Origin: Phytopythium helicoides
Lineage: Eukaryota; Oomycota; Peronosporomycetes; Pythiales; Pythiaceae
Reading direction: 5' to 3'
Assembly: GCA_024867545.1 (NCBI GenBank)
Contig: JANFNE010000041.1
Span: 62,001-126,000, forward strand
DNA length: 64,000 nt
The notes under the pieces are model-generated. The model ran no database searches. It was not told where the DNA came from and worked only from the letters and a program-made list of their open reading frames with translations. A program made the translations under genes and the position numbers. Position 1 is the first letter of the stretch, and every line of letters begins with the position of its first letter. Positions 1 through 64,000 of this stretch are shown here, piece by piece.

Positions 1-109
1 GTGCTAACGTGAAGAGCCCAAAGAGTCATCGATTGTTTACCCATAGCACGTATCAGTTTGGCAAAAGCATTGGTATTGCACCTTTGCTGTGATCACCAGA
101 TCTCCACCA

Positions 110-144
110 TGAAGTGATCCTGATTTGGTACGATGAAGTGATCC
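110..144 (-). promoter_or_regulatory. two TGAAGTGATCC elements near the left edge
   Basis: TGAAGTGATCC occurs at 110-120 and again at 134-144. In this orientation the same element lies 60-110 bp upstream of every minus-strand type A-E bZIP gene in the window. The pair therefore probably belongs to the promoter of a minus-strand bZIP gene starting at or just beyond the left edge. No such gene can be seen here. Confidence 0.5.
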
Positions 145-258
145 TACAGTGCGAATGAAAATACCACACGAGCACGCACATACGGACATTGCGAGATTTC
201 GAAGGATGCAACACAAAGGCACAGTGCCATAGAATACATATTGTTGTCGCGTGCGCTT

Positions 259-1441
259 TCAAAACATGGTCCTATCCTTACCGCCTGCTTCGCTATCGTC
301 CATGGACATGCTTTCGTCTACCTCGTAGCCAAGGAAGGCAGTTGCCCTCAAAGGAGAGTTCACAAGCAGTCGTGCAGCATCAACTAGGGATCCGAGGACC
401 TGCGCTAAGGGCCAGACGGTGTCCATTTCGACGCACAGCCTTGTGATGACGCTGGTGATGGGATCGTGATCGAAATGCATGACAAGCTCGAACGCGACTC
501 GCCGACCGTATAGTCTCCTAGCCAGATCGACGCTGTCGGCGTATTCGTCCGTCAAGGAAGGGAAGAGTCGCCCCATGTTGGAGCCATATAGCTCCACGAT
601 CACACTCGTCGTAGCCGTGATCGAGTGTGGCTGTCCCGTTTACCTGCTCAATGCGCATGAGCTGAATTTCGTACCGTCCAAGGCAGTCGGACCACCGAGA
701 CCATTGCTCTAGGAGTGCAGTAGCTCCGTGGGAGGCGCTCCCGACGAGGTGGGCGTCTGACGCGAGCGCCAATCTCAGAAACTTTCGATGATCCTCGGCG
801 TGTTGATCGTCACTGGATATGGCAGCGGACGCGCTCTCGTCCTCTCCTGGTTTCATGAAGTCGGCGGTTGGGTGCAAGAGCACGCCAGGATCGCGAGCGA
901 GGTGGCGAATGAAGTCGACGACAATTCCCCACGGACTGAGCTTCGCGTGTCGTCCATACGTGAGCGACCGACGGTGCAGCTCGAGTTCCCGAACCTCCTT
1001 CCGCAGCTGTTCGAGCGCCTCGTTGAGCTCGAGCCGCATCGCGCGCTGCTTGTTGCGGTACCTCGCCTGGTTGGCTCTGCACTGCTCTCTCCTGCGCTCC
1101 GTCTTGATGCGAATACGCTTCTTCTTGGGCTTGGGCGGCGGCTGCTCTCCCTCCGCTTGCTTGATGGGCACAGGAGAGTCCTCGTTCGTCCTGGGCGGTT
1201 GGAACACCTCGGGTGACCGCATCAAGCTAACGTCATTTTTGCGTCCATAGGACGGCGTGAGCGCTGTCGCCTCCGGGAGAGCTGCTGACGTCGCAAAGGC
1301 CCCAAAACTCGGCAAACTCGGCGCCGAAGCGGGCGGAGCCACCACGAACGCCTCGGACCTCTCGGCCCGCAGTCGGAGGCCCGAGATGACGCTGTCGCTG
1401 AGCTTGGAGGGCGAGAACTCGGGCTGCCGCCACCGCAGCAT
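259..1441 (-). pseudogene. type A Cys-bZIP transcription factor, frameshifted
   Basis: Start chosen at the Met of MLRWRQPEF because it aligns with the N-termini of the type C and D paralogues. The basic region is KTERRREQCRANQARYRNKQ, with Cys near residue 121 where classical bZIPs have Asn. A zipper with leucines in LELNEALEQLRKEVRELELH follows, then the start of the shared C-terminal domain (SPWGIVVDFIRHL, LLEQWSRWSDCL, LMRIEQ). Around 611-640 the homology moves to another frame, which continues SVIVELYGSNMGRLFPSL and ends at 259. The first frame runs on as unrelated sequence to 518. One small indel is enough to explain this. The short inverted repeat CACACTCG/CGAGTGTG (601-608, 622-629) lies at the break. 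It could be a pseudogene or an assembly error. Confidence 0.75.
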
Positions 1442-1539
1442 GTCGTGCCAGAAATTGACTTGAAGTTTGTATGAGGAACGCGAGTGGACGCACGGAGCCC
1501 CCAAACCAACTCTGAGGTGAGACCAACAGTGCCGTCCGG

Positions 1540-1550
1540 TGAAGTGATCC
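1540..1550 (-). promoter_or_regulatory. GGATCACTTCA element of the type A gene
   Basis: TGAAGTGATCC on the plus strand, about 100 bp upstream of the ATG at 1441. It matches the element in front of all other type A-E genes. Confidence 0.65.
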
Positions 1551-3419
1551 CCCCCGTCGGACACACACTTTGATTTGATTACAGTATACTATACACATTA
1601 CAAGTACGAGTCGCGCGTGGCGGGTCAAATATCTTGAAATTTGTATAACACGATCCTATTCGAGCTGGGCCAAGTGTCGTAATCGCCGTCAACCCTGCAC
1701 ATACGTTTTGATTTTTCACTTGGAGTTTGTATACCAGTACGATTACGCGGCTCGCAACACCATCGTGTCAAAATCATGTTTTTTGTGTCGGAGGTTAGAA
1801 ATTCGCAAGAGGTGGCGCACATATTTATTGTGTACGCCACATGATTAGTTGAAAGACAAAAGTTGGTAGTCGTCAACGGACAGCAACAACGAACGCATGC
1901 AACCTCCGATGACTCGACAGTTTGGCCAGACCATGCAGGATCAACACAATACTCGAGTTGGGATCGTGCTCGAACGAACGCGCGAAACAAACTGCTGGAT
2001 TGAAGCGTCGTCGGCTTCTACGTTGGTGGGGAAAATTCCTGTACAAACCAGAGGCGCAGACTTCGGCCGCAAGAACGTTTGGGGGTATAGGGTAGGTACT
2101 ATTGATCCATTGATCTTGCTGGACTATAGCATTGCTACAGCTTCTAATCCATCGATCGTCATTGCTCATTCCGAGCGTTAACAGTAAAATGATGACGATG
2201 AGCAGCAGTCCGACGGTTTACAATTGTAAGAATTGGAAGGTGATGACATGTGAATGACTTCTCTATTGACCGCGTGCCAGACGCGTTTCGGCCCCCGCCA
2301 GGGCCTCGTCAGTGGCTTCGCCAATCTAGAAGTGAGAACCTCGTGCTCAGGGCTCGCCCAACCAATCCTGCCTACTGCAACCTTCTAGAACGCTCCAAAG
2401 ATCTACCGCAGGATACCACTCTGGCGTCGACAAATGCACGTCGTGTACGACACATGACCTGAATTCCAACAACAATGGGTTTTGAGCTGCGACGATCCCG
2501 CACTTGGAGAGCTTTCAGGGCGAATGCAGCGTGCTCCCGCAGTCTTTCTGTCTAGAAAGACGACTGCGCAAGAGGAAGCACAGCGCGCAGCGCATCGACC
2601 GCCGCGTGCTCCCTCATCCGCTCTCGAACTCGTGCTCGTCATGAAGCCGCGCGTGGCTACCTTGACTTGGATACGTCGCGCTTGACACCCTTCTTGGCCG
2701 ATCACCCCTGCCGCTGGCATGACAGACTCCGATGTCGCCGCGGCGAAGGCCTTGGAAGGGTCTGGAGGCTGGATGCGTGGCCCTGGATCATGAGCCGGGA
2801 AGTGCGGCCGCTTGGACTCCATCTTGCAAAAGCACCATGCGAGTCGACTGCCGAGAGCGCAAGTTGAAGTCCTCCAGGTTTCATGACATCCCTCCCTTTT
2901 CACTTGCAAAATGAATTGAAAGTCAGGTGAACTCCATCCTCCTGCCTCATTCGTTCATGCGAGCAGCCAGGACTCGACACTTTGTTCCATGGAAGAACGG
3001 TCGCAAGCGGCAGAACGAAGATGCAAGACTTGCGAACGCATCCACCACGCAACTAATGAGCTCTCGGAAAGCCTTCAACGCGACCGAAGAATCCAGCAGC
3101 GTCTTTGAGTCGCCTAGGCAGTCTTCATGACGCTCGGTTCCTTGCTGGATTCCAGGCACTCCATGCTAATACGAAACAAGCGTGTCATACAGAGACTATC
3201 GCTTGCAGTCCACGTGCTAATGCCGTAAGATACGACGTTGGGAACCAAGGGATTAACGTGGTTCCTAGTGGCGATCAAACAATGTACTTATTGAGGTCGC
3301 CTAAGTTCGATGTTGTCAACCCAATGCATTCACATGTACCGAGTGAAATTCAGTCAATATCGAAAGCCCGAACTCGATGTCAGTGACAGGAACTCACAAC
3401 AGCTTTGTAGTCAGTCTCA
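1551..3419. other. no recognisable gene
   Basis: Only short ORFs on both strands, none with recognisable motifs or a paralogue elsewhere in the window. A 168-codon open frame at 2403-2909 (minus) is Arg/Ser/Ala/Cys-rich and unconvincing. Confidence 0.4.
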
Positions 3420-5555
3420 AGTTGTCTTCATCGTAGCTCACTACTCTGCAACTTAGTGAAACTGACTGCCAGACAGTGGCTTCCTACCACAGCCCAGCAT
3501 CCACTTGAACATACGACACTCTTGCAACCTCACGGCCGCCAGTGCCGTCGCCACTGAGACGCGCATGTTGGAGCCCAACATCACTCAACCCAACCACGAA
3601 TGGACGGCAATTGCACCACCGTTCCATGTGCCGTGGGGTTTTGTAAGTGACTGGAGAGCTCGGGAGAATGCTCCATGCGAGACGTACACTTTAAATGGGA
3701 TACCAAATACCCCCAAGGCCTTCTTCACTCAGTCCCAGCAAGATCATTCATCACCAACGATTTACTGGTAGAATCCCATATACTCTATACTGAGAAACCC
3801 AACACGTCTAACGCGGCTTCTTTCTCGAGAACAGACTCACCGTTCAGATAGGAACACTCACAATAACCCAAACAGTCCACCACACGAACAGAGCTTCATA
3901 GAGTCATCCCACCAGATCTGGCACCAAAATACCCACATACAACCACAGGACAAACTTGACTGGAGAGTGAAGGCGCATATCAGGTGTGCCTTGGCATCAT
4001 CTCCAAACATCATTAGCGAAGAAAATAAATAAATAAATAAACTCACCCACCAGTCGTCAAGTTTTGCGTCTCGTTAATCGTCAAAAACACGAGCCGCAGT
4101 GTCCGAGCAGTGCAGCCACCCTCACATCCAGAACAAGGACGCCACGATCGCTTCTCGAAGGTCCGACAACGCAATCCACACGTTGCAAGTCCGTCGAGGA
4201 AGTAATCGATGAACGCCCAACATTTCACTGTCTCCCTGAGCCTCGTGGATGTCGTGGATGGCGCCGCCAATAACAGTACTAGTATTGTTTGAAGAAAGAA
4301 ACTTTTGGTGCGGTCTGAGAATGTCCTCTTCCGGTATGTTGAAATTTGTTTATCGTCTCGGGACTCGTTTGTCCTCCACTTGTCGATCTATGATCGCAGT
4401 GAAATACATGGTTGAACGGATTTTGAAGACACATCAAGGAGATGGCGCTGCGCAAGGCCGATTCGAAGTGAACAAACATAATCAAGGAAGTATGATAGAC
4501 CCTTGCTCTCCGAAGGCGCGTGCTCACTCGAAGCGGAATCGGTCCAACATGCTGGGACCTGGTGCACGGATCTTTGTTGCTGGGATATACCCTTTTCGAA
4601 GTAGACACATCACTGCGAATCAGCGAGCGAACCGTAGCCAAGAGTGTTCGATCAGAACTGACCAGGAGAGCCGCACAATCCTCACCCGAAGGAAGAGTAT
4701 GCGGGGATTGCAATCCAAACTAGCATCAACAATAGACATCAAGACACCAATACGTGTCTACGCGAAGAATCTTGTTTGCCAGCACATTCCGTCCCTTCGC
4801 ACAGACCGACTCATGGCTGCATCCGTTGCTTCCGGTGATTCGCGGGAAGGTGAAACATCGACTTGCTCGACGCAGTGTGTGCGCTCGATCGATCGGTCAT
4901 GATAAGGTTGGGAGTTGTTGGATGTTTCTGGGTGACCAGTGGTCGACATAACTCGGAGCTCTATCGATATCTTCGTACGAAAGAATCTGCTACTCACGGT
5001 ATTCACAATAGAGTCAGGAGTACCACCAGCTCCTTTCTTGTGAAGCATTTCGCCATTTCGCCATTTCACGCTACCCGAATCGTTCAGGTTGGCACGTTTG
5101 TACACCGTCCTGCCAGCAGATGTGAACGGACCCGAGCTGGAGGTCTCACTGACACATCCAGTAACCTGTCGTGCTCGCACTAAACCCGCTTCAAGTCGTT
5201 CAGGAAAGGTATTGCCTCGAATGTTGCTTCCTCGGATTTACGTCGCTATCTGGATCCTTCCTTGGTCATCCTCTGTGTTCTCGAAACATCTTCTGCATCT
5301 GAAATTGGTTGACACGCACATTGCGCTATAGCCGAGTTGGATTCCACGAATTGCGAGCACTCGCCGTCTAGCGTGTGCCTAGCGTGAATCTGTCGTATTG
5401 ATCGCATTGGCCACCACCACAGCGACGCGACAAGACGAGTGACAGCGCGAGCACAGCAAGCTCTACAGTAGAACACGCCTGTGAGAGCGTTTGTTTCATT
5501 CACTTATTTGTCTCGGTTGCCTTCGAACGCGGTTGGTTGGTCGGTCGGTCAGTCG
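3420..5555 (+). repeat. 2.1 kb direct repeat, copy 1
   Basis: Nearly identical, base for base over long stretches, to 11101-13237 in the same orientation. It carries no convincing coding sequence. It holds an AAAT microsatellite (about 4022-4041) and ends at a GGTC/GGTT-rich stretch. No terminal inverted repeats or target duplication are obvious. It is part of a wider duplication that includes the next bZIP gene downstream. Confidence 0.85.
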
Positions 5556-6785
5556 GTTGGATAGTATGTGATGCGATGTGGTTAGATCTCGTCTGCACGG
5601 AATGGATGATACCGCGAAAAAAATGTCAGCATCGAAGTCTTCGATATCATGACCATATCGTGAAAAGTGCTCCGCTGATCGCCGATGGGTGATTGCTGTA
5701 CTGCATAGACTGTGAGGTGGCCTCACGTACAGTACAGTACATTGTCCGTCTCTACACGTGTGCAGAGTGTGGTGGCGACAGGAAGGGCAACGAGTCCTCT
5801 ACAGTAGCGCAGTCAGTCTGCGCCTCGACCCAGCTCCTGGATATTCTATCCTGCTTGATGGTGATGCTGTCGTACAGTACAGTACTTCACCATGGAGATT
5901 GGGTTGAAGGAGCTCGCCGCATTGAACAGTTCGTGAGGTGCCGTGCTCTCGAGGATCACGGAATCGCGCACGGCCACAGCTGTATTCAGTATCAGAATAA
6001 TGGAGTATTGTTGCATCATGCCTCGGTGTGCCGTCGACAATCACTACTCTCTGCTGTCGAGAACCGCGTGTGTGAGCAGTGCTCACTTATAAACAGTGGG
6101 TCTCTAGTAGTGACTCTACAGTATGATTATATGATAGAGTAGTTGCGCGCATCGACATCGAGCTGAGTCGAGTTTGGCGAGCAAATGAATGCATAGAGAG
6201 CGAATGGCTCCAGCGCTCACTTCGCACGCTCCTGTTGGACTCTGAGGAGAGAGCCGATAAACCGATCCTTTCGAGAATGTCGACTATACATGCGCCGACC
6301 TGGCCATGTACACTTTGGTGCCGTGCCGATGCGCTGTTTGCGAGCCTCGTGATCAAGAGCGCAGAGACCGGCCTGCTACTGATGATACCCCCCTTGATCT
6401 GTCACCGTGCGGCATACGGTACAGTTCGATACGCGCCATGCTGGGTCTCAGCCAGAATTCCACCCTGAGGACTCGTGACGAGAGAGGGGATAAGCGTCTG
6501 CTACAGTGTCTGTGTGTCAATCAGCTCTCGGTCGCTGGCGTGCGAGGAAATTCACGCTGGACGACGTCGCTCGGTCGACCACTGCAGTGATTGCCTGTGA
6601 ACTGTCAGCGATACATGTATGGCTCGGCGTGATGGAGACTCTTCGGAATCCATCTTCGTGTCTCCCGGATAACTGTAGCTCCGCATAGAATGAGACGAAA
6701 ACGATCGTAGCAATAGTTGTTGTTCGTGTTGTTGCAATGAAACTTATAGAGCGAGTGAATACAGTAATGCGCATGAGCGAAGCCC
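5556..6785. other. diverged spacer of the direct duplication
   Basis: Only parts match the corresponding spacer 13238-13817, for example around 6050-6200 and 6675-6785. There are several TACAGTACAGTA-like short repeats and no recognisable gene. Confidence 0.5.
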
Positions 6786-7955
6786 TCAGCATGAAGGCGC
6801 GATGAGCCCTTCCGCCGTAAGACACGAGCCGTCCAGCACACGAGCCGCGTCAGCGAGAGATCCCAACACGCGCTGCATCGCAGGCACAACGTCCAGCTGC
6901 GTCTGGATCCGACGCACTCGCCCGCTCATGGGAGCGCACTCGAACAGAATCATACACTTCATATCGATCGGCTGTCCGCACAGCTTCCATGCGAGGTTGG
7001 CGTCGCTGCTGTGGTCCTCGTTCGCCGCAGACCCTCGCGACAGGAGGTGCGGGAACAACCCGCGAACCGTAGAGTCCGACATGGTCGCACACACTCGCAC
7101 AGTCGCCGCGATCGTGAACGTGGACGTCTCCGTCGTCTCGATGCGATCCAGCTTGAACTCCAGTTCATCAAAGGACTGCGTCCAAAACACCCACTGGTTC
7201 GCCAGTGCCTCGACGCTGTGTGTGCCGTCGCCACTACCGATCACTTCCGCTTCGTCTGCGATTGACGATCGCAAAAACTCGAGCTGCTCCTGACCGACCT
7301 CGGTCTGCATCATGAGCTCCCACCTCGGTGCTGATCTTGCATCCTGTTGAGACGCCGAGGCTGTCGCCGAAGACCCTTGGCTCTTCCGAGTCGACAGGAT
7401 ACTCGCTCCGTGGCGGAACAGACGAAAATACTCGGCCACGATGGTCCACGGCGTCTGTTTCGCGCACGGGGCGCTCGTCAGTCGCACACGCTTCGCCTCC
7501 AGACCAGCCGCCTCTTCTCGTAGACGCACGACGGACGCCTCGAGGTCCATACGCAGCATCCGTTGCTTGTTGCGGTACCGTGCCTGGTTGGCGCGGCATT
7601 GCTCTCTGCGGCGCTCGGTCTTGGCGCGGATGCGCTTCCGCCGCTCGTCTAGATGCGACGCTAACGTCGAGTCGCTTGGCATCGACGAGTCACTCGCCTG
7701 TTGGTGTTGAGTGTGGATGTATGAGCGAGCGAGACCCTGGCTTGCGCTCAGGGCCATGTCTGCGAGCGGCTGCAGCGCGTCTACGGCTGATGCCGGGAAG
7801 GAGGCGTAAGGCTTTAGCGAGCTAGCAGTCCTCTCTGGGAACCTCGGGGCACTTCGCTGGTTCGAAGGCTGCACGAATGCATCGGCACCTGACGCTCGTA
7901 GTTTGACGCTCTGCACGAAGCCATCGCCGAGCTTCCTGTCCGTCCACTTGAGCAT
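6786..7955 (-). CDS. type B Cys-bZIP transcription factor (copy 1)
   Basis: Predicted 389-residue nuclear DNA-binding protein. The start is the Met of MLKWTDRKLGDGF. The open frame extends 98 codons further upstream, but only from this Met does it align with types B' and E. Residues 1-30 hold the conserved LGDGFVQSVKLRASG segment, and 40-105 is low-complexity. The basic region is about 105-132 (KRIRAKTERRREQCRANQ) with Cys120 at the usual Asn position and the invariant Arg eight residues later. The zipper is 133-160 with leucines every seven residues. Residues 165-389 form a C-terminal domain with FRLFRHG, NQWVFWTQSF, STVRGLFPHLLS, LCGQPIDMKC and VLGSLADAARVLDGS. The function of that domain is unknown, and a ligand-binding or dimerisation role is only a guess. 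No introns are needed. Confidence 0.9.
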   Translation of the reverse strand: MLKWTDRKLGDGFVQSVKLRASGADAFVQPSNQRSAPRFPERTASSLKPYASFPASAVDALQPLADMALSASQGLARSYIHTQHQQASDSSMPSDSTLASHLDERRKRIRAKTERRREQCRANQARYRNKQRMLRMDLEASVVRLREEAAGLEAKRVRLTSAPCAKQTPWTIVAEYFRLFRHGASILSTRKSQGSSATASASQQDARSAPRWELMMQTEVGQEQLEFLRSSIADEAEVIGSGDGTHSVEALANQWVFWTQSFDELEFKLDRIETTETSTFTIAATVRVCATMSDSTVRGLFPHLLSRGSAANEDHSSDANLAWKLCGQPIDMKCMILFECAPMSGRVRRIQTQLDVVPAMQRVLGSLADAARVLDGSCLTAEGLIAPSC

Positions 7956-8055
7956 TTTGATCTTGGTCGAGGGGGTTGCGGTCGGTCTGGTCCGTTGTGC
8001 TACTGTCGCTGTCAGGAACCGTCGGCTTCCGATCACTCGGATTTGCGTGGAAAAG

Positions 8056-8067
8056 TGAAGTGATACC
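8056..8067 (-). promoter_or_regulatory. TGAAGTGATACC element of type B copy 1
   Basis: Lies about 100 bp upstream of the ATG at 7955 and is a one-base variant of TGAAGTGATCC. A facing GATCACTCGG half-site is at 8031-8040, and another TTGATCAC is near 8234. Confidence 0.65.
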
Positions 8068-11000
8068 GATCCGACGAAGGCAGGCTTCCAAGCGTCTGTG
8101 CTGTGACAAATGAATCGGTATACGACTCCGAAACGGATGTATACGTACTGCTGGAAAACTCTGGTGAGTCGCATACAAATCTTCCGGATAACAAATATAG
8201 CTGATCGCGTAGACTGAAAGTGGGCCATGTAATCTTGATCACAGCGCATCAGCAGCGGTGCGCAACCGTTGACTCTCCAGACAGCACCGCTCTCAGAGTA
8301 CGGTACAGTATGCAGTATTCAACAAATTGTGTTACCTTTACTATGCAGATGGTTGTGAGCTCTGGTCTCGTTGTCTCGTCCGATCGCAAATGCGCGCAAA
8401 TCCATGCAGGCTGGCTCCACGTGAGGCTCAGGAGAGCTTCTGCTCAAAGGGGAAGTTTCTTGTGTCTGGTCCGGTTCTTCAGGAGAGTAGTTGCACCTCC
8501 TTCTACCGGAAATAGGACTACATACACAGCTTTGGCGAGCGGTGGGTTTGTGTGGATTGAACAGGCTCTTGTCATTTCAATACAGTTGATGACCTGCATT
8601 GCACCACCGTACACATCATTGCATCTCCATACTGTAATGCAAGATCTCCAAGTTCGATTATCACTTCTACATTGACGGCCACGCGGGACTCTTCGTTGAT
8701 CGTCATGGCCTCGTAAACAGGATCACGCACAGCGAGATAGACTTCATCTCTACCATAGAAATGACAACATCCGATTTTTTTTTCCTTAGCTAGGGTTTTG
8801 GATGTTTCAGTCATACGCTCGATAACACACGTTGCACATTCGGAGCAATGTTTTTTCGTCAGGGTACTCCTACAGTTTTCAGCCACCACAACGCAACCCC
8901 AAACGTATCGCGACGAGATTTCACTTAGCCTACCTTAATGACGCAACGATGTGCGCCTTGAGCTCATTGCAACGACACTTCGACTTCAAAACAGAAAGAG
9001 GAGCTCCAAATCAAACTAGGATATTAGTTTGATTACAAGTTGAAGGCAATAAGTGTTGTTGCTTGGTTTCCAAGTGGTAACTGCTCTTCGAGCGTTCTTT
9101 TAAATCTAATCTTGCCCCGTGCTTTACATACTTCGGTTCAGAACACGCAGTCCTTCGGACACCAGCAAAATCCCAGATACCTGACAAAGTACACCGACGA
9201 ATCGATCCAGTCCACTCACATGCGCCACACAGGGGCGACGCTACAATATCGAGTGTGTCGTCGAGTCACATTCGAACCAGAGCACACTCTTCCCCAAACG
9301 CATCAGTGCATTGCTACTGAGAGCGTGAAAAAAAGTGAATTCGTGTGAATAACGCTCATGATAGTTGCGCCATTGATCGAAAATAGTATACATTTCTTTG
9401 TCGGTCGATTAGTATTTTTCTGGGATAGCAGGAGCCGTTAGGCTGCTGTGGCCAGTCCAATCGGGTTAATTGCGTGGTAGTGTAGCAGGTCCCGGTTTGG
9501 GATAGCGGTATACCGATATTGAATCGCTTCGGAGAAAGCCAAGAAAGCTGATCGAGAATGGTCGGGGAACCCGACGGACCGGCTCCCCTGTACTAGTTAG
9601 TATTGAGAGCGATGTTGGCCCCACTCCACACCCTCCAAACGCACGCTAGAAGTTTGCGGAAATCGAAGCAAACGGTTATTGACGCTGAGAGATCTCGCGT
9701 CGAAGAAGCACGACGCGCGCCACTGTTGTGTCAAGTTGAGGTGTTCTTGTCCATGTGCGATACCATTCAGAGGTGTGTACTCTACGACACCCAGCATCAG
9801 CAGAGCAACTATTCCTCCACATACAGTAGCCAAGCACATTTGCGTGTGAACATCTAGACGATTGTACATCGATCTACGCTCATGTGGAAGCGGGTCGCGG
9901 ACCCCGACCAACAGCGTGCCGCTAGTAACACGAAAATTTATCAGTATCAACTGATGCCACTTTCGTACCGGGAAAGCTATCCCAGCCTTCGCGAAGCACT
10001 AGTTTATGCGTGTTTTCTTCAAACCATGAAAAATAAATAAATAAATAAAGCTTGTCGAAGTGGAGCGAACGATAACCACCCATTCGTCAAATAACGGCTC
10101 AAACTTCATTTCGCATTGGCGCGAAGTCAGCATTAATTATGTATACAACGACGGAGCTTGGGGAGTTGAACTCAGAGCTACAACTAATTGATCACGATAC
10201 TCTGTCAGCTGGCTCTACTGTTGTGGTCGATCATAATGCGTGGGCGAGAGAGTGGGGCTGAGTGCACAGCTATTGAACTTTTTTGTACAGATGACCATGC
10301 CAGCCTAGAACACAAATGCGCAATCCTCTCAGCAAGATGGGAGCGACAATATTGGCGCTCCTAAGTAGTGGCCTCGCTGACAATCTCTTCTCGTGGTACG
10401 CTAGACCAGTGGGCGGTGCAAATTACACGGATTCAAAAGGCTCGAAATTAAAGCGCTCAGGCGTCGATGCGGAAGTCTACCTAGGACTTCGGTGAAGAAG
10501 GAAATCATGGCATCATTATAGATACTCTTGTCAGAGGGAGAAGAAGCAATCTTTGCACAAAACGGACGTGCAATGGAACCGAGCTTGAGGTCAGCTGAAT
10601 AGTCGATTCCATCACGCCAGAAGTCTTTTTACAACGTTCTCGTGCCACGAAGTGATCAGGCTCGTATCGTGAGTGGCCTATTTCCCGATGATATACATCC
10701 ACGCGAACTCAACGTTATAAATGATCACAATCTGTTATTTTGGTGTGTCGCAATGGGTAGAGATTGCTGAATCTTTTTGAGGGATCACCATTATCAAGGC
10801 TAACTTCCCAGTCGAAACCTTCATCTTGCAGTGTCCCTCCACAGAACTAATGTCGCTTTTGCTTAGGTCCAATCACGCCAACACAATCGATGGCCTCGAG
10901 CTCAGTCGCGTGGGTCGGCTTACAATTCTGTACCACTCGACGGTATGGCATATGTGCTCCCAAGCATAGCCGGTTGGCTGCAGACTCTTGATCTCGACTG

Positions 11001-11100
11001 GATATGAGCGTTTTCGAGTCGAATAAAGGGGTAAGTGTGTAGGTATGCTACGCTATACTACCGAGAAAGCAAAAATGACAGCAGCTCCGTAGCCGTGGTG
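8068..11100. other. no recognisable gene; partial duplication homology
   Basis: Stretches near 8235-8280 and 8695-8770 match the region upstream of type B' (15245-15290, 15800-15855). A 105-codon minus frame (8572-8889) contains HFYGRDEVYLAVRDPVYE. The other copy keeps HFYG and RDPVYE with an in-frame length change, so it may be a small or decayed coding fragment. A 117-codon minus frame at 9597-9950 has one possible membrane segment. An AAAT microsatellite lies near 10028-10048. The rest is featureless to me. Confidence 0.4.
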
Positions 11101-13237
11101 AGTTGTCTTCATCGTAGCTCACTACTCTGCAACTTAGTGAACCTGACTGCCAGACAGTGGCTTCCTACCACAGCCCAGCATCCACTTGAACATACGACAC
11201 TCTTGCAACCTCACGGCCGCCAGTGCCGTCGCCACTGAGACGCGCATGTTGGAGCCCAACATCACTCAACCCAACCACGAATGGACGGCAATTGCACCAC
11301 CGTTCCATGTGCCGTGGGGTTTTGTAAGTGACTGGAGAGCTCGGGAGAATGCTCCATGCGAGACGTACACTTTAAATGGGATACCAAATACCCACAAGGT
11401 CTTCTTCACTCACTCCCAGCAAGATCATTCGTCACCAACAATTTACTGGTAGAATCCCATATACTCTATACTGAGAAACCCAACACGTCTAACGCGGCTT
11501 CTTTCTCGAGAACAGACTCACCGTTCAGATAGGAACACTCACAATAACCCAAACAGTCCACCACACGAACAGAGCTTCATAGAGTCATCCCACCAGATCT
11601 GGCACCAAAATACCCACATACAACCACAGGACAAACTTGACTGGAGAGTGAAGGCGCATATCAGGTGTGCCTTGGCATCATCTCCAAACATCATTAGCGA
11701 AGAAAATAAATAAATAAATAAACTCACCCACCAGTCGTCAAGTTTTGCGTCTCGTTAATCGTCAAAAACACGAGCCGCAGTGTCCGAGCAGTGCAGCCAC
11801 CCTCACATCCAGAACAAGGACGCCACGATCGCTTCTCGAAGGTCCGACAACGCAATCCACACGTTGCAAGTCCGTCGAGGAAGTAATCGATGAACGCCCA
11901 ACATTTCACTGTCTCCCTGAGCCTCGTGGATGTCGTGGATGGCGCCGCCAATAACAGTACTAGTATTGTTTGAAGAAAGAAACTTTTGGTGCGGTCTGAG
12001 AATGTCCTCTTCCGGTGTGTAGAAATTTGTTTATCGTCTCGGGAGTCGTGTGTCCTCCACTTGTCGATCTATGGTCACAGTGAACTCCATCGTTGAGCGG
12101 ATTTTGAAGACACATCAAGGAGATGGCGCTGCGCAAGGCCAATGCGAAGTGAACAAACATATTCAAGGAAGTATGATAGACCCTTGCTCTCCGAAGGCGC
12201 GTGCTCACTCGAAGCGGAATCTGTCCAACATGCTGGGACCTGGTGCACGGATTTTTGTTGCTTGGACGCACCCTTTTCGAAGTAGACACATCACTGCGAA
12301 TCAGCAAGCGAACTGTAGCCCAAGAGTATCCGATCGGAACAAACCAGGAGAGCCGCACAATCCTCACCCGAAGGAAGAGTATGCGGGGATTGCAATCCAA
12401 ACTAGCAGCACCAATAGACACTAAAACACCGATACGTGTCTACGCGAAGAATCTTGTCTGCCAACACATTCCGTCCCTTCACACAGACCGACTCATGGCT
12501 GCCTCCGTTGTTTCCGTTAACCCACGGGAAGGTGAAACACCGACTTGCTCGACGCAATGTGTGCGCGGGATCGATCGGTCACGACTGGGTTGTAAGTTGT
12601 TGGATGTTTCTGGGTGACCAGTGGTCGACATAACTCGGAGCTCTATCGATATCTTCGTACGAAAGAATCTGCTACTCACGGTATTCACAATAGAGTCAGG
12701 AGTACCACCAGCTCCTTTCTTGTGAAGCATTTCGCCATTTCGCCATTTCACGCTACCCGAATCGTTCAGGTTGGCACGTTTGTACACCGTCCTGCCAGCA
12801 GATGTGAACGGACCCGAGCTGGAGGTCTCACTGACACATCCAGTAACCCGTCATACTGATACTAAACCCGCTTCAAGTCGTTCAGGAAAGGTATTGTCTC
12901 GAATGTTGTTTCCTCGGATTTACATCGCTATCTGGATCCTTCCTTGATCATCCTCTGTGTTCTCGAAACATCTTCTGCATCTGAAATTGGTTGACACGCA
13001 CATTGCGCTATAGCCGAGTTGGATTCCACGAATTGCGAGCACTCGCCGTCTAGCGTGTGCCTAGCGTGAATCTGTCGTATTGATCGCATTGGCCACCACC
13101 ACAGCGACGCGACAAGACGAGTGACAGCGCGAGCACAGCAAGCTCTACAGTAGAGCACGCCTGTGAGAGCGTTTGTTTCATTCACTTATTTGTCTCGGTT
13201 GCCTTCGAACGCGGTTGGTTGGTCGGTCGGTCAGTCG
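11101..13237 (+). repeat. 2.1 kb direct repeat, copy 2
   Basis: Second copy of the block at 3420-5555. Differences are scattered point changes and small indels, concentrated around 12300-12600, with the rest almost identical. It lies upstream of the second type B gene, as copy 1 lies upstream of the first in window coordinates. Confidence 0.85.
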
Positions 13238-13817
13238 TTTAGTCATTTCTCTCTTCCGTCGAAAACCGCTTGTGTGTGAGCAGTGCTCATCGATAGACAG
13301 CGACTTTACAGTATCGTGATACATGTATGACGGAGTAGCTGCGCTCATCAACATCGATCTGACTCTGATTTGGCGAGCAAATGAGTGCATAGAGAGCGGA
13401 TTATGCTCGTCCTCTGTGGCTCTGGGATTCCCCAGCACAGTTTAAACCACATGTACTGTACATGTACATCACCTGGCTTTGAGAGGAATTCCATATGCGA
13501 CAATGTTTACGAGTCGCGTGATCAGCAGTGCCATGAGTGGTCCCGTGCAGCACATATCACAATTAAGTATGTACTGTATGCCGACGTCAGCGGAAACTCC
13601 ACCAGGAGATAGCACCACTGCGCTGCGCTTCCACGACCCCACTGTCATGACCGCAGTGAAATCAGCGTAATGCAGACTTCAGGTGTCGATGGTTGCTCGG
13701 ATAACTGTAGCTCCGCATAGAATGAGACGAAAACGATCGTAGCAATAGTTGTTGTTCGTGTTGTTGCAATGAAACTTATAGAGCGAGTGGATACAGTAAT
13801 GCGCATGGGCGAAACCC
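13238..13817. other. diverged spacer, second unit
   Basis: Shorter counterpart of 5556-6785. It matches at 13250-13405 and 13690-13817 but lacks about 650 bp. No gene is seen. Confidence 0.5.
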
Positions 13818-14987
13818 TCAGCATGAAGGCACGATGAGCCCTTCCGCCGTAAGACACGAACCGTCCAGCACACGAGCCGCGTCAGCGAGAGACCCCAGCA
13901 CGCGCTGCATCGCAGCCACAACGTCCAGCTGCGTCTGGATCCGACGCACTCGCCCGCTCACGGGAGCGCACTCGAACAGAATCATACACTTCATGTCGAT
14001 CGGCTGTCCGCAAAGCTTCCACGCGAGGTTGGTGTCGCTGCTGTGGTCCTCGTTTGTTGCGGACCCTCGCGACAGGAGGTGCGGGAACAACCCGCGAACC
14101 GTAGAATCCGACATGGTCGCACACACGCGCAGAGTCGCCGCGATCGTGAACGTGGACGTCTCCGTCGTCTCGATGCGATCCAGCTTGAACTCCAGTTCGT
14201 CAAAGGACTGCGTCCAAAACACCCACTGGTTTGCCAGTGCCTCGACGCTATGAGTGTCGTCGCCACTACCGATCACTACCGCTTCGTCTGCGATGGACGA
14301 GCGCAAAAACTCGAGCTGCTCCTGACCGACCTCGGTCTGCGTCATGAGCTCCCACCTCGGTGCTGATCTTGCATCCTGTTGAGACGCCGAGGCTGTCGCC
14401 GAAGACCCTTGACTCTTCCGAGTCGACAGGATACTCGCTCCGTGGCGGAACAGACGAAAATACTCGGCCACGATGGTCCACGGCGTCTGTTTCGCGCATG
14501 GGGCGCTCGTCAGTCGCACACGCTTCGCCTCCAGACCAGCCGCCTCTTCTCGTAGACGCACGACGGACGCCTCGAGGTCCATACGCAGCATCCGTTGCTT
14601 GTTGCGGTACCGCGCCTGGTTGGCGCGGCATTGCTCTCTGCGGCGCTCAGTCTTGGCGCGGATGCGTTTCCGCCGCTCGTCCAGATGCGACGCCAACGTC
14701 GAGTCGCTTGGTATCGACGAGTCACTCGCCTGTTGGTGTTGAGTGTGGATGTATGAGCGAGCGAGACCCTGGCTTGCGCTCAGGGCCATGTCTGCGAGCG
14801 GCTGCAGCGCGTCTACGGCTGATGCCGGGAAGGAGGCGTAAGGCTTTAGCGAGCTAGCAGTCATCTCTGGGAACCTCGGGGCACTTCGCTGGTCTGACGG
14901 CTGCACAAACTCGTCGGCTCCTGACGCTCGCAGTTTGACGCTCTGCACGAAGCCGTCGCCGAGCTTCCTGGCAGTCCACTCGGGCAT
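13818..14987 (-). CDS. type B Cys-bZIP transcription factor (copy 2, B')
   Basis: 389 residues from the Met of MPEWTARKLGDGF. It is almost identical to the copy at 6786-7955, with the same length and no gaps. The zipper and basic region (Cys120) are unchanged. Substitutions are mostly in the first 45 residues and in the C-terminal domain (for example VVPAMQ to VVAAMQ, LIAPSC to LIVPSC). Both copies look functional, which suggests a recent duplication or gene conversion. The open frame extends 87 codons further upstream without similarity to other copies and is probably 5' leader. Confidence 0.9.
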   Translation of the reverse strand: MPEWTARKLGDGFVQSVKLRASGADEFVQPSDQRSAPRFPEMTASSLKPYASFPASAVDALQPLADMALSASQGLARSYIHTQHQQASDSSIPSDSTLASHLDERRKRIRAKTERRREQCRANQARYRNKQRMLRMDLEASVVRLREEAAGLEAKRVRLTSAPCAKQTPWTIVAEYFRLFRHGASILSTRKSQGSSATASASQQDARSAPRWELMTQTEVGQEQLEFLRSSIADEAVVIGSGDDTHSVEALANQWVFWTQSFDELEFKLDRIETTETSTFTIAATLRVCATMSDSTVRGLFPHLLSRGSATNEDHSSDTNLAWKLCGQPIDMKCMILFECAPVSGRVRRIQTQLDVVAAMQRVLGSLADAARVLDGSCLTAEGLIVPSC

Positions 14988-15071
14988 TTTCAGTGGTTGC
15001 GGAGGTCCACGTGAGCTACTGTCGATGGCAGGAACCGTCAGTCCTGGATAACTTGGCCTTGTGTCCGAACG

Positions 15072-15083
15072 TGAAGTGATACC
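15072..15083 (-). promoter_or_regulatory. TGAAGTGATACC element of type B'
   Basis: Same variant as at 8056-8067, about 85 bp upstream of the ATG at 14987. TTGATCAC lies further upstream near 15241. Confidence 0.65.
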
Positions 15084-16018
15084 GAGACTGACAGGATGGT
15101 GGCAGGCGACTGTGTGTGAGTCGGTATACATAAGGTATACCATATGTATACATAGTGTTGGAAAACAGTTGTGTTGCTCGGTACAGATTGTCCGGATAAC
15201 TTGGTGGCTGATCGCGTAGCTCAATCGGGAGGCTTTAAACTTGATCACAGCGCATCAGCACCAGCTTGCAGGGGTTGACTCCCCAACAAAGCAAGCACTT
15301 TTGACGCAGAACGCAGGTGGTACGGTACAGTTCGAGGTACAAGTATTCCACAAATTGTCTGGCCTCGCTTTCCACTCGACCGATCTCAAATCCGCACGCT
15401 TGGCCGGGCACTAACTGCTACACGTACAAGCTGTCCAATCCGTATCCTTTGCATTACCAAATTGGGGTAACTATGCAACTACAGTAGTTGGTGCTGCTAG
15501 CGCAGGTTGGACATGGGAGACTGACCATTGATCTCTGATAGAAAGGCATGTGTCGAGTCTCGTTGATGTGCTTCGCAAAGCAATAACGAAGCACACATCA
15601 CTGCGACTTGCTCAGCCTAGCCCCTTAGTAAAAAGGTAACCGCGAAGACGTAATACATACATACATACATCACTGCGACTCGATCACTACAACCAGCAAG
15701 CTCGCTCTATCATGCCCATTGCTCCACTACGATAGCTATTGATACAATCGGACCAGGCGGAAGTTTCTCGGACGTGGACGTGCCACGCCGCGGGTGGTCA
15801 CGACCTCGTAAACAGGATCACGCACCACGCTTGACCAACCATAGAAATGGCAGCTCCAGTGCATATGAATTTGCATATCCTCGCGTGGCGCCAGAGAATC
15901 GTTTGGAATCAGCAGGTGACCTGGTCTTACATGGAGCGATCTGTACGTAGTATGGTGCTCAGAGTATCGAAATGGCGTTGCATAAACTTTCCGACTTCAG
16001 ACAACGCCCACTGACAAG
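15084..16018. other. intergenic, no gene seen
   Basis: Holds a short ATAC microsatellite near 15652-15670 and the CCTCGTAAACAGGATCACGCAC stretch shared with about 8709. The inverted-duplication arm begins at about 16019. Confidence 0.4.
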
Positions 16019-16942
16019 CTACCGACTGGTAACTGCTGACCCACTCGTCACTTCGCTTTAGATGTGTTGTTCTGAATACCTCGCCAAGGGGCAATGAAAA
16101 ACATTGTTCAAAACACGATAGCGCCCATAATTATCTGACTTCGTGTTGCTGTCGCGAGCCCGAATATAAAGCGACGTTGAAAACGTTGATCCAGTTCACT
16201 ACTTTGTGCACAATCACATCCGAGCCCAATACATATTTCCCGAATCACTGAAAGTTGTTTGTAGTCTCTTTGCGGCGCATGCTGGACCAGCTCACTGCAA
16301 GTGGCAACTCAAACTCGATGCTAACAGCCACCAGTTGTTATCTGCGACTTTGGCTTATTGATGGTACTCAACGGATCGTGCCCGACCGATCCTGGAGCTT
16401 TCCATTGATGCTGCCATGATGAAGTGCTCAAACAACTTTAAATCAAATTGCTGAGAGAGGTGAGAGCTTATCGCTTAGACTAGCAACATTGTGTGTGTAA
16501 GGGATGCTACTTGCTAGTCTCTACTGGCATCTCTTCTCGGATTAAATTGCGATCAATTGATGATGCTCCTTGGTGGAGAGTCGTGTCGAGCCTTTGAGAA
16601 CGAAGATCATGCTGCTGAAAGAAAAGAGTGAGTTTGGTCAGCGAGTGACAGTACGTGATAACCTCAGTTTACCCTCATCCGTCATTGAATTCCGTGCTGT
16701 GCATTCCTGGATAATTTTCTAACACTAACTGCATCAGCAGTGTCGTTGCTGAGTAGCGAAGCTTCTTCATTGACACAAACAACAGTCAAGATCTGGTTGA
16801 GGACGAAATGCTGGACGTCACAATGGTCTCACTGCAGTGTATTGGCGATACTGTGAGCCAAAATATCCTGCCACTGCTCGGCTTCGTGCATTGTGCGAAA
16901 CACATGTTGTCGTATTCAAAGGGGGTTTGGCATTGTAGATAT

Positions 16943-18172
16943 CTACACGCCACTCGTGCCGTCTTTGTTAGCGTTGTGGCTGCTAACTTCTCCCATCATT
17001 CCAGTTTCCTTACCATACACCTCCCGGTTAGTCAACTCCTGCCCAAGAAACCCGTCGACAGTCAGCCGAGATCCGTCAAGTACACGGGCGACCTCAGCCA
17101 ACGACCCGAATTCAGCGAGCATCGTCTCCACAATCTTGAATTGGCCTCTCAGTCTGGTCACCACACTCGTCACGGGGTGGTGCTCGAACCAAAAGACGCA
17201 TGGGAACTCGATCTGCCGACCAACGAGCCACTGGATTGACACGTCGTCAGCCTTCAGATGGGGGAAAAGTCCGCGCACAGCCGAGTCAGTCATCGCGACC
17301 CGCAGACTTGCAGTAGCCACAAGCGAGTTTGGGGAACCGTGCGCCGCCTCGACCCGCATCAGCAGCATCTCGGACTCTTCGACGTATCGCGTCCACTGCA
17401 CCCAATGCTCCATGAGGGCCTCCACACCGTGCTGTTTGCTTCCAACAACACAAACGTCCGGAGTCATTGAAAAGCGAAGGAACTTGAGCTGGTCCTCGCC
17501 TTGCGGGGTGTCTTCGAACAGCTTGGTGATGCCGCTGCCATCGCTCTGCTCTTGGTGTATGCCTAGCACCAGTTCATTGTGGACCCAGGAGCTCGGTCGA
17601 ATACACGGACCGTGGCGAAAGAGTCGGAAGAACTCCACAACGATGCTCCAGGGACTGGCCTCGGCGAGCTGCTGGTAGACCATCGCCTCGTGGCGCGTTT
17701 CCAGCGCTAGCACCTCCTTCTTCAGTCTGTCGATCGACTCGTTCAACTCGAGACGTAGCAGCCGCTGCTTATTGCGGTAGCGCGCCTGGTTGGCTCGGCA
17801 CTGCTCTCGCCGCCGCTCCGTCTTGGCGCGCGTGCGCTTCTTCGTCTTGGTCTCCTCCGTCCCCTCTGACCCAACCGCCTTCGGCGTCGACTGGTTGGCC
17901 GGCGGCTCGGCAGCCCGCGTCGAGTCGTCGCTCGCCGTCACCGCCGCTTCGATCCTCGCCCGCTTCACGTCGGGGGAGCTGCCGGTCTCGAAGCCCTCCG
18001 ACAGCCTGTTGGCGCTCTCCAGCGTCGACTGGAAGGCGTTGAAGCTCGGGAGCGCGCGGCGGCTTCCAGGCACCACAAACTCGTCGTCGCCTTTGCCTCG
18101 CAGCCGCACGCCCAGCATGACGCGGTCGCTCAGAAGAGCGGGAGGGGACTGCGAGTGCGTCCATCGATCCAT
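16943..18172 (-). CDS. type C Cys-bZIP transcription factor (left arm)
   Basis: 409 residues from the Met of MDRWTHSQSPPALLSDRV. An ATG further upstream overlaps the promoter element itself (MDHFIL) and is unlikely to be used. The basic region is KKRTRAKTERRREQCRANQ with Cys125. The zipper (LELNESIDRLKKEVLALE) starts near 141. The C-terminal domain begins SPWSIVVEFFRLFRHGP, continues with LMEHWVQWTRYVEE, AVRGLFPHL, LVGRQIEFPCVF and LAEVARVLDGS, and ends in a roughly 30-residue tail (GKETGMMGEVSSHNANKDG) not found in types B, D or E. The N-terminal MLGVRLRGKGDDEFV parallels VKLRASGADAFV of type B. Confidence 0.9.
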   Translation of the reverse strand: MDRWTHSQSPPALLSDRVMLGVRLRGKGDDEFVVPGSRRALPSFNAFQSTLESANRLSEGFETGSSPDVKRARIEAAVTASDDSTRAAEPPANQSTPKAVGSEGTEETKTKKRTRAKTERRREQCRANQARYRNKQRLLRLELNESIDRLKKEVLALETRHEAMVYQQLAEASPWSIVVEFFRLFRHGPCIRPSSWVHNELVLGIHQEQSDGSGITKLFEDTPQGEDQLKFLRFSMTPDVCVVGSKQHGVEALMEHWVQWTRYVEESEMLLMRVEAAHGSPNSLVATASLRVAMTDSAVRGLFPHLKADDVSIQWLVGRQIEFPCVFWFEHHPVTSVVTRLRGQFKIVETMLAEFGSLAEVARVLDGSRLTVDGFLGQELTNREVYGKETGMMGEVSSHNANKDGTSGV

Positions 18173-18234
18173 GGGCGAGTCTGGAGGCGAGTCCACTGTG
18201 GCAGTAGTTACAACCACGGGGACACTTGCAAGAA

Positions 18235-18267
18235 TGAAGTGATCCAAGCGTGGTCGGGATCACTCGA
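18235..18267 (-). promoter_or_regulatory. paired GATCAC elements of type C
   Basis: TGAAGTGATCC (18235-18245) and a facing GGGATCACTCG (from about 18256) form an inverted pair. The first lies about 63 bp upstream of the ATG at 18172. Confidence 0.65.
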
Positions 18268-19163
18268 CCCGCTTGTTAGCTGGTGGTTTGAATGGTATAC
18301 TTTGCGCAAGTCAAGCGTGGGGCTCAAGGCTTACGACTTGGGTTTTGTAAAGGAGAGAATCGGTAGGGTAGGGGATCACGAGACGGGGACGTCATCTACG
18401 CGACACGCCGCTTACTCGCTAGTCGAAGGAGTGATGGTCTGCTCCAGACTGGCTTGATTTGTGGACGCGATTACGTGGTTTGCCATCACGATTGTTCCCA
18501 ACCGCGCTAAACCCAAAAATCCGAGGCCACCAGAGAGCGTCACCATCCTACGACAAGACGACGGTTGACGTTGACGCTGGAAAGAGGTGCGGTCTCCGCT
18601 CGTTTCGGGCTCAGCTCTCGCTGTGTGGGAAGCGTCCGCTCGAGGCCAGCAGCACTCGAACGCTCTGCTCCAGCGACCTGTCGATGGGATCCTGTGTCCA
18701 AAGAGCTGCACTTGGCTGGAATGGAACCACCGACCGCTCCGATGCCAGGCGGTCTACTTGTCTAGTGGTCTGTTGAGTGAACGAGTAGCCAGAGGGTGGC
18801 TGAGCACGTTGGCAGCCGTGATGTGCGTGATCGATGCACTGTCGCGTCAACAGTGCGCCAGCATCGCGCATTTTCGAGATCCCGTCGAGACGCAGGTCGA
18901 CGCCTTAGAAGCCGCGAGGTCGAGCAACCAGAGCTTGACGCGTGCTCCATTGTCGCTGCTGCTAACAGCCTCTGTAGTTGTCTGAAACCAAGGGGCTCGA
19001 CCTCAGTTTGTAGGATTCGAAAGGAGCGCAACAGCAGTCCAGGGCGAGGTAGTTGGCGCTAAGCGCTATTTTGAGTCCCAGGTTGGGCTGGATTGCGAGT
19101 GCTGAGCAAACTGACAATGATCGTAACTTCCCCACGCGAATTGGTGGTTTCAATCACGAAGCA
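18268..19163. other. spacer between type C and the bZIP relic
   Basis: Conserved in the other arm (about 34930-35830) and partly in the third copy. Short frames exist on both strands but none is recognisable. It may include the decayed 3' part of the relic bZIP gene. Confidence 0.4.
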
Positions 19164-19223
19164 ATGCGTTTGCTGCCTATTTCTGTATCTCGCTTGGCTT
19201 GCGTCGCACTTCTCTTTGTGCTT
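19164..19223 (-). pseudogene. bZIP basic-region relic (left arm)
   Basis: The minus strand encodes KHKEKCDASQARYRNRQQTH, a decayed version of the family's REQCRANQARYRNKQR with the C-x7-R spacing kept. An in-frame stop lies upstream and no zipper or C-terminal domain follows. The same relic sits between D and C at 34861-34920 and 47817-47876. Confidence 0.65.
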
Positions 19224-19424
19224 TGCATCACCTGATGCTCCGCAGTTTCCCAACTATCCGTGATCGCACAGTCGATCGCTGAATCTCCAGGTCGGGGTCG
19301 CCACACCTGATGCCGATCGACTGGACGTGCAGTGAAGCGTACAAATTCTCTCACCCACTCAAAAGATTCAGATTTTGCACCAAATGCACTATGCACCCTT
19401 GCCGCACTTCACGTTCTAAACTTT

Positions 19425-20606
19425 TCAAGCATCTTCTGCGGCGAGAAACCCTCCAGAGGTGATCAGCGCTCCATCGAGCACTCGAGCGGTGTCCGTCAGC
19501 GACGCGACGAGTCGGTGAACGGCAGGGATGAGCGCGGCCTCAGACCGAAGGCGCTGAACCTGGTTCGACTGGCTGTCGCACTCAAACCACACAGAGCACT
19601 TGATCTCAATTCGTTGTCCGCACAGGCGCCATGCAAGCGCGTTGTCTAGCTGTTGGTCCTCCGACTCAAGAAGGTGTCCGAATACCTTGCGAACAGTGGC
19701 AGATGTGATGGTTGCGCTGATTCGTGCGGTCGCAAGCACCGCATCTGCGACCCCAGGTGCCTGTTCAATACGATCGAGCTGCAACTCGAAGTCTTGGAAG
19801 CAGCGAACCCATCGGAGCCAGTGATCCACGAGAGCATCAACTCCGTAATCCCCGCTAGTGACAAGTTCGAGGTCTGGAGCCATGACTGCTTTGAGGAACT
19901 CGACTTGCGATTGCCCGGTGGGTGAAGTGCGAATGAGGGAATTCCACGAGGGTGTGGCTGGTGCCGACTCAGTAACCAACGGGCGATTCATCTTGTGAGT
20001 CGGCTGGCTTTCGACACCAGCAAAAATCGAAATGCCGTGTCGAAAGAGTCGAAAATATTCGACGACAACGCTCCAAACGTTATGGCTGGAGCAGACGCGG
20101 TACGACAGCGATCGATAGTGCTGATCAAGCTCGCTAACTTCCTCTCGCAGTTTGATAACAGTGTTTTCGAGCTCGATGCGGTGCAGCCGCTGCTTGTTGC
20201 GGTATCTCGCCTGATTGGTGCGGCACTGCTCCTTGCGCCTCTCTGTCTTGACACGCACTCTCTTCTTTGGCACCTTGACTTGCTCTCTCGCCGTCGGGGA
20301 TCCAACCCTCGGCTCAGTAGTCAAGAGCGACAGCGACTCCAGGGCTGCCTTTGGTTCTTCATCGTGTCCAGGCATTCGCGTCAGCGGCGACATCCGTGCC
20401 GCGGCTCGGTCGTGAACGTAAACTCTGGGATGAGTCCCCAAGTCGGCGACAGCCCTGGCTGCTTCGATGGGATCGCGGCGAAGACTTGGTTGGAACGCGG
20501 AGGGCTCGCGAGGCGAGGGGTCCACGAACCGCTCGGCTCCCAAGGCCCTCGCCTGCACGGCGCCGATGACGCGGTCGCTGAAGGCGCCAGAGGTCCAGTT
20601 CGCCAT
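19425..20606 (-). CDS. type D Cys-bZIP transcription factor (left arm)
   Basis: 393 residues starting MANWTSGAFSDRVIGAVQ, the first Met of the frame. The basic region is near 113-140 (KKRVRVKTERRKEQCRTNQ) with Cys128 and a Lys (KEQ) where the other types have Arg. The zipper has leucines at LENTVIKLREEVSEL plus one more. The C-terminal domain starts VWSVVVEYFRLFRHG and contains LVDHWLRWVRCF, TVRKVFGHLL, LCGQRIEIKCSVWFE and LTDTARVLDGA. It ends in AAEDA. It is divergently oriented to type E (21503), and the two start codons are about 900 bp apart. Confidence 0.9.
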   Translation of the reverse strand: MANWTSGAFSDRVIGAVQARALGAERFVDPSPREPSAFQPSLRRDPIEAARAVADLGTHPRVYVHDRAAARMSPLTRMPGHDEEPKAALESLSLLTTEPRVGSPTAREQVKVPKKRVRVKTERRKEQCRTNQARYRNKQRLHRIELENTVIKLREEVSELDQHYRSLSYRVCSSHNVWSVVVEYFRLFRHGISIFAGVESQPTHKMNRPLVTESAPATPSWNSLIRTSPTGQSQVEFLKAVMAPDLELVTSGDYGVDALVDHWLRWVRCFQDFELQLDRIEQAPGVADAVLATARISATITSATVRKVFGHLLESEDQQLDNALAWRLCGQRIEIKCSVWFECDSQSNQVQRLRSEAALIPAVHRLVASLTDTARVLDGALITSGGFLAAEDA

Positions 20607-20700
20607 TCCACCGGAGTCAAACGAGTGTACTTTAGAGGGATCAAGTCACTCGTGAGCTTGGGCCGATCACGAAATGAGTGCGTCCGACTTCTTGATCCCG

Positions 20701-20711
20701 TGAAGTGATCC
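20701..20711 (-). promoter_or_regulatory. GGATCACTTCA element of type D
   Basis: TGAAGTGATCC on the plus strand, 95 bp upstream of the ATG at 20606. Further GATC-containing half-sites lie between it and the gene (CCGATCACGAAATG near 20663, TTGATCCC near 20692). Confidence 0.7.
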
Positions 20712-20754
20712 CGCTTACTCGAGGCAGTGGCTCATACATCGCTCGTGATCAAAT

Positions 20755-21058
20755 ACTGTACCAGCACAGAGGAGTTAAGTTATTTAAGTGGATGATAGGA
20801 TTCTGGAAGCACTGCCGTCGGCTGAGGGTAAATCGCGACCAAAAGGAGCTTGCTGCGCAGCAAAACCGAGCTAATACGCACCCTTCAAGTGTTTTATGGC
20901 GGATACCAACAGGCAATGAGTCCCATCCCTCCAACATTTCAGGTCCAACGTCAACGGACGAAGGTGTCGCCCCGCCCACTGCAATGCAAAAAAAGCGACC
21001 CACTTAGATTAGGGACAATAGCATCATCATTTACTTTAATTAGTTAGTTTTCTACAGG
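20755..21058. other. about 300 bp insertion in the D/E promoter region
   Basis: The right arm reads directly from CGCTCGTGATCAAA into GAGTAAGCGGT, while the left arm has about 300 bp extra here. There are no clear terminal inverted repeats beyond a weak CTGTA/TACAG. It is either a small insertion or a deletion in the other arm. Confidence 0.5.
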
Positions 21059-21385
21059 GGAGTAAGCGGTAGCCCAAGTTGATGACGACGCCGAGACTTA
21101 CGCACTGTATACTTGGCAATTCGGCGGGTTTATGGCCAATCAAGGAACGGAAATTTAGCGGGGGAGTCATCCTTTTCGTGGAGCGCTGATGCCGCAGGGA
21201 TCACGTTTACTGATGTCATTTTAGGACTACGCGATCGAGACATTCATCCGGACAAGTGTATATCTTTCCAATGTTCATTTCATACAAATCAGTTCCCATC
21301 CCATGGATATATCCGGATCTTGGTATAGAGACCGTATATTTATACATGAACCTGATCGACGCCACAATCACGCCGCCACCAACTC

Positions 21386-21423
21386 GGATCACTTCACTTC
21401 CTTAAAACCGACCGAGTGATCCG
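21386..21423 (+). promoter_or_regulatory. paired GATCAC elements of type E
   Basis: GGATCACTTCA (21386-21396) is followed by a facing GAGTGATCC (from about 21414), forming an inverted pair about 80-107 bp upstream of the ATG at 21503. Confidence 0.7.
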
Positions 21424-21502
21424 ACGCGACCGTAGCCACTGGGCTAACGGACTCCCACGTCGTACCAAGTCAGTCGCCTTCTCCCTCCCAATTCAGCCGA
21501 AA

Positions 21503-22627
21503 ATGTTCACCTGGAGCGGTCGACAGCTAGGCGACGGCTTCGTGACGAGCGTCAAGCTGCGAGCGACCGGCAACGACGCCTTCGTGCAGCCGCAGCGGCC
21601 GCAAGACATCAGCTCAAGACTCCCGGAGCCTTCTCGGCTGTCCCCCGCGTTCCCGACGAGCCACTCGGTTGCCAATGCGCTGCTGCCGCTCGCCGAGCTA
21701 GTGGTGAGCACTGCGACGAGCAGCCAGGGACTCCCAGCGGTCCAATCGCTCAACCACTCGTCCTCGCCGCTCCAGCAGGTCGTGACGACCCCGACCTCGA
21801 CGGGAGAGCCCAAGAAGAGAGTGCGCATCAAGACGGAGCGGCGCAGAGAGCAGTGCCGAGCCAACCAGGCGCGGTACCGCAACAAGCAGCGCATCTTGCG
21901 CAACGGCCTCGAAGGGGCCGTCGTGCGGCTGCGAGAAGTGGTGGCCGAGCTGGAGGCCAAGAGACGCAAGCTCGCGAGTGCCACGCATGTAATACAGACG
22001 CCGTGGGCGATCGCGGCCGAGTATTTTCGGCTGTTCCGCCACGGAGCGGCCATTCTCCCGAGTCGGAAGACGGGTCCTCAGCGAGACGTGGACGCAGCGT
22101 CCATGTGGGAGCTCATGAACCAAACAGAGGCTGGAAGGGAGCAGCTCACCTTCTTGCGTACATCCATCGCCGAAGACGTGCAGCTCTTTGGCGCACGGGG
22201 TGTCGAGCAGCTGGCTAATCAGTGGGTACTTTGGACCCAGTGCTTTGACGACGTGGAGTTCAAGCTGGTTCGAATGGAGACTACGAAGACCTCCGCATGG
22301 ACGATCGCATCGACAGTGCGCGTACTCGCTACCATATCAGACTCTACGGTTCGCCGGCTGTTCCCTCATTTGCTCTCTCGGAATTCTGCCTCGAATACCA
22401 GCCAGAGCAGCGACACTGATCTCGCGTGGAAGCTCTGTGGACAGTCGATCGACATGAAGTGCGTCATTTCGTTCGAGTGCGAATCTGCGAGCGGACTGGT
22501 GTGTCGGATCGAGACACAGCTAGAGATCGTACCAGCGATGCTGCGAGTTCTTGGCTCGCTCGCTGACGTTGCGCGCGTGCTCGATGGCTCTGGTTTGACA
22601 TCGGAGGGACTTGTGCTCCCTCAGTAG
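21503..22627 (+). CDS. type E Cys-bZIP transcription factor (left arm)
   Basis: 374 residues from the Met of MFTWSGRQLGDGFVTSVKLR, which aligns with type B from residue 1. The frame's first ATG (21416) lies inside the promoter pair and is rejected. The basic region is KKRVRIKTERRREQCRANQ with Cys118. The zipper is LEGAVVRLREVVAEL plus one more heptad. The C-terminal domain carries TPWAIAAEYFRLFRHGAA, LANQWVLWTQCFD, STVRRLFPHLLS, LCGQSIDMKCVISFE and VLGSLADVARVLDGS. It is closest to type B, from which it differs mainly in the linker at 35-100. Confidence 0.9.
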   Translation: MFTWSGRQLGDGFVTSVKLRATGNDAFVQPQRPQDISSRLPEPSRLSPAFPTSHSVANALLPLAELVVSTATSSQGLPAVQSLNHSSSPLQQVVTTPTSTGEPKKRVRIKTERRREQCRANQARYRNKQRILRNGLEGAVVRLREVVAELEAKRRKLASATHVIQTPWAIAAEYFRLFRHGAAILPSRKTGPQRDVDAASMWELMNQTEAGREQLTFLRTSIAEDVQLFGARGVEQLANQWVLWTQCFDDVEFKLVRMETTKTSAWTIASTVRVLATISDSTVRRLFPHLLSRNSASNTSQSSDTDLAWKLCGQSIDMKCVISFECESASGLVCRIETQLEIVPAMLRVLGSLADVARVLDGSGLTSEGLVLPQ

Positions 22628-24293
22628 AAAGACTACTCTGCACATTCAAGAATATAAGTGAAAGGAGAGTTCCATTCAACAACCGTCCCACGAAGCGATA
22701 TGGTTGATTACATTGCTGACCACCTCGCCATCATGAAGGCTATCCCTGGCGATCGCACGATTCAATCCTGTCGAGATGTCACTGAAATGTCGTTCTCGCT
22801 GAATTGTCGTTCACACTCTTTTCTTATGCATTCCAAAGACGGTGGTGCATTCCATTTGCACGGAGAGCTTCGCTTGCGTGGCACCACATTCACGTCACTA
22901 TGAATCATAGTATGATGAAGAATCGAGTGCACGTTAATGAGGAAGCCAAGGTCACGATCAAAACAGCTCCCGAGGGAACTGCTCCTCTCGCAGAGGTTGT
23001 GATCCCTCAAGAAATGTTGAACAGCCTTTTCGGCGCATCTCTTTCGTAATGTGATTGAAGGAGTATCTGGTACTGTTCGGACGCCCCGGCACACCTGTAT
23101 CCGAGCTGTTTTGCACTACGATTTGCTCCTATCATGCTCGTTGGCACGCTTTCTCCTCCCTACATACTCGAGTCTCGAATGGTGCAGTGGAGTTGTCTGT
23201 AGCGTGATAGCAGCGCAGAGGCAAGTGACGCCACCAACCATATTCGAGTGCGCTTCATTGATTCCGAATTGAGTCAGGTGAGAACTCGGTGATGCCTACA
23301 TGACGAACATCAAGGTCCACGCGATCGCATGTTTGATCACTTTGTCTGGACTGTTCAGTACTGTGAATGACGGTGTGGTCCACATAGTCAATAGCTCCAA
23401 GTATGTGTAACAGAAGGCTGGATTCTGTTGACGTTGAAATGCTGAAGATTCAGCTTCGGTTGAGCAATCTTACTACTTCGTTAAGCACTCGTGACGAAAG
23501 AGGTCGATGTGTAGTAAAAAATATCAACAACTGTAGAGCGATACTGTAGCAACGTGTCAGAGTTTTGTTAGGAGATTCGCAGCAATATGTTCGGCTGGTT
23601 TGATCGATTTGTTTGCGGCTCACTGATATAGCAGTGTGAAAAAGTCCCTCGACCGCATCACAGACGGAAAAGCGGCCGTGATGCCGTCGAGATATTTTTC
23701 CTGTGGGATAAGGAAAGAAATAATGATTATGCACGCCTGAGCCATGTGCACGGCGTAGTGCAAATTCAAAAGGGACGCTATGTATCTATGGTACTCGGAG
23801 AGCACAATGAAAAAGAATAGGAGTGCGCACATACATATGACGTCGTCCTTCCACGACCACCCCAACAGAAATACGAAGGCACATGGCATCGCAACATGAT
23901 CCAAATGTTCTGTTGTCCTATGTGGCTGTGGTCCACAATCCGATTTGGAGAGCAGCCCTGACTCTCTTGGCAGGATTTGCGCCGAGGCCACTGTGCAAGC
24001 CACGTTTGCTGAGAGTCGCATAATCCCTGATGACGTGGGATCGAATGAGTGATGTGAGCTGGAGTGAGCACCCAATGACTTCAACAGCATACGATGGGCA
24101 AGAGATGTACATCATTTACCTCTATTTTGAATAGTTTATTCTTGAAATGATGGTAAAATCAAAGGTTTATTATACAAAATGAACTGCATCAAATCATATT
24201 GCCTCAAAATTAGAAAGACTAAATTTGAGCTCGATTTGCTGTTCGGGAGATGGAAGTTGGATTACCCCCCGGTTCCCCCCGAGCTGAGCGACT
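22628..24293. other. no recognisable gene; inner end of the left arm
   Basis: 22650-23300 is conserved in the right arm (31060-31740). It includes a minus-strand stretch reading FDRDLGFLINVHSILHHTMIH and KECERQFSEND in both copies, possibly a decayed coding relic. 23620-24090 (minus) is a 156-codon frame with several hydrophobic stretches (CALLFFFIVLS, ACIIIISFL) that could be part of a membrane protein. I do not recognise it. Confidence 0.4.
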
Positions 24294-24509
24294 TTGATCA
24301 CTCGCGCTGAAGGATCCAAGTTGTTCACGGACCCGAAAATCAAGCTCTGCCCCGTGATTAGCGCTTCAAGGGCTCTTTATGACGCAATCGCGATCAAATT
24401 GAGAGCTCGAGCGGGCCTCCTCGCTCTCCTCATTCGATCATTCGACGCGTGGGCCATGTCCGCAACTGATCACGTTTATCGTGACCACCTCACCTTAGAA
24501 ATCGGGCCG

Positions 24510-24521
24510 ATGATCACTCGT
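24510..24521 (+). promoter_or_regulatory. GATCACTCGTGG element before R1
   Basis: ATGATCACTCGTGG lies just 5' of the chosen ATG (24528). R2 and R4 have the same GATCACTCGTGG at the same distance. TTGATCACTCGCG also occurs at about 24294-24306. Confidence 0.55.
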
Positions 24522-24527
24522 GGGCCG

Positions 24528-25805
24528 ATGAGCTGCGCAGCACCAACTTGGCGGTCCCCTTCGTTCGTTTTCCCAAGTATAACACGCGACTCGACTGACA
24601 GCAGCTCGAATGCGCCTACTTCGCTTCCATCTCTTCAACCCTCCTCGTCGAAGTCGTCCCAACCTACACTTGAGCTCTCCTCGGGACAAAGTAGTCTTAG
24701 CGACGATTTCATCCGACCGGTAGTTCCTCGGGAGAGAAGGGAGTCTAAACACAGTTATTTGGAGTCCGGGCCAGATACCAGCGCCAGAGCGTGGAAAATG
24801 GAGCGTATCCAGTCAAATGGATGGTACACTTACAGCAGGATGGACAGGACCAGCGACCAGTCCTCAGCGAGGCGTTCTCGTTCACTGGGATTGGAGCCGA
24901 GGTCTTCTCGATCGCCCAAGCGGACGAGCTCAGCCCTTGCGAAGCGAATCAAATCTGAACGGCGCCGTCAGCAGTGTCGAACGAACCAGGCTCGGTATCG
25001 AGAGCGCCAAAAGGCCAAACTCTGGGTCAAGGAAGAAGACAATGCGTGCCTCCGTGAGGTTATCAGTCTCCTGGAAGTGCAACGATCGCTCCTGCGCGCA
25101 GGCAGGACTTCGCGCGCTGCATTTGCGCAGCACGTGGTTGTGGAGTTCTTCAATCGGTTCCGCACAGGCCTTTCAGGGGCATGTTGGACCAAGAGCGACC
25201 TTGGAGATAGCGAAATGTTCAACTCATACGGCCATGTTTCTCTCCGATGGATTGGTCAGGGTCGAGCAGAGAACAATGCGACGCTTCTCAAACAGATCGC
25301 ATTCATGCGCACAGTGGTGCGTTCAGACGCTGAAGTCGGTGACGGCTTGCGCGGTCCGGATGCGCTCTTGGAACAGCTATGGCGATACTCGGTGCTCTAC
25401 AAAAACATGCGATTGGAGCTGCAGACTATCGATCGTATCGTGGAGTCTGATTCCCACGCCGATAGTGTTTTGGCGGCGGGTCAATTGCGAGCGACCATGA
25501 CACAGAGAACACTCGACATCGTACTCCCCAACCTGAGTTCGCATCTTCGACGACAACTTCTTGGAAGAACGCTCGTGTTTAGCCAACGGCTTTGCATTGA
25601 ATTCGAGGAAGCCTACGACAGTCCCATACTCCAGATCACGCGATTGAACGTGGTAGTGGAAAGCGCAGTCGCATTCTCGGAGGTTTTGCGCCACCCGTCG
25701 GAGATGGAAGAGACTTTGACGTGCGCTCGGATCTCGCTTCACGGATTCATCGGAGATTTGACGAACCATCCGGGTTCCTACCACGATGCAATGTATGAGC
25801 ACTAG
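24528..25805 (+). CDS. R-type Cys-bZIP transcription factor R1
   Basis: 425 residues from the Met of MSCAAPTWRSPSF. An in-frame ATG at 24456 gives MSATDHVY, which resembles an alternative N-terminus of R2, so the start is uncertain. A Ser/Pro-rich N-terminal third carries the conserved DDFIRPVV motif near 60-66. The basic region is IKSERRRQQCRTNQARYRERQK with Cys150. The following coiled coil is short (CLREVISLLEVQ). The C-terminal domain has VVVEFFNRFRTGLSGA, SLRWIGQGRAENN, LLKQIAFMRTVVRSDA, LRGPDALLEQLWRYS and HGFIGDLTNHPG, and is a distant relative of the type A-E domain. It is convergent with the double-basic-region gene, whose stop is 60 bp away. Confidence 0.88.
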   Translation: MSCAAPTWRSPSFVFPSITRDSTDSSSNAPTSLPSLQPSSSKSSQPTLELSSGQSSLSDDFIRPVVPRERRESKHSYLESGPDTSARAWKMERIQSNGWYTYSRMDRTSDQSSARRSRSLGLEPRSSRSPKRTSSALAKRIKSERRRQQCRTNQARYRERQKAKLWVKEEDNACLREVISLLEVQRSLLRAGRTSRAAFAQHVVVEFFNRFRTGLSGACWTKSDLGDSEMFNSYGHVSLRWIGQGRAENNATLLKQIAFMRTVVRSDAEVGDGLRGPDALLEQLWRYSVLYKNMRLELQTIDRIVESDSHADSVLAAGQLRATMTQRTLDIVLPNLSSHLRRQLLGRTLVFSQRLCIEFEEAYDSPILQITRLNVVVESAVAFSEVLRHPSEMEETLTCARISLHGFIGDLTNHPGSYHDAMYEH

Positions 25806-25864
25806 GTGGTGCGTTCTGAACTTGCATTTCATTAGTTTACTACTTAGATAATTTCGTGTTGCGC

Positions 25865-26560
25865 TCACTTTACTTCGGGTTTCGAGCTCAGCAACTCAGC
25901 TCGCCGACGCTCCAGCCGCCGGATCGTCGCTTTGAGCTGCTCGACGTTCCGCTCGAGTTCTTGCTCTCGAGCTCGCTGCTTTTCACGGTACCGCGCCTGG
26001 TTGACACGGCACTGCTGCAGCCTGCGCTCCGTCTTGACGCGCGGCTTGGGTTTCTTGGCAGCTGTCGTTGTCGACGCGGTCAGCTCACTCAGCTCGATGC
26101 CTCGCTCCGCCGCCTCCATCTTGAGCTGCTTCTGCTTGGCGCGGTACCGTGCCTGGTTGATGCGGCACTGCTCTCGTCGGCGCTCGGTCTTTTTCCGCTC
26201 ACGCTTTCGCTTCTTCGAAGGAGCATCCTTGGCGTTCAAGATCCTGTCCGGGAGCTTGATCTCCTTGCAGTGCGTCGGCGCATCGAGCGTCGGCGCTTTT
26301 GACGACGCCGACGTTGGCGGTGGCGTCGAAGGCGGGCAGTGGGCGTTGAACTCATCGTGCTGAGGACTGGACGGCGCCTCGCTCATCCACGCCTGCGAGT
26401 CAACGTCCTCCTGATCGCATGGATGTGCAGAATGTGGCTTGGGCGGCCAGAAGCGAGGAAACACGAGCGGCTGATCCCCCGCTGGGGGTTCGTCATCGTC
26501 GACCAGTCGGCCGAGCGTGAAGCGGCGAGTGACGTCGGCGAGCAGCAGCAGCGATGCCAT
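25865..26560 (-). CDS. bZIP protein with two Cys-type basic regions and one zipper
   Basis: 231 residues from the Met of MASLLLLADVTRRF; the frame is open 99 codons further upstream. The first basic region is near 117-146 (KKTERRREQCRINQARYRAK, Cys132). No zipper follows it, only MEAAERGIELSELTA and a short linker. The second basic region (170-197, KTERRLQQCRVNQARYREK, Cys184) runs into a good zipper with four leucines at seven-residue spacing (ELERNVEQLKATIRRL and onward). The protein ends at SSKPEVK, without the C-terminal domain of its neighbours. The two basic regions look like an internal duplication. It could bind two sites, or act as a partner or inhibitor of the large factors; both are inference. 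Confidence 0.85.
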   Translation of the reverse strand: MASLLLLADVTRRFTLGRLVDDDEPPAGDQPLVFPRFWPPKPHSAHPCDQEDVDSQAWMSEAPSSPQHDEFNAHCPPSTPPPTSASSKAPTLDAPTHCKEIKLPDRILNAKDAPSKKRKRERKKTERRREQCRINQARYRAKQKQLKMEAAERGIELSELTASTTTAAKKPKPRVKTERRLQQCRVNQARYREKQRAREQELERNVEQLKATIRRLERRRAELLSSKPEVK

Positions 26561-27292
26561 TTTCTCGCGTGTTCGAGCTTTTTGAGCTTTTTGAGCTTTT
26601 CGAGCTTTGCGTCTCCGCTGGAAGGTTGGAAAGTGACGAGCAGCTCTGCGCGCTGGTTGAACAGCTCGGTGCCCCCCAGCCAGCGTATTGTTGAAAGTCA
26701 AAAACACGCCGAGTGCGTTTCTGAAAAAGCGCGCATGTCTGCTCGCGTCCGGCTCCAAATGCTGCACAAGTTGCGGGACATGGCGAAAATATTGTTGACA
26801 CCCACGCGCGGCATTGTTGATTGACCGCGTGATGCATGCGCTCACCTCAGCTCGCACGATGGAGCTGGAGCTGCTGCATGGATCTGCCGCAGGTGCAGTG
26901 GTTTGCAGGCCCTCGGGTTCTCCACGACCGCCTGTTGGCGTTGGCAGAGAGCGAAAATGCGAGCGAGGCGGTGGAAATGCGGCGGTTGGTCGCTTGGAGG
27001 CGACGACTGCGAACCGTCTGAAGTCGTGTCTATCACGGAAAAAGGAGCGCTTCTGGGTGCTTTTCGAGCTCCTGAAAGGCGCCAGCGGGAGCGCATCCGG
27101 GTGATTCAGACAGCGCGTCTAGCCACTCGAGCGGCCGACAATGCCGCACACAAAAAGCCAGCTGAAGCAATAAATACCTTTGATATTTTAGATAGTAGCT
27201 CCACGTCACGCTCGACTCGACTCGACTCGACGACTACCTAACGACAATCAGCGACGGTGATGATAGGGTGGGGTGGGGGATGGATGACTCGC
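26561..27292. other. upstream region of the double-basic bZIP and 3' region of the kinase
   Basis: 26575-26607 holds four repeats of a GAGCTTTT unit. GTGATC-type elements like those of the A-E genes are not seen. A CTCGA tandem lies near 27207-27230. No further gene is recognised. Confidence 0.4.
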
Positions 27293-28342
27293 CTAGAAGG
27301 CGGCCGCGGCACGGAAGGCCGGGTGGCGCACGACCTCGTCGATCGTGAGCCGGTGCTCGGGGCGAACCTGCAGCATACACGCTAGCAGGTTGATGGTGCG
27401 GCGCGAGTATTGGCGCTGCAGGTTCCCCCAGAGCTCGAGCACCTTGGAGACGCCGTACTTGGCCAGCACGCGCAGCGTGGGGGCGCGCGTGCGGTCCTCG
27501 GCAAAGAGCGGCGAGCCCGTGAGCATGATGAACAGCATGACGCCGAGCGACCAGACGTCGGCGGCCTTGGGGTCGTACGGCTCGGCGTCGGGGTCGGCCA
27601 GGCAGGCCGCGACCTCGGGGGCCATGTAGTAGAACTTGCCGACGGCGTCGCTGGACGTCGCGGACGCGTCCATGCTGAGCCCAAAGTCGCACAGCTTGGC
27701 GACCGAGGCGCCGCTGGGCGAGGCGGCCAGCAGCACGTTCTCGAGGGACAGGTCTCTGTGGGCGACATTAAGGCGTTCGTGCAGGAACTGCAGGCCGCGC
27801 GCGATCTGCGAGGTGAGGCGCAGCGCCTCTCGCTCGTCGAGCTTCTTGCCTGGCTGGTGCGTGACATGGTCGTACAGGTCTCCGCCTGGGCAGAACTCCA
27901 TGGCGACGAACACGTCGTCTCCGTCGGCGAAGAGCGCGTCTCGCTCAAAGTTGACAATGTGCGCTCGTCCCGGGTGGGGCGCTGCGGCGTTGGCAGTCGC
28001 GCTGGCGCGGTCGTAGGCGTCGAGCAGGCGCACGACGGCGTGCTCGCGCAGCGGGTTCTCGTGCGAGCTTGGGTCCTCGTCCTGCAGCGCGCGCACGCTG
28101 ACACGCTTGAGCACGACGAGCTTGCCGCCGAGCGCCGCGTCGCGGAAGAGCGCCGTGTCGCCGAGCAGCGTGCGGCGCAGCAGGCGGCAGCGCGAGAAGC
28201 GCTCGAGCACGGCGGCGTGCGCGTGGAACGTGGGGCTGCGGGCCTCGACGGCCTCGTCGGCCGCGTACAGCAGCGCCGAGCACGCGGACGACGAGCGCGA
28301 GGCCGCGGCGGCCTCCAGCTCTGCCACATCCAGCCGCATCAT
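27293..28342 (-). CDS. Ser/Thr protein kinase (CAMK-like)
   Basis: 349 residues from the Met of MMRLDVAELEAA; an in-frame ATG 23 codons upstream is possible. It phosphorylates Ser/Thr, substrate unknown. The kinase domain covers about 55-345. It has GGKLVVLKR (ATP-site Lys79), MEFCPGGDLYDHV, catalytic HRDLSLEN (195-202, with Ser where most kinases have Lys), metal-binding DFG (219-221), YMAPE (239-243) and DVWSLGVMLFIMLTG (262 on). The glycine loop is weak: RRTLLGDTALFRDA lacks the usual GxGxxG, so ATP binding may be atypical. There is no signal peptide or membrane segment. It is the only clear non-bZIP, non-transposon gene in the window, and its GC content is higher than its surroundings. 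Confidence 0.85.
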   Translation of the reverse strand: MMRLDVAELEAAAASRSSSACSALLYAADEAVEARSPTFHAHAAVLERFSRCRLLRRTLLGDTALFRDAALGGKLVVLKRVSVRALQDEDPSSHENPLREHAVVRLLDAYDRASATANAAAPHPGRAHIVNFERDALFADGDDVFVAMEFCPGGDLYDHVTHQPGKKLDEREALRLTSQIARGLQFLHERLNVAHRDLSLENVLLAASPSGASVAKLCDFGLSMDASATSSDAVGKFYYMAPEVAACLADPDAEPYDPKAADVWSLGVMLFIMLTGSPLFAEDRTRAPTLRVLAKYGVSKVLELWGNLQRQYSRRTINLLACMLQVRPEHRLTIDEVVRHPAFRAAAAF

Positions 28343-28482
28343 CTTGAAAGGTCTACAGGGCACGTGGACGGCTGCGGGGCGCGTGGGGAATCGCGGACTG
28401 GCGCATCGCATCGAGAAGGTGACGAGGAGCTCTTCATGGCGTGAAGCAGGGCAGGCGGGGCGACGAATTATTACGAATTACG

Positions 28483-28496
28483 AAAAAAAAAAAAAA
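28483..28496. repeat. poly-A tract
   Basis: A run of 14 A on the plus strand, about 140 bp upstream of the kinase start. Confidence 0.9.
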
Positions 28497-29506
28497 GAAT
28501 TCACTTGGGATTTGTATGGACCGCGGTAAATTGAGCCGTTGAACTTGACGTTTGTATGGAAGCGCGCGACGGTTTCCGGCGGGTCGCGACCCATAGTGAA
28601 GCGCGGAACGCGGGTTTGTACCGTACTATGAGCGGCCATTTCTGTTACGCGCAGTTTTAGCAGCTGCACCGGCTTTGTGCGCTTCAACGCCGCGTCTTTG
28701 ACTCGCGGCGTGTCGCGGCCGGTGCGATCGACCAATCGCCAGCCGCAGCATGACGCTAATTCGGATGTATGTATTATAGCAGGTTTTAAACCTACTAAAT
28801 ACCCTACATACTGTCTATTGTTATGCATCAACACAAGCGTATACACATTCTAACAGGTGTAGATGGCGTGGCGCCCGTGGCACGCGTCTTTTGCCGTCGT
28901 CACCCTGGCATCGCCGGAGATGCAAGCTCCGCGCCGAAAACACGCGCCGCGAGGGCCCGAGCTGGTGGTGGCGAGCTCGCATGGGGCTCCAGTTGACAGG
29001 ATTTGAACCCACGAGGGAGGCGAGGCGGGCGTTGGAGCCCAGGAGGAGCCCCCAACTCAGCGGCGCTCAGCGGGGCGTGGCATGGCTGGCACCAGCTCGT
29101 GCCACGAGAGAGAGTGGCAGCGTCTGGTTCGGAACGACTGACGCGAGCGCACCAGCTCCGCCCGCCCATCCCCGGAGCGGCCATCCCGGAGCCGGTGGCT
29201 CGCAATGCTCGCGTGGCTTTACGGACGCATGACGCGGTCCACGTCGACGTTGAAGTGGAGCTCCGTGACGGAGCTGAAGGAGCCGCCCGCTCGCCCCGCC
29301 GAGCATACGCCGGCTGAGAGCCAAGCGCTTGTCTTTGGGCTCGCGCGAGCTGCACGCCGAGCCCTCGACGGCTCCAACAGCTCTTTTTGCTTGGGGACGG
29401 CGTGTGAAACTTCCTGTGGTCGGCACCTCGGCTCCAAAAGACTCTGGATTCGCTTGTCGCGGGGATGTCTTGATGTTGCTGCTCCTCGGGATTTTCCGGG
29501 GTCGAG

Positions 29507-29543
29507 CTTGTCTCGGGGGTCTTGCCAAGACCCCCGAGACAAG
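29507..29543. repeat. perfect 18-bp inverted repeat (hairpin)
   Basis: CTTGTCTCGGGGGTCTTG, one base, then its exact reverse complement. It is not followed by a T-run and is not linked to a gene. Confidence 0.9.
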
Positions 29544-29863
29544 AGCACCTTTTTCTCAATAACCAGCGACCTCGCCGCCAGAAAATCCAACCGATCAGCC
29601 GCACGAGCTGTCACTCGCGTTCGGTGAGTCGCTGCGTCTGGAGAAAGCCCACATTCTCGTCGACACGCCTCAGATATCTTCAGCTGAGACAGTCGCCCGT
29701 GCGAACTCGTAGTTGGCGGCTGCTGCGTTCTCGAACCGACGGCTGCTTCGAGCTCATATTGATCCCGGCCTAGAGTCGTGGGAGACGAGAAGGCCGCTTC
29801 CCCCTGCCTATCCATTTTGCTCTCGCTCTACGGGGCTGCCAGGGTAAGGATGGCAATCACGTA

Positions 29864-29893
29864 TGGTGTGTGTGTGTGTGTCTGTCTGTCTGT
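29864..29893. repeat. TG/TCTG microsatellite
   Basis: A run of TG units followed by TCTG units. Confidence 0.9.
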
Positions 29894-31756
29894 CCCTCGC
29901 ATGTAGCGCCAGCGCCGTGGCTTGCTAGCTACCTGCCACCTACCGAGTCCACGCGCCGAATGAGAACCTCCATTCGGATCAACGAGGCGCCACAGATGTG
30001 GTAACCTTGGATCGTCTGAGAGCAAACAGGGCAAGACATTCCGAACGATCTCGCCGCGGGAAAGAGGTCCGGCGCGTTTTCACGTCGAGATTGCGAATAG
30101 CGTCGACGGGAAACAGGGAGCCTCAACAATATGTGATTCGACATCCCAACGTAGATTCTGCAGAATTCGAGCAGGCTTGAAGCGGCACACACGCTTCGCC
30201 GATACAAGCGAGTTGTCGAGTTGGTGCCACTCTGCCCAAGCGGAACTCTCAAAACCACCCCGACAAGTCCAAGAAGGCTAGAAATGCGAAGCTAGCTGCT
30301 GATGCACTGCAGAGTCCTGCTCACTGGTTGAATGATGACTGACGCCACGACCTCGAAAATCAAGAACACTAAGGTGGCACGCCCCCCAAAGCTTGTCTGC
30401 CCAGTATCGTAGGCGCATCGTATCTATAGCTGGGTGTGGAAACGGCAAATTTGCCCTCCATGATCATGCACGAGCCAGTTGGAGAGATCCAGGTCAGCCC
30501 GCAAAAATAAAAACTGCGTTCGAAAGACGTGCCGAATCCCAAACTCATCCATGTCATCCGTACCGAAGGTCAATTTGGCAAATTCTCAGCCTCGTTTTGA
30601 GTCGTAAATTGAAATCTCAGCCTGGGTACCCGACTTTCACGAACAGATTTCACAAGTAATTGTCCCTACCGTCCATTAAGACATCTCTTTGCTGGGGCCA
30701 TCAACAATATCGGCAGAAGCATTCGCTTCATCGTCCTCTCGGATAGTGGGGGTAGCTCTCCCAGCTGTTGAGTTTGTGTCTCGTGGCTGCTTGTTCGTTA
30801 GCTCTTTTCATATTCCCATGGTGGAGACCTCGAGGCTGTCGGGTTGTTCGTGTGGTACTCAATATGCATGCCCAGAGAGACTCTCGTTCCTTGACCACTC
30901 AGTGCGAACTGGCGTCGCTGTGGTAGCCTGTTGGTCACTTTGCGTTGCGTTAAGTAAAATTGCTGGCGCGGTTTTTATAGTGTGCTCAGTGGTTTCACAT
31001 GAACAAGCTGCGCAAATGCTCTACCCAGACGCTAATGCTGGTCTCATGGAGCCCGATATTCGTCATGAAGGTATCATCGAGTTCTCAACTGATTCGATTG
31101 GGAGCACTCACTCGGATACGGCTGATGGCGTCTCTTCGCCCTGTGTTGCTATCTCTACAGTCAACCCCTCTTCATTATTCGAGACTCAAGTGTGTAGGGA
31201 GGAGAAAACGTGCCAACGAGCATGATATCCTGTCGATAGGAGCAAATCGTGGTGCAAAACAGCTCGGATACAGGTGTGCTGGGGCGTCCGAACAGTACCA
31301 GATACTCCTTCAATCACATCACGAAAGAGATGCGCCAAAAAGGCTGTTCAACATTTCTTGAGGGATCACCACCTCTGCGAGAGGAGCAGCCCCTCGGGAG
31401 CTGTTTTGATCGTGACCTTGGCCTCCTCATTAACGTGCACTCGATTCTTCATCATACTATGATTCATAGTGGCGTGAATGTGGTGCCACGCAAGCGAAGC
31501 TCTCCGTGCAACTGGAATGCACCACCGTCTTTAAAATGCAGAAGTAAAGAGTGTGAACGACAATTCAGCGAGAACGACAATTCAGCGAGAACGACATTTC
31601 AGTGACATCTCGACAGAATTGAATCGTGCGATCGCCAGGGATAGCCTTCATGATGGCGAGGTGGTCAGCAATGTAATCAACCATATCGCTTCGTGGGACG
31701 ATTGTTAAACGGAACTCTCCTTTCACGTATATTCTTGAATGTGGAGAGTAGACTGC

Positions 31757-32881
31757 CTACTGAGGGAGCACAAGTCCCTCCGATGTCAAACCAGAACCAT
31801 CGAGTACGCGCGCAACATCTGCGAGCGAGCCGAGCACTCGCAGCATTGCTGGTACAATGTCCAGCAGGGTCTCGACCCGACACACCAGTCCGCTCGTAGA
31901 CTCACACTCGAATGAAATAACGCATTTCATGTCGATCGGCTGACCACACAGCTTCCACGCGAGATCTGCGTCGCTGCTCTGGCTGGTATTCGAAGCAGAA
32001 TCTCGAGAGAGCAAATGAGGGAACAGCCGACGAACTGTAGAGTCTGACATGGTAGCGAGTACGCGCACTGTCGACGCGATCGTCCATGCCGAGGTCTTCG
32101 TAGTCTCCATTCGAATTAGCTTGAATTCCACGTTGTCAAAGCACTGGGTCCAAAGTACCCACTGATTGGCCAGCTGGTCGACACCCCGTGCGCCGACGAG
32201 CTGCACGTCTTCGGCGATGGATGTACGCAAGAAGTTGATCTGCTCCCTTCCAGCCTCTGTTTGGTTCATGAGCTCCCACATGGACGCCGCGTCCACGTCT
32301 CGCTGAGGACCCGTCTTCCGACTCGGGAGGATGGCCGCGCCGTGGCGGAACAGCCGAAAATACTCGGCCGCGATCGCCCACGGCGTCTGTCTTACATGCG
32401 TGGCGCTCGCAAGCTTGCGTCTCTTGGCTTCCAGCTCGGACACCTCTTCTCGCAGTCGCACGACGGACCCTTCGAGGTCGTTGCGCAGCATGCGCTGCTT
32501 GTTGCGGTACCGCGCCTGGTTGGCTCGGCACTGCTCTCTGCGTCGCTCCGTCTTGATGCGCACTCTTTTCTTGGGCTCTCCCGTCGAGGTCGGGGTCGTC
32601 ACGGCCTGCTGGAGCGGCGAGGACGAACGGCTGAGCGATTGGACCGGTGCGAGTCCCTGGCTGCTCGCTGCAGTGCTCACCACCAGCTCGGCCAGCGGCA
32701 GCAGCGCATTGGCGGCCGAGCGGCTCGTCGGGAACGCGGGGGACAGCCGAGAAGGCTCTGGGAGTCTTGAGCTGATGGTCTGTGGCCGCTGCGGCTGCAC
32801 GAAGGCGTCATTGCCGGTCGCTCGCAGCTTGACGCTCGTCACGAAGCCGTCGCCTAGCTGTCGACCGCTCCAGGTGAACAT
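31757..32881 (-). CDS. type E Cys-bZIP transcription factor (right arm, E')
   Basis: 374 residues, same start and length as the copy at 21503-22627. About two dozen substitutions are spread over the protein (for example RSAANA for HSVANA, EEVSELEAK for EVVAELEAK). The latter improves the zipper by restoring a Glu pair. Basic region and Cys118 are identical. It is divergent from D', with about 600 bp between the start codons, so the two share a bidirectional promoter region. Confidence 0.9.
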   Translation of the reverse strand: MFTWSGRQLGDGFVTSVKLRATGNDAFVQPQRPQTISSRLPEPSRLSPAFPTSRSAANALLPLAELVVSTAASSQGLAPVQSLSRSSSPLQQAVTTPTSTGEPKKRVRIKTERRREQCRANQARYRNKQRMLRNDLEGSVVRLREEVSELEAKRRKLASATHVRQTPWAIAAEYFRLFRHGAAILPSRKTGPQRDVDAASMWELMNQTEAGREQINFLRTSIAEDVQLVGARGVDQLANQWVLWTQCFDNVEFKLIRMETTKTSAWTIASTVRVLATMSDSTVRRLFPHLLSRDSASNTSQSSDADLAWKLCGQPIDMKCVISFECESTSGLVCRVETLLDIVPAMLRVLGSLADVARVLDGSGLTSEGLVLPQ

Positions 32882-32961
32882 TTTCGGCTGAATTGGGAGG
32901 GAGAAGGCGACTGACTTGGTACGACGTGGGAGTCCGTTAGCCCAGTGGCTACGGTCGCGTC

Positions 32962-32998
32962 GGATCACTCGGTCGGTTTTAAGGAAATGAAGTGATCC
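32962..32998 (-). promoter_or_regulatory. paired GATCAC elements of type E'
   Basis: GGATCACTCGG at about 32961 and TGAAGTGATCC at 32988-32998 mirror the pair in front of E. The latter is 107 bp upstream of the ATG. Confidence 0.7.
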
Positions 32999-33372
32999 GA
33001 GTTGGTGGCGGCGTGATTGTGGCGTCGATCAGGTTCATGTATAAATACACGGTCTCTATACCAAGATCCGGATATATCCATGGGATGGGAACTGATTTGT
33101 ATGTAATGCAGTTGGGAGAGATATACATTTGTCCGGATGAGCGACTCGATCGCGTAGTCCAAAAATGACATCAGTAAACGTGATCTCGCACACCACAAAT
33201 GACTCTCCTGTATAGAGTGGCGCGTCCTAATTGGCCAAAATACAGGCAGGAAGCCAAGTATACAGTGCGCAAGTCTCATTGTCTCTCCTGGGTCGTCATC
33301 AGCTTGGGCGACCGCTTACTCGCCAGCCGTTTGATCACGAGCGACACACGCCATATCCTCGCGTAAGCTCGT

Positions 33373-33383
33373 GGATCACTTCA
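33373..33383 (+). promoter_or_regulatory. GGATCACTTCA element of type D'
   Basis: 95 bp upstream of the ATG at 33478. GGGATCAAGG, CGTGATCGG and TTGATCCC follow before the gene, so GATC half-sites are dense here. Confidence 0.7.
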
Positions 33384-33477
33384 CGGGATCAAGGAGTCGG
33401 ACGCACTCATTTCGTGATCGGCCCAAGCTCACGCGTGACTTGATCCCTACACAGTACACTCGTTTGACTCCGGCGGA

Positions 33478-34659
33478 ATGGCGAGCTGGACCTCTGGCGC
33501 CTTCAGCGACCGCGTCATCGGCGTCGTGCAGGCGAGAGCCTCGGGAGCCGAGCGGTTCGTGGACCCCTCGCCTCGCGAGCCCACCGCATTCCGACCGAGT
33601 TTTCGCCGCGATCCCATCGAAGCAGCCAGGGCTGTCGCCGACTTGGGGACTCGTCCCAGAGTTTACGTTCACGACCGAGCCGCGGCACGGATGTCGCCGC
33701 TGACGCGAATGCCTGGACACGATGAAGAACCAAAGGCAGCCCTGGAGTCGCTGTCGCTCTTGACTACTGAGCCGAGGGTTGGATCCCCGACGGCGAGAGA
33801 GCAAGTCAAGGTGCCAAAGAAGAGAGTGCGTGTCAAGACAGAGAGGCGCAAGGAGCAGTGCCGCACCAATCAGGCGAGATACCGCAACAAGCAGCGGCTG
33901 CACCGCATCGAGCTCGAAAACACTGTTATCAAACTGCGAGAGGAAGTTAGCGAGCTTGATCAGCACTATCGATCGCTGTCGTACCGCGTCTGCTCCAGCC
34001 ATAACGTTTGGAGCGTTGTTGTCGAATACTTTCGACTCTTTCGACACGGCATTTCGATTTTTGCGGGTGTCGAAAGCCAGCCGACTCACAAGATGAATCG
34101 CCCGTTGGTTACTGAGTCGGCACCAGCCACACCCTCGTGGAATTCCCTCATTCGCACTTCACCCACCGGGCAATCGCAAGTCGAGTTCCTCAAAGCAGTC
34201 ATGGCTCCAGACCTCGAACTTGTCACTAGCGGGGATTACGGAGTTGATGCTCTCGTGGATCACTGGCTCCGATGGGTTCGCTGCTTCCAAGACTTCGAGT
34301 TGCAGCTCGATCGTATTGAACAGGCACCTGGGGTCGCAGATGCGGTGCTTGCGACCGCACGAATCAGCGCAACCATCACATCTGCCACTGTTCGCAAGGT
34401 ATTCGGACACCTTCTTGAGTCGGAGGACCAACAGCTAGACAACGCGCTTGCATGGCGCCTGTGCGGACAACGAATTGAGATCAAGTGCTCTGTGTGGTTT
34501 GAGTGCGACAGCCAGTCGAACCAGGTTCAGCGCCTTCGGTCTGAGGCCGCGCTCATCCCTGCCGTTCACCGACTCGTCGCGTCGCTGACGGACACCGCTC
34601 GAGTGCTCGATGGAGCGCTGATCACCTCTGGAGGGTTTCTCGTCGCAGAAGATGCTTGA
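33478..34659 (+). CDS. type D Cys-bZIP transcription factor (right arm, D')
   Basis: 393 residues beginning MASWTSGAFSDRVIGVVQ. Nearly identical to 19425-20606 from residue 60 to the end; almost all changes fall in the first 60 residues (for example FRPSFRRDP for FQPSLRRDP) and at the penultimate positions (VAEDA). This uneven pattern fits gene conversion of the 3' part. Cys128 and the zipper are unchanged. Confidence 0.9.
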   Translation: MASWTSGAFSDRVIGVVQARASGAERFVDPSPREPTAFRPSFRRDPIEAARAVADLGTRPRVYVHDRAAARMSPLTRMPGHDEEPKAALESLSLLTTEPRVGSPTAREQVKVPKKRVRVKTERRKEQCRTNQARYRNKQRLHRIELENTVIKLREEVSELDQHYRSLSYRVCSSHNVWSVVVEYFRLFRHGISIFAGVESQPTHKMNRPLVTESAPATPSWNSLIRTSPTGQSQVEFLKAVMAPDLELVTSGDYGVDALVDHWLRWVRCFQDFELQLDRIEQAPGVADAVLATARISATITSATVRKVFGHLLESEDQQLDNALAWRLCGQRIEIKCSVWFECDSQSNQVQRLRSEAALIPAVHRLVASLTDTARVLDGALITSGGFLVAEDA

Positions 34660-34860
34660 AAAGTTTAGAGCGTGAAGTGCGGCAAGGGTGCATAGTGCAT
34701 TTGGTGCAAAATCTGAATCTTTTGAGTGGGTGAGAGAATTTGTACACTTCACTGCACGTCCAGTCGATCGGCATCAGCTGTGGCGACCCCGACCTGGAGA
34801 TTCAGCGATCGACTGTGCGATCACGGATAGTTGGGAAACTGCGGAGCATCAGGTGATGCA

Positions 34861-34920
34861 AAGCACAAAGAGAAGTGCGACGCAAGCCAAGCGAGATACA
34901 GAAATAGGCAGCAAACGCAT
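34861..34920 (+). pseudogene. bZIP basic-region relic (right arm)
   Basis: Encodes KHKEKCDASQARYRNRQQTH, as in the left arm. No intact gene is around it. Confidence 0.65.
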
Positions 34921-35819
34921 TGCTTCATGATTGAAACCACCAATTCGAGTGGGGAGGTTTCGAGCATTGTCAGTTTGCTCAGCGCACGCAACCCAGCCCA
35001 ACCTGGTGTACTCAAAATAGCTCTTAGCGCCAACCACCTCACCCTGAACTGCTGTTGCGCTCCTTTCGAATCCTCCAAACTGAGGTCGAGCTCCTTGGTT
35101 TCCGACAGCAACAGATGCTGTTAGCAGCAGCGACAATGGAGCACCTGGTTGCGAGACCTCGCAGCCTCTAAGGCGTCGATCCTGTGCCTCGGCGGGATCT
35201 TGAAAATGCGCGATCCTGGCGCACTGTTGACGCGACAGTGCATCAATCACGCACGCCACAGCTGCCGACGTGCTCAGCCACCCTCTGGCTACTCGTTCAC
35301 TCAACAAACCGCTAGACAAGGAGACTCTCTGGCATCGGAGCGGTCGGTGGTCCCATTCCGGCCAAGTGGAGGTCTTCGGACACAGGATCCCATCGACAGG
35401 TCGCTGGAGCAGAGAGCTCGAGTGCTGCTGACCTCAAGCGGACGCTTCCCACACAGCGAGAGCTGAGACCGAAACGAGCGGAGACCGCACCACTTTCCAG
35501 CGTCAACGTCAACTGTCGTCTTGTCGTGGGATGGTGACGCTCTCGGATGGCCTCGGATTTTTGGGTTTAGCGCGCCTTGGGACCAATGGTGACGGCAAGC
35601 CACGCAATGTACTGAAATCAAGCCAGTCTAGAACAGACCATCACTCCGTCGACTAGCGAGTAAGCGGCGTGTCGCGTAGATGACGTCCCCGCCTCGTGAT
35701 CCCCTACCCTACCGATTCTACACATACAAACAACAAGTCATTTTGCTCCTTGAGCCTTGTGCCCCACGCTTCACTTGCAGTTTGTATACCATTCAAACCA
35801 CCAGCTAACAAGCGGGCCG

Positions 35820-35849
35820 AGTGATCCCGACCACGCTTGGATCACTTCA
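35820..35849 (+). promoter_or_regulatory. paired GATCAC elements of type C'
   Basis: GAGTGATCC (about 35819-35827) and GGATCACTTCA (35839-35849) face each other across about 11 bp, an imperfect palindrome. The second is about 82 bp upstream of the ATG at 35931. Confidence 0.7.
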
Positions 35850-35930
35850 TTCTTGCAAGTCTCCCCGTAGTTGACACCCGAAACTACTGCCACAGTGGAC
35901 TCGCCTCCAGACTCGCCTCCAGACTCGTCC

Positions 35931-37160
35931 ATGGCTCGATGGATGCACTCGCAGCCCCCTCCCGCTCTTCTGAGCGACCGCGTCATGCTGGGCGTGCGGC
36001 TGCGAGGCAAAGGCGACGACGAGTTTGTGGTGCCTGGAAGCCGCCGCGCGCTCCCGAGCTTCAACGCCTTCCAGTCGACGCTGGAGAGCGCCAACAGGCT
36101 GTCGGAGGGCTTCGAGACCGGCAGCTCCCCCGACGTGAAGCGGGCGAGGATCGAAGCGGCGGTGACGGCGAGCGACGACTCGACGCGGGCTGCCGAGCCG
36201 CCTGCCAACCATTCGACGCCGAAGTCGGTTGGGTCAGAGGGGACGGAGGAGACCAAGACAAAGAAGCGCACGCGCGCCAAGACGGAGCGGCGGCGAGAGC
36301 AGTGCCGAGCCAACCAGGCGCGCTACCGCAATAAGCAGCGGCTGCTACGTCTCGAGTTGAACGAGTCGATCGACAGACTGAAGAAGGAGGTGCTAGCGCT
36401 GGAAACGCGCCACGAGGCGATGGTCTACCAGCAGCTCGCCGAGGCCAGTCCCTGGAGCATCGTTGTGGAGTTCTTCCGACTCTTTCGCCACGGTCCGTGT
36501 ATTCGACCGAGCTCTTGGGTCCACAACGAACTGGTGCAAGGCATACACCAAGAGCAGAGCGATGGCAGCGGCATCACCAAGCTGTTCGAAGACACCCCGC
36601 AAGGCGAGGACCAGCTCAAGTTCCTTCGCTTTTCAATGACTCCGGACGTTTGTGTTGTTGGAAGCAAACAGCACGGTGTGGAGGCCCTCATGGAGCATTG
36701 GGTGCAGTGGACGCGATACGTCGAAGAGTCCGAGATGCTGCTGATGCGGGTCGAGACGGCGCACGATTCCCCAAACTCGCTTGTGGCTACTGCAAGTCTG
36801 CGGGTCGCGATGACTGACTCGGCTGTGAGCGATCTTTTCCCCCATCTGAAGGCTGACGACGTGTCGATCCAGTGGCTCGTTGGTCGGCAGATCGAGTTCC
36901 CATGCGTCTTTTGGTTCGAGCACCACCCCGTGACGAGTGTGGTGACCAGACTGAGAGGCCAATTCAAGATTGTGGAGACGATGCTCGCTGAATTCGGGTC
37001 GTTGGCTGAGGTCGCCCGTGTACTTGACGGATCTCGGCTGACTGTCGACGGGTTTCTTGGGCAGGAGTTGACTAACTGGGAGGTGTATGGTAAAGAAACT
37101 GGAATGATGGGAGAAGTTAGCAGCCACAACGCTAACAAAGACGGCACGAGTGGCGTGTAG
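35931..37160 (+). CDS. type C Cys-bZIP transcription factor (right arm, C')
   Basis: 409 residues from the Met of MARWMHSQPPPALLSDRV. Same length as the left-arm copy, with few changes. One of them, AVSDLFPHL for AVRGLFPHL, lies in an otherwise strongly conserved motif of the C-terminal domain. The leader just before the ATG has an extra 12-bp repeat (three GACTCG-containing units instead of two). Confidence 0.9.
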   Translation: MARWMHSQPPPALLSDRVMLGVRLRGKGDDEFVVPGSRRALPSFNAFQSTLESANRLSEGFETGSSPDVKRARIEAAVTASDDSTRAAEPPANHSTPKSVGSEGTEETKTKKRTRAKTERRREQCRANQARYRNKQRLLRLELNESIDRLKKEVLALETRHEAMVYQQLAEASPWSIVVEFFRLFRHGPCIRPSSWVHNELVQGIHQEQSDGSGITKLFEDTPQGEDQLKFLRFSMTPDVCVVGSKQHGVEALMEHWVQWTRYVEESEMLLMRVETAHDSPNSLVATASLRVAMTDSAVSDLFPHLKADDVSIQWLVGRQIEFPCVFWFEHHPVTSVVTRLRGQFKIVETMLAEFGSLAEVARVLDGSRLTVDGFLGQELTNWEVYGKETGMMGEVSSHNANKDGTSGV

Positions 37161-38423
37161 ATATCTACAATGGCAAACCCCCTTTGAATACGACAACATG
37201 TGTTTCGCACAATACACGAAGCCGAGCAGTGGCAGGATATTTTGGCTCACAGTATCGCCAATACACTGCAGTGTGACCATTGTGACGTCCAGCATTTCGC
37301 CCTCAACCAGATCTTGACTGTTATTTGTGTCAATGAAGAAGCTTCGCTACTCAGCAACGACACTGCGGCTGCAGTTAGTGTTAGAAAATTATCCAGGAAT
37401 GCACAGCACAGCATCCAATGACGGATGAGGGTCAATTAAGGTTGTCACGTACTATCACTCGCTGACCAAACTCACTCTTTTCTTTCAGCAGCATGATCTT
37501 CGTTCTCAAAGGCTCGACACGACTCTCCACCAAGGAGCATCATCAATTGATCGCAATTTAATCCGAGAAGAGATGCCAGTAGAGACTAGCAAGTAGCATC
37601 CCTTACACACACAATGTTGCCAGTCTAAGCGATAAGCTCTCACCTCTCTCAGCAATTTGATTTTAAGTTGTTTGAGCACTTCATCATGGCAGCATCAATG
37701 GAAAGCTCCAGGATCGGTCGAGCACGATCCGTTGAGTACCATCAATAAGCCAAAGTCGCAGATAACAACTGGTGGCTGTTAGCATCGAGTTTGAGTTGCC
37801 ATTTGAAGTGAGCTGGTCCAACACGCGCCGCAAAGAGATCACACACAACTTCCAGTGATTCGGGAAATATGTGTTGGGCTCGGATGAGATTGTGCACAAA
37901 GTAGTGAACTGGATCAACGTTTTCAACGTCGCTTTATCATTCGGGCTCGCGACATCAACACGAAGTCAGATAATTATGGGCACTATCGTGTTTTGAACAA
38001 TGTTTTTCATTGCCCCTTGGCGAGGTATTCACAACAACACAACAACATGGAAATGACGAGTGGATCAACAGTTACCAGTCGGTAGTTTGTGTTGGATATC
38101 CAGCCATTGCCTTTCCTGCTCATTTGAAACCCGTAACACATCAAATCAAACGCATTCGCCACCGGACAGGCGATTCACGTTGGCTCATTCGTCATCGGAC
38201 TCCAGAAGGGAAACGACGCAGATAGCTAGGATCACCGCTTCCCAATTTTACTCCTCTTTTCGCTCACTACACCTAAAGTTGGCCCACTCACCATTGCAGT
38301 TTGCTCGAGCTCGCTCCTCCCTCGCACGGGGCAAGAATGAGCACACAAACCGGACTCTATTTAAGAAAAGGACTCTAATCAACCACACTAACAGCATTGG
38401 CGAAAAGTGACAAGGGGGCACAA
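37161..38423. other. 3' flank of C' and end of the right arm
   Basis: To about 38086 this mirrors 16019-16940 and has no gene in either arm. 38087-38423 is unique, with short frames only. Confidence 0.4.
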
Positions 38424-38636
38424 CTAGCCACATTTTTGTAACCCAGGCGGCACAACTAGACAAATTTGTGACTCAGTGGGGCACAAATATCCACATGGAG
38501 CATGGACCTCGGTGAAACCTTGCCAGCAACCCGGATGCAACTGCACAGCCTGACGAGCAAATGTCAAACAAACCACCTGCAAAACTGCGAGTAAAGCTAA
38601 ACTAAGTACGACAGCAAAGTGCAACCGAGACACCAT
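38424..38636 (-). CDS. small putative secreted Cys-rich protein
   Basis: 70 residues. Residues 1-27 look like a signal peptide (basic start MVSRLH, then a hydrophobic stretch VVLSLALLAVLQVV). The mature part has five cysteines (PGCW, APCG, YLCP, QICL, QKCG). Size and layout fit small secreted proteins of plant-associated oomycetes, but I recognise no family and no paralogue is in the window. It lies beside retroelement remains and could be chance. No function is assigned. Confidence 0.4.
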   Translation of the reverse strand: MVSRLHFAVVLSLALLAVLQVVCLTFARQAVQLHPGCWQGFTEVHAPCGYLCPTESQICLVVPPGLQKCG

Positions 38637-39640
38637 TGTTGGTTGAAGAGATCAAGGGGCTACGAGGGGAACTTAATCCCACGACTGTGATATTGCGATT
38701 AGTATTTGGCTTACACCTACCTCCAATCCACACAACAACCACCGTCAACGACAGCAGCCTTTTTAAGCGTGGACCCGACGATTAGACCGACAGACGTTGG
38801 TCTCCCCGTTAGAGACCTTGCCCAATTCTGACCGGGTTGCGTTCTGGTGAATACCACCACCAGGTGTGCCAGCTAACGGTACAGAGCCCATGAGCAAAGG
38901 CTCTGCACCAACACACAGTTATATACGTCGCAGAAACTCGTAGCCCCACTAAAGAGTGGCATAGCGCGCACGCGCTGTTTACGAGCCGCTAGAGGCAGAA
39001 ATGAATCCCCCGCTAGCGATCACCGCCTAGATCTCAGCTAGGCTTCGCAGGCCTCTCTTCCTATGCACCACACATGTCTCTTGGCCTGCCGCGGTGGTCC
39101 ACTCACACGCTTTTACCAACTAAAGGTTCCTACGGCAGCCATCAACCACGTTTACGCCTACCCACCTTGTTGGCGCTCGGCGCTTGTTGGAGATCCGGAA
39201 GATTCTGCTCTATTTAAGTGTTTCTAAGCGGCGCATGGCCGTTTCCTTCTCCTAGCCGACTCTTGGCGGTCCTCATCTTCCTTTATGGAGTATATGTTGC
39301 AATCCTTCGCGCTCAGCGACACTTCTTGTCAATCGTGTCCGTTCAGCCTCTGGCTGAGAGTCGTCCGGCTGAGCGTTGTCCAGCTGAGATTTACGCCAGT
39401 ATGCCTATATCTGTAATTTCTTGTATGACTTCATATTGACTATCAGAAAGGCTCGAGTGCTGTCTGGTCAAACAGTAAAATCTTCTGCGGTTTTACACTA
39501 GCTTAACTATCGGAGGTAATTTAACTACACCACATGACCCTCATCAAGGGGGTTTACATAAGAAAACCGAGATGCCAACCTTACGAACTACCATCACCCA
39601 CTATCCACTGCCAGGACCACAGCGTGGGTCCTCAATTCAG
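38637..39640. other. probable LTR-retroelement flank
   Basis: No coding sequence. Its position directly 5' of the copia-type Gag relic suggests it includes old LTR or leader sequence, but LTR ends could not be fixed because the second LTR is not visible. Confidence 0.3.
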
Positions 39641-40570
39641 CGGAGCAGTGTCACTGCAACGTATCGTGCACCCATCCGCTGCAGAAAATTCAGCGGCAAT
39701 GAAATCTACCCGGGACAAGGAGCTGGGATTGAGCTCCTCATTCACAAATACGAGCAGGCTTTCGCACTGAGCAACTGCTAAATCCGTCCGCATGGACGGA
39801 CGATCTCAAGGCAGCGGTACTCAAAACATTTCTAGACGACAAGGAAGCACGATACTTCCCCACAAACACAGCCCAGCGGCATGCGGATATTCAGGGGTTT
39901 GGATATCAGGACCTCAAGCACAAGATGTCACTTTGATTTGGCTGCAGATGAAATCAAATTCAGCTAGAGCGCAGATTGATAATCCGAAAGCTACCCCAAG
40001 TCCCAAAATGGCCGTCCACAAGGACGATAAAGTTTTTATGGCGGCCGTGGTCGCGGGCATGCTGGCTGAAATAAAGGTGGCAGTAGTGGCAGTGATGAAC
40101 AGTCTGAAGACTGACATCTCAGTCAATCGAGAAGGGAACAAGCATTTGCTTACAATAGTCGAGTATGCATCGAGCTACTATCAAGCTTTCTTGCTACTAT
40201 CCAAAGCACAAGCATTCGACTGGTTTCTGGACTTCTCAAAATCAATTCCAGCGGCAGCTTCATGTCATAATCAAGATGATACAAACGGATGGGAGTGGCA
40301 AGTTTGTTTCCCGACAGTTCAAGGGCATCATGCTTCGAATTGGCTAACACCACCAGATCACGCAACCAGATACATCTGCAGCTAACAGCAAGACCGAAAG
40401 ACTTCACCGCGCACTCATGAACTCGGCTCGGTCGATGCTATGAGTATCGTCACTTCCCAAACGATACTGGGGAGATCCACCACTATACGCTGCATACATT
40501 CGGAGCCACCTAGCGGAGCGATCAAACGCTGACTACAAATCGCCGCGCCTCGACCAACATCAAGTTTGAT
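39640..40570 (+). pseudogene. Ty1/copia-type Gag and integrase relic
   Basis: Fragments are read in changing frames. Gag-like: RKFSGNEIYPGQGAG followed by AWTDDLKAAVLKTFLDDKEA, about 39640-39900. Integrase-like: NREGNKHLLTIVEYASSYYQ and LLSKAQAFDWFLDFSK (about 40120-40250), IQTDGSGKFVSRQFKG, KTERLHRALMNSARSML and LPKRYWGDPPLYAAYIRS (to about 40570). These fit the copia integrase core in order. Several frameshifts and stops make it inactive. No reverse transcriptase was found. Confidence 0.6.
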
Positions 40571-40612
40571 GCGACTTGGACAGTTTATGTACCAGGAAAG
40601 ACTGCACACAAC

Positions 40613-40990
40613 CTAGGAAAGTGGGCTCATCTCATATTGTCGCCCTCGCCCCGTCGCCCACAAGTCGAGCACACCCAACTCCACGATAGCCCAGAGTATA
40701 TTGAATTCGTTGAGCGAGAAGTTCGTCATCGTTGCCATTGTCCTGTCCCCGCCCTGAGAGTAGTACGAGTCCATAATGGGGGACTCAGAATCCGTCACTT
40801 CGTCCTCCACAATTCTGCGACCGAGTCAAATTGCTCCACCCTCTCCTCCAAGTTTTGCAAGTCGAGCTGCTGGCGCACACGCAGCCGACCGACGGCGCTT
40901 GCTTCCTCGATGGGACATTTTGAACTAAAAGTACCCGATAGAACTGGATCAAACGCTGTTGGCGCCAGCCATTTCTTCATGCGAACTCCG
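40613..40990 (-). pseudogene. possible DNA-transposon protein fragment
   Basis: Two overlapping minus frames (40795-40980 and 40613-40810) seem to be one broken coding sequence with an indel near 40800. The first has MKKWLAPTAFDPVLSG and a coiled-coil-like LEERVEQFDSVAELW. The second has FSLNEFNILWAIVELGVLDLW, which resembles N-terminal parts of oomycete DDE transposases. The identification is weak. Confidence 0.35.
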
Positions 40991-42512
40991 CCATTCGTTC
41001 ATCACCATGTATTGAAATTTCGAATCGCAAATCATTCGAATTGTTGCAACACTCTACTTGTTACACAGCCTCATACTAATTGATGTTGCCAACGAGTATT
41101 GTCAATATAAAATGTCACATCAGACGTGTCGTAGAACCACCGGCAACATTTGGAGCCCAGACAAGATCTATTTAGTCAATTTGGAGCGGAGAGAAATGCC
41201 ACTGTGAGTGTCTGCACGTAGCTTTCGTTGTCTCTTGACGCTGGTCAGAGATTCAGGGTAAATCCTTGGTTATCGATCGCCGATCCTTGATTGTTGAGCG
41301 TCGATCCTTGATCGCAGAGCCAAACGAGGAACAGCAACGCAGGGTACGCAATTGCCCAGACAAACCAGTGATGCAAGTGCCCAGAGAAAACCCTTCCAAT
41401 CAGAGATATGAGGTCGCAAAGCTGTGGTCCTTGGAGATTGAAGACCGTCTCGGCGCCGGGTCATGAAGCCGATGCCTCTTGCCTTTAACAAGTGTGCGCA
41501 CCAGCGGTGGGGGGTTTAGCCGCCGTCTAGCTACTTCGGATAGCTCTTGGCTCGACTTGAGCGGTAGAAAGAATATTCTGGACTGATTACCGAAGATATG
41601 CACACCTACTAGCTCTGACGTCATCCTTCTCTTGATATGGCAGCTTCTCCAGCCAGACAAATTAAGCAACATGGGCGTCTTCTTGCAGTTCGTCAACGTC
41701 CTCGCCAACGTGTGGGTGAAGGTAGTGTAGGCAAGTGAGTAGCTGATGGAAGATCCAAAATTGAATTGATTGATCCGAAAAACCGCTCTGACGGTCTCCG
41801 AGAACTAGCGCTTTAGACTACAGGGAAATCCTGACGCACTTGCCCAATGTTACGTTGGTGGGGTGGTGTTGATTCTCAATTCACACTACTCCAGCAACTT
41901 AAGTACCCATCATCAGCCAATCAGCAAACAGCATTGGAAGTACCATGGGCGGGGCCCGTGCCATCCGCCCAATCCGCGTGCAGGCCCCATCCCTAGCACG
42001 CGCGCCGCAGCAATGGACTTGCTGTGAGCAGGCACCTGCTCGTAGCCAATCGTTGCAAGGCGGTGCACTTCAACACGCCAGTCCCAATGTCAACAACTTT
42101 TCCTACAATCAGTCGATCGACACTACCACCACTTCGACATCTGTTGTCCATCCTCGTGAATCTGCTCCTGAAATTAAGGATCCAACTTTGAAACCAGAGA
42201 TCCGAGCCAGGGATCAAAGATCCGGCTTCTAGGATCAGGGATTAGAGATCTGGTGCCGAGGAACAGGAATCCAGTTGTCGTGACCAGAGATCTCGCTTCC
42301 CAGGTCAGGCATCCCGCGTCTCACTCTTCTCGGCTGTATTTAGATTCCCTATCGCCCCGTGGATTTTCTTTGACCTGTAATACCACAAAAAAAACGTGTA
42401 AAGCACATGTAGACAACCGAGCCGCCGCAAAGGTTTACAAAGTGCTTCCAAGAGATGTAAGGGGAGGGTATATATATACGTTCCTACAGCTGATTTGAAT
42501 TACACTACCACT
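40991..42512. other. no recognisable gene; short GATC-rich imperfect repeats
   Basis: 41268-41320 holds two units of CGATCCTTGAT with spacer. 42175-42320 holds several imperfect AGAGATCC/GGATC units. No ORF with recognisable motifs is present. Confidence 0.4.
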
Positions 42513-43016
42513 TCATATTCTCTCCGCAATGTAGATATCATAATCGTTCTACATCTCAAGAGCCACAGCATCACGATAAGCTTTCATTGTGGTCTCGTCG
42601 TGCTCGGTGACGTGGTCATCATCACATGAAATGTCGTCATTACTATCATTTTCTACACAAACCATTATTCACTGTCAAGCGGCCCTAGCTTCTCGTTCGC
42701 TATCCGAACGAAATTGTAGATGATGGCGGCTGCCATGACGTCCTTGGGTTTGAAATGGATTTGAGTGCTTGTCTTTTAAGATCGGGAACTTTTTCTTGAT
42801 GACACCAAACATGCGCTCAATCACATTGCTAAGTGAAGAGTGAAGTAGATTGAACAGTTCCTCTTTTTTGTGGATGGATGCTTGCCAATTGCCACTCTTT
42901 AAGTGATACCGCACACCACGATAAGTCGTCGAAGTGTAGCCCCAGCCAGCTTCACTCAGGTAGTTTTGCCAGGATAAAGTGGTATTTCCTTCAATACTGC
43001 ATCCTGTAGTACTCAA
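42513..43016 (-). pseudogene. HARBI1-like transposase C-terminal fragment
   Basis: Matches the C-terminal half of the intact transposase at 54636-56134: TTYRGVRYHLK, KKEELFNLLHSSLSNVIERM (with the catalytic Glu), FGVIKKKFPIL. After a frameshift near 42735-42770 it continues VMAAAIIYNFVRIANEKLGPLDSE. A later, differently framed stretch ends DYDIYIAERI at 42513. It has at least one frameshift and in-frame stops. The N-terminal half is missing. Confidence 0.75.
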
Positions 43017-43111
43017 CCGTCATGGACTGATCCTTCCCAGTCAGCTAGCACATACTCTCTCCGGACCAATTTAGTTGTCCGGTCAACACAAATAGGTCGA
43101 AACAACGCTTT

Positions 43112-45330
43112 TTACACGGTACAATCGAAATCTGTCAAAAATTGGTACGCTTGGCCAGTCAAGTACGCCATCTCCACGCATGCCAAGTTCTTGACCAGAC
43201 AACCCTGCTTGCGGAGCTTCGCCTTAGACATGTGAGGTCGCTTGTACGTATTCGCTCCGAACGTCTCAATGATGCACAGCATGACCTGTTGAAGAGAGAG
43301 AAACGTGTCGTCCAGCTTAGACGGGGTGAGCTCGTTGAATGCCCGCTTGGTGAACGCCACCAGCTCATCAACGGTAGACGGCGCTAATTCATGCTGCAGG
43401 GTCTGGATTGCGCAGAAGAACCCCAGGTCTAGGACGTTTAGGTCGGGGCTGTTGGGCGGTTGCTTCTGCACACGTAGATTCCACCCTCCCGCCACGCATG
43501 CTTCATTGACGGCCGCGTCATGGTCGAGGATGTGGGCGCCATCTCCTTCCTGCTGGATGACGAGGTTGCGATCTCGCATTGACGCGGGCACCCGCTGCTT
43601 GATGGCCGGGATAACGCACTCGATCAACATCCTGCGGTACTCATTGCGGTCAACGGAGACCAGCTTCAACTCTAGCGTCCCGGCTGGCCGGTTCTTGGAC
43701 GTGCGCTGTACCTCTTCGACCACCACAAAAGGCCACATGCCGATCTTCCCGTCGAATACTACCACGCCATCCTCGATGACAGGTCGCATGATGGCCGCGA
43801 GAAACATTACCTTGGTTATGAACCGCTTGGATTTCACACTGCGGACCGGTGGGGCCTCACCGGATGCGAGGTAGTACGTCTGGTCGGCACGCGTTAGGTA
43901 AAACCACTTCTCATCGATGTGAATGCGCGTCTCTAGCTCACAGAACTGCAAGTTCGACGGGTCAACGAATGACAAACAGTAGGACAAGCGCTCTACCTTG
44001 TTCTTCTCCGTCAAGAATGGCTTGACGCTGTTGGAATGGCGCACGATCTCGCCTTCAGCACGCGCCCTAGCCAGTGTAGTCTTTGGTACCTTCAGAGCGG
44101 CAGCAAGGCTGCGCATATTCTATCGGCGCCGAAATGGGACTAAGCGAATCCGCTCATCAATATTGCGATCAATTTTCTTGCGGCCACAACGAGATCTAGC
44201 CGAGGCCGACAGGTCTGGCAGCTTGCCGCTGTGATGATGCGGCGCCCTCCATGACGGGTCGATAGGCGGATTTAGGGGAGTAGTCTCACCCTTGGGCGAG
44301 TAATCTCAGCCCTCCGCAGCGAGCTTCGGTCTTGATCTCCCTGGGGAGACGCTTGACTTGGCCCGCTTGGTCAGTACCGGAGCGTTGTGATCCCCGTTGG
44401 TTCCGTCCGGGGGACCAGGAGCTCTAAACGCGCGCGTAGGAGCCGACGACCAGGCAGGCGACGGCGCTTCCTCTCTCTTCTCCTGAACAAACAAACGATA
44501 TTAGTACACACAATGGGCTCCGCTAACCTTTTCAGGCTAGGGAACCCGTCGGCAGATGAGTAATGACGCTGTGGGGCTCTGCTAAACCACCACAGCCGAA
44601 AACGCGGATGAAATTAGCCGAGGAGGCTCCGCGGGGACCTTCCTCAGACAGAATATGAAGTCGGACACCAATGCCAGACGTGTCGCCACACTCAAAGCGA
44701 CCGTCCAGCACTGGGCCGAGAAATATGGAACCAACCAGTAATGTACACGCCACTGCGTGACTTACCGATCGGGTGTTGGCCTTGGAGCAACGCGCGGTTG
44801 ACCTCCTCAAGCCCCAAAGAGGTTTCCCTCCCTGGAGAGCTTGTTCTTCCTTGCGCGCGATAGAGGGAGAAAGCGGAAGTCTGTATTGAAAGTCTTACTG
44901 TCTCTGCTACCTCTACTTTTTTATCTTTGCAGTTCTGGTGATAGAGGTCTGATAACGAACCCACGGGAAGCCAGTCAAGGAGGCCAGCCCGTCTTTGTTG
45001 AGCGGTGTGGCCCACACCAACTCTTCCCTGATCCCCAAAAAGGGAACAGGGGTACCTCTCTAGGGGTACTTCCCCCAGAGAGGTCTAAGGAGCTATATTT
45101 TATCCTAGAGAATGACTTCAATACTGAGGCCAAGTATGCGCGCGTCTCAAGGACGCTGAGGTGCCTCTGCAGGAGTGAATGCTCGGGCTGATTCTGCAGC
45201 GCTTCATCACACCGCTATGCTTGAGGCTCTCCACGCTCTTACGCCAGAGCTGCCCTGTTGTCTTCGCCGAGCAGTTGAATTTGGTGGCTGCTTGTAGCAA
45301 TGCCCCACGGGCAACTCCAAGTCAACAGCT
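43112..45330 (-). pseudogene. Tc1/mariner transposase, broken
   Basis: The main part (43112-44116, 334 codons) has MRSLAAALKVPKTTLARA (second helix-turn-helix), IHIDEKWFYLT (first catalytic Asp), VIQQEGDGAHI and PPNSPDLNVLDLGFF (third catalytic Asp). In the second motif a QQD is expected and QQE is found. Upstream the frame continues as GRKKIDRNIDERIRLVPF but is cut by an in-frame TAG. The N-terminal helix-turn-helix (ARGALLQAATKFNCSAKTTG) lies 0.9 kb away at about 45180-45310, preceded by another stop. An insertion therefore separates the two parts, and the gene is inactive. Confidence 0.75.
44260..45120. mobile_element. unidentified insertion inside the mariner element
   Basis: This stretch separates the N-terminal helix-turn-helix from the rest of the transposase. 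It has no coding motifs. A CCTCTCTAGGGGTACTTCCCCCAGAGAGG hairpin-like stretch begins near 45054. The ends and any target duplication were not resolved. Confidence 0.35.
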
Positions 45331-45637
45331 GTGGCAAGGAGTTATGCGACGATGCTGGTGCGCTCTTCGACCGAGAGATCGCCGTTCCGAGCACGTGTAG
45401 CCGCCATGACTTGAGTCCCAACAACGCGGATAATTCGGTTTTGGCGCCAAATCGGTATGGCCATGTTGTATTTCAAATGGGAGGGGTTGACTGTGATTGG
45501 CTATATTTGAATGTATACAACCAATCACAGGAATATAATCACATTAATGACCAACCACAATACGTTGTTGGAGAGGACAGCTTGTTCGGACCAAGCAAAA
45601 TCACGGAGGGGACAACTAAATTGGTCCGGAGGGCGTA

Positions 45638-46284
45638 GCAAAATACCTTGTCGAATGTGCACATTCTGTAAGACAAAGCCTTTGCGATTCCGAAATGATG
45701 CTATTTCGCTGCTCGGTACTGTGAGTTCCTGGTGACAATCAATGCAGACAAGAGCCAGTAGAGGTGATAAGAACCGTAAAATGAACTAGCCGATGGTTTA
45801 CCATCGAGCGCTCCAAAGCAAACGCGAAAGTATGGGTAAAAATTGCCTGAGGTACAAACATGCTGTGGTGTCTCGGTAGATGGGGGAGTGATGATTTAGT
45901 CCTTGATAGCCACTTCTGAACGGTCGCGATCGTCGTTTTCAACCTGTCATACTCAATGAGATTGCACTAAGCGTTACGAACAATCTCTTCTTTATTTGAG
46001 AGATATGCAAAATGAAATATCGTGGCCGAATGCACAGAATTTCAATTTCATAGGGAATTGAGAACTCTCGCAGAAATTGATTCCATGTAAAATCGGATAA
46101 GAAAATGTGTCGAACACCGCCCAAATCAATCCGGTGGCTTGTCTGATCCCGGTATTGTACCGGTTTCTATCAAAATAATCGGTTTCTGACGGCTCGAATG
46201 CTTATGGGATTCTCGTCGTAATTTTCGGTAACATATTCTATTCGAATTCGGACAAATACCAAGAAAGAAACATACGATATAAGT
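45638..46284. other. no recognisable gene
   Basis: AT-rich spacer between the mariner element and the third D-C copy. Only short frames. Confidence 0.4.
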
Positions 46285-46330
46285 TTTCGATCACGAGCAA
46301 CACACGAACCATCGCCTCGCGTAAGCGCGT

Positions 46331-46341
46331 GGATCACTTCA
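46331..46341 (+). promoter_or_regulatory. GGATCACTTCA element of type D''
   Basis: 94 bp upstream of the ATG at 46435. Confidence 0.7.
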
Positions 46342-46434
46342 CGAGATCAAGAAGTCGGACGCACTCATTTCGTGATCGGCCCAAGCTCACGCGTGACTTA
46401 TCCCTCCAGAGTACACTCGTTTGACTCCGGCGGA

Positions 46435-47631
46435 ATGGCGAACTGGACCTCTGGCGCCTTCAGCGACCGCGTCATCGGCGCCGTGCAGGCGAGGGCCTTG
46501 GGAGCCGAGCGGTTCGTGGACCCCTCGCCTCGCGAGCCCTCCGCGTTCCAACCAAGTCTTCGCCGCGATCCCATCGAAGCAGCCAGGGCTGTCGCCGACT
46601 TGGGGACTCGTCCCAGAGTTTACGTTCACGACCGAGCCGCGGCACGGATGTCGCCGCTGACGCGAATGCCTGGACACGATGAAGAACCAAAGGCAGCCCT
46701 GGAGTCGCTGTCGCTCTTGACTACTGAGCCGAGGGTTGGATCCCCGACGGCGAGAGAGCAAGTCAAGGTGCCAAAGAAGAGAGTGCGTGTCAAGACAGAG
46801 AGGCGCAAGGAGCAGTGCCGCACCAATCAGGCGAGATACCGCAACAAGCAGCGGCTGCACCGCATCGAGCTCGAAAACACTGTTATCAAACTGCGAGAGG
46901 AAGTTAGCGAGCTTGATCAGCACTATCAATCGCTGTCGAATCACGTCTGCTCCAGCCATAACATTTGGAGCGTTGTCGTCGAATACTTTCGACTCTTTCG
47001 ACACGGCATTTCGATTTTTGCTGGTGTCGAAAGCCAGCCGACTCACAAGATGAATCGCCCGTTGGTTACTGAGTCGGCACCAGCCACACCCTCGTGGAAT
47101 TCCCTCATTCGCACTTCACCCACCGGGCAATCGCAAGTCGAGTTCCTCAAAGCAGTCATGGCTCCAGACCTCGAACTTGTCACTAGCGGGGATTACGGAG
47201 TTGATGCTCTCGTGGATCACTGGCTCCGTTGGGTTCGCTGCTTCCAAGACTTCGAGTTGCAGCTCGATCGTATTGAACAGGCACCTGGGGTCGCAGATGC
47301 GGTGCTTGCGACCGCACGAATCAGCGCAACCATCACATCTGCCACTGTTCGCAAGGTATTCGGACACCTTCTTGAGTCGGAGGACCAACAGCTAGACAAC
47401 GAGCTTGCATGGCGCCTGTGCGGACAACGAATTGAGATCAAGTGCTCTGTGTGGTTTGAGTGCGACAGCCAGTCGAACCAGGTTCAGCGCCTTCGGTCTG
47501 AGGCCGCGCTCATCCCTGCCGTTCACCGACTCGTCGCGTCGCTGACGGACACCGCTCGAGTGCTCGATGGAGCGCTGATCACCTCTGGAGGGTTTCTCGC
47601 CGCAGAAGATGCTCGAAAGTTTAGAGCGTGA
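46435..47631 (+). CDS. type D Cys-bZIP transcription factor (third copy, D'')
   Basis: 398 residues from MANWTSGAFSDRVIG; an ATG at 46372 lies in the promoter and is rejected. The N-terminal part follows the left-arm copy (FQPSLRRDP), but GTRPRVY follows the right-arm copy, so it is a mosaic. A changed stop adds RKFRA after the usual EDA end. The zipper region differs slightly (YQSLSNHVCSSHNIW). Basic region with Cys128 intact. Confidence 0.9.
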   Translation: MANWTSGAFSDRVIGAVQARALGAERFVDPSPREPSAFQPSLRRDPIEAARAVADLGTRPRVYVHDRAAARMSPLTRMPGHDEEPKAALESLSLLTTEPRVGSPTAREQVKVPKKRVRVKTERRKEQCRTNQARYRNKQRLHRIELENTVIKLREEVSELDQHYQSLSNHVCSSHNIWSVVVEYFRLFRHGISIFAGVESQPTHKMNRPLVTESAPATPSWNSLIRTSPTGQSQVEFLKAVMAPDLELVTSGDYGVDALVDHWLRWVRCFQDFELQLDRIEQAPGVADAVLATARISATITSATVRKVFGHLLESEDQQLDNELAWRLCGQRIEIKCSVWFECDSQSNQVQRLRSEAALIPAVHRLVASLTDTARVLDGALITSGGFLAAEDARKFRA

Positions 47632-47816
47632 AGTGCGGCAAGGGTGCATAGTGCATTTGGTGCAAAATCTGAATCTTTTGAGTGGGTGAGAGAATTTGTA
47701 CGCTTCACTGCACGTCCAGTCGATCGGCATCAGCTGTGGCGACCCCGACCTGGAGATTCAGCGATCGACTGTGCGATCACGGATAGTTGGGAAACTGCGG
47801 AGCATCAGGTGATGCA

Positions 47817-47876
47817 AAGCACAAAGAGAAGTGCGACGCAAGCCAAGCGAGATACAGAAATAGGCAGCAAACGCAT
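47817..47876 (+). pseudogene. bZIP basic-region relic (third copy)
   Basis: Same KHKEKCDASQARYRNRQQTH relic as at 19164-19223 and 34861-34920, in the same place downstream of D. Confidence 0.65.
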
Positions 47877-48299
47877 TGCTTCGTGATTGAAACCACCAAT
47901 TCGCGTGTGGAAGCTGTGCCCATTGTCCGCGAGAGCAGAGAGCTCGAGTGCTCGGCTGACCTCGAGCGGACGCATCCTACATAGCGAGTGCCGAACCCGA
48001 ATCGAGTGGAGACCGCACCTAGTTCCAGCGTCAACGTCAACCGTCGTCTGGTTGTGGGATGGATAGACTCGGATTTGCGTGATAGTGTCACGGAGCATGC
48101 CGCGTTCCGTAATCGCATTTCAGGCTTCGATTAGCGAGTAAGCGGCGAGTCGCGTAGATGACGTCCCCGTCTCGTGATCCCCTACCCTACCGATTCTCTC
48201 CTTTACAAAACCCAAGTCATTCCGTTCCTTAAGCCTTGAGCCCCACGCTTGACTTGCGCAAAGTATACCATTCAAACCACCAGCTAACAAGCGGGTCGA

Positions 48300-48328
48300 G
48301 TGATCCCGACCACGCTTGGATCACTTCA
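48300..48328 (+). promoter_or_regulatory. paired GATCAC elements of type C''
   Basis: GAGTGATCC (from about 48298) and GGATCACTTCA (48318-48328) face each other as in C'. The second is 63 bp upstream of the ATG at 48391. Confidence 0.7.
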
Positions 48329-48390
48329 TTCTTGCAAGTGTCCCCGTGGTTGTAACTACTGCCACAGTGGACTCGCCTCCAGACTCGCCC

Positions 48391-49374
48391 ATGGATCGAT
48401 GGACGCACTCGCAGTCCCCTCCCGCTCTTCTGAGCGACCGCGTCATGCTGGGCGTGCGGCTGCGAGGCAAAGGCGACGACGAGTTTGTGGTGCCTGGAAG
48501 CCGCCGCGCGCTCCCGAGCTTCAACGCCTTCCAGTCGACGCTGGAGAGCGCCAACAGGCTGTCGGAGGGCTTCGAGACCGGCAGCTCCCCCGACGTGAAG
48601 CGGGCGAGGGTCGAAGCGGCGGTGACGGCGAGCGACGACTCGACGCGGGCTGCCGAGCCGCCGGCCAACCAGTCGACGCCGAAGTCGGTTGGGTCAGAGG
48701 GGACGGAGGAGACCAAGACAAAGAAGCGCACGCGCGCCAAGACGGAGCGGCGGCGAGAGCAGTGCCGAGCCAACCAGGCGCGCTACCGCAATAAGCAGCG
48801 GCTGCTACGTCTCGAGTTGAACGAGTCGATCGACAGACTGAAGAAGGAGGTGCTAGCGCTGGAAACGCGCCACGAGGCGATGGTCTACCAGCAGCTCGCC
48901 GAGGTCAGCCCCTGGAGCATCGTTGTGGAGTTCTTCCGACTCTTTCGCCACGGTCCGTGTATTCGACCGAGCTCTTGGGTCCACAACGAACTGGTGCTAG
49001 GCATACACCAAGAGCAGAGCGATGGCAGCGGCATCACCAAGCTGTTCGAAGACCCACCGCAAGGCGAGGACCAGCTCAAGTTCCTTCGCTTTTCAATGAC
49101 TCCGGACGTTTGTGTTGTTGGAAGCAAACAGCACGGTGTGGAGGCCCTCATGGAGCATTGGGTGCAGTGGACGCGATACGTCGAAGAGTCCGAGATGCTG
49201 CTGATGCGGGTCGAGGCGGCGCACGATTCCCCAAACTCGCTTGTGGCTACAGCAAGTCTGCGGGTCGCGATGACTGACTCGGCTGTGCGCGATCTTTTCC
49301 CCCATCTGAAGGCTGACGACGTGTCGATCCAGTGGCTCGTTGGTCGGCAGATCGAGTTCCCATGCGTCTTTTAG
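48391..49374 (+). pseudogene. type C Cys-bZIP, truncated (C'')
   Basis: 327 residues from MDRWTHSQSP through an intact basic region (Cys125), zipper and two thirds of the C-terminal domain. Homology to C and C' stops at LVGRQIEFPCVF: the next codon is a TAG brought in by unrelated sequence. The VTRLRGQFKIVE and VARVLDGS parts are lost. It could still make a DNA-binding protein lacking the end of its C-terminal domain. Confidence 0.8.
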
Positions 49375-51560
49375 CTCGAGCTGTTGAGATTGCACCTGGC
49401 AGTCCTGCCGGGTTACCGATTACGCCCAGCGTGACGGCGTTTGCCTCAGGGCAGTGCTGCGGGCGTCGTCCATGTCTCCGTTTAATACGGCTATCTGATT
49501 GGTCGAGAGGCACGCTTCACCAGACGTGGATTGGGCGGCTCCGACCAAGTCGGCTTCTGATTGGTAGATGGTGGGTACGGTAACCAGGTCAAGGGTGTGG
49601 CCCCTTGAGGCTACCCCGCCGCAGTTGGGGCGGGTCGCACGGCCCCCAGTCATCGTATGAGGAAAGTAAAGGCAGATTCATACTCACAACGAACTCGCCT
49701 TGCGGGTGTGTGTGCATCGCCAGCCGGGCGTGGACCGACAATGTTACGGCAGAAGTGCGTGCCAACGCGAGCCACAGCGAGCAGTGGCGACTGGACTCTG
49801 CAAGGCACGCACCGACCAGAAGGATTTAAATGCATACGGCGACAAGAACCTAAGGCTGACAGCGCGAGTTTCCACTGTGAGCACTGGTAGGGTAGCCACA
49901 GGGCGCCCAGGCCGGCAGGGTAGCAGTAGTTCATGTAAGTTGACGTTAATCCATCAATATCACTTTGCAATTTCACTCTATGAGCTCAAGCAGGCATATG
50001 CATCAGTGAAAGGAATTTGATGCCTCGCAGGTGATGGTTTTCTTAATTTAACAGTATGAAGGCTGCAGTCGTGCTCAGCTTGAATCTTCCATTAGTAGAG
50101 TCATTGTACGTGCCTCTAGACAGTAATATTTTGCTGTGTGTTGCCGCTAATCACCCGTATCATGTTCTGAAAACCAGTCGTAGGCACCGTGTTGTTTACC
50201 AGCCCGCCATCAGTCAGCCACTCCACAATCATTGTTCGAATCAGGCTACCTGGCTGTCGAAAGTACTCATCAATCTACTTATGTCTCTTTTTCAACGGTC
50301 GAAAAGTTTTGCTGCTGTGACATGTCGCCAATTATTGACTCTTCTTTATCATCAGCATCCCCGTGGCGCTTATGCACGTGCTTTGAGTGGTTATAGAGAG
50401 CGCACTTGACGACTGCGTCTCGGCCGTACCAAGGCTATCCATCAGGGCATCTTGACAGCGCAGAGAGCAGTGAAGAGGTCACGTCATCGGAGGCCGATCG
50501 AACAATCGAGAAGAGCTAAACGGACGAGTGGTGAGCAGTAGCTTTACTAGAACTGACGACTGTGGAGTGCTCAAGCAGGCATGTAGGGTATCTAGGAATG
50601 ATAGCTTAGTTTTCTTGCCGGTAACTCACTCTTCAATCAACCGCCGCAAGTCACAACAGAGGTCATCATGACTACGAGTTATTCCTGCTGCTGCTTGATC
50701 TATAGCTGAATTCAAGGCAGCGACTGCAGCAGGATGCGCTGAATGGCGTCATCGCAGGTGTAATAGTACGCTGGATCCATTTGATCCGCTACAAACTGCT
50801 CGCTTCCATACTTTATCGCGTTTGTGTCCTCCCTTCGACACTTGCTCAACACAGAGGAGACCTTCCATGTATTTGTTGCTGCAAACATGATGCATCGCAC
50901 GTGTGTATTTGGCGCATAATTCCACCACCAGCTCAGTCCCTAGCTTGTAGTTCTTGGATTGACAGCTCAATACAGTTAAGCACGGAGGGAGATGTCTTGG
51001 GTTTTGATTGAGGTCTAACTTATAAGGCCAGAAATATGACTGGATGATAGCAAGCCTGCCATTTTATCCTGTAGCGCACGAGGGGGTTCCGAAACAACAA
51101 AAGATCGCAGCTTTGGACACTCGAAAAGTAGCTGCGATGAGTAATACAAGTTTAGCTGTTTCGTTAACTAGAGTAATGCTGAAATCTTGGTATACCGAAG
51201 CCAAGGCCATAGTGCAGTTGCAGGTGGAAGGGTACAGTAGATATTACGAAGCTCAATCGTCCCTACTTTTGGATTACTATGAACCCCTAGCTCACGAAGT
51301 GTTCTTTTATCGTTGTATAATTCTAAGTCAGCCTATCGACCCATATAAATTAATTGATGTGACTGTTTACTAAAATCCAGTATTTACTCCAGCACAAAAC
51401 CTAATCACCTTAATGAATCCCTCCTGCACAAAAATTAAATGGTGTTAGGACAAAGCATACAGAATATTGTGGGAAGGTAATGTCATGTCAAGGTATTACT
51501 CTTGTCGTCCTAATTTAATTAAGATACATACGTGGTCTGTCTAGTTTATAATTTACATTC
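49375..51560. other. no recognisable gene
   Basis: Unique sequence after the C'' breakpoint. 49375-49980 is GC-rich with overlapping short frames. 51044-51373 (plus, 109 codons) and 50712-50900 (minus, 62 codons, DPAYYYTCDDAIQRILLQ) are not recognised. Confidence 0.4.
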
Positions 51561-51769
51561 TAAGAGCATCTCCACCAGTACGGCCATCGCCATCTCAAAC
51601 CCAAATTTGGCCGGCAAATTTGACAGTTGGCGAGCCATCGGTGCGGCTACTGCTCGGCTAAATTTAAAAAGCTGCGTCGAAAAGCCAAACTGAGAGCCAA
51701 ATTTAGCATTGCAAATACCCGTCGGCCCAGTGAAGTTGACCACTCCGAAAGATCGCATTGAGACCTTCC

Positions 51770-52720
51770 ATGTCGAAGCCACGCGGAGCAAACTACAAGC
51801 CCCATGAAGACAAGGTGCTGTGTCATGCATGGCTCACTGTGAACTGTGATCCAATTGTAGGTATCTACCAGACTGGCGACGATTTCTACGGCAAGGTTAA
51901 GGCGGCCTTCGATGCTGAGCTTCGGCACCAAGGCGCGTTTGTCGCGGACCGCACAACAGCGTCGTTGGTCTCACGATTTCTCATCATTTCGCACGCAGTC
52001 TCGAAGTTCGTTGCGTGTCACACAACCGTTGTCGCCAACTGTGCCAGCGGTCGTTCGCCTCTCGATGTAGAGCATGACGCAGTCATATTGTACGAGGCGA
52101 AGAATGGTTCATTTAAGTACATGCAATGCTGGTATGTCCTACGGGATTCCCCAAAGTGGGGAGCATGGCGTTCGAGCAATGACAAGCGCAAGGCACCAAA
52201 GAAGCGCCAGCGTGAGATTGATTCTGGCGAGTCGGATGTGACGACTCCGTCGGATATGACGACTCCGTCGCAATCGGACGGTACAATATCCCCTGACGAC
52301 CAACACGAGCCGCCTAGTATTGCAGAGGCTCGACCTCAGGGGGCAAGTAAGGCCAAAATGGAGCGTGCCAATCTAGCCCTGTATGCCCGCCAAGTCAAAG
52401 CCGCGAAACGTTCAGTGGCAAATGCAGAAATGCGCATCAAAGTTGCACAGGACCAATTGGATCTTAGCCTGTTTAGCATCGCTGTCAACCCAAACGATCC
52501 TGTCGCATCCGAGTTTCTTTTGCTAAAGAAACAAGCGGCATTAAGGAGGCTTCGTGCTGAGCTTCAAGTTGTCGAAACACCTGCCGGCACTACGCTTGCG
52601 GACAGTGCGCTGGCAGAAGATGAGCACGACAAAACCGAAGCGGCAGCGGGGAACAACACAACTGCGGAAACGAGCACAGTCATGAGTACAGTCGTCTCAG
52701 CTCGAGCTAGATTGAGCTAG
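51770..52720 (+). CDS. Harbinger-associated Myb/NAM-like protein (element I)
   Basis: 316 residues from MSKPRGANYKPHEDK. The N-terminal 110 residues look like the Myb/SANT-type domain that accompanies Harbinger transposases in plants and oomycetes (HEDKVLCHAWL, FYGKVKAAFDAE, SRFLIISHAVSKF, YVLRDSPKWG). A basic linker (DKRKAPKKRQRE) and a charged helical C-terminal region follow (ALYARQVKAAKRSVANAEM), as in NAM-associated domains. Such proteins are thought to bind element ends and help the transposase enter the nucleus. No stops or frameshifts. The stop is 32 bp from that of the convergent transposase. Confidence 0.75.
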   Translation: MSKPRGANYKPHEDKVLCHAWLTVNCDPIVGIYQTGDDFYGKVKAAFDAELRHQGAFVADRTTASLVSRFLIISHAVSKFVACHTTVVANCASGRSPLDVEHDAVILYEAKNGSFKYMQCWYVLRDSPKWGAWRSSNDKRKAPKKRQREIDSGESDVTTPSDMTTPSQSDGTISPDDQHEPPSIAEARPQGASKAKMERANLALYARQVKAAKRSVANAEMRIKVAQDQLDLSLFSIAVNPNDPVASEFLLLKKQAALRRLRAELQVVETPAGTTLADSALAEDEHDKTEAAAGNNTTAETSTVMSTVVSARARLS

Positions 52721-52751
52721 ATTGAGCATATTCGCATTCAATGATGATGTT

Positions 52752-55700
52752 CTACTCCAACCCATGCACATCCCACAGGTGCTCAATGAGGTCGTTTTGT
52801 AGTCGTGCATGGAGACGCTTATCGTGCAGCCGTGATGAGCGCATGATTAAAGCCTCCACACTTGGCATACCAGTGAAAGGTGGAGGTCTTGTCACAGTCA
52901 AAGTGGGTACACCACCAGGTTGGCAAATCGGGTCGAAGAGATAGCCGTGCGGGTCATCCATGGCCAGTGTCGCCTCGTCTTCCACTATCATATTGTGCAT
53001 GATCACGAATGCTTTCATAACAGTCTCCATTGCAGTAGCGCTCCATAAGCGACATGGTGTGTCCAGTATGCGCCAACGTGCCTGTAGGACACCAAAACAC
53101 CTCTCGACATCCTTCCTACACGCCTCCTGCCGTTTGGCAAAGTGCTGGTGCTTGGGGCCCAGCGGCTTCTCGATTGATTTAACAAGCACCGGCCAATCTG
53201 GATAGATTCCGTCGGCCAGTAAGTACGGCGCATCGTACGTATGACCTACATCAAGGGCCCGTTCAGTCGTCCTCAATTTCCAATTTTTACGCTCTTTCCT
53301 TGCACGATTCACAGATCTCGATTTTGCTCGAAATCGCGTTTTGTTCAATCGCGCGAAATCGCACTTGAAACTCTATTTGAGGAATCGCCGAATTTGGCGA
53401 TGTTGCTTTACGATTTAGAATCTGACCTGCACTACCGTCTACATCTTATCCTTTGTGATAGGACTGGAAGACGGTGTCGCACAAGTGACCAATGCTGTGG
53501 TCGCCATTCATCATTTCCCTGTGCGCATTCTAGGTGTCTACTCTCCCTCCTATCGATCAATTTTCTGCAATGGCTCGTACGACAACTCGAAATCGTACCA
53601 ATCCAACTTATACGGACGGCGCACCTCGCCAGAACGCCGTCTGGGACTGTGAGCTGAGTGCTAGGCTCATTCGAGCCGTGCATGCTGAGGCTACAAGCAT
53701 TGGGAGGACTGATGCTGGATTCAAAAAATCGTCCTGGACTCGAATCATGAACAAGTTCAACAACGATTTGCCCCATCATTTCCAACGCACAAGAACCCAA
53801 GCGCAAAGTCATCTTCAACGTCTCCGATCCAAGCATGATATCTACATGGCTATTGTTGAAAACAGTGGTTTTGGGATTTGCCCGACTACGGGTCGACCTA
53901 CTGCGCCGCCTGCAGTCTGGGATGACTATATTGCCTCTAACCCCAAAGCTGAGGAGTTCCGGAATGATGCTTTACCTTTGTACGATTAACTACACGATAT
54001 ATTCGGTGGAATAACTGCTACTGGTAGCTATGCAGTAGCCTCGACAAGTTCACTTGCGCCGGGGTTGAGAGCAGTCTCCAGTGAAAGTGTGACAGGACGT
54101 GCTCGGTCTTTCAGCAATTTGACCAACGAAAGTGACATAACTGATATCGGCGAAAATGACCAGGATACGGTGCGTTCAGCCGAATCGAGTCTGTCTGATG
54201 ACGATAGCCAGGGTGCATCAACACAGCAACAGAGCACTACATACAAAAGACCTCCAAAAAAATGCGATCGAGTGGTGAGCGGATATCAGCCGCCCTTGAG
54301 ACCATTGCAAGAAACCATGAACGTCATTTGAAGCTCAAAGCCGATACAAAAACACCAGAGCAGAAAGCAATTCTCCACTTTTTGAAAGTATTTGGGCCAA
54401 GGATGTCACACCTAACACGAATCAAGTATGTACGCCACTTCATGGCCAATCCCAGAGATGCTGCAGGGTTCAACGTGCTTGATTTTCGTATGCAACTCAC
54501 CTTCCTCCTCGACCTAGGACTAGAAGATCACGGCGATATGTCTTTTCTGTGCGAAGACGTGGCCTCTTCCCATGATGATGCGGTCTCTCAAAGTGGGGAT
54601 GCGTCTTCTTCCCATGATTATTAGCGGTACGATCATTAGATCACTACCACGTTATCTCGATTTGCTATATAGACTTGATAATCGATCCACATTGCTGACG
54701 CTATCTGATCTCTCATTCGCTTGGCTGCTGTGTCCGTGTCTGCCGGTATGTTTTCTGTGATGCTGGCTAAATCATTCTCTAGAGTGCTTTGTAGATCTGA
54801 ATCAATTGCATCGAGTGGGCCTAGAATCTCATCACACTGACGGATGAAGTTGTAAATAGTTGCAGCTCCTAGTACTAGATCTACTTGTGTCGCAAATGAG
54901 TATGGCAGCATCGATCGCAAGATGGGGAATTTCTGCTTTAGTACACCGAAAATGCGCTCGATAACGTTACGGAGTGATGAGTGACGTAGATTGTAGAGCT
55001 CTTCCTTGGTTTGCGGTTTTTGGTTACCTTCTGCCCACTCTTTCAGGTGGTAACGCACCCCACGGTAAGGGGTCGAGGTATCTTTTGTCAAACTGTAGCC
55101 AGCGTCAGCCAAGTAGTACTTCCCAGATGCAAGAGGGAAGCCGCTTTTAAGTGCTTCGCCGTAAACACGTCCATCGTGTGCGGAGCCCTCCCAACCAGCT
55201 AAAATGTAACAGAACTTCATCTCAAAATCACATGCAGCAAGCACATTCTGCGAAATAAATCCTTTGCGGTTTCGAAAAGCCTTGGACTTGGATGGTGGAA
55301 CCACTGGAGGAATATGAGTGCCTTCCGAACAGAACAATCAGTGACAATCAGGCACACAAAGTTAATTACACTGAGCTACTCACCATCGATTGCACCAATG
55401 CAGTTTTCAAAGTAGGGGTAGAATTTCCTCGAGTCAGCAATATGACGAGGCGTTTCCGTAGATGGAGGAGCTATTAGACTTGGCCGAACGACACGTAAGG
55501 CAGAATTAACTTCGTGAAGAGCAGCACATACAGTGCCCCCTGCGATTTGCCACCGTTCCCCACACGTCCGATTTGTTGCTCCGCACAAAATTCGCACGAA
55601 CACCAACAGTTTCTCACCACTTGTGACGGTATCGGTGGTACTGAGCTTGCCTGTGCTCTCCAAGAGCCTCAAAAGCGAGAAGAACGTCTCTTTGCGCATT

Positions 55701-57168
55701 CTAGCCATATCGTAAAAGCGGCGTTCATTGTCGCTGTCGACCAGCTCTCGGTAGTACACAGCACCTTGAAGGACAGAGTCTGTGCGGCTCTGCTTGGCGT
55801 AGTACGAGCGCAGATAGTACGACACGGCCGTGACTGTTTGTAGCATCATTTCTTCAGTTGACAAGGTGCTGTCGTCGCTATTGCTGTTGCAGTCGTTGTC
55901 GTTGTCGCTGTTCTTCTCACCGTCATCGTTCGTTTCGTCACTCATCCCGGCGTAGCTGTAGCTGTGAGTATCATCATGGCAATGGTCGAGAATGTGATCG
56001 TTCTGAGTGCCCTCCAGGCCGTCCACAGGTCTGTCGCTGTCTTTGGCACCGCTTGAGCGCCGCATTGCAGGTTGACTTCTGCCGTGGATTCGAATATCCA
56101 CCGGCAACGATGAACCTCTATGTTCGCATGACATATTAAAAACGATATGATAGCCCTTTGCCCAAAAACGCTATTTTCAAATACACTGAACAGCGCAAAA
56201 TGCAATTTCCCCTCAAATAGAATTCCTGTCATTTATAGTGTTCTGGTTGATATTGGAATTGCAGATAGTGGTTTCACTGAACGGGCCCCAAGCTAATTAG
56301 CACGTCATAGCGTGTTCAAACAAACATTGAGTTAGTGTACTGTACCATTGATCTCAAAGTGGGCTACAGGGCCGTCGCCACGTAGAAGTGTGTCAAACAC
56401 TGAAGATTGCTCTAATATGTTCAGGTCATTCAGGGACCCCGGGGACCCGAAATTGTAGTGCCAAATTCTTAGCTTGTACTCGGCCACCGCCTCAAGCACT
56501 TTGGTTGGCTTTTTCTCTTTGCCTTTGTGCTGCCCTGCGATTGCCATCGGGCAGTGTTTCCAGCTCCAATGCATACAGTCAATCGAACCCACCGTTCCAA
56601 CAAATTCTCGCTTGGCATTTTCAGTGAGTAGCTCTTTGACCTCCGATGGCGAGGGTGGACGCAAATACTCCGCACCAAACACTGCGATGACAGCCTCACA
56701 GAAGTGCTGCACACAGGCTCTGACCGTGGTCTCAGAAATCTCCAAATTCTCATCGATAAAGTCAAAAGAAGAGGAGTACGCCATTACTCTCATAGCGCTC
56801 GTCACTTTCAGCAGACTGGATATACCTACACGTCCAGCTGCGTCCTGCTTCTGCTCAAAGAACGAATCGTAGCCGACAACAGCGGACATCACCTTTCTGA
56901 ACAATTGCTGTCTCATACGGAAGCGCCGCCTAAAGTTGGCCGCGCTGTAGACAGGGAACGGGCCGAAATACTGCTCAAGTAGGCGAACATGTCTGGCATG
57001 ATAATTGCGCCTCTTGTTGGGAGCCCGGCCCGGGCGTGAGCCAACAGCTTTGCGCTTTTTGCCTGAACCCGGCGGCCTTTTGTGAAAGAGAAAGTCATTC
57101 ATAAGCTCCTCCTCTTCATCCTCCTCCAGTAGAGCTTGCGTTGTCTCGAACGACGCGACAAGATCCAT
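52752..57168 (-). CDS. Harbinger DDE transposase (element I), two exons
   Basis: Exon 1 is 57168-56346 and exon 2 is 53245-52752, joined in frame as FEING-HTYDAPYLLADGIYP, giving 438 residues, the usual length of this family. Catalytic residues are Asp in GSIDCMHW, Asp in GSLNDLNILEQS and Glu in KDVERCFGVLQARWRIL. Near the N-terminus there is a basic RPGRAPNKRR stretch. Without the nested element the intron would be 63 nt, from GTACAGT to TTGATGTAG with CTAAC as possible branch site. It now contains the 3.0 kb element II, so splicing may fail, but no residue of the protein is damaged. Confidence 0.85.
53570..54624 (+). pseudogene. Harbinger-associated Myb/SANT-like protein (element II), broken
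   Basis: Starts MARTTTRNRTNPTYTDG. A Myb/SANT-like domain follows (NAVWDCELSARLIRAVHAEA, FKKSSWTRIMNKFN, AQSHLQRLRSKHDIYM). The first frame ends at PLYD with TAA (53986-53989), but the same frame continues LHDIFGGITATGSYAV, so the TAA looks like a point mutation. A second break in an A-run near 54255-54262 moves the reading from KRPPKK to MRSSGERISAALETIARNHE, which runs to 54624. Two lesions make a full-length product unlikely. Confidence 0.7.
54636..56134 (-). CDS. HARBI1-like DDE transposase (element II), two exons
   Basis: Exon 1 is 56134-55384 and exon 2 is 55321-54636. The 62-nt intron starts GTGAGT and ends AG (55383-55322). Splicing joins CIGAIDG to THIPPVVPP in frame, giving 478 residues. 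Catalytic residues are Asp in GAIDG, Asp in GSAHDGRVY and Glu in NVIERIFGVLKQKFPIL; YYLADAGYSL and YRGVRYHLKEW are also typical. The N-terminal 100 residues are acidic (NSDNDNDCNSNSDD). The reading frame is intact, so this may be an active transposase even though its Myb partner is broken. The fragment at 42513-43016 is a relative. Confidence 0.85.
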
Positions 57169-57318
57169 TACAGACGTTGCTTCAACAACACTGGTTTAGC
57201 CGTCGAATGGCCGTGTTGGTGCAGCTCCGAGCGAAACTACTCTCAGCCAAATCTACTTTTGGACCTTTTCTGGGTTTATGAGCTGAATAGAATAGCAGCA
57301 CCGGTGGAGATGCTCTAA

Positions 57319-58279
57319 TATGCGGTAGATAGCAAAATATGTGGATTTTATGATGATTTGGATTATTCTATGATGAAATGACTTGAATTTGTATACTGTA
57401 TAAATTCAATATTAAATGTGCTTGTTCACGAAAGGTTTAAAAAAGGTTGGCCAGTGAAATTCTAAAACAGGCCCACGATTGTTGATTTACGTGGGTATTA
57501 TGGTGTAAGTTTTTATCCACTTCAGCATCAATTTATGTCCTGTCAATTAATTGCCTACTAGTTTCCATTGTAAATTTTTGTCTCTGATTTGGCTAATCTA
57601 CCCTTCTACTCCAAAGCGTCCCAGGCCTTTTATTGTGAGCTCTACTTAAATTTTAGCGATTAATTGATTGGGCCAAAACCACCTATCAATCGATCAAACC
57701 TGTGTAAATCCATATTTTGGAGCCAAAGTAAAAAAAAAACACTACTGGACTCTTTAAGCGAGGTTTCTATTACAGTATAGCATTTTAATTGCCACCAAAC
57801 CGAGCGCGTTGACACTGAAAAAAAGACATTCGAACAGACCCATAGCTCTAAAGCTGTACTGATACGTTGCTCGCGCGCTTACTACAGGATGTAGATGAAA
57901 GCCTTCCAACTCCTCTACTGCCTTGTACGCTCCTGTAGTTTTTACTGCTTCGAGCCATGAGCGGCACTCGTGAGGCCATTTCGTTGCCATTCTTCACCTG
58001 AAATCGACCTAACTCACTTTTTATTGGCTAAAATTATTGAATTATTGAGTTTTAGCCAATGAAATCAGCACGTCGATTGGGCCGCGTCTCAGCTGACTTG
58101 GCAAATTTGACTGGAATTGACAATACAGTGGTGACGTCCAGTCGGTGGTTGTTCGTCAGAAACATAGGAGTACAGCCCTTTTCGTAGTCCCCAGTCGCTT
58201 GCTCACTCCAAAAAGGAGGTGATGTACTTGTAGCGACATCGGAGTATTTGTCCTACTGATTTGTTCTTGATTGCTCAAG
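57319..58279. other. AT-rich spacer, no recognised gene
   Basis: Mostly AT-rich. 57754-57990 (minus, 78 codons) is not recognised. Confidence 0.4.
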
Positions 58280-58538
58280 ATGGAGGCGGCGGAGCGAGGC
58301 ATCGAGCTGAACGAGCTAACCAGCGGTCAGTAACCACGCTGACACCGACAGACCGAAGCCGCGCATCAAGTCGGAGCGGAGGCTGCAGCAATGCCGTGTC
58401 AACCAGGCGCGGTACCGTGAAAAGCAGCGAGCTCGAGAGGAAGAACTCGAGCGGAACTTCGAGCAGCTCAAAGCGACGATCCGGCGGCTGGAGCGTCGGC
58501 GAGCTGAGTTGCTGAGCTCGAAACCCGAAGTAAAGTAA
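58280..58538 (+). pseudogene. truncated copy of the double-basic-region bZIP
   Basis: Matches the 3' half of 25865-26560. It begins at GCTCAAGATGGAGGCGG, reads MEAAERGIELNELTSGQ, then stops at 58331. A shifted frame from about 58350 gives PKPRIKSERRLQQCRVNQ, the zipper ELERNFEQLKATIRRLERR, and ends SSKPEVK at 58538. The first basic region and everything 5' of it are missing. A 26-bp GT...AG stretch at the frameshift is too short to be an intron. It faces R2 across 60 bp, as the intact gene faces R1. Confidence 0.75.
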
Positions 58539-58597
58539 GTGCAACACGAAATTATCTAATTAGTACACTAATGAAATGCAAGCACAAAGCACACCAC

Positions 58598-59890
58598 CTA
58601 GCGCTCATACTGCCGTTTCATTGCATCCTGGTTGAAGCCCGGGTGGTTCGTCATATCTCCGATAAACCCGTGAGGCGAGATCCGAGCACACCGCAGAACC
58701 TCCTCGGCCTCCTCTAGATCTCGCAAAGCCTCCAAGATCGCAATTGTGATCTCGAAATCAACGTCAAACTGCGTGATCTGGAGCAAGGGACTGTCGTAGG
58801 CGTCCTCGAACTCCAGGTCAAACCGTAGCTTAAACACGAGTGTTCTTCCGAAAAGCTTTCGACGAAGACGCGTGCTCAAACCTGGATACACGACGTTGAG
58901 CGTTCGGTCTGTCACCGTGGCGCGTAGTTGCCCCGCCACCAAGACACGGTCGGCGTGCGAATCAGACGCCACGGCATGTTCGATGGTCTGTAACTCCAGT
59001 CGTAGGTTGCTGTACAGCACCGAGTATCGCCACAGCTGTTCCAACAGCGCATCCGGACCGCGCAAGCTGCTGTCGATAGCGGCGTCTGAACGCACCACTG
59101 TGCGCATGAACGCGATCTGCTTGAGAAGAGTCCCGTTGTTCTCTGTTCGACCCTGACCGATCCATCGGAGCGAAGGTTCACCAAATGACATCGAGAGGTC
59201 TTCCGTCAACGTGTTGAGATCGGGATAAGTTGCTCCTGAAAGACCCGTACGAAACCGATTGAAGAACTCCACAACCACGTGCTGCACGAATGCAATGCGC
59301 GGAGGCCCACCTGTGCGCATGAACGATCGCTGAACTTCCAGGAGACCGACGAGCTCACGGAGACAGGCAGTGTCTTCCTCTTTCACCCAGAGTTTGGCCT
59401 TTTGGCGCTCTCGATACCGAGCCTGGTTCGTTCGACACTGCTGCCGGCGCTTTGCAGACTTGACAGGTTTCGCGGGGGTTGGGTTTGTCCGCTTGAGGGA
59501 TCTAGGTGACCCCTCCTCGCCTCTCGTGGGAGGAGAACGCCTCCCTGAAGACGAGTTGCTGGTTTGGTCGTTTGAGCTGCGGATGTGCCATCTCTTAGAG
59601 TCGACCCTTTCGACGCTCCACGGTCTGGAACTGCTGTCTTCTCCAGAATTGGGAAAGCCGCGTCTGATCCCTCTTTCCTGTCGAGTTACCACGGGTCGGA
59701 TCAAGCTGTCGCTGTGTAGACCGCCTCTCTCCGATGAGAAGGTGAACGGAGTATGGGATGATGTGGACAAGGGTGCTCGAATTGATGGGAGCGAAAACGC
59801 TGTAGGTCCAGTCGAGTTGCTTGGTAGGTCAGGGAATACCAGGGAGGGGAAGCGCACGGGCTCGAAGGCTTGCGGTGGCGTGAGGCTCAT
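58598..59890 (-). CDS. R-type Cys-bZIP transcription factor R2
   Basis: 430 residues from the Met of MSLTPPQAFEPVRF, chosen because R3 and R4 begin the same way; an in-frame ATG at 59962 (MSVTDHVY) is the alternative. DSLIRPVV lies at 61-68. The basic region is KSAKRRQQCRTNQARYRERQ with Cys152, and a short coiled coil LRELVGLLEVQ follows. The C-terminal domain has VVVEFFNRFRTGLSGA, SLRWIGQGRTENNG, LLKQIAFMRTVVRSDA, LRGPDALLEQLWRYS, LSTRLRRKLFGRTLVF and HGFIGDMTNHPG. Its tail NQDAMKRQYER resembles that of R1 rather than those of R3 and R4. Confidence 0.88.
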   Translation of the reverse strand: MSLTPPQAFEPVRFPSLVFPDLPSNSTGPTAFSLPSIRAPLSTSSHTPFTFSSERGGLHSDSLIRPVVTRQERGIRRGFPNSGEDSSSRPWSVERVDSKRWHIRSSNDQTSNSSSGRRSPPTRGEEGSPRSLKRTNPTPAKPVKSAKRRQQCRTNQARYRERQKAKLWVKEEDTACLRELVGLLEVQRSFMRTGGPPRIAFVQHVVVEFFNRFRTGLSGATYPDLNTLTEDLSMSFGEPSLRWIGQGRTENNGTLLKQIAFMRTVVRSDAAIDSSLRGPDALLEQLWRYSVLYSNLRLELQTIEHAVASDSHADRVLVAGQLRATVTDRTLNVVYPGLSTRLRRKLFGRTLVFKLRFDLEFEDAYDSPLLQITQFDVDFEITIAILEALRDLEEAEEVLRCARISPHGFIGDMTNHPGFNQDAMKRQYER

Positions 59891-59896
59891 CAGGCC

Positions 59897-59908
59897 ACGA
59901 GTGATCCC
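59897..59908 (-). promoter_or_regulatory. GATCACTCGTGG element of R2
   Basis: Reads GGGATCACTCGTGGCC on the minus strand and sits a few bases 5' of the ATG at 59890, the same distance as in R1 and R4. TGATCACG also occurs near 59946. Confidence 0.55.
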
Positions 59909-59962
59909 GGAAGCAAATTTTGGTGTGCTACGCTCATAATAAACGTGATCAGTCACCGACAT

Positions 59963-60572
59963 GGTCTGTTCGACGACTGAGGAGAGTCTCTGGATTGTGA
60001 GGAGACCGGCTCGACGTCCGGGGAGTGATCAACCAGGCCAAGATTGCGTCACGGAGCCCTCTCGGAGCGCTAAACATGGAGCAGAGGTGGGCTGATGAGC
60101 CCGTGAACAGCTCGTTGATGCCATGGCGATGCCTTTTTGGGGGTGATCGCGCGTGTGTGTGGTTGAGTTCGGGGTGTAATCCGTCCCAGAAGAGCAAATC
60201 TCGTGCCTAACTTGCAGCTCAAATTATGGGGAATCATTTATTTATGAAGTATTTTGTTCAAGCTGAAGCCTTTAATATTTGACAAATTCAAGAAACATTA
60301 TTTGAAGAAGCAGGGGATGACGTGAGGGTGCATCTCTCAGCAACCGTATTCTTAAGTATACAGTGGTACAATGTGAAGTAAACACATGGTACATTATCAA
60401 AGTAATCCTGTTGCTCACGACAGCTATGTTGGCATGCTCACCTCAGCTAATGAATCATGCGATTGAGCAATAGGAGCACGCACATGTACTCGCCTCTGTG
60501 TGGGCGATCCACCATATTCGTTCGCTTGCGTTAAACAACCTTCGTCACAACCTTGATCAGTCTCACTCCCCT
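59963..60572. other. spacer between R2 and R3
   Basis: The stretch 60190-60225 resembles 63580-63620 upstream of R4. TGTTGGCATGCTCACCTCA occurs at about 60427 and again near 62013. No gene is seen. Confidence 0.4.
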
Positions 60573-61874
60573 TCATTTCATCGACACAAATCTCTGAGAC
60601 CCTGGATGGCTCGTCAAGTCTCCAATGTACCCGTGAAGCGAGATTCGAGCGCACCGCAACACTTCTTCGACATCCTGCGGAACGTGGAGAACCGCCAGGA
60701 TCGCAGTCGGTGCCTCCATGTCCAAGCTCAAGCGTGTGACCTGGAGGAGAGGACTATCCACCGCTTCCTCGAATTCCATGTCGATACGAACGCTGAATGG
60801 CAGTGTCTTTCCCAACAACTTTCGGCGAAGACGCGAGCTCAAACCAGGCAGCACAGTGCTGAGCGTTCGCTCCGTCACCTTGGCTCGCATCTGTCCCGTC
60901 GCCATCACTCGCTCAGCATGCGCGTCGGACGCCACAACACGCTCGATGGTTTTCAGCTCGAGTCGCAGATTGTTGTACAAGGTCGAGTATCGCCACAATT
61001 GTTCTAAGAGTGCATCGGGGCCGCGCAAGCCGTCGCCAATGTCTGCATCCGAGTGCACGACCGTGCGCATAAACGCGATCTGTTTGAGGAGTGCCATGTT
61101 ATTCTCTGCACGTCCGCGACCACTCCATCGCAGAGAAACCTGGCTGCGCGAACTCGTCAACTCGCTCGTCGTATCCACATCGCTGATGCTCGCGCCTGAC
61201 AAGCCAGTGCGGAATCGGCTGAACATCTCCACGACGACGTGCTGCACAAACGTGATGCGTGGAGGGCCTCCCGCGCGGATGAAGGATCGCTGGGTCTCGA
61301 GGAGGTTGACAAGTTCTCGAAGACTCGCTGCGTCTTCCTCCTTCTCCCAGAGCTTAGCCTTTTGGCGCTCGCGGTAGCGCGCCTGATTGGTGCGACACTG
61401 CTGGCGGCGTCTGAATGACTTGACGGGTTTAGCGGGGGCCGACCGCATCCGTTTGAGGGATTCACCAGCTTCTTGCTCCAGCTCAGGGGTGAAGTGGCGC
61501 TTCGAGGACAGCTGAGCTCTCTGAGGACTATTGGAGTAGGTGGCATTCGACTCGGTGCCGTCCGCGCTCCAGACGCTGATGCTATTAGCTGGCTCTGGCT
61601 CAGCTGGGATTTGATCAATGTTCCACGTCTGGCGAGCGACCACTGGGCGGATCAAGCTGTCGCTGGAGGGTCCTCTGATGTCTGAGGCGAAGGCGAAGGG
61701 TGTCTGGAACGGGTTCGACTTGGATATTGAGGGGGTTCGGAGGGACGGGAGGGTGAATGCTCTCGGAGGCGTGTCCTTGGAAGTCGAGGAGCTGTCTACC
61801 CTGTTGATCGGGGCGAGTGGGAAGGCCAGCGAGGCGAGCTGCAGCGGCTCGACGGACGGCGGCGAGAGGCTCAT
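60573..61874 (-). CDS. R-type Cys-bZIP transcription factor R3
   Basis: 433 residues from MSLSPPSVEPLQLASLAF; an in-frame ATG 19 codons upstream has no counterpart in R2/R4. The most diverged R gene. DSLIRPVVARQ is at 72-82, the basic region VKSFRRRQQCRTNQ has Cys160, and the coiled coil is LRELVNLLETQ. The C-terminal domain matches R1/R2 in order (VVVEMFSRFRTGLSGA, SLRWSGRGRAENN, LRGPDALLEQLWRYS, LSSRLRRKLLGKTL, HGYIGDLTSHPG). It ends QRFVSMK. It lacks the GATCACTCGTGG element; its leader instead has CTCATTCAATCTCACC, similar to an oomycete initiator. Confidence 0.88.
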   Translation of the reverse strand: MSLSPPSVEPLQLASLAFPLAPINRVDSSSTSKDTPPRAFTLPSLRTPSISKSNPFQTPFAFASDIRGPSSDSLIRPVVARQTWNIDQIPAEPEPANSISVWSADGTESNATYSNSPQRAQLSSKRHFTPELEQEAGESLKRMRSAPAKPVKSFRRRQQCRTNQARYRERQKAKLWEKEEDAASLRELVNLLETQRSFIRAGGPPRITFVQHVVVEMFSRFRTGLSGASISDVDTTSELTSSRSQVSLRWSGRGRAENNMALLKQIAFMRTVVHSDADIGDGLRGPDALLEQLWRYSTLYNNLRLELKTIERVVASDAHAERVMATGQMRAKVTERTLSTVLPGLSSRLRRKLLGKTLPFSVRIDMEFEEAVDSPLLQVTRLSLDMEAPTAILAVLHVPQDVEEVLRCARISLHGYIGDLTSHPGSQRFVSMK

Positions 61875-62211
61875 GGTGAGATTGAATGAGAAAATACTCT
61901 TTTGAGACCAAAACGACACTGTCACGACCATTTATGAGGGTATACGATCATGGAGTAAACAGTATAGCGCATTTCGGTTCCGTGTCAGGGTAATCAGGTT
62001 ATTCACGAAGCCATGTTGGCATGCTCACCTCACTCAGCGCGCCTTCCACTTGATTCAACATCACCAAGGATGAAATTCAATAGACGAACTGCGAGTACAC
62101 CGAGGCCCTACCGCGTCAATTTCCCCGGGCTGTCAACATAGCCAGCGACGGAATTCATGCATTATCAAACCTTCATTAGGTCTCAGTCTATCTCGCTTTA
62201 CTCCATTCCCT

Positions 62212-63483
62212 CTACACGAATCTCTGATACCCAGGATGGTTCGTCATATCTCCGATAAACCCGTGAGGCGAGATCCGAGCACACCGCAGAACCTCCTCGG
62301 CCTCCTCTAGATCTCGCAAAGCCTCCAAGATCGCAATTGTGATCTCGAAATCAACGTCAAACTGCGTGATCTGGAGCAAGGGACTGTCGTAGGCGTCCTC
62401 GAACTCCAGGTCAAACCGTAGCTTAAACACGAGTGTTCTTCCGAAAAGCTTTCGACGAAGACGCGTGCTCAAACCTGGATACACGACGTTGAGCGTTCGG
62501 TCTGTCACCGTGGCGCGTATTTGCCCCGCCACCAAGACACGGTCGGCGTGCGAATCAGACGCCACGGCATGTTCGATGGTCTGTAACTCCAGTCGTAGGT
62601 TGCTGTACAGCACCGAGTATCGCCACAGCTGTTCCAACAGCGCATCCGGACCGCGCAAGCTGCTGTCGATAGCGGCGTCTGAACGCACCACTGTGCGCAT
62701 GAACGCGATCTGCTTGAGAAGAGTCCCGTTGTTCTCTGTTCGACCCTGACCGATCCATCGGAGCGAAGGTTCACCAAATGACATCGAGAGGTCTTCCGTC
62801 AACGTGTTGAGATCGGGATAAGTTGCTCCTGAAAGACCCGTACGAAACCGATTGAAGAACTCCACAACCACGTGCTGCACGAATGCAATGCGCGGAGGCC
62901 CACCTGTGCGCATGAACGATCGCTGAACTTCCAGGAGACCGACGAGCTCACGGAGACAGGCAGTGTCTTCCTCTTTCACCCAGAGTTTGGCCTTTTGGCG
63001 CTCTCGATACCGAGCCTGGTTCGTTCGACACTGCTGCCGGCGCTTTGCAGACTTGACAGGTTTCGCGGGGGTTGGGTTTGTCCGCTTGAGGGATCTAGGT
63101 GACCCCTCCTCGCCTCTCGTGGGAGGAGAACGCCTCCCTGAAGACGAGTTGCTGGTTTGGTCGTTTGAGCTGCGGATGTGCCATCTCTTAGAGTCGACCC
63201 TTTCGACGCTCCACGGTCTGGAACTGCTGTCTTCTCCAGAATTGGGAAAGCCGCGTCTGATCCCTCTTTCCTGTCGAGTTACCACGGGTCGGATCAAGCT
63301 GTCGCTGTGTAGACCGCCTCTCTCCGATGAGAAGGTGAACGGAGTATGGGATGATGTGGACAAGGGTGCTCGAATTGATGGGAGCGAAAACGCTGTAGGT
63401 CCAGTCGAGTTGCTTGGTAGGTCAGGGAATACCAGGGAGGGGAAGCGCACGGGCTCGAAGGCTTGCGGTGGCGTGAGGCTCAT
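62212..63483 (-). CDS. R-type Cys-bZIP transcription factor R4
   Basis: 423 residues from MSLTPPQAFEPVRF, here the first Met of the frame, which supports the same start in R2. Almost identical to R2 over 415 residues (one clear change, AGQIRATV for AGQLRATV). The last residues differ: PGYQRFV ends as in R3 (QRFV) instead of the R2 tail. The copy therefore joins an R2 body to an R3-like 3' end, suggesting unequal exchange in the tandem array. Confidence 0.88.
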   Translation of the reverse strand: MSLTPPQAFEPVRFPSLVFPDLPSNSTGPTAFSLPSIRAPLSTSSHTPFTFSSERGGLHSDSLIRPVVTRQERGIRRGFPNSGEDSSSRPWSVERVDSKRWHIRSSNDQTSNSSSGRRSPPTRGEEGSPRSLKRTNPTPAKPVKSAKRRQQCRTNQARYRERQKAKLWVKEEDTACLRELVGLLEVQRSFMRTGGPPRIAFVQHVVVEFFNRFRTGLSGATYPDLNTLTEDLSMSFGEPSLRWIGQGRTENNGTLLKQIAFMRTVVRSDAAIDSSLRGPDALLEQLWRYSVLYSNLRLELQTIEHAVASDSHADRVLVAGQIRATVTDRTLNVVYPGLSTRLRRKLFGRTLVFKLRFDLEFEDAYDSPLLQITQFDVDFEITIAILEALRDLEEAEEVLRCARISPHGFIGDMTNHPGYQRFV

Positions 63484-63489
63484 CAGGCC

Positions 63490-63501
63490 ACGAGTGATCC
63501 C
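63490..63501 (-). promoter_or_regulatory. GATCACTCGTGG element of R4
   Basis: Same sequence and distance to the ATG (63483) as in R2. Upstream similarity to R2 ends about 30 bp further. Confidence 0.55.
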
Positions 63502-63983
63502 GGAAGCAAATCTTGGTGTGGGATAGTCGCCGTGTCGTGCCCGTTAGAGGAGGCTGTAGCGACAGGCACTCAAAGAGCATATCTCGTGCTATGAGCGTTG
63601 CAGCTCAAATTTTGAGGCGGCATTAGTTTATCAGACGCTTCCTGTATAGTAAAGTGCGTGTGTGTGGAATAATTCAAGCCAATGCACGTATAGAGAGAGG
63701 TGGGGATGCGAGAGCACATCTCTCGTTGTCCGCATACCTCCCAAACCGACTTTCATCGAATAATCATGTTGATCCCGCGTAAACACAATCATGTGTTCCT
63801 GAAATCGATGGCTCACCTCACTTGTGGTTTCTTCAGCAGATTCCATGTCACCAACAAAATACAAGCAAACCGAGTTAATACATTTATTCGACTGGGTGGT
63901 GATGCAAAGCATAACAAGGCGTTGCAGCTACCAGTCCTGCGTTATATGATCGTCGGCAAAACCTTGATCAGTCTCACTCCCCT
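63502..63983. other. spacer between R4 and the next R gene
   Basis: No gene seen. The last part, from about 63955, matches the 3' flank of R3 (60553 on). Confidence 0.4.
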
Positions 63984-64000
63984 TCATTTCATCGACACAA
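63984..64000 (-). CDS. 3' end of a further R-type bZIP gene (partial, cut by the window edge)
   Basis: 63960-64000 is identical to 60550-60589, which spans the stop codon and last codons of R3. Here the minus strand reads VSMK and then TGA (63984-63986). The gene would lie beyond the right edge. It is inferred only from this match. Confidence 0.5.

Follow-up and report, generated by a model that had tools for sequence, protein, structure and literature searches.

The window, a stretch of 64,000 nucleotides of Phytopythium helicoides DNA, carries bZIP genes of types A to F with Cys at the position of the invariant Asn. Oomycete bZIPs with this replacement are described as a large class that is mostly restricted to oomycetes (PMC4046829). 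The basic region QCRxNQARYR is invariant in 10 proteins of the window and 18 aligned relatives. An Arg eight residues after the Cys and a continuous helix complete the features by which the P. sojae survey defines Cys-type bZIPs (its C-R class). In the predicted structure the helix spans residues 122–174, with pLDDT above 90 up to about residue 160. Pfam profiles PF00170 and PF07716 matched two of six Cys-bZIP proteins, both below the curated cut-off (16.5 bits for PF07716, cut-off 22.3; 15 bits for PF00170, cut-off 27.6).

Each of the eleven type A–E genes is preceded by an 11-nucleotide element in the orientation of its own gene, as the first-pass annotation had noted. The element is exact GGATCACTTCA in nine leaders (1540, 18235, 20701, 21386, 32988, 33373, 35839, 46331, 48318). 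At 8056 and 15072 it is GTATCACTTCA, which differs by a single G-to-T change in the second base and corresponds to the "ACC variant" described earlier. The sites, together with related boxes, are as follows.

110–120 and 134–144, minus strand: two extra GGATCACTTCA copies without a clear gene downstream
1540–1550, minus: GGATCACTTCA, upstream of type A gene, ATG 1441
8056–8066, minus: GTATCACTTCA, upstream of type B gene, ATG taken at 7955
8031–8036, plus: GATCAC (GATCACTCGG), opposed to type B gene with ATG 7955
15072–15082, minus: GTATCACTTCA, upstream of type B gene, ATG taken at 14987
18235–18245, minus: GGATCACTTCA, upstream of type D gene, ATG 18172
18257–18267, plus: opposed partner box GGATCACTCGA of the D leader
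20701–20711, minus: GGATCACTTCA, upstream of type E gene, ATG 20606
20745–20750, minus: distal GATCAC (TTTGATCACGAG) of the E leader
20665–20670, plus: GATCAC opposed to E gene (ATG 20606), directly after second Initiator match TCATTTC
21386–21396, plus: GGATCACTTCA, upstream of type B gene, ATG 21503
21413–21422, minus: opposed partner box GGATCACTCG (type B gene, ATG 21503)
24296–24301, plus: GATCAC (TTTGATCACTCG), upstream of type F gene, ATG 24456
32988–32998, minus: GGATCACTTCA, upstream of type B gene, ATG 32881
32962–32971, plus: opposed partner box GGATCACTCG (type B gene, ATG 32881)
33373–33383, plus: GGATCACTTCA, upstream of type E gene, ATG 33478
33333–33338, plus: distal GATCAC of E leader (ATG 33478)
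33414–33419, minus: opposed GATCAC of E leader (ATG 33478), after second Initiator match TCATTTC
35839–35849, plus: GGATCACTTCA, upstream of type D gene, ATG 35931
35818–35827, minus: opposed partner box GGATCACTCG (type D gene, ATG 35931)
46331–46341, plus: GGATCACTTCA, upstream of type E gene, ATG 46435
46289–46294, plus: distal GATCAC of E leader (ATG 46435)
46372–46377, minus: opposed GATCAC of E leader (ATG 46435), after second Initiator match
48318–48328, plus: GGATCACTTCA, upstream of type D gene, ATG 48391
48296–48306, minus: opposed partner box GGATCACTCGA (type D gene, ATG 48391)
60025–60030, minus: GATCACTCC, also an Initiator match, upstream of type F gene, ATG taken at 59890
59901–59906, minus: GGGATCACTCGTG, just 5' of type F ATG; four type F leaders conserve it
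63494–63499, minus: GGGATCACTCGTG, just 5' of type F ATG 63483

The gaps between element and ATG are 62, 62, 81, 84, 93, 94, 94, 98, 100, 106, and 106 bp (63–107 in the first-pass annotation). For 8056 and 15072 the ATG was chosen by homology to the remaining type B genes, although the longer frame has an earlier one. The minus-strand copies at 110 and 134 are additional to these eleven and absent from the first-pass annotation. With up to two mismatches to the 11-mer the window holds 34 matches against 19.5 expected, a number reached in 0 of 100 shuffles. The exact 11-mer occurs 48 times in 49 Mb, compared with 9 times for the reversed pattern. Eleven of the 48 copies lie at this position before Cys-bZIP genes, and 35 others were classed from the two longest frames that begin no more than 500 bp away.

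Pieces of the region from 16.2 to 22.8 kb recur in mirror image at 31.6–37.9 kb and partly again at 46.4–49.4 kb. Leaders of one type were copied within this mirrored duplication, so the eleven sites represent a single event for each leader group, and counting them as independent events was rejected. There are five leader groups: A, B (6786/13818), B (21503/31757), D, and E. Plus-strand BLASTN between the five gave no match at E 1e-3.

Judged by its letters, the 11-mer is two overlapping things, a match to the oomycete Initiator (INR), TCACTTC, and a separate box, GATCAC. The Initiator is described as YCAYTYY, lying 50–100 nt before the ATG with a typical sense bias (Roy et al. 2013, PMC3599244). 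TCACTTC fits this consensus exactly in all eleven elements, always in sense and at the gaps given above, so that sequence, orientation, and ATG distance are shared with the published motif. The fixed orientation and distance are explained by the Initiator match by itself. As given in the available excerpt of that paper, the INR has no GGA or GA prefix, whereas here GATCAC extends upstream of it and is also found opposed and away from the start. The Initiator match and the opposed boxes rule out the 11-mer as one binding site, and this part of the earlier interpretation falls: the shared box is shorter, GATYAC, and occurs on both strands. The element appears to span the putative transcription start site. 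The FPR motif (MWTTTNC) of the INR+FPR supramotif lies 3–20 nt after the Initiator start in only two of the eleven leaders (7598-type B and 32881-type B), where it overlaps the end of the element, and is absent at this spacing in nine. It follows the Initiator in 2 of 21 Cys-bZIP groups and 1 of 59 background promoters.

These groups come from a wider sample, in which 39 promoters were used of 47 Cys-type basic regions. Eight were dropped: 26011 (a second region in one ORF), 58391, L062, L064, and L069 (open frames without an ATG), and C44:82 and two on C58 (contig ends). Start codons were set at the first Met of each open frame, apart from six picked by homology. The background promoters are crude, being defined by the first Met of ORFs of at least 250 aa, mostly at loci chosen for carrying the 11-mer; this raises their GATCAC count and biases the comparison against enrichment. 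Their number is 60 minus L030, which lies inside a bZIP region.

Averaged over draws, GATCAC/GTGATC is the top 6-mer in 300 bp of the 21 non-alignable Cys-bZIP promoter groups, with 28 sites where 5.8 would be expected; 16.5 are in sense and 11.8 opposed, each orientation having an expectation of 2.9. It is present in 30 of 39 single promoters and in 16 of 21 groups, compared with 15 of 59 background promoters (Fisher 6e-5), and at least twice in 8 of 21 compared with 3 of 59. The best-word score has a mean of 7.5 over 10 draws, while 200 random genomic sets and 200 other-promoter sets stay at or below 5.5 and 5.9. Commonness at random promoters had been named beforehand as counting against the motif; the core is present there, though rarer. 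A genome-wide scan, proposed in the same place, finds the core enriched at other Cys-bZIP genes. The C20, C47, and C54 genes are on other contigs, and their leaders cannot be aligned to those of the window; GATCAC is present in 8 of their 10 groups, at 11.3 sites where 2.0 (genome) or 3.1 (promoters) would be expected. Before type F, C20, and C47 genes the box is present without the 11-mer. Most Cys-bZIP genes with the basic region CRxNQARYR have one to four boxes, on both strands, within 300 bp; in 5 of 21 groups at least half of the members have none within this distance. By these comparisons GATYAC is well supported as a putative regulatory box.

Among the 18 one-letter neighbours of GATCAC, GATTAC is the most enriched (p 1.9e-6), which gives a consensus (GT)GA.TYAC close to GTAATTAC. 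Few boxes have the whole left half-site GTGA, a T preceding GATCAC in 14 of 42, and most are asymmetric with one full half only, unlike the textbook bZIP palindrome. The full GTGATCAC occurs in one group, and GTGATTAC 2.1 times against 0.11 expected (400 bp). The words ACGCGA, GTATACC, and CGCTAATC are enriched as well, ACGCGA scoring best in one of four printed draws, so GATYAC is not the sole shared promoter word. A literature search on Phytophthora GATCAC, Phytophthora bZIP autoregulation, and GTGATCAC found no account of the box, and neither GATCAC nor GTGATC appears in the main text of two papers on promoter motifs of P. infestans (PMC3597505, PMC3520976).

The most plausible reading, to which a probability of about 0.45 is given, is a composite over the start site, in which an Initiator is combined with a GATYAC box whose most plausible readers are bZIPs of the same family, in auto- or cross-regulation and perhaps repression. 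A serious but doubtful alternative is that the element belongs only to the core promoter, an Initiator with a local GGA extension that was duplicated and is used by general machinery, with no gene-specific factor. The fit of TCACTTC to YCAYTYY, the agreement with the 50–100 nt peak, and the sense bias suit this alternative, as does the distribution of Initiator matches between −150 and −30 (15 sense and 3 opposed, one promoter per each of the 21 groups). In the B leaders at 8056 and 15072, moreover, the preserved block GTATCACTTCA retains the Initiator and loses GATCAC; CGGTATCACTTCAC (at 15072) is an identical block shared by the two otherwise diverged leaders. GA also precedes 3 of 5 background TCACTYY matches, though at loci chosen for carrying the 11-mer. 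With the 11-mer masked, however, GA precedes TCACTYY in only 8 of 97 cases in background DNA, compared with 7 of 14 in the Cys-bZIP groups, and the opposed GATCAC is enriched (11.8 against 2.9) also at places other than Initiators. The fused form GATCACTYY, in sense at −170 to −40, occurs in 6 of 21 groups and 0 of 59 background promoters, and is favoured at this distance (6 of 13 sites there, compared with 2 of 22 elsewhere; p 0.02).

It is unlikely that the box binds a factor of some other family, such as an Asn-type bZIP, a Myb, or an HTH protein, which would drive the Cys-bZIP genes in place of self-regulation. The mostly asymmetric boxes would suit such a factor, and the P. infestans bZIPs PITG_16038 and PITG_02323, for which the 8-mer GTAATTAC is reported, are named in the available excerpt of PMC11267843 without their Asn or Cys type. 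Facing GATCACT...AGTGATC pairs occur at 11 loci against 1 in the reversed control. Three of these are Cys-bZIP promoters; two (L019, L028) are paralogous copies at an apparent exon end before a splice donor; and among six others only one is clearly before a gene, lying ~190–220 bp upstream of a gene for an Old Yellow Enzyme (PF00724), which would fit a box used in a broader programme. On the other side, the box tracks the CRxNQARYR class, being present in 16 of 21 such groups but at 2 of 11 promoters of other bZIP-type genes (six Asn-type, two C61, and one each of C12, C13, and C2; the C12 and C13 pairs are paralogs, and the C12 site may be coding). GATCAC was present at one of six Asn-type promoters, taken from 15 matches of a PF00170 search; a sequence pattern for Asn-type bZIPs had been useless (253 matches against 218 reversed). 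Targets of P. infestans Myb and HTH factors, as far as the excerpted sources give them, are CCGTTAC, ACTG, TAACA, and GTTAAC words, not GATYAC.

Within the seven groups that have a box inside the aligned 170 bp, 77 of 86 box columns are conserved, compared with 773 of 1182 remaining leader columns; in the type F group the figure for box columns is only 10 of 18. Although same-type A–E leaders are copies within the mirrored duplication, it is very improbable that the boxes are functionless remnants of one ancestral promoter spread by gene duplication, as the box stays, moves, and flips between groups whose leaders no longer align, its columns vary less within groups, and L059 and L060 keep TTGTGATCACGTGCCC as a 16-bp block in leaders otherwise about half identical. 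The claim that the element is more than duplicated background therefore stands, in view of this lower variation, its rarity at other promoters (15 of 59), and the enrichment of the core in non-alignable promoters, including those on contigs outside the window.

Autoregulation of bZIP factor genes through family sites in their own promoters is known in general. The composite of Initiator and GATYAC box likewise places a candidate family site in the promoters of the family; it would differ in that the site overlaps the Initiator and the basic region is non-canonical. Self- or cross-regulation predicts what is seen, with GATCAC enriched across the family, conserved, and rarer at other and Asn-type bZIP promoters. 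The Initiator TCACTTC on the right would set orientation and ATG distance, and the left part would belong to a separate regulatory box, (GT)GA.TYAC, most likely read by a Cys-bZIP on its own and sister promoters. Box and Initiator overlap in A, one B group, D, E, a C20 gene, and one F leader, which makes negative feedback the simplest action: a bound dimer would cover the start site. A more detailed version is rather speculative, namely that Cys-bZIPs bind (GT)GA.TYAC as zero-spacer half-sites and silence their own and sister genes by covering the Initiator, and that the Cys and a C-terminal SnoaL/NTF2-like pocket make this feedback sensitive to oxidation or ligand.

In the 2024 protein-binding-microarray survey a motif was obtained for only one of seven Cys-type bZIPs and DNA binding alone was left open (PMC11267843), which may mean that such proteins bind weakly or not at all alone. 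The GTAATTAC of PITG_16038 and PITG_02323 consists of two abutting 4-bp half-sites, GTAA.TTAC, to which the enriched GATTAC and GTGATTAC are similar; here, by contrast, the main word is GATCAC and the left half-site is mostly incomplete. The Phytophthora Cys-type bZIPs (Pibzp1, PITG_11668, P. sojae PsBZPc) likewise show Cys for Asn, duplication-driven expansion, and clusters, but unlike the genes here have no shared promoter box reported in the available parts of PMC4046829, PMC7273347, and PMC11267843.

The GATYAC box offers a concrete candidate DNA target for Cys-bZIPs, a question open since at least 2013. The target is short, specific, and derived from the genome (GTGATYAC, with GGATCACTTCA as its natural start-site form), comes with a specific prediction of feedback, and is found again, in both orientations, in promoters of related genes at other places in the genome. 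A motif at a seemingly fixed distance can thus be an Initiator overlaid by a regulatory box, which is relevant to motif hunts in genomes without detected TATA boxes.

With the help of the partner and distal boxes the dimer would bind more strongly. GGATCACTCG has 163 copies genome-wide compared with 50 reversed, and was rejected as a genome-wide promoter mark, since four of five sampled copies lie inside open frames of at least 500 codons (among the matches listed, 100 of 163). Facing GGATCACT pairs within 30 bp, the only arrangement searched, are found in 49 Mb at two converging and four diverging loci representing two leader groups; all (2/2 and 4/4) are Cys-bZIP promoters, and the reversed control gives 0.

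The 11-nucleotide element shared by the type A–E Cys-bZIP genes, in which Cys replaces an invariant Asn of the basic region (CRxNQARYR), consists of two overlapping parts: a box, GATCAC (or GTGATC), on its left and TCACTTC on its right. It is found in the window sequence at every place listed by the first-pass annotation and in constant orientation relative to the gene. The near-fixed spacing upstream of the ATG also holds, with a measured range of 62–106 bp where 63–107 bp had been given, and that list lacks two further exact copies, which lie at 110 and 134. The window, C37:62001–126000 of a 49-Mb oomycete assembly, contains a mirrored duplication (16166–37937) that pairs pieces of 16.2–22.8 kb with 31.6–37.9 kb and is in part repeated at 46.4–49.4 kb. 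Three main arm pairs are 94–98% alike and the fourth 91%, and each side holds one D-E-B gene set. The 300 bp leaders of the 11 genes form five groups with no between-group match in plus-strand BLASTN; these five groups, not 11 sites, are the evidential units. Next to the bZIP copies are two transposon-like frames: 56332–57168 (−), part of a Plant_tran transposase (PF04827), and 51770–52720 (+), which is NAM-associated (PF14303).

In the 49-Mb genome the exact 11-mer has 48 copies and the reversed word 9. Of the 48, 11 (nine in the window and two on contig C44) stand at the same place before Cys-bZIP genes, with 73–117 bp between the start of the element and the ATG. The surroundings of each of the 37 copies beyond the window were inspected, and the two that precede Cys-bZIP genes are those on C44 (99 and 92 bp). 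For the remaining 35, of the frames that start within 500 bp the two longest lack the Cys-bZIP signature, and 15 of these copies fall within open frames of at least 120 aa.

An Initiator is the best explanation of the near-fixed spacing, which is what such an element would give. The oomycete Initiator is described as YCAYTYY, commonest 50–100 nt from the start codon and with a sense-strand bias (PMC3599244). TCACTTC fits this consensus, and a second overlapping match continues the element in the type D leaders, the 21503/31757 B group and the 6786 B leader (e.g., TCACTTCATTCT). With one promoter taken per Cys-bZIP group (21 groups), the stretch from −150 to −30 holds 15 sense matches and 3 opposed ones; 12 of the 21 groups have a match at −170 to −30, compared with 11 of 59 background promoters. 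Only 2 of the 11 leaders also have FPR (MWTTTNC), the Initiator's published downstream partner. The element is probably an Initiator.

The box, widened to GATYAC, is likely (roughly 80%) to be a functional promoter box of Cys-bZIP genes. The Cys-type basic-region pattern is found at 47 places in the genome (reversed control, 0), and the promoter set comprises 39 usable promoters in 21 mutually non-alignable groups. GATCAC/GTGATC is the top 6-mer of this set. GATCAC lies within 300 bp in 16/21 groups and in 15/59 other promoters, at least two copies in 8/21 and 3/59, and the Initiator-fused GATCACTYY (sense, −170 to −40) in 6/21 and 0/59. Enrichment is seen in each orientation separately. The best-word score averages 7.5 over 10 draws, with maxima of 5.5 in 200 random genomic sets and 5.9 in 200 other-promoter sets. 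Outside the window, the groups on C20, C47, and C54 have 11.3 sites against 2.0 (genome) or 3.1 (promoters) expected. The box is genuine and goes beyond duplicated background, as had been claimed for the element: it is enriched across non-alignable groups and present in 8/10 of those on these three contigs. ACGCGA scores highest in one of four printed draws, and the box is therefore not the sole shared promoter word; the words enriched besides it within 300 bp include ACGCGA/TCGCGT, CGCTAATC/GATTAGCG, and GTATACC.

Genome-wide, facing GGATCACT pairs at most 30 bp apart number two converging and four diverging. Every one of the six loci is a Cys-bZIP promoter (two B and four D, making two groups), and reversed controls give none. 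The looser GATCACT gives 11 converging loci against 1 reversed, and 3 of the 11 are Cys-bZIP promoters. Each type E leader has three boxes, the outermost of which, GATCACGAG, is an island amid diverged sequence. Pooled over the seven groups with a box in the aligned 170 bp, 77/86 box columns are conserved against 773/1182 others; the type F group runs contrary, with 10/18. A facing GATCACT pair also lies ~190–220 bp upstream of an Old Yellow Enzyme gene (PF00724; locus L088, C47:72600–73700), a possible non-bZIP target. This gene adjoins another copy, and contig C47 holds nine Cys-type basic regions.

GATTAC leads all 18 one-letter neighbors of GATCAC in enrichment (9.8 vs 1.4, p 1.9e-6; next best, p 8.6e-4), and its enrichment persists outside the window's contigs (5/10 groups vs 4/59). 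GTGATTAC is found in 2.1 groups vs 0.11 (400 bp). The enrichment of GATTAC and GTGATTAC suggests half-sites GTGA and GTAA, placed back to back. For P. infestans, a protein-binding microarray study gives a palindromic GTAATTAC for two bZIPs and a motif for only 1/7 Cys types (PMC11267843). GTAATTAC itself is absent from the Cys-bZIP promoters here, and the base preceding GATCAC is T in only 14/42 listed boxes; both count against a clean bZIP site.

GATCAC is found within 300 bp in one of six upstream stretches of Asn-type bZIPs. Of the relatives with basic regions outside the searched class, two on C61 (CRVSQRRYR, CRMSQRRYR) and those on C2 and C13 have no GATCAC within 300 bp, and C12 shows a single possible copy, perhaps coding. 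Other bZIP-type genes thus give 2/11 against 16/21 Cys-bZIP groups (p 0.0025, with small numbers and paralogs grouped by hand). Regulation by the family of its own genes is the leading, though unproved, reading. Binding of the box by a Cys-bZIP, or by some dimer that includes one, has somewhat less than even odds, and repression as the effect is less likely still.

QCRxNQARYR is without variation among the window proteins and aligned relatives. The type E protein has 38 database matches (7997 candidates scored) at up to 70% identity, and those in Phytophthora, Plasmopara, and Pythium are at 26–39%. In its predicted structure (mean pLDDT 72, pTM 0.56) a single long bZIP helix is accompanied by a C-terminal domain that matches SnoaL/NTF2-like folds (best 5x7l, E 1.5e-6, TM 0.66 by target):

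33478–34659 and relatives: type E Cys-bZIP with C-terminal SnoaL/NTF2-like domain (predicted structure)

Such folds often hold small ligands, and a ligand-sensing step is therefore possible in the modeled protein. A P. sojae bZIP survey reports its proteins to be without extra domains save one PAS; a literature search for bZIP with NTF2-like domains in an oomycete found no paper. In a 231-aa frame at 25865–26560 (−), Cys-type basic regions come twice in succession (CRINQARYR, CRVNQARYR), and no GATCAC lies within 400 bp upstream. The type A gene, 518–1441 (−), ends early and is evidently frameshifted, spliced, or mis-assembled, since its C-terminal homology resumes as a separate match at ~316–636.
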